Of a DNA stretch of 64,000 nucleotides, positions 1-64,000 are shown in pieces. Origin of the DNA: Anthopleura xanthogrammica (Eukaryota; Cnidaria; Anthozoa; Actiniaria; Actiniidae); NCBI GenBank assembly GCA_964019055.1, contig OZ025211.1, forward strand, positions 8,372,400 to 8,436,399, given 5' to 3'. The translations under genes were made by a program, and so were the position numbers. Within the stretch, counting starts at the first letter, position 1, and every line of letters begins with the position of its first letter. The notes under the pieces were generated by a model. It ran no database searches. It saw only the letters and a program-made list of their open reading frames with translations, and had not been told where the DNA came from.

Positions 1-4
1 ACAT

Positions 5-335
5 TGATCGTGCACAGAGAAGGAAAAGTTGCAGCGTTTATTCATCGTAAATTAGGGAACATAATTGATTTTTTTTCTCAAAAATTTTCTAAATTTTTTT
101 AAAATTAATAAATTCTTTATGATAGAGATTAATTGTTTACTGAAAAAGGAATCACCTTTTTGAACGCTTTCTTATTTATCATCTAGTAACTTAACTGTAT
201 CTGTACGGAATTATTTATCCTCTTCTTTGTAATCTTAGAATGAAAATTTTACACTTTCAAAATGTTCGTACATGAAAATAGTACGGAAACTATTATTTTC
301 AGCCATACTTGCTTTGGTTCATTGTGCACAGTCAA
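5..335. repeat. MITE-like element, copy 1
   Basis: About 330 bp with short terminal inverted repeats (TTGATCGTGCACA at the left, TGTGCACAGTCAA at the right). A second, closely similar copy lies at 41557-41889. No coding capacity. The short TIRs and two dispersed copies fit a non-autonomous DNA transposon. The rest of 336-1009 shows no gene. Confidence 0.75.
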
Positions 336-1009
336 CAGAGATTTAGCAGACTCGCTTGTTCGCGATATGATACGGGAAACTCGTGAATAAAAACAATATC
401 AGGCTCTTAACATGTGATAATCTCTATTCATCTTATTAAAAATCATAATTTTTGTTTTGTACATTAAGGTTATTTTTTAAAGATCAGAGCGTGCAAGATA
501 CGTTGACAGTGTTACTCGTGTCTCAACACTAAGTTTTGTCCTTCGCTTTTACTTCATCAATAAAAAAGGATGTATAACTGAAAAAACACCCTTTTTATTC
601 TTTTCTTTTAAATGTAGTAAAACAATTAACCAACAGATTTGTGGTCGATTCTTGCAGATCAAAGACGTCAACATAGTGTAAGCTCACTTTCTACTGACTG
701 GTGCAATGTCCGTTTTATTGAGGGACCTCTGATGTTAATTTATAGTGGCTTCTCACAAAATAAAAATGTTTAAAATTCTATTTCTCGATTGTGTAACGCA
801 ACGTTAAATCTATATATCTGTTTCTACACTAAATATAGTTTCCCAAGCGGAAGTATTTGAGTGTGTTATTGCCTGAGAACATAGACTTGAAACTGAAAAT
901 CTTGTGATTGAACGAAACTTTCATTACGTTGTTTGCTACACAAGCAAAGGCTAATTGGACAGATTTATCATGATGATACGCAGGTACTGAAAAGAAAATC
1001 TCGACAAAA

Positions 1010-4000
1010 ATGAGTAGGTTAATGGTATTGCTTGTGTTTATCTTCAGTAACGGACAAGAATATTTCAATATCACTCGTCAACCTTCTTCACAATGGGTAG
1101 ATTTACCGGACGTCTTTCGAATTCCCCCTTCTCAGTGCAACGAAAGTAAAGGTGTTGAAGAATGTACTCAGATGGGTGGAAGAAAGATAGGAGACTGCCA
1201 GTGTGATTGTAATATAACCGATGATAGAGGTTTTGCGTACAAGAGTACGTTCAGGTTTTATCGTGGGAAATGGAAATGTGTGAACAACTCTCTGCTTCGG
1301 AAGCAAGCAGGTAAGCTGCTCATTCATATCCTGCGATCCTGTTTAGTGTTTTACTTGATAGACTCGTTGCATACTAGCTTTAATTTATGAACTCCTTACT
1401 AATCAAAAACTTTTGAGGCCGCTTTCACTCCGTTTTCGTCTCACCGAAAACGCATCGAAAGATTCGAGTTCACTCCCAGCGGTTTTCGAATAGCGCTTTC
1501 ATAAACGCAGATACGATCGGAAACAACGCAATATCATCATCGACGCATGCGCAAAACAGACTTGCCGGTGTGAATGACGTCAGCGTTTTCAAAAGCCATC
1601 GTCTTCGCTGTCTACACGTTTTCTAGAGAGCGTTTTACGTCAAGTGAAAATGCTCATCGTTTTCGATCGTTTCAGCATGGACGCAAGGCCAAGGCGCATC
1701 AAAAAGTATGCGTTGTAAAACGAAAACGGATTAGCGTGGACGAGGCCTTAGTCATATAGTCAAAAATTGTATATTAACTGATTGTCCTGTTATCGATGTT
1801 TCCTTATGCCGATATGTTAATCACAAAAGGTATGCAGCAACTTTGTGATTCAAACGAAGGTTAAAGTTTTAACTCTTCGACAACCACACACACAACCTTA
1901 CATTATCTTAATTCTTGTAATGTATATTGAATCATTTTGTAACTTTATTTAATATTTAAAAATGTGTGTGAATAAATAAAAGTCTAAGGAAGAGGATCAC
2001 GAGTAATGCTATCATGCTATTTTACTGTTTTTCTCTATTTATTGTTTACTCGTCCATTTCCTTATTATTATTGTTTTTAGGATGTCTCCAATTATCAGGG
2101 GAGCGTGATGATGACCCAATTAAGACATTGTCAAGAAATATCATGAACCCAGCATCTTCTAATTCTCCCAACAGCCTAACCGTACTAATCCTGAACAACT
2201 CCAGCAACATTCCATTACTTGCAGCCGATAATTCTAGTTACCTAAACTGCGAAGGCAAATGGGAGTCTTTTAATGGCAGCCGCCGTTTCCACCAAACATC
2301 CTATAGTGTCAAATTTAATAATGAAGTAAGCGATTTAGTTTATCATTCTGATTCCAGTCTTGTTTCTAAACATGCTATGTTGCTGCCGTCTAGGTTACAT
2401 TCTCCGTTAATCATTTTATCCAATACTGAATACTGCATGAGTACTGAATCATAGTGTGTTCTGTACACTCAATCACCCCTATATATTTCATACATAGTCT
2501 GACAGATGGGAACCTCGCCTCGAAGGTCGGATTATAAAAGTTGGCGTATTGTCAATGAATCGTTCATCAGTGAGCTGTCTTCTACTGAAGCTGGATGGTC
2601 ATCAAATCTGTAAGTCAACATGGCAGGGGCATGTTATTTTATATATTTCTTGCATCCTGGACATAAGTGTAAATTGCCAAGACTAACTATACAGTGCGCT
2701 GTTAGCTAAGATATATTAGACTAATACCCTATTCACACCGGACCCTTAAACATGTTTAAAGGTTGTTTAGTTGAACTAGTGCCCTCCCATCAGCCTGTAC
2801 GCCTAACTAAACAACTTTCAAACCTTCTTTAACTAAACTACTTTGGGGATGTGGTTTTAACCCTGTATAAAGATGGCAGCCAAACGACGAAGGAAATGCG
2901 ATAGATAAATTAATAAATACCAAGGTTAGTAGGTGTGAATTGGGATTAAGCAAGAAAAACTGCACAAGTCTACCGGTTGTAAAGCCATAAAACTCCGCGA
3001 CAGCTCATGCTTAATTTTCGAATTTTTTATCCGTCCTTGTAGTTGTCGCACTGAATAACACTCTGTCACAATCATCCTCTCACAAACGCAGCTTTTTAAA
3101 AAATGATTAGTTTTATAATCGGATTTGAATTTATAATTGTTTTGTTGGTTGCAAGAAGGCACTTCCCATTACCACTAGTCTTACCACTACAGACTTTTGT
3201 CGACTGTTGCGTTCTGCGTAAAATTTTGTATTTCAGGTGCCGAGCCACCGTTATCGTCATCGTCATCACCATCATCAGCTGTTGCGACGCCTACATTATC
3301 CGTTTCTACGCCTACTTCAACTTCATGTGGCAGCGAATGCAAAGTAAGGATAGACGATTGAACACCTAAATTTCTCAAACTTTCAAGACTGACTCACAGT
3401 TTTTGTGTGAATACCTTGACAGGTACAAAAACATTTAACATCTAACATCTATGCAATTTTGCTTCAAAGCTGGGGGCGGGTCATCACTTTTTCAACCGCA
3501 TTAAATAATGGGCCAAAAATGCTAATTCAATTTTAGTTTGGCCGCCCCCCTGTACTTTATGACCAGTTCCTTAAGAAGCCCTAATCATTGATATTAAGTT
3601 ATTTTCTAACCTTTTTAGACAACACCAACTCCACCCTCCGAACTACACAAAATGATAATCATGGTCCTGCTTGGAGGGGCAATACTCGGGGTGATTATAG
3701 TTGCTTCGGTTTTAATGAAGAAAATATCAAGACGAAATACAAGAAGGTAAACTAGCGTACTTGTAAAACGTTTACAAAACTTTAAATAGCGGAGTTTCTA
3801 GGGCTGCTAAATGCAAAGACAAAAACTAGCAATAGTCCCCTTGACAGTTCCCTGCGCCATCTTGAAAGGTAGCCTTTGTATCGAAGCGAGACAAACGGTG
3901 AGCTTACAATGATAGAGACATTGGAATAATTGTCCAAGATATTAAAAAAAGTTCTCTATCATTGCAAGGTCACCGTTCTTCCCGCTTCGATCCAACCGCT

Positions 4001-5159
4001 ACACCACCCTTGATTCATTTTCATCATTATACTTGTTCTCAATCGTATTATTATTTATTTTAGAAAGCGTATGATTAGACAGCCTTTTGTCCCACAAATG
4101 TCAGCCCTATCAGGTTCGTAAATAATTAGTAACTGATATTTGTTTAACTTAAAATTTATTCCTTAAATTAGTCTAAAGGCATTTTATTGTTTAACGATTC
4201 CGACTTGTCTGTAAATGCCAAATGACTAAAGGTTATTGATTTGAAGATTGATTGAGCCATTTTAATTCCTTTCTTTTTAACACTTTAAAATATATCAAAT
4301 TTCTTCATTAGTGCTAAATTATTATCAATATTTTTTCATAAGTCTCAGAAAATTATGAGTATGACCAATCTCTTGATGACCAAGCACGTCAGGAAGATGG
4401 ATACCTCTACCCAATAGATAATTATGCACCACGTGACAAGCGATATGAATTTGATAAACTGAACCCTAAAGGTGAATAAAAGGAGTACTATTCTCATATC
4501 CTTTCTTTTTCATTGTCAACACTTCTATTCTTCTTCTTCTTAAAAATTTGCATCTTAAAACAAATTTCATTGAGAAATTACTTAAGAAAATTTCTTCCAA
4601 CCAATTAACAGAAATGGATGGCAATGCTGAACGAGTGTATATGGAGGAATCCGGATCCTCTAAGGCCGCCGAGAAGTACAAAAACACCAACTCCTACAGA
4701 CTTCAAAATTCAATAACTGAAAACAAATCAAGTGTGGAAAAATTGCATAGTGTCTTGGAGAATCCATCGTCTGGTGGTCCTTCTGGGTGTAATGGGTACA
4801 AACCCAGCACCCCCCAGCCTGATCCCAACAACTCGGAGAGCTGCTGTTCAAGAAATATAAATAGATCTAAAGAGGAACCTATTTATAATGTCCTTGAAGA
4901 CCCTAGGGCATATAGTATATCTAGTAGTACCTCGGGGAAAAGCCGTAATAATACCTTACAAAACCAGAGATATGTTTCCATGGAAACTAATCAAGGAAAT
5001 AAGGATTACGTTTATAATGAGGCTGGACAGATAATCATAGAAAATTCTCCCCAACGAGACCAGAATTACCAGGAACTTAAATTTGATGGTCCGCGGTCTT
5101 CCCATGTCTACCAGTCGCTTTGCATTGCTGGAAAGAAATCAAAAGAGAAAGGGACATAG
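1010..5159 (+). CDS. Receptor array gene A: single-pass protein with ITAM-like tyrosine tail
   Basis: Eight exons inferred from splice sites and frame: 1010-1310, 2081-2325, 2498-2609, 3237-3343, 3619-3746, 4064-4113, 4349-4471, 4612-5159, giving 537 residues. Residues 1-15 form a short signal peptide. Exon 1 carries the array's Cys module (an ITR motif, then MGGRKIGDCQCDC, YKSTF, WKC). Exons 2-3 carry a second Cys module with GRIIKVGV and CLLLKLDG. Exon 4 is a Ser/Thr/Pro stalk. Exon 5 holds the membrane segment (about residues 267-288). The tail of about 250 residues has many tyrosines, including EPIYNVLEDP, DYVYNEAG and the final pair YQEL-x10-YQSL. Introns have phases 1,0,1,0,2,1,1. Inferred role: type I surface receptor that signals through phosphotyrosine. 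Ligand unknown and family not recognised. Exons 2 and 3 are less certain than exon 1 and the tail. Confidence 0.8.
1413..1750. repeat. MITE-like element in intron 1 of gene A
   Basis: The ends are inverted copies of a GAGGCC...CGTTTTCG sequence (left about 1415-1440, right about 1722-1748). The interior is CG-richer than its surroundings and repeats GTTTTCG words. Short reading frames inside it are chance. Confidence 0.65.
2727..2944. repeat. Small inverted-repeat element in intron 3 of gene A
   Basis: The ends CTATTCACACC (about 2730) and GGTGTGAATTGGG (about 2932-2944) are inverted, with AAACAACTTT/AAAGGTTGTTT words inside. Probably an eroded MITE. Confidence 0.5.
3879..3992. repeat. Inverted repeat in intron 5 of gene A
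   Basis: Two arms of about 40 bp: TATCGAAGCGAGA...CAATGATAGAGA at 3879-3925 is reversed at 3953-3992. It can form a long hairpin. MITE-like; no coding content. Confidence 0.65.
5067..5120 (+). other. ITAM-like YxxL pair of gene A
   Basis: Encodes YQEL, ten residues, then YQSL near the C-terminus. The same pair with 10-11 residues between motifs ends genes B, C and E. A classical ITAM has 6-8 residues between motifs, so this is ITAM-like by spacing only. Confidence 0.7.
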
Positions 5160-6598
5160 TATTATGTTTTCTTTTGCTTGTTTTTTTCGTCAATCAAAAT
5201 ATTACTTGTACCAAGAGAACATGAATAATCAGTTTTCTCTTGCTAGTACTCAAAACGTTGGAAATTTGATTGACGAAAGCCAAAGGCCCAGGCTACTGGA
5301 ATCAAAGCTAGTTTACTGGATTGCGTGATAAAGAAAATTATCATTTGTCAAGATACAAAATGTTTAAAAACAATACGCGTGATTGATGCACAGCGCAAAA
5401 CAATGCCCCTTTAATAGATCTTTTTACCGATACGGCGGCCATCTTGAATTCTAATGTTTTAAGTAAGACATTATGGAATGCCGAGGGGGCAATTGTTGGA
5501 ACATTTATAGTATGCACAGCTGTTAGAGTGTCTTTTTATATAAGTTTACGCTATCCAATGTGAAATACATTTTAAAAAAACAATTAAATTTGGTGCAGTA
5601 GTTGGAGCGATATGTGAAACACCAAAGCGTAAAATTATTTGAGAAAGTAACCCCGCCACTCTATGCTTTATGAATATTTCCAAGTTTCCCCCTTGGCATC
5701 CCATAATTTAAGATGGCTGCTGTATCGATAAAAAGGTATATTACGCTGGTGAAGGGGTCTATAAAATTGTAATCCCTCTCGAAAGTAGACAAACATAAAG
5801 AAACATCCTAAATTAAACGCCTTGTTGAAAATTTATAATTTAGCCAAATATTTGCTCACCAAATTATGTGATTGTTAGTAAACTTTGTAGTTCTTTGTTG
5901 ATCAGAACATGTTACTCTTCTAGAATAATTTCTGTTATGTTTATTTTGGTCTTTACCTGTTTAAACCGGTTATTAGCAGTTTTGATTAAGCAGTTTTGTC
6001 AACCATAGCAACCAATTATGATGATGCTTTTCTTCGACCCTTTTATGCTATCTCAGCGGTACCATAGTATGAAGGATGCATGCATTAAGTATGGTAAAGT
6101 GTAATATGAAAATTGAGAATGGCATTAAAATCTATATTGCCTTTTTAGCTCAACATTCCGCCATCAGACAAGAAAGTTCAAATTTGATGACGCACAAAAC
6201 TTTGACCGGATATTGAATTTGAAGTTTTTACTTATGAGTCATGGTAGCATGGAGTTCAACATTGAAATTGGTTTCGAACGTAGTTTGTTTGTCACTAGCT
6301 CTCGTGACTCGGTGCTGGATCAACTTTTATCCTTCATCTAATATAAGTTGGAACCTAGAAAAAGGCCTCAATTGTATACTATATATTGTTTATAAATTAG
6401 CTGTAAAATGTGTGTCGTTTGTGGAAGAAAATGAATATATTTCAGATTATTTATATTTGGCATTCTTGTGCTATTCATGAGCGCATGATAACCATTCAAG
6501 CAGAATACGAAAACAACAGTCGCAGATTCCAGAGCAGGAAGTATTCGATAAACGACTCGAACTAGCTTAGAGTGCCATTGAGTATAAACTTCAACATC
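5160..6598. other. Spacer between genes A and B
   Basis: No gene seen. It contains an inverted-repeat element (5405-5760) and short chance reading frames. No convincing poly(A) signal for gene A was found close to its stop. Confidence 0.6.
5405..5760. repeat. MITE-like element with GGCGGCCATCTTGAAT ends
   Basis: The left arm (about 5405-5455) holds CCGATACGGCGGCCATCTTG; its reverse complement, diverged, is at about 5703-5745. The element at 36344-36770 has very similar ends, so the two belong to one family. Confidence 0.7.
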
Positions 6599-9500
6599 AT
6601 GAAGAAGACGTTGCTAGCATTGTGTTTTGTATGTTATTGGGTTGTATCAATCGCCCAGGAGTATGTCATCACACGTCGAATGAAAAACGCATCAAATCCT
6701 TCGACCAATAACAATGCAGACCGCTTTCTTCTTCCTGCAACTCTGTGTGGCGAGAGTAAAGGTGCTACAGAGTGTCCTCTGATGGGAGGAAGAAAGATAG
6801 GAGATTGCAAGTGTGCTTGTGACACGAAAGATGAAAGAAACGTCACGTACAAAAGTACTTTTGGATTCTACGATGGAGAATGGAAATGCGAAAACAACAC
6901 AGGTCTGAGACACAATACAGGTAACATATATCTCTGTACAGGTTTATGTTAGTGTACATCGCATCATCTTAATATCAATTGTGCCTAATTACCTAAATAT
7001 AGTTAGGCCATGCAGTAGCTAGTTGTACGTTTCGCACTCGAAAAAGCTGTAAAGCACTCTCAGATCCGGTCCATCAAAAAAGATTACTTAGAACAAACAG
7101 ATTCTCAAAACCTGCAATATTCTAATCAATATAATTCGATGAATATCAGCTTCTTCTAAAGAGGAAGAAATTTGTCCCTCCAGAACAAGCCTTTATGCTG
7201 TTAAAGAAGGAATCAGTATTGCGTATCAAGCTACTTTAATTATTTAGCATTGCATGTACTGCTTGCTGTGTAAGCTTTCTTTTTCTTCCCTGCATCGATT
7301 GTTAATTTGTTTAGATATGAACTGCATGTTTTTCGCTTGTTTCAGGCTGCATATTATTTCCATATAATAGCATGAATGACCCTATTCCAACGATAAGCCA
7401 GTCGCACGTGAGCTTTAATTTGATGAACAGGCTTAATCATAGGATGCATTGCTATGATTTGGTGGAAAGGCGACCACACGAGAATTCAACATATCAAAAG
7501 TGCAATGGAACCTGGGAAGGTCTGAACAGAACTATTTTGGAGAAAAATTTCGATGTACATTGGCATTTTCTCGAAGGCCACCTTTTCGTAAGTCTAGCGA
7601 ACTCGCATAATCAAGAGTTTTGCAAGATTTGGTTAAATCCGAATTGTTGTTCTGATTTTGTAAAAATGCATATCGTATATTTTGTAGTTCCAATCAAGTC
7701 AGTTGTACCCTCTCCCTGCTGGTCGGCTGATCAGATTAGTATTTGAGTGTCGTTATCCAAGATTCTCGATGTGCTTCTTGCTCAAAGTAAATGGGAACTT
7801 GAAGTGTAAGTACATTCATTGATTTAAGCTATTTTTAACTATAAAGTCCAAAACATCATAGCATACCGTAAGTGCACTATATATTCTTGTCTTTAATATA
7901 ATACACTCTATGCAGGTTCTGTGCCGTCTTCTGAAACCACTACTTTCCGACCATCAACCACAGCAGCTGCTCAGTCTAAATCAAATCCATCATCTTCTTC
8001 ATTGCCTACATCATCAACCACAGCAGCTGCTCTGTCTAAGTCAAATCCACTATCTTCTTTGCGGCCTACTTCATCAAGGACAAACGATAATCTTAACGCA
8101 ACAACTCGTGCTTCGAGTTCTGGTACAAATCCCAGCACCTTGATTGCAGGCTCAGTATTGGGAGTGGTTGCTTTTGTTACATTAATTGCAGTCATCATAG
8201 TAATAGCGAGGAAAAGATATTTAAGGTACACTTGAGGCATGTCTATCAAGGAAATGATAAAATCAAAAATATCGAAAAGTGCAACGACTACTGCAATGAC
8301 TTGCTACTCCAAAAATATGGATCTGCATATTTTGAGGGTTGCTTTTTGAAAGATAGCATATTTTGGTTGCTTATCTGGAAAACAAATGTTATACGCGTAT
8401 CGTGAAAGCTATATGCACTATGCTTCCCATATTGCGCGATGAACTTACGTGTACACCTCTGTCGGACCTTCCTGCACCTCTGGAAGACCCAACACTTCCA
8501 TTCGACCCATACCTCAGTAGGTACGTCTGAGGTGCGCGTATCCACCAGATGTTCCAACACAGTTCTGTGGGTCGTCCAGAGATATGTGGGTTTACCAGAG
8601 GACTGCGTAGTTATCAGAGGTGTAGAGTTCAGCACCCGGCCGTCCAGCACGGCCATGATGGAAGATTAGAATGGGTACAGCAAAAGATGTAGTGCCAAAA
8701 CTGAATATTTAAAAATGACAAATGTTAATGCAGAATGAAAATCTGAGTAATTAGTTATGGGATATACAGTCCATATTGATAGTGATGATAATTTAAATAG
8801 GCAGGAGATTTATATATTGTTTTGTTTTATCCATCAAAATAGAAAACGAAAAACCACTAATCAAAGGCACCAAAATCCTGTTACAGGTAAGATAAAGATA
8901 TCATAGGAATGCATCATTTCCTTATTATCCTCATATTATTATTAGACTCATGCCGTAGCTTTTTAATTCTCGTGCGACAATTGGTGCGTAACAATGAAGA
9001 ATAGAAGAACGTTGTATTTATAGACCCCTTTCACGTGACGTCAGAATGCAGCTCAATTTGGAGGGCAAAACAAAAGAATTTTAATTTCCTGAGAATTGGA
9101 ACCAATTGTTTTGCCCTCCAAATTGAGCTGCATTCCGACGTCCTGCAAGGGGTCTATAAATGCATGATAGCTGAAGTAAAGTTAAATTTCGAAGTCAAAA
9201 GCAGACCCGAGTAAAAGTTAAACCTTGTTTGAACATTGCGATTTGAACAGGGCGTGGCTATTTTGGTTGGTACGATGCCTCTTAAAGTCCATGTTCGATT
9301 GTCGGGGACGTCACACTATTACTAATCGCACTGAATAATATGAAAACGGATTACTCATGAATAGAAGGTTGTATCAGCATGAAAGGGATCATCTGACGAC
9401 ACTAACATTTATGGTTTTGAATTCATATTTTGTTGAATTAAAGTCAAATCGTTAAAAAAAATGAAGAAATATGAATCTTAGTGATATTTTTGTTCAATAG

Positions 9501-10368
9501 TTGATGGTATATCATTAGAGTTGTCCTGTAGAAGAGAGAGCGAAGGAGACCACAAAATGCCAGCAAATATTCATACAACGACGCAACGTCCAAACTTGTA
9601 TACAGAGAGATCTCCTGCGAGTCATGGTAACAATATAGAATACCAATTGCTTTTGCCCTTTGGGAGTGTTTTTATGAAACTGGAAACAAATGGGCTCCCC
9701 CTGCCAAAGGGGTCTCAGCCCTCCCCTCCCTACGCACTTCCCACAACCCACACAATGACCACATTTATACACCTTATCGGTCTATAAACATAAACCAGTC
9801 TTCAAAATCCTCACCCACAGCATATACTATTCTTTCAAAGACGCGCAGTCACTTGTCACATAAGATTTTGAAAGTTAAATAGATTAATATATTTTTTAGA
9901 ATATAGGTAAAAATCAACACCACATGTTCACCTATTGTATATGTTACAAAAATCTAGGAATTTCATATTTTTCTTCTAGAAATTATGATTATTATCTATC
10001 AATCTTTCCCAGGTGAAGAGCTGAAGAAAGCGATACAAAGCAGGTTAAAAAATATTGGCACAGATAATCCAGGTTATGAAAACACTGAAAGAGTTGATAT
10101 TCCATCGTCTTCCGTAGCTATGCAACCGACATATAATCTCCCTTACGAGTACGCCAGAACAAAAAAAGCATTAAGACCACCCACAATGGCTCCACTAAAG
10201 GGTGGCAATGAACGAATATACGACGAACCCCATGCATCACCAAAGACTACAAAACCAAGCTATACATTACCAAATGTGGATAGAATATACCAGCAGCTTG
10301 ATCCTAGTAGTAGGAGGGAACAGAGTGAATATCAGACACTGGGTTTTAAGAACGAAACTGATGCTTAA
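6599..10368 (+). CDS. Receptor array gene B: single-pass protein with ITAM-like tyrosine tail
   Basis: Seven exons: 6599-6920, 7346-7587, 7688-7805, 7916-8225, 8843-8886, 9501-9626, 10013-10368, giving 505 residues. The ATG at 6599 is preferred to the one at 6572 because it starts a clean signal peptide (MKKTLLALCFVCYWVVSIAQ). Exon 1 has CGESKGATECPLMGGRK and a YKSTFGFYDG-WKC end. Exon 2 has DPIPT and NSTYQ-CNGTW. Exon 3 has YPLPAGRLIRLVFEC. Exon 4 joins a Ser/Thr stalk, which contains two copies of a TTAAA-SKSNP repeat, to the membrane segment (about residues 300-323). In genes A and E an intron separates stalk and membrane segment. The tail has DNPGYEN (an NPxY motif), RIYDEP and the final YQQL-x10-YQTL. 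N-glycosylation sequons are frequent outside. Inferred type I signalling receptor; ligand unknown. Confidence 0.85.
9017..9160. repeat. Near-perfect inverted repeat in intron 5 of gene B
   Basis: The arms contain TTTATAGACCCC and GCAGCTCAATTTGGAGGGCA at the left, reversed at 9106-9160. The whole stretch can fold into one hairpin. MITE-like; no coding content. Confidence 0.75.
10288..10341 (+). other. ITAM-like YxxL pair of gene B
   Basis: Encodes YQQL, ten residues, then YQTL, close to the C-terminus. It is the counterpart of the pairs that end genes A, C and E. Confidence 0.7.
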
Positions 10369-10774
10369 ACATTTAATAGATTATAATGAAGGATGCATGT
10401 AAAGCTGTTCACCATTGGTTCTCTATTCAAAAAAAATATTACGCAGATAAACTAAGTTATACTTTTTTGAAAACCATTCTTATAAGAGCAGTCTTACGAA
10501 GGAATGGTTGGCTTCAAGAAAGCGAAATCTATCTAAAAAAGGAAACTGAAAAGAAAAAGAAAGGAGGACAGAAAGAAGGGGATCTGTGGTTTTCAGTTGT
10601 CTATCAGACAGTATAAATATGACCTATCTGACTTTACCCTTCACTTGACTCTGAAGATGACTTCCGCTCAGGTTGTCGAAACGTCAGTCACATCAAACAG
10701 TCCTTCTCAGGACTACATCCACCCGGATGATCATAATACAAATATTGTTTCTTCGAAAAATATATTGTTACTTC

Positions 10775-10780
10775 AATAAA
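10775..10780 (+). terminator. Candidate poly(A) signal of gene B
   Basis: AATAAA about 400 bp after the stop of gene B and ahead of gene C. It is a match to the canonical hexamer only, with no transcript evidence. 10369-11143 holds no other feature that I can support. Confidence 0.35.
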
Positions 10781-11143
10781 TATCGTCTATTAGAGTTAAC
10801 GTCTGTTTCATGATCAGTTTATATTTAGTGATGTATTACACAAGCTGAAGCCTTTCCTTTTCCTTTAGTGACGTCCACATCCAGGAATGAAACATTAATG
10901 CGGATGTCTCTGATTTCCCTAAGAAAAAAACTAACCTAAGCATTGTCTATAAAGGGTTTTTAGGTTGCAACTGTCACTCAAGTAATCCCTTTTCGTGGGT
11001 GTGCCATTAGGAAAAACAGTAAGATTTTTGGCATTTTGGGATCGAAATCACTGATCAACCACTAATACCGAAGTGAGAAACTGTGCTGAAAAAGTATTTG
11101 TTGGTGTGAATGTTTGATTTAATGTCATGCTCATGTACTGACG

Positions 11144-14100
11144 ATGGAGTTTTTCGTACTGATAGTCGTAATTCTAAAGTCGATAGACACTTTATCAAAT
11201 GCACAAGAACATTTCAATATTACTCGAAGATCTACTGTAAATTCTAATAATGATAAACATGGTTTAGCAGACTTATTCCAGCTTCCTCTATCTCGGTGTG
11301 GTGAGAGTAAAGGTGCTACAGAGTGTCCTCTGATGGGAGGAAGAAAGAAAGGAGATTGCAAGTGTGCTTGTGACATGAAAGATAAAAGAAACGTCACGTA
11401 CAAAAGTACTTTTGGATTCTACGATGGAGTATGGAAATGTACGAATAACTCTGCTCTGAGACACAATACAGGTACATTAATGGACGTTAGATTTCCCGTG
11501 TTTTAAATAAAGCCTGGTATAATCTTGTTGGTTTGCCAAAAAGGCGCTAAAGTAATATGATAATTCACTCAGGAAGAGCTTACAAGAAAGGAGAAGCAGC
11601 AATTCAGTTCAATTTCTCCCTCAGATTAATCCTTATAGTCTTAGTCATTAATGAAAATCTTTCTCTACTGTAACAATATTACCACAACGCTGTATAAAGC
11701 CGGCTATAAAAACTAAACATTTTGTTGCTAAGCTAATTTAATCAGAACTACTGTATGTTAATTCATCTGTTTATGATTTGATGTGCATTTGCAAGAAGGA
11801 AGGGAGGAAGAATGTAGGCATGTTTTTAATATTTTGTTGGATTAATGAGTTTATCAGCTTACTATTCAAGATACGGACACACGATGCAGCATTGCGCGCA
11901 ATGTTGCAGGCAATCGATGTTGCACGCAATGTTGCTGAAGCAGAAAGCCATCCTACTTCATCAATATTGCCTGCAATATTGCGCGCAATGCTGCAGAGTG
12001 TGTCTTCACCTTAAGTAAATATTGGTTATCAATCTTTCCAGGCTTATTCAATTAGTCCTGTGTCTATACATAGTTCTGACGGCTATCAATTTATTTAGGT
12101 TGTTTACTGTGGCCAATATCTGCTTCTTTGGACGATCCAATCCCAACACTAGGCAAATCAATACAGGGGTTTATTTTGAGATCGGGATACAATAGAGACA
12201 GACTTCGCTGCTTTGACCGCAGGGAACGTAACCCACACGAGAATTCAACCTATCAAGACTGTGATGGGACTTGGAAAAGTCTTAACAAATCTGCTATTCA
12301 GAGAAATTTCAAATTACAGGGATTTTCCATCTTTCAGAGAGTAAGTAATGTGTCAATACAATGCAAACAACTAACATTGCAACAATACCCATTGTGGATC
12401 AATATTTCCTTATTCAGACACAAGGTTTTTTCGTTTAGTTAAAGTACCAAGCAAGTCATTCGTACCCTCTTCCTTCTGGTCGGCTGATCAAACTGGTACT
12501 TGAATGTGATCATCCAAAGTCAATCGCTTGTTTGCTACTAAAAACAAAAGGAAAAGTCAACTGTAAGTATATATCGTAAGGGAATCAAAGGCAAAACCTT
12601 GTTCATAATCCAGGATATCAGTCAGTGTGTAGTATTTACTTGGTCAGCGCTGGATAAAAATCGACCCCTGAATCATTTTTTGTGCCATCAGCTATCCTCA
12701 GTAAAAAAACGTATGGTTAATAATCATAACCATCATTATTAATATTGCCATATCCAAATCCAAAACTTAACTGATATACACCGAATTGAAATATGGCGAC
12801 CAATTTGAATAACTATTGTTTTGGACTGACTAGCCTCATGTTCACGTGTAAACATCAAAGTAATTTTACATGTATGAGAGGCTATTCAGTCCAGAACAAT
12901 AGTTATTCAAATTGGTCGCCATATTTCGATTCGGTATATATGCTAGCCATTCAGTTTCACCAAGGCTGATTTGACTGTGGGGAATCGTGAAACTACACCT
13001 TTTTTCCATCCCAGAAATTTGTTATCCGTTTCTTCGATTATATCCGTTTAAGAATAGGGTAATAAACCAAATGCCAATCTTCTTGACTATATCAATATAA
13101 GTTTTTTCTCGAAAACAGGTCCTTTGCCGTCCATCTCAACAACTTCATTATCCACATCGATTTTAGCCACATCTGAGAATATATCCGCTAATGTAATTGC
13201 CAATTCAACAACGTCGACGATAAACGATTCGAATTACAGCAGCAGTACCACAGCCACCAATTGGCTGATTGCAGGCTCAGCATCAGGAGGTATTGCCTTT
13301 ATAATAATCATTACCGTCATCGTAGTGATAATCATGAGGACATGCAAAAGGTAAATTTAAGGGACTTTCATGTGAATAATCTGAAGCCTTCAATGCTTGA
13401 TTATCTAGTCAGCCTTAATCAGTGGGCTTCCTGTGGTAGGGTACTGATAAACGAGAGGGGAAATGCAATTAGAAAAGAAATCTTATCAGGAATGATGCGT
13501 CTTATAGCCCATTTTCGATATTTTGGTATCGAAAGTGGGCTACTCAATCCTCACCCTCAAACCAAGGCTCTTTTCCGAAAAAAGGAAAGGCAATGAAAAA
13601 ATACATGACTATGGATTCGCTAACTCAAAACAAAGAACCTTATTCTAAATGGAATGAAACGTGGTCTGAAATTGGAAAACATCATGTCAATGTAAGAAAA
13701 TATATTGTAACAGAAAAGTTAGAATTTAAATTAAGACGGATTATTTGTAACCTTGAAAATCTTCAATGCAGGAAAAACAAAGCAAGAAAAAGCGAAAGAA
13801 ATCCACAAAAAGGTAAAACATGCATTAGATAGTTTGGTGATATCGTGCACGATCTTTTAGAATTGAGGCCCATTTTGGTGGCCCCTGCGAGCCCTGTCGG
13901 TCATATTTCTTGTACAGCTGGACACAGGAAGACCCACCAGGGGGTCAGTGAAAAATGCAACTTCTCTGTTTTCCCACCTCAAAATCACTTGTTGAAAATC
14001 AATATGCTATCGAAGACGATCAAGAAAATCGAGTTTTGGAGTAAATATCGAGTGGATGAAAAAAACCTGTTTGATGCCCATACATTGCGTTATAATATGC

Positions 14101-16261
14101 CTTTCTCCGAAGGAATCCGACATGCATCTTAAACAATACAACTTACAAAAACCTTCCTAAATATTTTCATTTTAGGGTCTTGGGTAATTTCCTAAATAAG
14201 AGTCGTTTTTCAGGCCCTACTGTATGTATTAGGAATAAGTTCAAAACAATTGTTACGCGACATCCCCCACCTTTGGAATTGAAATCCTGGTTTTTTTTTT
14301 CCTAGGATATCTTCAAAATGGAATGTCAAATTGCAGAAATGAATGCAGTCTGTTCGCAGGTATGCTAAACAATGTATTTGTGTATAGAAATAGTCAAAAT
14401 GGACAGCTAGTATTGGGCATTTCAACAGCCCTCTCAGGGAAGAGGGGGATATTTACCAATACCAGCCAACCAAATCAATACAATCGTGTCTCTATTCTGG
14501 ACTACTGTTATGACCTTGCCCTCTTATACAATGATCACTATCATACATTTTTTTTCCTAGATAGAAGCGATGAGATGTATACATACGCAAACGCAATATC
14601 AGTTGGAAATACTAACGATCGTCTTCAAAGATCTCTCGGTAATTAAAAAGGGATTATCAAAAAATCAATACTCCAGTTTCACATTCGATGGAAACCGCTG
14701 TTTTTGAAGACCACAGACTCATTTGTACAGGCTTAGCCTCGCTTATAAGTCAGCTATTCAACGACATCATTAAAAGTCCGTGGGATTTCAAAACATTGGT
14801 ATTGTTCAACTTACACATTCTTTACATTACGGTTGACTTATGCAAATCATTAGCAACAGCCAACTGTAATGTAAAGAATGTGCAAGTTGAATAATACCAA
14901 TCCCACGGACTTTTAATGGTGCCTTTGAATAGATGACTTATAAACGAGGCTAAGCCTGTACAAATGAGTCTGTGGTCTTCAAAAACAGCGGTTTCCATCG
15001 AATGTGAAACTGGAGTATTTTAAGTGGATTTCTGATCATACTTCTCATCTTTGAAGCATGCAAATAATTAGTCCCATCTTAGCTGGATCGACCAAATATT
15101 CATTCCAGTTTTTTATCTAGGAAGAAAGTTTGTAGTACATTTTATCTGAATAGACCTTTTTCAAATTCGTAAAAATACCGCTGTGTTCCTTGACTACAGA
15201 TTCATTTACGCAGGGTTAGCCTCAATTTTACGCGGAGTGTTCATGTATTGCAGTGAAGGTCCGTGGAATTTCAAAGTGTTTGTATTGTTGACGTTGTGCA
15301 TTCTTTACTTTACCGTTGATATTTGTGAATGTTTAGACACTGAACTGAGGCCAACCCTGCGTAAGTGAGTCTGTAATCAAGGAATACAGCGGTTTTTACG
15401 AATTCAAAAAAGGACTATGGACGTTCCAATAGTAAAAATAAAAAAATATTCTCGGCCGGCGATCGGTGCTTCCAAAATATATTTTGATTTCAAGTAACAA
15501 GCGAATATAACCTTCAAAATCAAACTTTACTATTATTTGCAGAAATGTGGTCAGAAACGAACTACATGCATATGAACCAGCAAGCGGCCTTGAAAAACTG
15601 GGGGGGCGGCACAAAGCAACACGTGACCACGACAAATGGGGGGGGGGGGGGGGGTTCCGCAGCCCCTCCCCTTGCAACGGCCCTGTATAAAAACCTAGAT
15701 GTTGAAAAAGGGTTTTAAAAAATCCTGGATCCGCCCTTGAATAGACACAAAAGAGAACAATGGAATTAGAGTATACTAATGTGTATTAGTCTAATATCTA
15801 TTTCACGGGTTTAGTGATTTCACTCTCAAGCGATTTATGGTTTACGACATATCTTTTCCCAATTCACAGATCCCATCCCAGCTGTTGATTACGTCAATAT
15901 CAGGAACCCTGACTTCTATAATCCCTCTGACGAACTGGTTTACGAAATCATGCCAAATACAGAAACAGCTGATGAGTCCAAGGCTATCAAACAAGACGAA
16001 GAGACGAGCGATCAAACTCTCGACTCGACAATGTACGGTTCCCTTGTAAGGAATGTACCCCACGTATATGGTTCCCTCAAAGGTCCTCACAAGACACATG
16101 AAGACGAGACAGATAGACAAGTCACGTGCACATCACAAAATAAGGAAAACGATACTTATCAGCAACTGAATACTTTTGGTCAGCAGAATCACGACGAATA
16201 TCAGGCGCTAGAGTACAAAAGGGAGAAACATGCAAATAAGATCGGAAATACAGCAATATGA
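11144..16261 (+). CDS. Receptor array gene C: single-pass protein with an exact ITAM spacing in its tail
   Basis: Eight exons: 11144-11471, 12099-12340, 12439-12562, 13119-13350, 13772-13812, 14306-14359, 14561-14638, 15870-16261, giving 496 residues. It starts with a signal peptide (MEFFVLIVVILKSIDTLSNA). From CGESKG to the exon 1 donor it is almost identical to gene B, while the part before differs. Exon 2 has DDPIPT and NSTYQ-CDGTW; exon 3 has YPLPSGRLIKLVLEC. Exon 4 is a Ser/Thr stalk plus membrane segment (about residues 280-303). The tail has VDYVNI, LVYEIM, then YGSL-x7-YGSL, then YQQL-x10-YQAL. Exons 5-7 are short and rest on splice sites and phase alone (2-1, 1-1, 1-1). Exon 3 could start at 12439 or 12445; both keep the frame. 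Inferred phosphotyrosine-signalling receptor. Confidence 0.8.
11869..12014. repeat. GC-skipping inverted repeat, family copy 1
   Basis: The arms GGACACACGATGCAGCATTG and its reverse flank GCAGGCAATCGATG / CATCAATATTGCCTGC. A related element at 51035-51210 shares the CAACATTGC and GGACACA words, so this is a dispersed MITE family. Confidence 0.7.
12773..12940. repeat. Hairpin element in intron 3 of gene C
   Basis: Two arms of about 65 bp: TATACACCGAATTGAAATAT...TGGACTGA at 12773-12831, reversed at 12880-12940. The loop is about 50 bp. MITE-like. Confidence 0.8.
14667..15020. repeat. Long near-perfect hairpin element in intron 7 of gene C
   Basis: Arms of about 160 bp run from AATACTCCAGTTTCACATTC (14667) to its reverse at 15001-15020, with few mismatches, so this copy looks young. 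A short reading frame at 14688-14894 lies wholly inside the left arm and is not a gene. Confidence 0.85.
15157..15412. repeat. Second hairpin element in intron 7 of gene C
   Basis: The arms begin TTTTCAAATTCGTAAAAA and end with the reverse at 15392-15412. The inner GGTTAGCCTC / GAGGCCAACC words resemble the neighbouring element at 14667-15020, so the two may be distant relatives. Confidence 0.8.
15590..15690. repeat. G-run dispersed repeat, copy 1
   Basis: CCTTGAAAAACTGGGGGG, CAAAGCAACACGTGACCACG and a long G run recur in the same order at 57835-57965 in muskelin intron 18. It is a dispersed repeat containing homopolymer tracts. Confidence 0.7.
16034..16078 (+). other. ITAM with canonical spacing in gene C
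   Basis: Encodes YGSL, seven residues, then YGSL, matching the ITAM rule YxxL/I-x(6-8)-YxxL/I. A second pair, YQQL-x10-YQAL, follows at 16157-16210. ITAMs recruit Syk-family kinases in vertebrates. That this one does so is inference. Confidence 0.7.
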
Positions 16262-17677
16262 ACTCAGCATCACATAGTAGTAGAGTTTGTTAGGCTTTTC
16301 CCTTCATTCGAGATTTTTTCCCCAGTTTTCCTCGGAGTTATCTCCCAAAATTTATGATTCGCATTTATTTCTTTACAAAGCTGTTTTTAGTCGTTTTTTT
16401 TTATTGTTTCTCTTGAAAAATCATCCTTCTCATCGTGTACGTATTCACCATAGACTGCTGGATTCACCGAAATCTAGGATTTGCCCATGCTACTTATCTT
16501 GGAGGCACATTATGACGTCATACCGAAAAGCGATGGCAGTAGACTGGGGACGAGGCTAGTTTCAGGGTATATCGCTAGTAGGTAATATGCATCAAAACTC
16601 AAAAAGCACTCTGGGAAACCGAGCCCTGCAAAAATGAAACAGGGAAATCAATGGATATATCAGAAAAAAATACTCTGTTATTTTCGTCTGTCGAAATACT
16701 TACATTTTTATAGAAAATGTCGAAGGAAAAATTGTCAGATGAATGTTTAGAGAAGCCAAAAAAGTGTAAGGACTCGGTTTCCCATCATGCTTTGTGTTTT
16801 AAATTCGAGCTCGTGCACATTGGCCTATAAAATTTAGAAGGTAAAACTCGATGTCAAAGGTTTTCTAAGCCGCTCGATATCTTGATATAAATTTTTTAAA
16901 TTCATAATTACAATGCAAGTCATATTTGATATCATTAGTTGCTTCCGAATAATTAGTGATGTGAAATATATATTAATAATAAAAATAAATAGTAAAGAAG
17001 CAAAAACTCAGTGCTAGTTGATTTAAACAGAATAAAAATAGAAATACTGAATTTTCTTTCATTTTCAATAAAAACTCCTCTTAAGAAAATATTTAGAAGT
17101 CATGATTTTTACCATTATCATTATTTCCTTAGAAGGAGCTAGTAGTTAAATTCGTTCATTATTGATCATAGTATTGAGGAGAACCAAGCTAAATTCTAAA
17201 AATGCAGCGTATATCCTTCAACTCGTAATCATTTCGGTAAAAATAAAAGACAGAGATACAGAGTATTGGGAAAAGAAACAAATGAACAAATTGCTTCTAG
17301 AATTTGACTGAATGATAAAAAAAAGAGGAAAAATCTGTAAATCTAGATTCATCAATATTTCAAAATTTTTCGAACTGTCGCCGGTCTCATTTTGGCTGTC
17401 TGGCTATTTCTATTAGCTTTCATAGTGGTTTAGCTTTGCATATTATAAACTCCAGGTACTGCTTATCGAAATTACATTGAGTATTGATTTGAATCACGCA
17501 GATGAAGTGTTTTGTCTGACTCGATCAGTATATTTTGTCAGCCACTCACATCGAAATTTTAAGACTGAATTCATTAAAGCTTGTCTGGAAAATTCGTTGA
17601 ATGAAAATAGGAAATTAATTTTTCTGATAATTGCATAAATAGCCTACATCTGCAAGCTTCGTGGTTCTGATAGAAAA
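16262..17677. other. Spacer between genes C and D
   Basis: AT-rich with many A and T runs. I see no gene, no clear inverted-repeat element and no simple repeat here. Gene C's poly(A) site and gene D's promoter must lie within it but are not recognisable. Confidence 0.6.
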
Positions 17678-20600
17678 ATGGTGACAAAACTTGTTCTAGG
17701 CTTGGTATTTCTAAAGTTCATGTTCTGTTTATGTGATGAAGAACACTTGAACATCACTCGCATGAGGTATTATAATTTGGGTGGAGATGAGTTTCAGATT
17801 CCTTCATCTCTTTATGGTGACAATGACAGCAAATGCTCTAACAAATGCTCTGCAATGGGCGGAAGGCGTACTGATTCACTTCGTGAAGTAAAGCCAGATT
17901 GTGAGTGCAAATGCAGACCGTGCAGTAAAACGTTTGGATTTTATGAAAGAAAATGGAAGTGCGCCATTGACGACGACATCAGTCGAAATGCAGGTTAGTC
18001 AGTCGTATGATTACTATGAAGTATAACAGCCGCCATGATACTCGGAAATACAAAAATAATAAAAAGAAGAATGATACGTAAATTTAAAAGAAGATGGCAG
18101 GGACTGCTCACAAGTCAGGCTCTCCCTTTGTAACTGCCAATCTTCATTAACTGGCTTAATAATAAAAACAGTGCATATGGCTATACTGAAATAGACATTT
18201 TTCTAAATTCTCCCATATTGACTGTTCAAGCAGAAATCATTTTTGAATATTAAAATAAAGGTAGTTTCGAGGGATGAATAATTTAACGTAGCCAAGAAAT
18301 ACAGCACTGAAATATGCGGGAGTCAATGTATTAACTACATGTTGTCTGAAAATCTAAAGTAAAAAGGGTTCATAAATGATGGTGGATTATTCACTTCTTG
18401 GTCGAATTATCTACCGTAACTAGTCCTTGAGCCAGCGTCCACCATGTATTTTTGGAATCCTCAGGGTTTCCACTTTCCAAAAATGTATAGTGGCATGTCA
18501 TAAATGTAGCTAATGGGGCTAAAAGGACGGTATCATGGTAATCATATTGAAATATATCGACTGATACTGGTTTATGGTTTATTCTGCTAGGATGCTCGAT
18601 AGTTACAAGCGCACTTTATGGAGATAATACAATTCCAACGATATCCTTAACATATTTTAACTTCTTGGAATTCGAGGACAAGGCCAGAAACAAAGATGGG
18701 AGATGCAACAGCTTTGGGTCAATACCGGAAAACAACCTCTCGTATTTTGCTTGTAATGGAGCCTGGAAACCACTTGACTATTCAATACTGGAGAATAGTT
18801 TTAGAATATCCATAGTACAAGTAATACAAGGGCCGAAGTTTACTGCAAATGTAAGTAGCACTATGTGAACTGTAATGCATTTGGACACATTATTTCGTGA
18901 ATAAAAAATCAAATTTTCTCTTCTTAATTTAAGAAGGTAAAAAAAACAATATGATCCTCTGCCCAAATGGTCTATAAGTCAATAGCCCCTGAGGCCGAAG
19001 GCCGAAACATGAGTGTGAGAGGTCTAATAGACCCTTTTCGAATATGGCGTCTATGACGTCAAACGAGGAGAATTAGAATGTCCCGGATGTCGAAACCCAA
19101 TGATTTCCACTAGCAGCATCCGGGACTGGAATGCCACGGATTTCAAAACACAATCATTATCACTCATGACATCCAGGACATGATCGGATTCGTCGTTTGA
19201 CGTCATAGACGCCATATTTGAAAAGGGTATATTTTTTAAATATTTTTTTTGGTTTTCAAAACTGGCCTTTTTCGCTATTATATAGTGGTCTATCACTAAT
19301 AGACCCCTAGTAGCTCAGCCTGAATGAGAGCGCAGGATTTGTGATAGACCATTAGTAGGTTTATACTTATACTAAATAGCCATTGGCTGAGAAACCCTTG
19401 GCCCTCATTCTATGATCGAATTGAGCGGAATGCAGAAGTGATTAACCCAAGGTAAACCGTTCGATATTGAGTTATTTTAAGCGTTCAATACCAAATGTGG
19501 TATTTTTCTTTGACTTTGTTTTTTTTTTATCAGTTGAAAGCTCTCTTAATTCAGAGGTTTCTTTGTTAAGTGACTTCAAACCAGCATACAAGGACCGCGG
19601 AGGCGGGAGGTGGGGGCTTAGGGGGGCTTAGACCTCAAATTTCAAGTCAGAAATGATTTTGTTACAAGTTGCATAATGCTTTGACACTGGAAATTGCATT
19701 TCCGAGAGCCTCAATTTAAAAGTTTTCAGGGGGTCAGCAGGCATTCACCTGGACCCCCTAAATTAGCCCCCCCCCCCATACACACACACTCTAAAAACTA
19801 TGCTCCATGGTCCCTGATCCTGATATACTACATAATCAACGTTAGCCGGTTAATGTTGTTTATCGTCGGTTCGCTGTCTCCTTCTTTTAAAGTACTACAC
19901 AGTAAATTAAACAACAAATTAAACGAGACTAAATCAGCAGTGAACCAGTGAATCAAACTTACAATACATATCCATGTATTTGTGTTTATGTAGATCATGT
20001 CGGCAATGTATCATCAGATTCATCCACTTCTTGCTGGAAGAATTATCAAAGTTGGAATTGAATGTAGATCACCTCTGAAAAGAACAAAGTGTTTCTTAGT
20101 AAAACTAGAAGGACAATTGAGCTGTGAGTATTCCAACTTGGCTACAAGGAAGGAAGGAAGGAAGGAGGGAAGGAAGGAAGGGAGGGAAGGAAGGAAGAGA
20201 GGGAAGGACGGAAGGGAGGGAGGAAGGAAGGATGGAGGAGGAAGTAAATACATGTATGTAAGGTAAGTAAGTACGTAAGTAAGTAAGAAGAGAGGCTAGA
20301 GCTCCATCCCTTCCCCAAAAAATAATTTAAACTAAGAAAGTAATGCTATACCTGACAAGCAATGATGCTACATTTCTAATGAACTAGGCTTTGATCGATG
20401 GATTAAGTTAGCTGGGTGGAATGACAGGGGATAGAGCTCCATCCCTTTACCAAAAACAGTTTAAACTAAAAAAGTAATATTTTATCTGACAAGCAACGAT
20501 GCTGAAAAGTAATAAACTGATGTTATTTCCCATAACACAGGCCCTACGGCAACATCTGTAACACCAACGCCATTCAAAACAACGACAAAGGAATCAATGA

Positions 20601-20770
20601 CAACAAAGAGCATGCCCACCGTACCGCAAAACTGGTCACCATTGCCGCCAAATTTTTGGGATGGAATACCAGGTACATGCTCAAATAGGGTCTCCCCGAC
20701 ACGAGGAAGCTGGAATTGCATTGCAAGTTCAGTTGCTGGATTGTTATTTTCAAAAATGATACTTGTTTAA
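17678..20770 (+). CDS. Receptor array gene D: ectodomain with a truncated membrane segment and no tail
   Basis: Four exons: 17678-17993, 18591-18850, 19994-20123, 20541-20770, giving 311 residues. Signal peptide MVTKLVLGLVFLKFMFCLC, then the exon 1 Cys module (CSNKCSAMGGR, CECKCRPC, KTFGFYERKWKC), exon 2 (C-NGAWKPL) and exon 3 (HPLLAGRIIKVGIEC, CFLVKLEGQLSC). Exon 4 is a Thr/Pro stalk that reads on into WNCIASSVAGLLFSKMILV and a TAA. This end aligns with the start of the membrane segments of B and C (W-IAGS...), so the TAA appears to cut the membrane segment and remove the tail. A GT at 20673 could instead splice out early, but I find no downstream membrane or tail exon before gene E. It may be a decaying gene, a secreted or weakly anchored decoy, or possibly GPI-anchored. 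Confidence 0.7.
18961..19361. repeat. Dispersed repeat with a second element inserted
   Basis: ATGGTCTA..GTCAATAGCCC..TGAGGCCGAAGGCC at the left and GGTCTATCACTAATAGACCC at the right match 38033-38294 in the same order. Here the sequence is interrupted by another inverted repeat (19029-19230). It lies in intron 2 of gene D. Confidence 0.75.
19029..19230. repeat. Inverted-repeat element nested in the repeat above
   Basis: The arms AATATGGCGTCTATGACGTC (19039) and GACGTCATAGACGCCATATT (19198) are exact inverses at the ends of a 200-bp hairpin. The uninterrupted copy at 38033-38294 lacks it, which marks it as a later insertion. Confidence 0.8.
20140..20283. repeat. GGAA-rich and GTAA simple repeats
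   Basis: (GGAA/GGGA)n from about 20148 to 20242, then (GTAA)n. Begins about 25 bp after the exon 3 donor of gene D. Reading frames across it are artefacts. Confidence 0.9.
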
Positions 20771-21249
20771 TATAATCTATTGCTGTATGGCGGATAAAGC
20801 AGGGCTGCCTAATTTTGCAATGCAAAACTGTCAAAATGATGAATTTCTACTAAGTGCACTATGTAACTCTTTAGTAGTTGCATTGAGAACCACTAAATTT
20901 TAGCAGCATAGGGACAACAGATCTAAATTAGCAAAAGCTCAAAATTTTCATCACATATGCGAGCTCTTGACACTGCAGGGTGTAGACAAAACGCGGCAGC
21001 CGATGGACAGTACGCGGCCGACACCCACGCGTTATCGTATCATTTAAAAAAATTCAATATCAGTTTTAATCATATCCATTTTGAAATCATTAGCAAATCC
21101 TGCAATCTGATTGGCTACAAAGTGTGCAATTTAAGCATTAATTGCACTATTTTGAATCATTAATTGCATCATTTTGTCAACCAATCACTTTTGAAGCTAC
21201 ATATAACTGTTGAGTATTTGAATATATTAAGTTTCAAAATGGATATGAT

Positions 21250-21403
21250 TAATAGGTAATAGAACTTAGTGTCTTGCAATTTTGGGCTGAAATCACACTC
21301 GTGATTAACAAATTGCACTCCCGCTGCGCGGTCGTGCAATTTTGTAATCACTCTTGCGATTTCAGCCCAAATTGCACTCCACTCAGTTCTATTACCATTA
21401 TTA
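21250..21403. repeat. Hairpin element
   Basis: TAATAGGTAATAGAACTTAG...TTTTGGGCTGAAATCACACT at the left is reversed at 21340-21403. MITE-like. Confidence 0.75.
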
Positions 21404-23015
21404 ACCAACTGAGTAAGGTATCCGTTAATTAGAATATTTGTATAACCAATAAAAAGATAAAAAATTGCTTTTAATCATACTTATTCACAGGGATATGGTT
21501 TAATGAGCAGCATCTCTTATTCATCACTGATCATGAATGCTCTCTCAAGATCCCATACTTGTCCTTATAAGTCTGCCTTCGCGCGAGCGGGAAGCAATCT
21601 GCTCAAAGAATCCTGAATATCTTTGGCTGTACGAAAGCCAGAACAGTTTAATAAAAATTTTCATCGACTTTGGACATCTGACGTACTGTGCATAAGTTTG
21701 CCTTTGCGCGAGCAGGGCTGGACACAGGGAGACTCACCAGGGTTCAGTGAAATATCTGACTTCCCTCTATTCCACCTCAAAATTACGTGTTGAATATCAA
21801 TATACTATCGAAAGTGGTTCATGGTGATCAATTTTTTTTGTCAATAATTTCGAAATAATTTTAACTGTTTATTGCTGTGTGTAGATAAGCAGACTAGTGA
21901 GTTTGGTAATGCAAAAATGTGAAAATCAATGAATTTTTACTGATTGTTAACCGTGTATCTGCTTAAGGTGGGGTAATACGGGCAACTTGTTGCTCGTATT
22001 GTCATCCCGTGCAACTACACAATTTTGTTGCTCGACTTTCAAATTTTTGATGCGCCGTGTAAACGTTCTTGCAACTTGTGTCGCGACGCCGTTGCGAGAC
22101 AAGTTGCAGAGAAAATTGCACCGTGTAATCGCGCCTTTTCTCTACAGAATTGGAAAATTTGTTGCGAGCCGGGGTGGTACTTAGGGCAGCATTCACTCTG
22201 CAACTTGCAACGCAACAACGGTTTTGTTAGTGAAGAAATTAATAAAATGCGCGCGTGCGTGCTGCGTGCAGATATAAAGCACGACCCGTAACGCATGTAT
22301 GTTCAAGAGATCGTATTTCGTTACACATAAATAAGTAACATGATGCCCTGCAAGTGACCTCTGAACGTGACACGCTTTCGGCGCATCATGTAGTTGCTGT
22401 GTTTCATCATCGGATAACAAATGAGTGTCTTCATATCATACTGAGCTGCATGCTTCGACTTCGAAATAAGATGATTTTTTTTTAATTATGGTGTAAAGCA
22501 TTCAATAATCATTATATGGTCTGAAGAAGTGTATCACCGAGGAAATTCTAGACTCCCTGAAGGTCAGTATTAGTTACAACACGATCAATCGTTTGTTAGA
22601 AAGACTTTGTAAAAACTATTCCTTTACTGCTGATCATGCATCATTTATGAGACCTTGGTAAAACGTTTGGATCTAGTACTTTGTGTATAGTTTTGTCTGT
22701 ATCACAGAGATGGATTCTACAGACATTATAGGATAATATTGCGACATGGCCTATCATTACACGTTCGTTCGTGTGAGTTTGATTGATTCTCGGGTGTTTA
22801 TGAATTCTCCTATTATCATCGATAACGTTTTATGTACCTTTTTCTATGGTTTTGTGGCATTTAAAAAAAAAAAAAACTCACAGATTTATCCTTTAATACT
22901 GTAATGGTATTTGTTTTATAACACATCATTTAATGGATAACTTATTACTTTTAATAATACTAACCACTTAACCACCGGAAGTGCACGAAAGCTCACACTT
23001 CCTGTTTATACAAAG

Positions 23016-23025
23016 TATATAAAAG
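23016..23025 (+). promoter_or_regulatory. TATA box of gene E
   Basis: TATATAAAAG lies 119 bp before the ATG of gene E, so transcription would begin near 23045. No equally good match was found before the other array genes. Confidence 0.5.
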
Positions 23026-23143
23026 CACATTTGCAATCAATCACCAGCTTTTTCTTGTCATTTCAGTAAAACCAAAACCAAATCAGTCCAAGGCGATCGC
23101 AAACAAGTAAAAACAACTAAAGATTCGAGATACAGATTTCGTC

Positions 23144-26100
23144 ATGTCAGTGCGAAGACGACAGGAATGGATTTCCCAGCTTTTTATTTTATTGCTGTTC
23201 CTTCGCCTAGGATCCTCTACAGATTACTTCAAAATTTTCCGTCGCCGTTCTGCGCAGCCAGGTAGCCAGCAAGATTCATTCCAGACTCCGCAGTCTCTGT
23301 GCGGGACAGCTAGTAATTACTATTGTCATGACTACGGAGCTCAACAGACAACGTGTACCACCTGTACCTGCCCACGTTCTAATGATACTTTCAGGTACAC
23401 GCATGCTCAGTGGAAATGCATTGGCAAAAGTGAACTTCGCCAGGAAACTGGTAATATATAAATTATTATTCTCTACTTTTATATGACCTATAATACACTG
23501 CAGTTTGGGGGAGGGGGAGGGTAACCAGGGTAAAAACCGCACATATCATGCTTAAACCATTAATTCAGTCAATCCCCTCCTAAGCAAACGTACGTTCTTA
23601 GGGTTGTCACGTTGTCACGTTGTCACACATCGTTTCTCCGTGACAACCATTACACGTCTTGGTAGAAGGTTACCAATCCCCGATAATTTGTGAACTTTAT
23701 ATTATAAATGTATTATCTGTAGTTTTTTTCTGCACATAATACATTTATCATGTCAACTACTCTCAAGGTCACGACATAAAGTCGTCTAGACTGTCGTGTT
23801 CAAAAGTGCGAAATTTAAAAACAACGACTTATGACTGTGAAGTTTCATTGCATTGTTTTGTAAAGTAGTCTGTTCACAGGCAATATTATAAAAGAAAAAA
23901 AAGCAACTTCCACCCCTTAAACTGTAATCTGAGAATGCATTCAGTTATAGAACAGCAAATAGTAAAATATGAATCTGTTTATACTAACTTATTCGTTTAG
24001 TAGCGGTCGACATCTTGGTTTTGTTGTCGCTTGTAGCCGTCTTCCAAAAGCTTCCAAAAGAGATTTTAAAAGTGAAAGAGCTTAAAAATTTACTCACATA
24101 TAAAGATAAAATTATAGAGAACACGTACCTTCCACCAATGTTATGCTCAAGCGTTTTTAATTGCGAAAATTTGGGATCAAATATTTCGTATTGTAAAGAC
24201 TATCAAACCTTCCCGTTCCATCCATTGCAAAACGTCGCGTTGTCATCGACGCGTGCGCATCATATGCAAATTAGGTCAACATAAGTGTGAATTTACTTCC
24301 GGTAGCGGTTTCCCAGGCCGCCGTTCGGGTTGTTTAAAGGTCCCTATTGTTATCCAGGGCGATATAATAAGCAAGAATTTTACTAACAGAGATTTTTTAT
24401 TGAAAACCCCAGGTTGTTTAGTAAGAGTAAGAGGCGAGCTGCAGTCCCAGCCTCTTCTCATCGTTCGGTCCGGAAGTCGATATTACATTGATCTACCGAT
24501 GGATCAAAGCTGTTCTTATAGCTACCCAACAGACACCTATTACCAAACATGCAATGGTACGTGGTTAGCGGCTGGTGGTATCGGAAGTGGATCCAGATAC
24601 TCTTTTCATGTTATCAAGCAACGGGGCAGATATCGGTATTGGTTGAGTGTATGTATCGTATACGGATTTTTTTTGTAAAAAGAACTTGTAATTTGTGACG
24701 TATTTCCGGGTCCAACTGCTCGCAAAAACCGCTAAAATCATGCAAGCGAAAAATGATATAACCTCCACCTGAAACAGCTAGAACTTTGGAAAACAAATCT
24801 TTCATGATGAAAAAGTAAGAAAAATATTATCGTTTATATATATCGTTTTGGACCCGGAAGTGGTTTTTTTCCATACGATTGACGTCACAATTAAAGCCGG
24901 TTGCATGATGCAGAATGAACATGAACAGAATGCTTCGGGAATTTTCTTTCTTGTTCAAATTTTAATTCCCTTATGACAGCACTAACACTGACATGCAATT
25001 CAGGTACTAGCTAAAAAAATAAAAGAAAGTGTGACAGGATTTCTGGTAGTGGTAGTAATCGACCCTATAATGGAAATAGCCAATTATAATTTAAAAACTT
25101 TTTTTCAATGTCATCCTTCTTTCTTTGCCTTCAGATCAAAACTGACAGTCAAGCAGTCAATGTCTTACAAGGAAGAATAATGAAAGTGAATATTACGTGC
25201 AGTACTAGAACCGGTGGTTCAATTCCTTGGAGCACGTGTTTCTTGTTCAAAGAATCCTACTTCAACACATCAATTTCATGTGAGTAACACTAAAACATGC
25301 ATGGACTATAGCTAAGGATTCTCGTTTGTTTATTCTCAAATTTATCATGAAACGTGCACAAATGGTAACTATAACAAATTCCTGTGGGTTCTCCGGTTTT
25401 CCTACATCCTCAATACTTACAAGCTAAATTCCAATTCTATCTGTGAGCCGTGCCCTTACGGCTTTTTCGGAGTTCCATATGTGAGTTAGCCATGCCCTTA
25501 CTTTGATCAGCCCAGAGGCTGTTTCAGGGTTCAATCTGTGAGTGAGCCGTGCCCTTACTTTGATCAGCCCAGAGGTTGTTTCAGGGTTTGATCTGTTGAT
25601 TTAGCCATGCCCTGACTTAGATCAGCCCTATGGTTGTTTCAGGGTTCGACACAATTTGAATCCCTCAATATTCATTTCTCCAGTCAAGCCATATGCACAC
25701 CGGTCATAAAATGTTGTAGATCATTCTTCTATGCAATTTAACGGATATTAACTTTTTTCATTTTGTATATACATTTGTTCAGGTCCTATTTACCAAGCTT
25801 TGATAAAAACTACTATAGCCACGCCCACGCCTTCGTTGTCCCCAAACTCTACTCTTGGTAAACAAACCGTTCAAAGCACGGAGAGTACTAGTACTAGTAC
25901 TTTATCCCCGACATCAACATTTCATGTAGTAAGTCTCGCTGGAAAAAAAAAACATATTTAGTTCAAAAAAAATTAATTGGATTCATTAATATTGATGTTC
26001 AAAATTGGATCAACCCTCTTCTTCCTTGTCCTTGTCCTTGTCCTTGTCCTTGTCCTTGTCCTTGTCCTTGTCCTTGTCCTTGTCCTTGTCCTTGTCCTTG

Positions 26101-28887
26101 TCCTTGTCCTTGTCCTTGTCCTTGTCCTTGTCCTTGTCCTTGTCCTTGTCCTTGTCCTTGTCCTTGTCCTTGTCCTTGTCCTTGTCCTTGTCCTTGTCCT
26201 TGTCCTTGTCCTTGTCCTTGTCCTTGTCCTTGTCCTTGTCCTTGTCCTTGTCCTTGTCCTTGTCCTTGTCCTTGTCCTTGTCCTTGTCGTCTCTCTTTTT
26301 GTTCTTCTTGTCCAGCAATTTTGTCAAAGATTCAGTCAGTGCTCTCTTCTGTTTCTTGTTCTTCTTTCTCTTATTTCCACCTTCATTTTTCACTGAAAAC
26401 ATTGAGCAAAACACAATCTTACTTTCCTCATTTATCTCCAGCTACTGACGTCATCTGCTGCTAATGTCACTCATCATCATCAATCAGATAAAGAGGCTAA
26501 ATCGAGCGTCGATAAAAAGATCGCTATCAGTGTATCAGCGGCAATAGGAGCCTTACTGGTTGTCATAGTAACAATCATTTGTATTGTTATTTACTGCAAA
26601 CGATGTAAAAGGTAAACTACTGGTCACCACTAATGAAATAATAATGGTGGCCTAATTAAATATTACTTTTTCGTTTTTCCCATTTTAAACCATGTGTCAT
26701 TCCATTTTTTTTGCAGAAAGAGTGCTGCCATGTACACCGCCGCACTTTACAACGCCTCTCAGGTTTGTCGCGATCTTCCGTTTCCTTGACAATAATTTTA
26801 ACATGTTCTGGTAATTATAGCCAATCTAGTTCTGCAGCACATTATTCTTTTTCTATAGGATCAGTGCTCTGCAGGGATTTACGACGAAACTAACATCAAT
26901 CTTCCATCCGCCTTGAAGTCTGCAAGTCTGATGAGTAAGTTGTATTAATCTGTGTTCCTAATATTTCTTAACTTAAGATAAACTTGTGAGGTTCTGGACT
27001 CGAACCTGACTCCGTGCCGTGACCGTGCGCGGGTTCTCTGTTGGTTGGATGATTAATAGCTACTTTGCGCACTATTGATTCAAATTACATTAAAATTTCC
27101 GCTGCTCGAACTACTTGCTTTATGCTGTGATTATTAGCACTCATGCAACGTTTGCTGTCTCATTGAAGTCACGCCATTCAAAGCGGTTTGCTGTCTTAGT
27201 GAATTCACGCCATACAAAGTGTGATGTCTTATCTGAGTCACGCACACCATGACGTCTCGTGCCTTACGACCGACTGAACTAAGAGAATAAATTATTTTAT
27301 TCGTATGCAAAACGTGGTTTGTGGATTATCTATTTTCCAACAGGTCACAGTAATCCAGCATATGGAAGGGGACAAGAATTATCAATCTCAGTCAAGTCTT
27401 CCCGCCATGCTTCCAGTCCATCTAGACTCGAGCTCCAACCAGATGAACCAGAAATGGTCGATGGCTCGAAGATCCTTGAAAACGAAAGCATGTTTACAGA
27501 CGCCACGGCAGCTCAACCGATCAAAAGGCGTAGAAACATGATTGTTGCATATGAAAATGTGATTGTCTTGCGTCAGGATACACCAAGAGGTAAGCACTGT
27601 ACAGGTAAATGTACTCTAAATTGCACAATAATTAGTATTTTGTGTCTTGAGTTTGAAAGCTGAGGTTCAATCTGTTCTAGGTACAAACAGCACACTATAA
27701 GGCATGTTTGCATTCTACACCCGAACGCACCAAGTTTGTTATTTCAGTATTGAGCAGTTTTCGTATGACTATGAGAAACTTACGGCACTGACTTCGCCTT
27801 GCTGTGACCGTGTCAGTACCGTCCGTGTATGAAAGCACTCGAAATTCCGTGCCGTGTCCGTGCCACGCAGTAACCGTGCCTTGTGCCGTGACTTTTCACA
27901 CTCATACTGAATCTGCTCTAAAGATCTATATGCAGTAGTTCGTATCACTTTCATATAAAGCGCGCAAAACTAGCTATGAGAGTGCAAGACAAAGGGGTTG
28001 GGACGCGGAACCTTGCCAGACCTTCAAATGGACATCTGCAAAATATCTAACCATTATTATCTCCAACTCGACCACCGAGACATGTCGTTCTTGCTGCGCA
28101 TGCTCCTGTTAATTGCTGAAATGATTAAATGACGCTAATTTTTCTCGTTACTTTTTTAGAAAGTGTCCCCGACGCCGAAGCATTCTACGAAAATCCAGGT
28201 ACCTACTCTCCTCATTATCACGTTCTTGAGAATCTCCGGGATTCTCGGGACGTCTCGAATAGCGCCTCGTACCCCTCGGTATCTCACATGGATCAAGAAT
28301 CACAAGGAGACTTTCATCATGATTCTTCAGAAGAGGAAGAAGATCAAAACTCTTATAATGATACCTATACGAACGACGACCAACCTATCTATACAAGTCC
28401 CGCGAGTCCCGTGAGCACCGCGGGTAGTATGCGGGATGGCAATTTCTCTTTTGAGCAACCGGATACAAATTATTACCAAGATGAGGAATATGAAGCATCT
28501 TTTGACGGTGCTCAAGAGCACAGCGAGAATTGGGACATTTATGCTAATTCAGAAGCAATACGAAATTCTCATTTGGAAGACGGCGCCATAAATAATCCTG
28601 GATATATGTCTGATGAAGAAGACGAGCGTAATACGAACCCAAATATATCGACCGACGAGCCTATTTATGACAACCAGATAGATTTAGATGACGGGCACAA
28701 TAAGTCAGGGGCTACCCCGTATGCACTCTTAAGGGACCAGCCCAAAGAGGGAGTGTATGAGGATTTGAGAGGGAATAAGTCTGGGGTAACTACCTCTGAT
28801 TATCAGTCACTCTCCCCTGTAACAACAAGAAAGAACCCCAAAACGAACAAACCCAAAATTAAGCCAAGACCAGCTAGAAAACAATGA
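23144..28887 (+). CDS. Receptor array gene E: largest and most diverged member
   Basis: Nine exons: 23144-23450, 24413-24648, 25135-25279, 25783-25928, 26442-26611, 26717-26762, 26859-26934, 27344-27589, 28160-28887, giving 699 residues. Signal peptide from MSVRRRQEWISQLFILLLFL. The exon 1 Cys module is diverged (CGTASNYYC, CTTCTCP) but keeps the WKC end and phase-1 donor. Exon 2 has TYYQTCNGTW; exon 3 has GRIMKVNITC and CFLFK. Stalk (exon 4) and membrane segment (exon 5, about residues 305-329) are separate exons, as in gene A. The tail is about 370 residues, acidic, with about 20 tyrosines: NPAY and NPGY motifs, EPIYDNQIDL, YALL and the final YEDL-x11-YQSL. Intron 4 contains a hexanucleotide microsatellite. 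Inferred type I signalling receptor. Confidence 0.8.
25441..25650. repeat. Minisatellite of about 70 bp, three copies
   Basis: GTGAGCCGTGCCCTTAC and CAGCCCAGAGG-TGTTTCAGGG recur three times in intron 3 of gene E. The sequence just before it (GGTTCTC-GGTTTTCCT, AAGCTAAATTCCAATT) recurs at 45460-45540, so it sits in a dispersed repeat. Confidence 0.75.
26024..26287. repeat. (CCTTGT)n microsatellite, 44 uninterrupted copies
   Basis: 264 bp of perfect hexanucleotide in intron 4 of gene E. It makes long open frames in three registers (Leu-Val, Ser-Leu, and Lys-Asp on the other strand) that are not genes. Confidence 0.97.
28756..28812 (+). other. ITAM-like YxxL pair of gene E
   Basis: Encodes YEDL, eleven residues, then YQSL near the C-terminus, matching the ends of genes A, B and C. 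Confidence 0.65.
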
Positions 28888-29048
28888 GATTATTTGACTG
28901 TAAACAATTTTAAAATTGATGATTTTGAAACTGATAGCTAGGTGAATGATTTTGACTGTTAACTGTCAGTCTTTCCTCATCTTGTGTTTCATTGTGTTGA
29001 AGAGCATAAAGCAAAATGCCTCATATTTTGGCTTACATACATTCCTAG

Positions 29049-29070
29049 AATAAATTTGATGATGAATAAA
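29049..29070 (+). terminator. Two poly(A) signals of gene E
   Basis: AATAAA occurs at 29049-29054 and 29065-29070, about 165 bp after the stop. Confidence 0.55.
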
Positions 29071-29333
29071 TTTTGCGTTTAATTTCCGTGTGTAGGTTCA
29101 TTTGTTTTCCATGAACTTTTGATCATGGACCGTGGAGCACCCTAAAAAGTGGTGTGGCCATATAAGAGACTAGTATGGAAAAAGGGAAAAGTGGTAGGAC
29201 TTTAGCCCTACCAGCCCCTCCTCTCACGCGATCCCTGTTCATGCCATACTCAGTGATTTTGCTACCTTTTCAATGTGTTCTTGTTGTACAACCACGTGCC
29301 TCAAAATCCCTTGAGATATAAATAACAATAAAA

Positions 29334-29409
29334 CAGCCGCCATGTTGGTTGATATAACAAGTGAATTTTAATGAGGAATGCTTTGTATAGTCAACCAACA
29401 TGGCGGCTA
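29334..29409. repeat. Short hairpin with GCCGCCATGTTGGTTGA arms
   Basis: AGCCGCCATGTTGGTTGA at 29334 is reversed at 29389-29409 as TCAACCAACATGGCGGCT. MITE-like. Confidence 0.7.
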
Positions 29410-29994
29410 GTGACGTAACATGCACTCCGCATGAATTCAGCTAAAATTTAAAATTTCTCTAAAAGATATAGGCGGTATGGTATGCGTGTTTCTTTTTCTG
29501 TTTGTTTGGTGTTTTTTTTTTTCATTTCTTTTCTTTTTTGTTGCTGGACAGTTATGTTATCTTGTCCTCTCTTTTTACTTTCTCTCTCTGATATAACACA
29601 TACATATACTCAAAGCTATAAATTTTATAACCTTTTTCAAAACCTTTTTCGTTTTCTTTTTCGATTTTTTTCCTCGGTGTCAACATCGTACTTTCCCCTT
29701 GCGATGCGCTCGCTGAGGATCATGGGAGATTCAACTACTCGCCCCAGATCTACTCATTAGGTTGGAACGCCTGACTATTCTGATCTTATCAACTGTAGTG
29801 AAGTTTGTGTTGTCGATGCAGAAAACAGTGAAAAACATTCCTTTTTCCAGCTAAAAATGTAAAATTGAAGGTTTTAGCTTTTAAAAGAAGCTTTATTATT
29901 CTAACTAAAGTGAAATGGGCTATTTAGAAATGGTTTTTGGACCTTTTCTTTGGCCATTTTTGCAATTTTAGTTTCGTTGTTGTTGTATTTTGCC

Positions 29995-32900
29995 ATGGAA
30001 ATCGTCAGTGAAGGGAGGTAAGTTGGACTGGCTAGTGGTAGTTACTGCCTTAGAAATACGCGTACTGAACTAAGAGTATTCATAATAGATTTTTGATTCT
30101 AATATTCATTATTGATCAGAGTTAAGACCGAGATCGGGGTCTCAGATGGGTTGAAAACCTTCATCCATACACGTACATAACTTATCATTAAATCTTACTA
30201 CAAATACATGTAAGCTTACTGTAGCTAATTTTAAGGCCATTTTTTTATAGTTTGGAATCAATCAGTCGACCTTCAAGTACAGCAAGTGAAAAAGGAAGGC
30301 GATCAAGCCGAAAAGTAGGTGATATCCATACGAAATTTACTTGTTAAGTATAGTGAGTGTTCACAAGTCTCATCATTTGCCTATTTGTCTTCACTACTAG
30401 GTGCCTATTGCACAGAGGCTACAGCATTCTAGTTCTCTAGAGATCCTGCCCCCTGAAGGTAAAAATTATTTATTTAGTTTAAATTTAAGTAAAGTAAATT
30501 TAAATGGACAGTTATTTCAGGAATTATGCCATGCCATGGATATATTTTATCATGCTTTTGGAGAGTGCGTTGGATGGAAACCATTGGATGAAAGCAAGGA
30601 GGAATTGTGTGACCTTGTGACAACATTTCTCTCTAAGTGTTTCATTATCAAATGAGTTTTTTCCAAAAAAACCCACCAGGATACTTATCTGTTACTGAGG
30701 GGTTTGTCTGCTTTTCCCATCGTCGTACCCGATCCTTCCCTCTTGACCTCCCAGCTGGTTGTTTAGTAGTTCACGAAATGTAATTTAGCCATCACCTATT
30801 TGACTAATTGCTATTATAACATTACATCTACATCTACTTTTAATTATTACTAGTCCGCAAAGCCATTAAGGCAAATAGGTGAAGGGCACAGTCAGCATTA
30901 TTACATAAATGTTTACAGTCTATTAAATACATCAGAAATAGATCAATAAATAAATAGATGATAACTAGCAGTAAGCTAGTGTGGGCTGCGTCAGTGTTTC
31001 TAATGAAACAGTATGGATAAAAAGTTAAATTTTACACCGTAAAAAATAAGAGAGATCACTTACTGATGTTTTGGACGCTAGTACTTCGTCGGAGTAAAAG
31101 AGAGAATAAGAGTGGAAGGTAGTGTATATATGATAAAGATAGAAAATAGATAACCAATGAGAGCAAGGTAGGCAAGGTTACAAGAAAAAAACAATAAGAA
31201 ATAATAAAAAGACAAAAGAATAGATTAATTAAAGGCAAAGCGTTCATTCATCCCATTGGGATTATGAGTACCCAATAGGTGAATGAGCTGCATCTCTTTG
31301 GTTTTGCCACAATCATTGTTGCCGCTAACCAAAGACAAACCGAAAACAATGAAGTCGGAAAGCGAATGATTAGGTAAATTGAAATGGCGGGAAACTGGTT
31401 TAGTTTGATTGTTCTTACGAATATCATAAAGATGGTTGCAGATACGATCACCGAAACGACGGCGATAAATAGATAAATAAGTGACTTAAGAAGTATTCAT
31501 ATCATAATACATTACAAAATCCAATGAACTGGCCCAAAAAAAATGACTTGTTTTATTCTATTTCTTTGATTTAGAAATCAGTGGAATTCCAAGTGAGGTA
31601 AATCAAATTGATATACTGTATGTCTCATTCTTTATATGTGTTTCCAGAAATTATGCATAACTCCCCTTGAACTCTCCCCAGTACAGTGTATAGATTGGAT
31701 TTTCCTAGGGTTAATGGGTTCAGAGCAGGAGATTATCTTCTTGGACACTTCTATACAAGTTTCCTAGCTTGAATAGACCCTTGAGAGGGTCCACAGTAGG
31801 GGTTCTTAGATCCCTCCATCCCACTCATTTTTGCTGGCCATCCCACTATCCTGATTGCTTTGTAACAAAATCCTGATCCCCTCCTAAATTTGATTAACCA
31901 ACAACTCTAACCACTGAGAGAGATAATAACTACTACTATTTCAGGATTGAAACTGAACATTAGAGTATGAATTGTGTTCTAACTTATGGTATTCTGATAT
32001 TTTGCAATTATGCAATTATGCACTAAAATAATAAATAATAAAATGTTTTCCCATTTCAGACCATGTGTCATTCCCTTGAGTGTCATTTCATTGTTTAACC
32101 GCTGCACATGAGAAGAAACATGAATAAAATTGATTATGAATACAACTCAGAATCAACAAAGAATCTTATTCTCAAGATCAAGGATGACATGTGGTCTGTA
32201 ATGGGAAAATATTATGCCCAAGATTAAAAGATCTATTGCAACAAGGGTTCTGTAGTCTTGTCTTATTAAATGCTTATGATTACACATTTTATTTTTTATC
32301 ACTTCTTTAGCTCTTCTCTGCTTTGGAGAAAGATGTGGAAATTGAGGACTTTGATGATGAAGAAGTTGAAAGCGACAGTAACCATGACAGCGAATCTTAC
32401 ATGGATGAGGAAATCGAAGAGTCCTGTGATGATACTGGTATGATTATTGTAGGATATGCGTGCACATACTGTGTTGAGTTATAAAGCATGTGGGGATTGG
32501 CAGAATGCAAGACAAGACAGTGTAAAGGAGAAGCATGATATGTAGTGGAGTGCTTCTCAACACTTCTCAACTGAATCTGCCAATCCCCAAATACTTTATA
32601 ACTGGATCCTAGACTCTGGATCCATTCAGGACTGAACTTTGTCCTCAACCCATGTAATATCAAATTTGGGTCCTTAGCATTGTGTTGTTGGTGCCATTAT
32701 CGATTTTGGGAAACCTTTGACAACACAAGTGAAGTGAGTCCTGGGATACTTCAATATACATTGTAGTGTGAAAATTTAATAACATGCATTTTGTTACCTG
32801 TATAATGTATTTTTTTTAAATTATATTTTGTTGCTTTTATAGCAGAGAATCAAATTATAGCATTAGAAAGGAACGAACCACTGTCACCAGATACGAGCAG

Positions 32901-35900
32901 AACAGAAAGTACCAGCCAACAAGAAGAGCTTACTGCACTGACTGAGGGAGAGGATGTTGATCCTCAAATCAAAGAGGGAATGCAAAAGATTAAAAAACTT
33001 GATGAGATACTTGCCAAGAAAATTAAGGTACACAACAAGGAACTCTTTAGCATCAGATATTATATTTGAAGTGATCAACAGTAATTATCAAGAGCTTAAA
33101 AGTCCCTTCAGCCATTGACCTACCCCCTCCCCCCCCCCCCCCCCCCCCCCCACAGAAAAAAGTCCAAGTCCAACTAACAGGAATTGAACCTGATAATTTC
33201 CAGATACCGGTCGAATGCTTTACCACAAAGCTACCAGGAGACTCATATGGTTATGGCCACTTTTACTGGGCTGATATGACAGAAGGCCTGCATACTGCTA
33301 GTCTTGAGCTGTCCAGGTTCAGTTCAGAACACAATATATAGAAATAATAGATGGAAGATGAGAAGCTAGGAAGAAATGATAGAAAATGCAGGCTGTCTGT
33401 CATATCAATCAGGAAGGTCACAGGTTAGATTCCTGTCAGGTGGACTTGTATTTTTTCCCCTAGCTCCTGCACAAGCTAGTGTCTTCTGAATAACTTTTAT
33501 ATCATTTCTTCCTAGCTTCTCATCTATCATCTAGTACATTGTTCATGTTAATAACTCCTTAGCCACAAGTTTTTTATAACTTTTTCATTTGAATGCATTG
33601 AGCTACAATTGTAATTTTCACTAATAATTTCACAGAAAGAAAAGGAGGTGAAAAACCACAGGCATCAGTTGGAAAAAATGTGGAAAGAACAACTGCAACA
33701 AATGGTGAAACCACAGGATGATGGTAGTCATGGCAACCAAACTCTAGTTGGAGCCACCTTACTTGCCTTGGAGCTGGGAAATGAAGATGTTCTAGGTAAA
33801 ATGGAACTGCAGTAACAGTAACAGCCATAGATTTATAACCTATTGATCTTCTGGTTTTTCACAATTTATGATGTCAAAGGATAATTATGACCAGAAATAT
33901 CGTCATTATTTTCTGAAGCAGAGATACTATTGACCTAATTTTAATACACTACCATTTCTAATACAATTTTTTCAATCTTTATTGGTTTTAGGGTCCAGTC
34001 GTGACGATCCTGTTACTCCTGTATTTGCTACACAGCCACTTGGGACTGAGGAAAGCTACAATCGATACCAAAGCACGTCAGCTTCAGGTATGCGTATCTG
34101 GGTACTGATACTAACAACTTGATGTTTTTACACCCATTTTCATAATTACGTGACCCAGATGACAAGCTATAATTTGAGTCCTCTGGGTTTTTGGTTTATG
34201 TCAGTCGAATTTTCAATGTCTGAGCTAGTAAATTTTTAATCAATTGAAGCCAAAAACCCAGAAATCTTGGGCTGCGTCGGTAGTGTAATGGGGGGGGGGG
34301 GGGGGGGTACAGTAACTCCATACTGACTGATAATACATGTAAGTATTTTAGTATTTTACAGATAAAAGCTAAAGGAACTGATCTGGTTGAATAATGTTAA
34401 AGCAAATTTTAATAAGTGTTTGTGGGTCGTTGTAAAAAATAGTAATAATTAAATAAATATAAGAACTTTGTAACATTCTTTGGTTCTTCCAAGACATTGG
34501 CGCGTCTTTAGTTCTTTCAAAACATCGGCGGGTTATGCAGTTTGCCATGACGATACATCAGCCCCGTGTCTTCAGACACTAGTGGACGAAGTTACATTCT
34601 ATCAGATTTTCGTGTTCTTTTAGTTTTCTTGGCCATGCCGCTTCCATTTTCTTCACTCTCCTTCAGTTTTACCTCATGGGAGTAACAGTGAGTATGTGTA
34701 ATTTGTACTAGTTCTCCAGCCTCGTCTAAACCTGGAACTCGCCGGCCGAGTCCCATGGAAAACTCAGATTGAAATGCCACAGCTTTGGGACTTGGACACC
34801 AAAAGTTGTCAAATGCATGATCGAGAGGGTCGTGTCGAGTTTTGGATGAGGATGACTTGAAACAGAAATACTTGAATACCCTAGTTAACGATATGCCTCT
34901 CATGCAGTTCATAGTTGTTCGGTTCCTTGTGGTTCTTGTGCTGTGTTCCTTGTGTTTCTACCTTCAGTTGGAAATGACTAAAGATCTGTGCAGTATTTGT
35001 TGGGTATATTAGCGATGAAGACGTCATTTGCATCTTCAAAGCACGTCATTTGCATCTTCAAAGAACACAAGTATAAACGCGGAAAAAAACAAAAAATCTA
35101 ACACTTAGTTTTGATTGAAATCGAGGCTGCTTACGTCATGACGTCATTTAAAACTGTATGTTTCGGAGGTTGCTTAGCAACATGACGTCATTTGACATTT
35201 GTACACGTGAGTACGCGAGTAAACCTTTGAAATTTATGATATATTCGAAGGTTGGTCGGCAACGTAGCGTCATTTGCCATTGTATATTTGGAAAGTTGCT
35301 TAGCAACATGACGTCATTTGACATTTGTTTGCTATTTATGAACGTTCTGAATTCAGGACATCACCGAAGGTTGCTTAGCAACATGACTTTATTTACATTT
35401 GTATTGTATCAGGTGCACGTCAATCGTACCTTCAAACCAAAATATCATAGTATCGTCCATGAAGGTTGCTTAGCAACATGACTTCATTCACATTTGTATT
35501 GTATCAGGTGCACGTCAATCGTACCTTCAAACCAAAATATCATAGTATCGTCTATGAAGGTTGCTTAGCAACATGACTTCATTCACATTTGTATTGTATC
35601 AGGTGCACGTCAACCGGACCTTCAAACCAAAATATCATAGTATCGTCTATGAAGGTTGCTTAGCAACATGACTTCATTCACATTTGTATTGTATCAGGTG
35701 CACGTCAACCGGACCTTCAAACCAAAATATCATAGGTAGTAACGTCTATGAAGGTTGCTTAGCAACTTAATGTCATTTCGAGTTTAAATGTTTTAATAGG
35801 TACACGTGGTATATTTCGAACTCTTAGAAACCGTGTTGTTGCTAAGGGCTTATGCACCTTTCCGTAGTCTTCCCACAATCCCTTATGATCCCAGCGCGAG

Positions 35901-38900
35901 CTCGAGGTCAGGGTAAAATTTGCATAAAAATGTATAAAAATGTATAAAAAATATGCAAATTTTACCCTGACCTCGAGCTCGCGCTGGGATCATAAGGGAT
36001 TGTGGGAAGACTACGGAAAGGTGCATTGTGCGTAGAAATAATGGTAGAACAACTAACAACAGAACTGGTACCTATATTATTTGAACAATTTCTGCAAGTA
36101 CGCATCAAAACATCAAATTTTATCGACACAATGAAACGACCTCTGGGCTGATGTAAGTGATTTTTGGGCATGCCTCAAACCAAGATTGAATTTAGCGTGT
36201 TATAGGTTTTGCGGAGGGACTGAAAATCCGGAAAACCCGGAGAAAAACCTTAGAATCAAGGAAAAGACCTGTTGGTAACAAAGTCTTCTCATATGTGATG
36301 TCAAGCCGATCCAAAAATCGAACCCGAGATCCCAGCGGTGCGAGGCAATGGACTATTTCGACGATACGGCGGCCATCTTGAATCTGAATTAATGAAAAGA
36401 ACCGTGTACGAAATACCGGGGGTATACGTAGGATCTGATGATAAGAAAAGACAAATCCTGGCTTTCTCTTGTCGTATAATGCTGGTTAAGTGACAAGCAC
36501 TTCATTTTTCTACGTAGTATCAGTCATTCCTTTTACATCTTGAATCGCAAGGCATTATGGGGCGTCCAGGGGGCAAAACAAAACAAAAATGTCAGTTAAT
36601 ATATAGAGTTTCATTTATTTGTCTCTTTTCATGTCCATCTTCTTAGTTCATCTCTTGTCAAAGTGTCTTCTGGTGAATTGTTAATGTTCATCGACGCCAT
36701 TTCTGTAACAAAGCTTTGTATATTTGCCCCCTATCAAGATGGCCGCCGTATCTTCGAAGTAGTCCATTGCACTACCGCTACTCCACACTTTATCCCCCAT
36801 GCAATATTGATTAGATTTATTTACGAACGCAGGGAGTACTACCCGTGGTTCTTCCCGTTCGTCTACACGTGATGGCAGCACGAAAAAGAACAAGAAAACA
36901 GGAAAGAAATATCGTGATAAAAAAAGAAACAGTGCTCACAATGACGAAGATGAAACAGACTCAAACAAGCAAACTCACAGGACGAAAGATAAACACAAAG
37001 ACTCGGGGCAAGATTTCATCCAGCGAAACAAAAAGGTTACAAAATTCTAAAACTATAGAGTATCTCTCTCTTTAGTGAATAAGGAGAAAACTTAAGGCTG
37101 CTCCAGCTAATTGCATGGGAGTGGAATTTGTGACTTTTTTTAACTCGCTCGTATCGCGTTAAAAACACTCGGATATTTCTGAATTTAGCACATGTAGTAG
37201 CTCAAACAGTTAGGCTTTTAACAGTGTATTCTTGAGAAGATTAATTTTTGAGTCCCGTTTGCCGTAACGGGCCGATTTTCTAACAGTTGTGTTTGCGCAA
37301 TTTTGTCCTCCTGTTCGCTCAAAAATCGATCGCTTTCCTTGAAACCGTTCAGATTCTTGGTAAATATGTTATCATAATTTTGTCTGCCGAGTTTGGAGGA
37401 ACTCTATCGAGCGCAAGTAGCTGCGCCATGAAAATAATACATGTACTAAATTCACTGAGAAATATTTGAGTTTTTTTGATACGAGGGAGTTAAAAAAATT
37501 ACGAAATCAACTCCATGTAAAAAACGCCTGAAGGCCTAACGTCCAAAACGTCAGAATAGTTGCATACTTTTTTACACGTGTTGTTTAAGTTTCCTTCTTA
37601 TTCGCTTGTTGTATTCAACACACCAACACAAGTCTCAACAAGTAACCGTAAGTCATCAGTTTAACTAAGTGCCTATTCCTTCGTTTGGATGTTATTGCTT
37701 TCAGCTCGCTGCAGATGCAGCAAACGTAATCCCTATGACGGAGGATGAAAAGAAAAGATTGGATGAGCTGCTTTCTTCGGACATCAATGAAATGATGGAA
37801 GTAAGTAAAGAATATAGTTCCGCTTTAGAATATATTTCGGGTATAGAACATTAATGAATATTTTCTGCTTGCTATAGAATCCTTACGATGATGATAGTCT
37901 TCGGCTAGCCAGCGGTGTTGGTTTTAGACCGGACGAGGAATCTGCACGAGCACTGGCTGACATTGACGAGTAAGTAGATTCTTTCCCAAGCTAACATTCG
38001 GTCTCATTAACAATTAGTCCTCGAGTCCGAATGGTCTACGAGTCAATAGCCCATGAGGCCGAAGGCCAAATGGGCTATTGACTCGTAGGCCATGAGGGCG
38101 AGAGGTCTAATTGTTTTAGTAAAAACCTACTAATCGGTCCAATAAAAGGATGCAAAAAGTTTTGGATTTTGCTTTAAATATATATTTTTTGGTTTTCAAA
38201 ACCGGCGCTTTTCGCTACTAGAGGTCTATCACTAATAGACCCCTAGTAGCTCAGCCAATCACAGGGCTCGATTGGTGATAGACCATTAGTAGGTTTTTTC
38301 TAATTGGTTTTATGAGTGCGTGAGGACAACTGAAAAAAACTATCACAGTTGATAGCGAAAGCGGAAAATTTTAGAACAACTTGAGCTGCAGAATTTCGAC
38401 TCTCAATCCAGGTGATCTGGAATCTAGGCGCGCAATGCATTGTTTGTCATGACGAAAATTTCCAACTGTTTTCTATTATCTCTTGTCAAAATGAAATATT
38501 TTCCACCAACAACGACGAAATGTGCTTTTTCTAAAAGGTATTTGGCGAATCATTGCACGGATGAATTTATTTTATTTATTTTCGGGCAAAAGATGTCGGT
38601 TATAACTGAAATCGAGCCGAAAACCTGGAACTAGGAAACATTGAGCTACGAAAAAAACGATCGCTGATTGGCTAATTCCTTCGGCCTAAGATAAGCGAGA
38701 TTACCTGGTTGTTCGCAGCGTTTTTTTTATAGAACTCTTTAGCTTGGGCGTTTGTTTTTCCCATTTCAGACCACGTGCATGTTATTCCTTTTAAAATAGG
38801 ATTCTTTGTTTCATTTGCATCCAAACAAAGAAATGCCACTCAAGGGCACGTGGTCTGAAATGGGCAAAACATTACGTCCAAGATAAAGAGGTCTATTCGA

Positions 38901-40978
38901 GTTATCCTCTCGTGGAATTGGAAACATTAAGGCCAAAGGGACAAGTGTCTATTAGTAACGAGTAATAGATTATATTTGGAGATAATCTTAAACAATTTGC
39001 TTTGATAATGTCGTTTCATTAACGATTTCTTTGTCACTTTTGTTGTGCTTACCAGGAAGTTAGTAACAAGTAATAGATTATATTTGGAGATAATCTTAAA
39101 CAATTTGTTTTGATAATGTCGTTTCATTAACGATTTCTTTGTCACTTTTGTTGTGCTTACCAGGAAGTTAAAAGCATTAGTACCGCCTACTGAGCTGGAA
39201 ATGTTGTCATCACATGCTCTCACAGATACACCGCTGACCCATAGATCCGAAGCATTCACAGATTCAAGTTTTCAAGTAAGAACCTCTGGCATCCTGCCAG
39301 TCTTCAGAAATCTAGTCTGCTTGAGTCCGATTTTTAGCATTGACTTCATTTTGAATTTATTCGCTTTTTTCAGGCCAGATCGAAACACGAGCTCGAAAAC
39401 CTTGATGATGTTGGTGAGTTAACCAAATAAAGTTTATTCGATGTATTATTATCCTCCCCCCGGAAAATGATGGGCAGCATTTTTACCTTAGCACGGTGCG
39501 ACTTCACTAGACACTAGATAGCAACCAGTTTTAGCAATAAATTATAGGGTACGAAATGATGGGGGCAGGAGGGGGGGGGGGGGGGGAGCTGAACTCACTG
39601 GGGTGTGACTGACTTCTCTAGGTAGTAACCCAAACATGTAAGAGTTAATTACCGAGAACCGAGGCAATAAGCCATATAAAGCCCGAGGAGGGCCGTAGGC
39701 TTATTGCCGAGGTTCGAGGTAATAACTGATTTATTTCATACCTTTATGAGGTTTTCACAACACACCATATCCCAAGAGAAAACAGGGTACTGATGTGAAA
39801 GCACTCAGGCATTTCGCTTTAGTGTGCACGTGCATGCGTAGATTACGAATTATGACGCTTCATTGGTCTTTATTATTTTCACTCATCCCACATTGAGCAA
39901 TGAAGGTTGAAAATTGATCTGATGAACTTTCAGCTTTAATTCTCTTACAAAACATAGGGCGGGGTTGACTTTAAGCAACGCCACGTAGGCGAGCTTCTGC
40001 AACTCTGCTCATTGGGTACGCTCATGCTATATAATGTATTTGCTACATTGGTTAGTTTATTGAGAGGAAATTTTATAGTATAATTTCAATTCTGATATTG
40101 ACTAGTGTCAATCTTGTGACAGATATCGGTGAAAAAGTCCTTCGCGAAGAAAAAGAAGCTCGAGACTTGAACCAAAGGATAATGGACATCGAAATGGAGC
40201 TCAAGAAATTGAAAGGAATATCGGAAGACGAAACTGAGGTAGGCTTCTCTCCATCTGTTGAAAATTAGTTTGCAGCCTTATCCACAACTGTGCGCAAAGG
40301 GAGGGTTTGAGATATGGCGATAAAAAAATGCCTACCCATGCGAAGTTACATGGTAAGATACACCGAAAGAGAACCCTGGACGACGCTTGCTCTAACAGTC
40401 GCGCAAATGCAAATGGGTATTGCATGATGCACGACGAGCTATTTCTTAGATGGTTTTACAGTGAGGGCACTCGAACCGTGAACACTTCAAGCCAGATTCA
40501 CAACAAGGCTCTGACATTATGTTAAGGTTAGCTAACTAAACATAATGTCAGAGTCTAGTTATGAATCTGGTTTCTGAACAGACCATGAAAAAATGTTTAA
40601 AAAACTAGAAGTGTTCACGGTTCGAGTGCCCGCACTGTGAGGCTTCCACCGCTCTTCCTAATAAATTCATGATAATGTCATAATTTTCTTATATTTTAGA
40701 ACCCCATATCTCGATCCCTACTCGACAAACTCCTTGGAGAAAGTTCACGTACCACATCACGAAGCACCACAGTAGCTGAATCAGTTATATCCTCCCTCTC
40801 GACACCACACCATTTAGCTATCGACCAGGGCGACTACACGCCAAGTGAGGAGAGGGACAGCGAAGTCACACCCAGTACCCCTGGTACTATATCAGCCTTG
40901 AGTGACGTCACCCTTACGAGTACAGATGTTGATACACCGCGTACTTTAACAAGTGCGAGTTCTTTGGGCACGTATTAA
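29995..40978 (+). CDS. FSIP1: Fibrous sheath-interacting protein 1 orthologue
   Basis: Fifteen exons in consistent phase: 29995-30017, 30251-30314, 30401-30458, 31575-31597, 32311-32437, 32843-33027, 33636-33795, 33992-34087, 36833-37035, 37705-37800, 37878-37969, 39164-39275, 39374-39413, 40123-40238, 40700-40978, giving 557 residues (human protein about 580). Family blocks appear in order: the MEIVSEG-LESISRPSS start, KIKKLDEILAKK about 143-160, QDFIQRN, EKKRLDELL about 326, GEKVLREEKEARDLNQRI about 429, RSLLDKLLGES about 469. Coiled-coil and acidic stretches dominate. In mammals FSIP1 is a testis/sperm-flagellum protein linked to the fibrous sheath (AKAP4). Exon 4 is only 23 bp and was needed to restore frame. 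Intron 11 has a duplicated 3' splice site. Confidence 0.9.
31226..31475 (-). mobile_element. 3' remnant of a reverse-transcriptase element (C-terminal endonuclease-like end)
   Basis: The minus strand reads in frame RRRFGDRICNHLYDIRKN, KPVSRHFNLPNHSLSDF, then GTHNPNGMNERFAFN and a stop. This pattern (R-FGDR-HL, KPV-RHFN--NHS--D, G-NP-G-NERF) is what I know from the C-terminal ends of retroelement polyproteins carrying a GIY-YIG-like domain. Only the end is present, so the copy is dead. It lies in intron 3 of FSIP1. Confidence 0.7.
32041..32222. repeat. TTTTCCCATTTCAGACCA element, copy 1
   Basis: The left end TTTTCCCATTTCAGACCATG and right end ATGTGGTCTGTAATGGGAAAA form inverted termini. Relatives are at 38751-38880 and 46809-46971, and a half copy is near 13660-13690. 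It is a dispersed MITE family. Confidence 0.8.
33130..33535. repeat. Inverted element with tRNA-like arms
   Basis: On the minus strand about 33165-33245 has a pol III box A-like TAGCTTTGTGG and a box B-like GGTTCAATTCC. An inverted partner on the + strand (about 33415-33460) has GGTTAGATTCC, and further inverted arms AGAAGCTAGGAAGAAATGAT / ATCATTTCTTCCTAGCTTCT lie between them. This suggests two head-on tRNA-derived SINE ends or a SINE-derived foldback. No intact tRNA. Poly-C at 33128-33151 borders it. Confidence 0.5.
34292..34308. repeat. Poly-G tract
   Basis: A run of about 17 G in FSIP1 intron 8. Similar runs are at 39571-39587 and 49336-49348. These lengths are prone to sequencing error. 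Confidence 0.9.
35120..35790. repeat. Minisatellite of X-box-like palindromes in FSIP1 intron 8
   Basis: GTTGCTTAGCAAC occurs seven times, at 35169, 35295, 35370, 35465, 35560, 35655 and 35754. The last copies are in 95-99 bp units that also carry GTATCAGGTGCACGTCAA and CCTTCAAACCAAAATATCAT. The palindrome fits the RFX X-box consensus (GTTGCC-GGCAAC type). A CRE (TGACGTCA) follows it after two bases in the first two copies (35183-35190, 35309-35316), and TGACTTTA or TGACTTCA follows in copies 3-6. Regulatory function is inference. Confidence 0.85.
35854..36024. repeat. Almost perfect 171-bp palindrome
   Basis: GCACCTTTCCGTAGTCTTCC...GGGTAAAATTTGCATA is repeated inverted with essentially no mismatches over about 75 bp per arm, around a short loop of ATAAAAATGTATAAAAA type. 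It is a young foldback element. Confidence 0.9.
36344..36770. repeat. MITE-like element related to 5405-5760
   Basis: The ends GCAATGGACTATTTCGACGA-TACGGCGGCCATCTTGA and the reverse AAGATGGCCGCCGTATC-TTCGAAGTAGTCCATTGC bound 427 bp ending about 60 bp before FSIP1 exon 9. Confidence 0.8.
38033..38294. repeat. Dispersed repeat, uninterrupted copy
   Basis: Matches both flanks of 18961-19361 without the 200-bp insertion. It contains a perfect internal hairpin around TGAGGCCGAAGGCC. It lies in FSIP1 intron 11. Confidence 0.8.
38751..38880. repeat. TTTTCCCATTTCAGACCA element, copy 2
   Basis: TTTTTCCCATTTCAGACCAC at the left and GTGGTCTGAAATGGGCAAAA at the right, about 120 bp apart. Same family as 32041-32222 and 46809-46971. 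Confidence 0.85.
38952..39172. repeat. Tandem duplication spanning a splice acceptor
   Basis: Two copies of about 108 bp (TTAGTAAC-AGTAATAGATT to TTGTGCTTACCAGGAAG). The second copy supplies the 3' splice site of FSIP1 exon 12 at 39164; the first carries an equally good site at about 39055. Using the first would put TAG (in GTTAGTAAC) in frame, so it would be a poison acceptor. Confidence 0.85.
40457..40641. repeat. Hairpin element in FSIP1 intron 14
   Basis: CAGTGAGGGCACTCGAACCG...ACATTATG at the left is reversed at 40540-40641. MITE-like. Confidence 0.75.
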
Positions 40979-41479
40979 ATTTATAATTTTTTAGTGGAAC
41001 AGATTTCTTAGGACTGTGAATAAGTAAGTACCTTTAGCAATAGCAACCATCGAGGACGCTGAAACGATGACGCGAGCATGTTTTCAAAACGGTTTTTGAT
41101 GTGCGCGCACCGTCGTCCGCGGCGATACGGACGTGCTGTACCTTGACCGCTTTGCTTAGCATCATCCATGACCGGTGGGTATTGATCTCATACGCTGTGA
41201 TTGGTGCAGTGGATGGCGTCAATATTCCGTGCCGTGTCCTTCTTTTTAACTTATACGAAACCCATTCAAAATGTATATATTGTGTAAACTGACAAATGGG
41301 TCATTTAAAAAAGTAGTTATATACTAGTGTGAATAAATGATTATCGTGGCAAGAATTTGTTGTTAAAGAATTGTAATTATACAAAGATACATAGACCAGA
41401 AAAGTGATAGACAAAGACACCCCTTGTTATGGGGGATCTTGGGATATTTGAGGGGTAGACATGGTAGCTCTGTTTTAAC

Positions 41480-41976
41480 ATAGTTAATGGAGTGGAATGG
41501 TTTGGAAACCTATTGTTCTAGGTTTTTGTTCAACCTTTTCTATTGTTATATGACGTTGACCGTGCACAGAGAAGAAAAAGTTGCAGCGTTTGTTCATCGT
41601 AAATTAGAGAACATAGACGTTTTTTCCTTAAAAATGTTCTAAAATAGGAGATATTTCTTAATTAATTCTATATGATAAAAATTAATTGTTTACTGAAAAG
41701 GGTAATCACCTTTTTGAACGCTTTCTTATCTATCATCTAGTAACTTAACTGTATCTGCGCGGAATTATTTATCCTCTTCTTTGTAATCTTAGAATGAAAA
41801 TTTTACACTTTCAAAATGATCGTACATGAAAACAGTACAGAAACTAGTATTTTCAGCCATACTTGCTTTGGTTCATTGTGCACGGTCAATATCACGTGAT
41901 GGTACGTTTCAACATCGCTCGCCAAACAAAAACCTAGAACAATAGGTTTCCAAACCATTCCACTCCATTAACTATG
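41480..41976. repeat. Outer inverted-repeat element that has been split by another
   Basis: Arms of about 50 bp (41480-41530 and 41925-41976) are near-exact inverses containing GGAGTGGAATGGTTTGGAAA. Almost all of the interior is the separate element at 41557-41889, so one element has jumped into another. Confidence 0.85.
41557..41889. repeat. MITE-like element, copy 2 (nested)
   Basis: TIRs TTGACCGTGCACA and TGTGCACGGTCAA bound a close copy of 5-335. Confidence 0.85.
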
Positions 41977-41989
41977 GTTTTAACGAGTA

Positions 41990-42120
41990 AAGCGGCGTCT
42001 ACACGAGCAAATTTCATCCTTGACAATTTTTCCTTGTCAAGGAAAAGCCAGCATGTCAAGGAAAAATTGTTCATTTTACTCCATCTACACGAGAAAAATT
42101 GCTCGTGTAAACGCCACTTA
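41990..42120. repeat. Hairpin element
   Basis: AAGCGGCGTCTACACGAGCA at the left pairs with TGCTCGTGTAAACGCCACTT at the right. CCTTGTCAAGGAAAAGCCAGCATG is part of an inner foldback. Confidence 0.75.
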
Positions 42121-44102
42121 ATGTAATGGTCATTTTTTAGAAGAGGCTTGTTGTAGACACGTCTTTGTTTATTTCAGTCTCTTGGGAATATAATTTAGAA
42201 ACACCATTAATTTCTTGCGCGCGAAGTGTGGAGAAATTTGTCTTCGGAACGAAAGCGAAGGACTAAGCCTTCGATCCTGATGTACTATACCTGCCTTTGC
42301 CCGCCCCTCCGCTGGTGCCTTTGCCGCCTGAAACCGCCGTTTAGTAAGAGCTGATTGTCCTGAGTGATCAAACTTTTTCAATATCCATGGATTCTTAACA
42401 AGAGCGCCATCCACAGGCTAGGCCGCAGTGCTCACATTCACGTATGAACATTAAGTATATTGATCACCCAAACGCCAGCCCACACACACTTGCCAACCTA
42501 CTCGACCATACAGCATGACCTCACAAGAGTCCTCACAAGATACGTAAGAATATGAGCATTATCTATGGTCTAGTGACTATACATCGTGCATGCAGTCGAA
42601 TCGCACTGTATTGACTGCCAATTAATCTGAGGCGATGGAGCTGTAATTATAAGTCCTAGACCAAACATCTGATCGTGTCTTTGGTACTCTAAGCTACTGT
42701 TGCTGTTTGTTTTTCTATATCTGTTGGAGAAATGACCGGATCTGCTAAGGATTGCAATTCATGGTCAACGAACGAAAGATAAAAAGAAAGAAGGAAGAAA
42801 GAAAGAAAGAAAGAAGGAAGAAAGGAGGGAAGAGAAAGAAAGAAAGAAAACCAGCAAAACGCACACGTGATAGAACCTTCCATTCCATTAGGTTGATTAC
42901 GAATAATAGAATTCATTAATTATTTTTAGCATTTTTTAGGTTTCTTAAAATAAAGGCTTTATTTAATTTTAAGAAACCATACCTTTTATGCATCGCAGAC
43001 TACGAATACAACATCCTATTTCTCTAAAAAAAATTCAAGATCCAAAGACTTACTGATGGACGCGATAGATCAAGGGTTTATACCAGACACCCTTGTGAGT
43101 TTCTGGGGTTATTTGATATAGAACGTCGTTACAAAAAGTGAAATACAAAATAGCCACAACTAATATCAAAAAGAAAACATATATGTATATAGCATTTATT
43201 TATTTATATGTGTTTTGTATTTACAATCTTGCCTGAGGCATCGATCAGCAAATATAGCTCTTGATCATGAGAATGATGCAAAATGCCCCCTCCCCTCCCC
43301 CCAAAAGAAATACACGAAACCCAAACCTTTCCATCTATTTTCACTGGGTCCGTTTTGTCCTAAAAAGGACGAATTTCAAGAAAAAACTGAGTTGGCGAAG
43401 AATATCTTATTTGGAAGTGAAGTGTAAGAGAAAATAAAAGCGATTTCATTTATAGCTGTTTCCCTTCGCTCAGGCCGGTTTCCAGGGGTTTTCCCTAATG
43501 AAATTGATTCTAATCCTGTGATCTCCTCTGATGATTAATAGTTATCAGTATCACGCGATTTATTCCTCTTTAAATATTCTTTGTTATTTTTTTTTACCAA
43601 AAAAGGGCGCTTAATACTTCAACTTGCCAGTATTTACACTCAGTAATAATCCGAGGGAAAATATTGATAGATATGTTTTGGCCTGTTTGGGGGAACATCT
43701 CTCGAGAGCTTAAGTTACGGAGGGTATAACATTTGACTTCCGCTCCGGAATAGTTAATCCCTCCGATCGAATTCAATATATAGAAATTTGATTTTGAAAG
43801 ATTTAGCTGGTCGCAAGCTACTTCATGTCTCGTGACGTGCTAGTCATATGAAAATATTCCCCGCTTCAGTGGTTTTCAATGAGACGAAACTGAAATGACG
43901 TACAGGAAATATATCAAAAGATATTAGCTCGTGCAGGTTGTTACAAGAGGAAAACAGTCCATAGATTCTTGACTGTGCATAAATTGGTGGTATTGACCGG
44001 AAATTTGCACAAACGAAGTATAGTGTTTGTGTAGATTTGTCAGAAGCAGCTTCTAGTCTCTTATTTATAGTTAAATTGATTTTCAAAACCAAGCGAGAAG
44101 AT

Positions 44103-44903
44103 ATGGCAAGTTCAGGCGAATTTGAAAAGACAGCGCTTCAAGTAAGACCTCTGAAAATCGAAGATGAGAAAGCTATACGAAGATTCCAAGAAATAGCTCA
44201 ATACTTCCTGAAGAACACAGGCGAAGGTAAAATACTTTATAGATCTGGAGTCAAGAACAACTACCAGTGGAGATCAATTTGTTATGCCAGCCAAAACTTC
44301 CGAGCTTACTATGCGCTCGAGTTATTTGGTCTGAGATCAGAGCTAACATGTCAGGCTTTCAAAACAGCAATCGAGAAAGAAATATTTAATAAGGAACTTT
44401 TCAAGGATATCAACAAAGTTACCAGTCTTGGTTGTGGACCTGGAGCAGAAATGTGGGGCTTCAAGATCTTCTGTGATGAGATTTTGCCCTATAGTAGCAA
44501 CTGCAGCAATGGAAGGAAAAAACCTCCTAGATTCATGGGCTATGACTCAGAGCTTGGTTGGATGCCATTTGTTGAGTCCTTAGACTTTGAATTCATCAAT
44601 AAAGAGGTGGATTCAACAGTCCTTAGGAACTTGATGCCCACTGATGTTATCATAATGTCATATTTTGCCAAAGCAGCTAAATTCAATATTGATTCACTGG
44701 AAGTAAATAATTTTTGGGACGAGCTGGAGAAGAAAGGAAATATCATTGTGGTGATTGAGATGGTTGATGAAAAACTTCATCAAATCCTTCAGCAACGAGG
44801 ATACTCTTCATTTGGAATTTTTGACAAAATTGGGAATGAAGCGCAGGTACATTGCTTACATCAAACAGACTACGCCGTTCTGAGAAGAACTGGAAGAGTG
44901 TAG
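44103..44903 (+). CDS. Intronless SAM-dependent methyltransferase-like protein
   Basis: 266 residues from the ATG at 44103 (G at -3 and +4) to TAG. At about residues 106-118 it has VTSLGCGPGAEMWGF, a glycine-rich motif I of class I methyltransferases, followed by RFMGYDSELGW at about 143-153, which could be the acidic motif II region, and PTDVIIMSYF near 180. No signal peptide, membrane segment or known target domain. The rest matches no family I can name, so the substrate is unknown. A single exon among multi-exon neighbours suggests a retrocopy or a lineage-restricted gene. A non-catalytic Rossmann-fold protein is also possible. Confidence 0.7.
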   Translation: MASSGEFEKTALQVRPLKIEDEKAIRRFQEIAQYFLKNTGEGKILYRSGVKNNYQWRSICYASQNFRAYYALELFGLRSELTCQAFKTAIEKEIFNKELFKDINKVTSLGCGPGAEMWGFKIFCDEILPYSSNCSNGRKKPPRFMGYDSELGWMPFVESLDFEFINKEVDSTVLRNLMPTDVIIMSYFAKAAKFNIDSLEVNNFWDELEKKGNIIVVIEMVDEKLHQILQQRGYSSFGIFDKIGNEAQVHCLHQTDYAVLRRTGRV

Positions 44904-46201
44904 ACTTCTATCCTGGATGAAACTACAGTTCAAAACTTTTGAAATTACCTGTAGTATTTATTATAATTATATTAGAATGAGAAAAAAATAATATACAGAA
45001 TTTATAGGGTAAATTCTAGACAGTACAATAGCTTCGCAGCCAAATTTTCTGGTCTGGTTCAGGTTCAATGAAGCAAGCAATGAAGATGCAAGAAGCCTCC
45101 AGAAATTCTTTTGCCTCATGACTTCATGTACAGTAGCTTGTTATCTAAACAAATGAACATTTTCACATGTATGTAATAGATTATAGACTCAAGGGTATAG
45201 ACAATGGGGATCAGAATATAAAGCTCTAGGTCTTACACAGCGAGGCAATGGAACTTCCTAGTTGTGTGTTGGGGGGGGGGAATCTGCTGTAGTAAATTAT
45301 ACTAGTATCTTATATAGATAATTCTGAGAGTAATTATTTTTTATCTGCCCAACTTAAAGTTCACACAGGCAGATGTCAGTCTGTACATTTGTATTATGAT
45401 TTTGTATTAAAAATAATTCTAAAAGAGTTTGTTGGATCTCTTCTTTGATTTGGCATTTATTTTCTGGGTTCTCTGGTTTTCCTCCCTCTGCAAAACCCAA
45501 CAAGCTAAATTCCAATTTGATTTTTGAGTTAGCCATGCATGCCCTTACTTCAATAAAATTAATCGTTTAATACATAAACATATAAATGTTTTGACCAAGT
45601 TGAAAAAAACTATCAATGGTAATATTTGCATTTCTCTTCCTTTAGTAGACCTGAAGATGTTGAGATGACAATGAAGCGTAATCTGTTATTGATAGTCTTT
45701 TTATATTAATCGTAATAAAGACTGAAATAAAGTTTCCATTGGAATACAGAAGCAATACTCGATCAAGTATCAAGTAATACAAGGCATTAAGGACACAGCA
45801 AAGGTTAAGTTACAGGAACCAGGATTTTAATCTTATTCTAATTTCTACAATGCTTTCATTGTTGTGCTGCAGTATAAGAAAATCACTGACAACAAAACAA
45901 AGTTCCAATCAAAGAAAAAGCTCAACCCCAAGTTGAAGAGCCACACTTTGTTTCAGCTTTGCAAATTATTACTTTCATAACTACAGTCGTACCTCCACTA
46001 ACGGCCATCAACCACAATGACCACAGAGATGAAACCTCTCCACAACAGCCACCTCGCCACAACAGCCACCTCTCCACAACAGCCACCTCGCCACAACAGC
46101 CACCTCGCCACAACAGCCACCTCGCCACAACAGCCACAACATTTTGTCCTGATAGTGGCCATTATGTAGAGATTTGACTGTATAAAAGTGAACAGTCTTC
46201 A
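44904..46201. other. Spacer between the methyltransferase-like gene and MRPS12 (convergent ends)
   Basis: Holds 3' sequence of both genes, a repeat also found near 25390-25460 (about 45460-45540), and the Tigger-like element at 45982-46182. No further gene supported. Confidence 0.6.
45982..46182. mobile_element. Tigger/pogo-like MITE containing a 17-bp minisatellite
   Basis: The ends CTACAGTCGTACCTCCACTA and AGATTTGACTGTA resemble the CAGTCGAACCTC-type termini of pogo/Tigger MITEs, with ACGGCCA / TGGCCATTAT next to them. The centre (46035-46137) is about six copies of CACAACAGCCACCTCGC. Confidence 0.6.
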
Positions 46202-47741
46202 TCAGTTCATATCTAGTTTTCCTCTTATGATTTTAAACCTTATTCCAGGGCAATCCTGAACACGACCACCTTCAAACAACACAACACCATGCTCTTGTAA
46301 CTGTCCTTTCTCATGAGGGATATAAGCAGATATAGTCTTGCCATTGCTTAGTTTCAACAGCGCACATTTTCTCTGTGCAGAATTTGGTTTCTTTGGCTTT
46401 CTAATGAAGACTTTAATACAAACGCCTTTCCTCTGCGGCCCAAGTAAGATTCGCTCTGATCGCGGTATAAAGGGTTTAGGTTGCATATGTTTAGTACGTG
46501 GTTTCTGACGACGAACTTGGTTTAGCGTAGGAAGATGTCTTACTCCGCCGGCAAAGGATCCAATCTGAGGTGATGTCAATCTTGTTGGTTTGATTTGGTT
46601 TTGTAAAGTAGAGAATGAGGTTTGTTGGATGTTTAAGATTTTCTGTGTTGCTGGTATTACCTGTAGTTTATTTTGAAATCCTTTTAGTCTGGGGATGCTT
46701 TGTAATCCATAAAAACCTACAGTGAAATATAAGTCAATATTCACAGCATAATAGTAACTCAAGTTCAAAAACCTATGAAATAATAAACCATTTTAGCTCA
46801 GTCATGATAATGTTTTCCCATTTCAGACCACATGTCATTCTCTTGAGAATAAGATTTTTTGTTTGAATTGTATCCATATTCATGTGTTTTCTCATGTGCA
46901 ATCATTTAAAAAAGAAATGATACTCTAGGGAATGACACATGGTCTGAAATGGGAAAACACTTTACACCCATGCTATTCAAGTATCCAAGAAGATAAACTC
47001 CTGCTCTGATGCCTTGACCCTTAATTGAACAGTCTATCGTTAGAGTGTTTCACACATTTCTATGATGCAGGTAACTCCATTTTTTTTTGTTTTAGGGGTA
47101 GATTTACCCCTTCATAAATACCCCCATCCCACCCATAATCTAGCATTTATTTCATTCCAATCATGCTCTAACCATAACCTATTGTATCCTGTGAATGTAA
47201 GTTAACCCCTCCCCCACTCCCCCTCCGACAAAGCACCTTGATAAGAAAGATAAGCTTAGGGCTTACTTTCGGTATATAGATATTTCAACAATGCAAGGGT
47301 TCTTTCTAAAAGCAGCCTTACATTGAAAGATAACTCATATAAGCTCATAAACTTGATAATGAATAATGAGAATTTCTCAACTACCTTTGGAAATAGTTTC
47401 AGAAATACCAGACGTTGTAAAACTTCTCCTACAAAGGGACATCACCTGTAGCAGCAAAAAGGAAAGTATTTTAGAAGGACAATAATTTTAAAACACGGAT
47501 AACAAGCACTAAAAAGCGTGAACAATTTTGAACTTGAAAGCAAACATGTGCATGTGTTGAAGAAGAATTTCTTGCATTACAGCTTCAAAATGAATCCGAT
47601 TTTCACAGCCCTGCTGAATAAACAAAACAATCCACCCTTTTTTAAAACACAAACCTGAATTGCACCAGTGGGATTCAAGGAAGGCCTCAAGAAAGGTCCG
47701 CTTACAAACAGAAGTCTTGCAGCCATTCTTGAAGCCGCCAT
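46202..47741 (-). CDS. MRPS12: Mitochondrial ribosomal protein S12 (uS12m)
   Basis: Three exons on the minus strand, read 47741-47655, 47445-47385, 46716-46202, giving 220 residues. Exons join in frame (phases 0 and 1). The start [18 protein letters not shown] is a mitochondrial presequence. The mature part has the uS12 signatures: [60 protein letters not shown], and [20 protein letters not shown]. It is a component of the decoding centre of the mitochondrial small subunit. It is longer than the usual 138-140 residues because of a long N-terminal extension. A conserved PNSAQRK loop supports function. Its start faces MKLN1. Confidence 0.95.
46809..46971. repeat. TTTTCCCATTTCAGACCA element, copy 3
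   Basis: TTTTCCCATTTCAGACCACA at the left and TGTGGTCTGAAATGGGAAAA-type sequence at the right (46940-46962). It lies in MRPS12 intron 2. Confidence 0.85.
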
Positions 47742-48004
47742 GTTGGAAATGAAACACAGGGAACCCATACGAAGAAATTTGAACGAGTTACGAAGCTCTT
47801 TGATCGTAGTCAAAATTATTACATCTATTTTTATGTTTGAACCTCATAATTCAAGGATCATTTAATTCGTTTTAATATGTGGAATAATAAAGCAGTTTTA
47901 TCCAAGCAAAAATTAATATTTAGAAAAATGTTTTTTTTTAAATATTCATTTATGGGTTTCCTGTGTAGTACCCATAATTTCAATCGTCATAAAAATGCGC
48001 CAAA
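47742..48004. promoter_or_regulatory. Shared divergent promoter of MRPS12 and MKLN1
   Basis: 263 bp separate the two start codons. Both starts lie in ATGGCGG contexts (AACATGGCGGCTTC and AAAATGGCGGATTT), i.e. YY1-like sites over the initiator codon. No TATA box stands out. Divergent housekeeping promoters commonly have this shape. Confidence 0.7.
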
Positions 48005-59837
<11,833 letters not shown>

Positions 59838-59994
59838 GTAAGTTTTGACAGATGATTTTATATGACTGTTATGCGGTACGGCATATGGCACCGTCACGGT
59901 ACGGAATCAGTCACGACATCAGTCACGACATCACATGAAATGCTTGATCACGATACGGTCATGGCCCTCATTTATACTTTGAGTTTATCAAAAT

Positions 59995-62643
59995 CTACTT
60001 TTCGTTTAAAAGTTTCAAAATATACTTTACAAACATCTGCGCTTTGACAACATTTCCATTCAGCATCGCTGATCCCAACACGTTTTGTCGTGGGTTAAAG
60101 AACGATGGAACAAACTGATTCGAAAGCCAATCCTCACATTTCATGAATATGTCCTTAACTATTTCTGGGTCAGGTTCTTCACACGTTGTAATATCAGAAT
60201 CGCTCTCTGACCGTTGAGTTTCTTGATTGTGCTCAACAAAGACGGTTTCCAGTCCATCCGTCGTTGCTTTTTCTTCGATGGAGTGGAAGAACGCCATTTT
60301 CAGTATATATGATGGTAAGATACCTTCGGCGTAATCACACGGTTCAAAGTCTTCATCTGAAGACACACTATCATGGTCACTTCCGTATTCTTCATCAACG
60401 CTAACTTTGGGACAGATAGCGGCAGAGTTGATCAGTGACTTAGCTGCTATGTAACTATTTCGCATTCGATGTAGACATCTTTTCATAATAGCAGTCTCGA
60501 CAAGACACAGAGAACACCTCCAAAGGGTGTCATCTTTTTCACTCGTCGTTTTCGGAACAGCGAAACAGGGAAGCTGTAAAAGATCTGGACCGAGAAGTTT
60601 CGACTGGATTCGGAATTTGTCTGGCCAAGATGGAAGGCGCACTGCTGGGACAAAATCAACTTCGATCTCCAGAGTTTTATATCTAGATCCTTTCCACAAC
60701 AGGGACAACTTTGGGTCGTTGTCGACGTCCTTTATTACCAAACGTTCATCTCGTGGGAAGCTTTCGTCAAAAACAATATTGGAGAGTTGCTCCATAAATA
60801 TATCTAACAGCGTGCAATTTGAAATCGCTTTCGTTTCTAGCTGTGTAAACTCTGAGTACTCGTAACTTGTGTGATCCTTCAGAAAGATTCGAGTATAATT
60901 TGACACTGATGGATATGAAGTTTCTTCATAATATACTCCTTCCTCATATACATATTTTACATATTTTACTTTCTCGTTTGTTTTTTTTGGATGTGGAACA
61001 AGTTGGACACTTTCGAGAATGTCCTTGCTTTCATGTTCAGGATATACATTTTCACTCAGTTCATCAAAGCAAACAACATAATCAAACTCATCTGGATATT
61101 TTGTCTTGGTTCCTTCTGACGAACTACCCGCGTGGTACAAAGTACAGCGCATTTTTGGATGACTGTCTGCTATACGTGTTACAACATTTGTCGCAAATCT
61201 GTCTAAAGCTTCCCGGATTTCTACCGCTTCGGGATCTCCAAGAACTTTCCCTATTCCTGGTTTGGAAATTAGGCAGCTTAAAAAATCATCCAAAGTGCCC
61301 GACGTTCTTAGCGATTCCTCACTTGAATCTGCGATGATCTCTTGAAAAGTTTCAAGCTGCAAAAACTCGCCACCATATTTTGCTAACAATTTCTTCCCCT
61401 GTTCCAATTCGAGGTTATTATTTCCGTCCTTTTTGTGCATTATCTGCAGGAAATGGAGACGGGACCAAAATGTCGCTATCTCTTCCGCTGTTTGTCCATA
61501 TGCATCGCGGAGTTCAACCTCACATCCTGCTTTGATTAAAACATCTGCAGCAGCACCATTGTTGCTCCATGCTGCAAAATGGAGCGGTGTGGACTGATGT
61601 TTGTCTTGTGCGTTGATATTAGCCCCCATTCTGATTAGGAAATCGCAAATGACGTCCCACCTTTCCGCTGCAATATGTAATGGTTCTCTGCCTACGGCGT
61701 CTTTCACGTTCACATCTGCTCCACGTTCAACCAAAGCTTCTAAGAGACTCTTATTTTCCTTCTCGACAGCTAAATGCAAGGCTGTCTGTCCCCATGTGTC
61801 AGAACCATTGATATTAAGCCCCTTGTCTAATAAGAAGCTTAAAATGTCAACGAAGTCATCTGCATCTCGTTCTACAAGGCAGTGTAGTAAACTGCGTTTT
61901 CGACCATCTTTAATTGTTGGTCTACAACCTTTCTGTACAAGGTATTCCAAAACTTGCAATGAAGCATCAGCGGATATTGCCAAATGCAAGATGGTTTGAC
62001 CGATGGCATTCTTGGAATTAGCTACACTGTCATTAATGACTAGAAGGTCGATGTATTCTAAAACAAACTCTACTGAAAGTGATCCGTACATCTTGATGAA
62101 AGAATGTATTGGATTCATTCCCTGCAAATCTACATCTGTGACAGATGCTCCAGCTTTTATTAGAATATCCACCGTTTTACTATTCTCGAGGCAATAATAC
62201 ATAACAGCCAAATGTAATGGCGTCCTGCCCTGGGAATCTTTCGAATTTACATTCGCTCCCATTTCAATCAGTTTTCGAGTTAGGTTCTGCGGCTTCTCTA
62301 TCGATGACAAAAAGAGAGTGTGAAGTGGGGTCTCTCCCTTAGCATTGGTACACAGGATATCGGCACCGACCGACAAGAAATATTCTACAAGGTCATATTT
62401 TTTCTTCCTTATTGCTGTGTGTAATGGAGAGTTTCCAATTTCATCACGGGCATTTAGGTTTCCCTTAGCTTGAAAGAGTAGTTGGGCAGACTTCAAATCT
62501 GGAACATCATGCAAAGAGTTATAAGGTTTTCCATCGACGTGTACACCATTTTGTAACAAGATTTCTGAAGCGTTTGCGTGTCCTCTGTCTGCATCATGAT
62601 CAGGAGCTGTAAACCTGTCAGTATCCTCTTCGTTGACATTCAT
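59995..62643 (-). CDS. Ankyrin-repeat cGAS/Mab-21-like nucleotidyltransferase (cGLR)
   Basis: Single exon, 882 residues. Residues about 36-400 form roughly ten ankyrin repeats (GNSPLHTAI, GRTPLHLAV, GQTALHLAV, STPLHFAA). A linker of about 80 residues follows. From about 470 comes a Mab-21/cGAS fold: HAGSSSEGTK at 504-513 (the GS motif), EFDYVV with E519 and D521, and EVDFVPA with D663, so the three metal-binding acids of active cGAS-like enzymes are all in place. Then PSWP at 671-674, WRCSLCLVETAIMKRC at 708-723 and the helical LPSYILKMAFFHSIEE at about 776. No cGAS-type zinc-thumb HX5CCX6C is seen. Active relatives make cyclic dinucleotides for STING after sensing nucleic acid; that this one does so is inference. 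An inactive Mab-21-type scaffold is the alternative. It probably lies within the last MKLN1 intron, antisense. Confidence 0.9.
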   Translation of the reverse strand: MNVNEEDTDRFTAPDHDADRGHANASEILLQNGVHVDGKPYNSLHDVPDLKSAQLLFQAKGNLNARDEIGNSPLHTAIRKKKYDLVEYFLSVGADILCTNAKGETPLHTLFLSSIEKPQNLTRKLIEMGANVNSKDSQGRTPLHLAVMYYCLENSKTVDILIKAGASVTDVDLQGMNPIHSFIKMYGSLSVEFVLEYIDLLVINDSVANSKNAIGQTILHLAISADASLQVLEYLVQKGCRPTIKDGRKRSLLHCLVERDADDFVDILSFLLDKGLNINGSDTWGQTALHLAVEKENKSLLEALVERGADVNVKDAVGREPLHIAAERWDVICDFLIRMGANINAQDKHQSTPLHFAAWSNNGAAADVLIKAGCEVELRDAYGQTAEEIATFWSRLHFLQIMHKKDGNNNLELEQGKKLLAKYGGEFLQLETFQEIIADSSEESLRTSGTLDDFLSCLISKPGIGKVLGDPEAVEIREALDRFATNVVTRIADSHPKMRCTLYHAGSSSEGTKTKYPDEFDYVVCFDELSENVYPEHESKDILESVQLVPHPKKTNEKVKYVKYVYEEGVYYEETSYPSVSNYTRIFLKDHTSYEYSEFTQLETKAISNCTLLDIFMEQLSNIVFDESFPRDERLVIKDVDNDPKLSLLWKGSRYKTLEIEVDFVPAVRLPSWPDKFRIQSKLLGPDLLQLPCFAVPKTTSEKDDTLWRCSLCLVETAIMKRCLHRMRNSYIAAKSLINSAAICPKVSVDEEYGSDHDSVSSDEDFEPCDYAEGILPSYILKMAFFHSIEEKATTDGLETVFVEHNQETQRSESDSDITTCEEPDPEIVKDIFMKCEDWLSNQFVPSFFNPRQNVLGSAMLNGNVVKAQMFVKYILKLLNEK

Positions 62644-64000
62644 CTTTTAGGAAGCCTTCTAGAAAAGGATATTGGGTTGCTGCGTCAGTAAGCATCAATG
62701 ATGTAATTTGAAATCATTTTTCGATGCTATATAGGTCTGTAAGCTCTGTGTACTCGTAGTATAACCACGGGTGCCAGAGTGGCCTCCACGTTTGGATTAA
62801 AACTAACGCTTTATTTTGTTTCCAATGGTCGAATAAAGCTGCTTTGGTACGGCTGACCTTTAGTAGTGAATAAACATCTAGCTCCGATTTCAATCTCGTG
62901 ATGTTTGTCTGTTTAATATTAAGAACCGGTCGTGTGTCACTCGGAATTAATAGGTAACATACGTTCTGTCCAATGGGGTTTTGGTTTGTCTATTTCTCAA
63001 ATATGATTGGATACATGTTGACAGAATAAATCACATAATAAAATTGAGCATGAGGTATTCGTCTTTGCTCGGTCTGCTCGGTCGCCATTGCATCATTCCT
63101 TCGTCGATAAAGAACTACTTAGGGTTTTTGTGATCGAGGTATTTTGTCTGTAGACATGTGGCCTACCATTGTCTTTAGCTTTTTTTATCGGAACGCTCAA
63201 ACTACTTACTAAGAGATATAATTGAGCGATTTTGGAACGGGTTGGCCCAACCGGGTCCACGTACACAGAGAGAACTATGAGAATCTATGAGCAAACTATG
63301 AGAATCTTAGAACTATCTAGCCAAATTAGCCAATCTAGATCTTGCCAGATCTCAAATAGAAACTATACGGAGACAAACTGCAAAACAATTGACAAGCAAA
63401 ACTTTGAAGCTGACCACAAGAACTTGAAGTCAGACGAGCAGATCAGTTGTGATCTACGAGAAAGCGAACTGCCAAGACGGCATGTTGAATATTTGCATCG
63501 ATGACAAGATGTGTCAGAGCACAGAAAATAAGAACTGTAATTCACTGAAACTCAAGGTGAAATCGTTGTTTATTTATGTAGTCATAATCGGTATTATTCT
63601 ATTGAATTGCTGTATGTTTTAGGGCACAATATCATTCGTTCAACTCACACTGTTGACCAGTGCCTTTGTATATCAAACAATCGATGATTGGATCGAGAAT
63701 ACATTCAGTGACTGTGATATCTTTGAGGAAGCTATGCATTTATCTGTAACTGTACATAGTGATGATAATAAAGACTCAGTAAATGACTTGAGGTCTAGTT
63801 ATTCAAAGTTTAATTACTATAAGCTTAATAGTGTAATATGTGAACACTGCCATGCTGTAAGACTTGAACGCGAACCAAGCAGGACTAAAAAAATTGCAGA
63901 AAATTTCTTTTCTTTGGTACAACCATATGACTACTTTGTGAGTGGATGAAAATGCTCTATAACCAAAATTTCATTTTGATATAAAAAAGATTATTTGGCA
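62644..64000. other. Unassigned region with two short reading frames
   Basis: Upstream of the cGLR gene. Two + strand frames, 63232-63504 (90 residues, Ser/Arg/Gln-rich) and 63608-63949 (frame opens after an AG at 63622; about 98 residues with CEHCHAVRLE), are not recognised. They could be exons of one unknown gene (a GT follows at 63560) or chance. I looked here for the muskelin C-terminal exon and did not find it. Confidence 0.4.

What the first reader, a model, noticed from the sequence alone, without database searches (positions are those of the whole stretch)
1010..28887. Tandem array of five unrecognised receptors with ITAM-like tails
Five adjacent same-strand genes share exon-1 and exon-2/3 Cys modules, a Ser/Thr stalk and a single membrane segment, with the same intron phases (1, 0, 1, then 2 after the membrane exon). 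Four have tyrosine-rich tails. The ectodomain is not Ig, lectin, SRCR or any fold I can name. Fast-changing clustered receptors with phosphotyrosine tails are typical of immune or allorecognition loci. That role is inference.
Basis: partly seen in the sequence, partly recalled or inferred. Interest (0 to 1): 0.9.

Follow-up and report, generated by a model that had tools for sequence, protein, structure and literature searches.

The report
Huge gene array of ITAM-tailed receptors
The five genes are the end of a row of about thirty related cell-surface receptor genes with immune-style signalling tails and an outer part that matches no annotated protein family well, so they look like a fast-evolving recognition system of an unidentified animal.

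Summary
The observation mostly holds, but the window shows only the 3' end. The same-strand array continues upstream: 32 exon-1 copies over ~200 kb (C6:8.197-8.396 Mb), plus 14 weaker exon-1 matches at 3.996-4.102 Mb of the same contig. Splice sites and phases recur. A membrane exon was found in 30 of 32 copies. A mini-exon lies between membrane and tail. Of the window genes, 4 of 5 have membrane and tail; gene 4 has neither. Tails are strongly enriched in strict ITAMs: 28 against 0.5 in shuffles; one upstream copy has six 37-residue ITAM-like units in tandem. Exon 1 is a distant relative of the Pfam Shavenoid-B N-terminal domain: array copies score below its cut-off, four sister-cluster copies above it. 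Exons 2+3 match nothing. Exon 1 is under purifying selection; exons 2/3 change at near-neutral ratios. Ectodomain and tail trees conflict, suggesting modular shuffling. Best reading: a lineage-specific, clustered, ITAM-type receptor family. An immune or allorecognition role is inference. The organism was not identified, there is no RNA-seq, and structure prediction of exon 1 was poor.

The parts
1010..1310 (+). gene 1 (R28) exon 1: signal peptide + Cys module D1 (distant Sha_B_N relative); ends phase 1
2081..2325 (+). gene 1 exon 2: first part of Cys module D2; ends phase 0
2498..2609 (+). gene 1 exon 3: second part of D2 (GRIIKV... C); ends phase 1
3237..3343 (+). gene 1 exon 4: Ser/Thr stalk; ends phase 0
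3619..3746 (+). gene 1 exon 5: membrane helix; ends phase 2
4064..4113 (+). gene 1 mini-exon (juxtamembrane, phase 2 in / 1 out), predicted
4612..5159 (+). gene 1 tail exon: Tyr-rich, YQEL-x10-YQSL near C-terminus
   Evidence: whole model in frame
6599..6920 (+). gene 2 (R29) exon 1: signal peptide + D1
7346..7587 (+). gene 2 exon 2 (D2 part 1); donor set by hand to the GTAAGT that aligns with gene 3 (second by score)
7688..7805 (+). gene 2 exon 3 (D2 part 2)
7916..8225 (+). gene 2 exon 4: stalk + membrane helix; ends phase 2
10013..10368 (+). gene 2 tail exon (acceptor phase 1 as read; the mini-exon before it not found; a phase-0 acceptor at 9958 scores higher): YQQL-x10-YQTL, YDEP
11144..11471 (+). 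gene 3 (R30) exon 1: signal peptide + D1
12099..12340 (+). gene 3 exon 2 (D2 part 1)
12439..12562 (+). gene 3 exon 3 (D2 part 2)
13119..13350 (+). gene 3 exon 4: stalk + membrane helix; ends phase 2
13772..13812 (+). gene 3 mini-exon (juxtamembrane), homologous to that of upstream copy R17
15870..16261 (+). gene 3 tail exon: canonical ITAM YGSLVRNVPHVYGSL plus YQQL-x10-YQAL
17678..17993 (+). gene 4 (R31) exon 1: signal peptide + D1
18591..18850 (+). gene 4 exon 2 (D2 part 1)
19994..20123 (+). gene 4 exon 3 (D2 part 2)
20541..20770 (+). gene 4 last exon: stalk, short hydrophobic end, stop; no membrane helix or tail found
23144..23450 (+). gene 5 (R32) exon 1: signal peptide + D1 (divergent)
24413..24648 (+). 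gene 5 exon 2 (D2 part 1)
25135..25279 (+). gene 5 exon 3 (D2 part 2)
25783..25928 (+). gene 5 stalk exon
26442..26611 (+). gene 5 membrane exon; ends phase 2 as read
   Evidence: one search scores a GT at 26605 slightly higher
28160..28887 (+). gene 5 tail exon (acceptor phase 1; exons between membrane and tail not resolved): canonical ITAM YALLRDQPKEGVYEDL, four YxN

Best explanation
A lineage-specific, tandemly amplified family of single-pass, type I cell-surface receptors. The outside is D1 (exon 1, a constrained Cys module distantly related to Sha_B_N), D2 (exons 2+3, Cys-rich, variable) and a Ser/Thr stalk that is presumably glycosylated. The inside is an ITAM-type Tyr tail. Most likely mechanism: ligand binding by the variable D2 clusters the receptor; a Src-type kinase phosphorylates the paired YxxL tyrosines; a tandem-SH2 (Syk-type) kinase docks and fires activation. 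Unequal crossing-over and exchange between copies reshuffles ectodomains and tails, giving a repertoire of receptors with different signalling strength (up to six ITAM-like units in one copy) or different adaptors. Shown by sequence: array, exon structure, membrane exon, ITAM statistics, conflicting ecto and tail trees. Inferred: expression, ligand binding, phosphorylation, kinase recruitment, the exchange process, a defence or self/non-self role.
For: 32 same-strand exon-1 copies; 32 of 32 exon-1 ends and 30 of 30 full-length exon-3 ends are GGT and TGT codons that give a GT donor in phase 1, 29 of 29 exon-2 starts have AG; with no phase imposed, the best exon-2 donor is phase 0 in 27 of 30 copies, the best exon-3 acceptor phase 0 in 24 of 30, the best membrane-exon donor phase 2 in 26 of 30; complete in-frame spliced models for genes 1 and 3; membrane exon in 30 of 32 copies; 28 strict ITAMs against 0.49 (max 4) in 1000 shuffles of 30 tail ORFs of 28 copies; six 37-aa units in R07, five with a strict ITAM; sister-cluster stretch L035 with D1, D2, membrane exon and YQELKDKQVVSEYQSL; pN/pS e1 0.52 (p=3e-10), e2 0.88, e3 0.86; ecto and tail trees conflict at supported nodes.
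Against: No transcript evidence. Copies are related, so motif and splice-site counts are not independent. YxxL is also an endocytic signal. Pooled pN/pS is not above 1, so relaxed constraint is not excluded. Only 2 of 4 window tails have strict ITAM spacing, and 12 of the 30 tail ORFs have none (R01-R04, R09, R11, R13, R25-R29); these may signal otherwise. A Syk gene could not be looked for: the genome search stayed unreachable. R06 and R08 tails are split over two frames and may be defective. Several exon-3 acceptors score poorly.
Confidence: 0.62

Rival explanations
1. Specifically an allorecognition locus: polymorphic receptors that read self and non-self at contact between individuals, as Alr in Hydractinia or the fuhc genes in Botryllus, with unrelated ectodomains but the same ITAM logic.
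For: Clustering, near-neutral exon 2/3 evolution, ecto/tail conflict and ITAM tails. Published parallel: unrelated receptors of Hydractinia and Botryllus carry ITAM/ITIM-type motifs (PMC12065747, passages read). Exon-1 variants close to R27/R28 and R30 but not identical exist on public contigs (P0002, P0001), so other alleles, copies or sibling species exist.
Against: Equally expected for pathogen-sensing receptors. No segregation, fusion or population data; organism and life style unknown.
Confidence: 0.25
2. The YxxL motifs are endocytic or sorting signals of adhesion or matrix receptors related to Shavenoid, not immune-type ITAMs.
For: YxxL fits the YxxPhi sorting consensus (recalled); D1 is related to Sha_B_N, named after an insect protein; its part in hairs and trichomes is recalled and seen only in search listings.
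Against: The paired spacing is kept at x7-x8 in the strict motifs and x10 near the C-terminus of genes 1-3, and whole ITAM pairs are the unit of tandem repeats; sorting needs no pairing.
Confidence: 0.13
3. Mostly decaying copies: an old array drifting neutrally, with few functional genes.
For: Exon 2/3 pN/pS near 1; R16 and gene 4 lack membrane exons, R06 and R08 tails are split over two frames, R02's exon 3 is cut short, three extra exon-2 fragments exist.
Against: 30 of 32 copies give stop-free D1-D2 models, the phase-1 splice sites are intact in all placed cases, exon 1 is under purifying selection, ITAMs are kept.
Confidence: 0.05

Closest known systems
Hydractinia Alr allorecognition gene family (41 genes; PMC11999971 and PMC12065747, passages read)
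   Same: large gene family in one complex of an invertebrate; ITAM/ITIM-type motifs reported in candidate genes
   Different: Alr ectodomains have V- and I-set Ig domains; here no Ig match, D1 is Sha_B_N-related and D2 unassigned; tandem ITAM repeats of this kind are not mentioned in the passages read
Botryllus fuhc receptors (PMC12065747, passages read)
   Same: receptors in one locus, a family of them with ITIM/hemITAM motifs
   Different: Ig or sushi ectodomains there
Vertebrate clustered ITAM/ITIM receptors such as KIR, LILR, Fc receptors and CD3 zeta (recalled)
   Same: modular exon structure, mixing of ectodomains and tails; CD3 zeta has several ITAMs in one chain
   Different: Ig or lectin folds, adaptor-borne ITAMs in many; no sequence relation found here
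Pfam Sha_B_N PF23328 (Shavenoid isoform B N-terminal domain)
   Same: position and Cys-rich character of exon 1; four exon-1 copies of the sister cluster exceed the curated cut-off, in the same reading frame as the exon-1 hits
   Different: all array copies tested stay below the cut-off, and so do both L035 sister copies that I could read (no match at E<=1); D2, ITAM tail and clustering are not part of the family definition

Membership tests
ITAM-bearing receptors | YxxL/I-x6-8-YxxL/I in the cytoplasmic tail | tested here: met
   window genes 3 and 5; 28 strict motifs in 30 tail ORFs, shuffles 0.49. Genes 1 and 2: x10 spacing only
ITAM-bearing receptors | phosphorylated tyrosines recruit a tandem-SH2 kinase | not testable with these tools
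   needs biochemistry; a search of the genome for SH2 domains did not complete
Single-pass type I membrane protein | signal peptide and one membrane helix followed by basic residues | tested here: met
   hydrophobic start of e1 (by eye); membrane exon in 30 of 32 copies, by hydropathy, not by a dedicated predictor; gene 4 does not meet it
Pfam Sha_B_N (PF23328) | score over the curated cut-off (24.4 bits) for the window/array copies | tested here: not met
   8 of 21 array members match at E<=1, best 0.0027; where scores were printed 11.2-16.4 bits; window genes 1 and 2 not listed at E<=10, gene 5 13.8 bits
Pfam Sha_B_N (PF23328) | score over the cut-off for homologous exon-1 copies of the sister cluster | tested here: inconclusive
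   met for 4 of the 14 sister-cluster matches (C6:3996390, 4002127, 4007218, 4019840), same frame as; not met for the two L035 copies. The L036 domain at 2.2165 Mb has 45 bits, but the array profile does not separate L036 from its shuffles
Immunoglobulin superfamily / lectin / SRCR | match to the Pfam domain or a solved structure | tested here: not met
   no such family listed for 3 proteins at E<=10 or for 21 members at E<=1 (the 8 families matched by most members are shown); PDB sequence searches none significant. Fold not tested: no usable structure model
Hydractinia Alr family | Ig-like V/I-set ectodomain | tested here: not met
   no Ig match by sequence; a disguised Ig fold in D2 is not excluded
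Allorecognition determinant | genotype controls fusion or rejection | not testable with these tools
   needs crosses or population data

The most novel reading that the evidence does not exclude
A major self/non-self or immune receptor locus of an animal lineage, in which a previously unknown two-module ectodomain (Sha_B_N-derived D1 + new D2) has been recruited to ITAM signalling, independently of Ig and lectin receptors. Copies carry tandemly multiplied ITAMs as gain controls, and ectodomains and tails are swapped by recombination in a repertoire of about 46 copies in two clusters on one contig.
Probability: 0.35. Interest if true: 0.9.

Novelty: new variant of a known kind. Interest (0 to 1): 0.74.

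Why it matters
If true, it adds one more receptor architecture that has reached ITAM signalling by its own route, supporting the view (PMC12065747, passages read) that recognition systems use unrelated receptors but one signalling logic. The modular array (constrained D1, variable D2, interchangeable tails, one to six ITAM units) would let one test how receptor repertoire and signal gain evolve, in an animal whose genes of this kind were not found in the protein set searched here.

Tried and rejected
Tried without result: single-sequence and profile searches for full-length relatives in the 5.8-billion-protein set, which includes UniRef entries (none of 2930 candidates at E<=1; one spurious hit, P0006, E 0.3, of 6801; the gene 2 and gene 5 rows of that profile lack unresolved exons; such searches reach only relatives that share short exact words). 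Searches of the PDB by sequence (best E 0.97 and 0.26, no relation). AlphaFold of exon 1 alone with 10 rows: pLDDT 59.9, pTM 0.43; Foldseek 83 matches at E<=10, none at E<=0.001; not used. Spongilla lacustris (248.7 Mb) and Eunapius fragilis (218.91 Mb) do not fit; Rhopaloeides odorabile (291.63 Mb, 17 chromosomal pseudomolecules) is near in size (starts of abstracts in listings only). Contigs numbered up to C21 reach 8 Mb here, which speaks against 17 chromosomes only if contigs are numbered by size, which I do not know. That the animal is a sponge was a guess and is not claimed. Literature: six searches for ITAM or allorecognition receptors of sponges or other invertebrates and two for Shavenoid listed no paper on this family; they cover only the open-access library, and the other two searches were for genome notes. 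Dropped before counts: five ORFs (three near R27 in a retroelement-like stretch, one each near R13 and R29) were left out of the tail set. In one search, 19 copies in 6 groups of close relatives were used; R12/R13 and R29/R30 were left out as too divergent, the other copies had no close partner or were near-identical to one. Sites set by hand: gene 2's exon-2 donor and gene 3's mini-exon are the second by score.

Rejected: gene-model artefact (phases and splice sites recur through the array); Ig, lectin or SRCR by sequence; filing exon 1 of the window as a Sha_B_N member (below cut-off).

Full report
Where it is. A search of the genome with the exon-1 module of gene 2 gave 45 matches, all on contig C6 and all on the + strand: 31 between 8.197 and 8.390 Mb and 14 between 3.996 and 4.102 Mb. 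Of the 14, two have E below 0.001 on their own and twelve lie between 0.0027 and 0.11. I fetched 8122400-8372399 and 10 kb downstream and searched this 324 kb, both strands, with profiles built from the window exons: 32 copies of exon 1 (R01-R32; the window genes are R28-R32), 35 matches to exon 2 (three of them 23-residue fragments) and 31 to exon 3, all + strand.

Gene structure. Exon 1 holds the signal peptide and a six-Cys module and ends in phase 1. Exons 2 and 3 hold a second module, split in phase 0, and end in phase 1. All 62 donors that could be placed (32 after exon 1, 30 after exon 3) are GT, and all 29 acceptors placed before exon 2 are AG. The conserved Gly or Cys residue at these places fixes one letter of each pair, so the free evidence is the other letter: 32 of 32 codons GGT and 30 of 30 TGT. 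In one search and only phase-0 sites between exons 2 and 3 and phase-2 donors after the membrane helix were considered. As a control I let the best-scoring site win in any phase, near the chosen places: phase 0 for the exon-2 donor in 27 of 30 copies, for the exon-3 acceptor in 24 of 30, for both in 22 of 30, and phase 2 for the membrane-exon donor in 26 of 30. Several exon-3 acceptors score poorly. 30 of 32 copies give stop-free spliced D1-D2 models; R06 and R11 lack a full set, R02's exon 3 is cut short, and the exon-2 starts of R01-R04 are less certain. The commonest Cys number is 12 (18 of 30 copies). A membrane exon with basic residues after the helix was found in 30 of 32 copies (20, 10 more by a looser search; not in R16 and R31 = gene 4). 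As read, the tail exons of genes 1, 2, 3 and 5 need a phase-1 donor, and for the 15 tail ORFs with a scored acceptor the best one is phase 1 in 14 (gene 2 is the exception), so at least one small exon must lie between. Candidates were sought in 13 copies: homologous ones in R30 (gene 3) and R17, in R07 and R09, and in R20 and R23; unpaired ones in R08, R11, R26 and R28; no candidate in R22 and R29 (gene 2), no clear one in R32 (gene 5). Genes 1 and 3 then give complete in-frame proteins.

Tails. 30 tail-like ORFs from 28 copies contain 28 strict ITAMs, against a mean of 0.49 and a maximum of 4 in 1000 shuffles. The looser spacing (6-12) gives 53 against 1.2. For the four window tails alone it is 2 against 0.09 (p=0.005) and 6 against 0.2. 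12 of the 30 ORFs have no strict ITAM. The copies are related, so this shows conservation of the motif, not 28 independent origins. PxYxx[LIV] is enriched as well (55 against 3.7), YxxM (14 against 4.0) and ITIM-type motifs (25 against 13.6) less, YxN not (27 against 23.8). In R07 the tail has six units of 37 residues, each starting with an ITAM-like pair (five strict, one with YxxP first); units 1-5 are 86-95% identical in DNA, the sixth 55-61% over the same length. R06 and R08 have similar repeats, split over two frames.

Evolution. In six groups of close copies (19 of the 30 modelled), exon 1 has pN/pS 0.52 (p=3e-10), exon 2 0.88 and exon 3 0.86, neither different from 1 (p=0.15 and 0.30). 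The difference between exon 2 and exon 1 is p=3e-4 with all pairs, which are not independent, and p=0.05 with disjoint pairs. For D2 single pairs exceed 1 (for example R17-R18 1.73, R07-R09 1.75), others are well below (R01/R03/R04 pooled 0.43). So exons 2/3 are the variable part; positive selection is possible but not shown. The ectodomain tree groups R17, R18, R19 and R22 (100/100), while their tails fall apart: R17 and R18 lie with R20, R21, R23, R24 and R30 (99/99), R19 and R22 pair elsewhere (99/96) in a weakly supported group. R27 and R28 are sisters by ectodomain (100/100), but R27's tail pairs with R26's (100/100). Tails were assigned by position between exon-1 copies, and the tree program warned of long branches in both trees. 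Exchange of 3' parts among copies is the simplest explanation.

What the ectodomain is. No Pfam family reaches its cut-off for three spliced proteins or for the 21 aligned members. Yet Sha_B_N (PF23328) matches 8 of the 21, best E 0.0027. A search of the whole genome with PF23328 gives nine matches, all on C6, eight over the cut-off. Four of these are exon-1 copies of the 4.0 Mb cluster, in the same frame as. The 14 control genomes, not named in the output, gave none. Against it: two sister-cluster exon-1 copies that I could read (L035) and three array copies out of the six peptides include only weak or no matches (L035 none at E<=1; gene 5 13.8 bits, R04 16.4 bits, R26 none). The best match elsewhere (2.2165 Mb, L036) scores 45 bits, but the array profile does not separate it from shuffled sequences, and the profile comparison gives 57% over 27 columns. 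So the link runs through the sister cluster and stays distant. L035 shows the same architecture in the sister cluster: two exon-1 copies (3.7e-18, 4.6e-16 with the array profile, small search space), exons 2 and 3, a membrane exon, and a tail with YQEL-x8-YQSL. Exons 2+3 match nothing. The profile of 21 ectodomains against 5.8 billion proteins found five ORFs on short public contigs, all with exon 1 (P0001-P0005; E 9e-24 to 2e-12). P0002 shares even intron sequence with R27 and R28 but differs in coding residues, so variants outside this assembly exist. The full-length profile found none.

Interpretation. Secretory start, Cys modules, stalk, one helix, Tyr tail with conserved ITAM pairs and array growth by duplication point to a clustered receptor family that works like ITAM immune receptors. 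Review passages state that candidate allorecognition receptors of Hydractinia and Botryllus are unrelated yet carry ITAM/ITIM-type motifs (PMC12065747; passages read), and that Hydractinia has 41 Alr genes with Ig domains (PMC11999971; passages read). The present family would be a further case with another ectodomain. Whether it serves defence, allorecognition or adhesion cannot be decided here.

Limits. 

Noticed in passing
window 59998-62646 (-): Single-exon 883-residue reading frame with ankyrin repeats (Ank_2 4.4e-50) and a Mab-21 nucleotidyltransferase domain (PF03281, 4.8e-7), the cGAS-like kind by memory: possibly an innate immune sensor close to the receptor array.
   Followed up: partly
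G000:C6 near 1.219, 2.2165, 2.299, 2.308 and 7.603 Mb: All nine Sha_B_N matches found in this 290 Mb genome lie on contig C6; these five are outside the two arrays. Why the family stayed on one contig is unexplained.
   Followed up: partly
window about 2718-2950 (gene 1, intron after exon 3): Dispersed repeat of about 230 bases; 38 other genomic places listed at 91-96% identity, a lower bound, SINE-like.
   Followed up: no
window 26023-26288 (gene 5, intron before the membrane exon): Perfect hexanucleotide array TCCTTG x44 that makes long stop-free low-complexity frames on both strands.
   Followed up: no
L010 about 5105-8948 (between R27 and R28): Retroelement-like stretch with a reverse-transcriptase-like and a recombinase-like reading (recognised from memory, not searched; frames).
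   Followed up: no
window 46205-46792 (-), 52478-52744 (+), 44052-44900 (+): Ribosomal S12-type gene (PF00164, 7.5e-23), a Kelch-repeat exon (muskelin-like by memory), and a 283-residue reading frame with no Pfam match over its cut-off.
   Followed up: partly
upstream of R14, R15 and R16 (local array, C6 about 8.272, 8.281 and 8.292 Mb): Three identical 23-residue fragments of exon 2 (GCSLILLSDRTKDS...) without the rest of the module: remnants of further copies.
   Followed up: no
P0001-P0005 (short public contigs): Exon-1 variants of this family on public contigs of 1-1.8 kb (sources lgn and jgi); P0002 shares flanking intron sequence with R27/R28 but differs in coding residues.
   Followed up: partly
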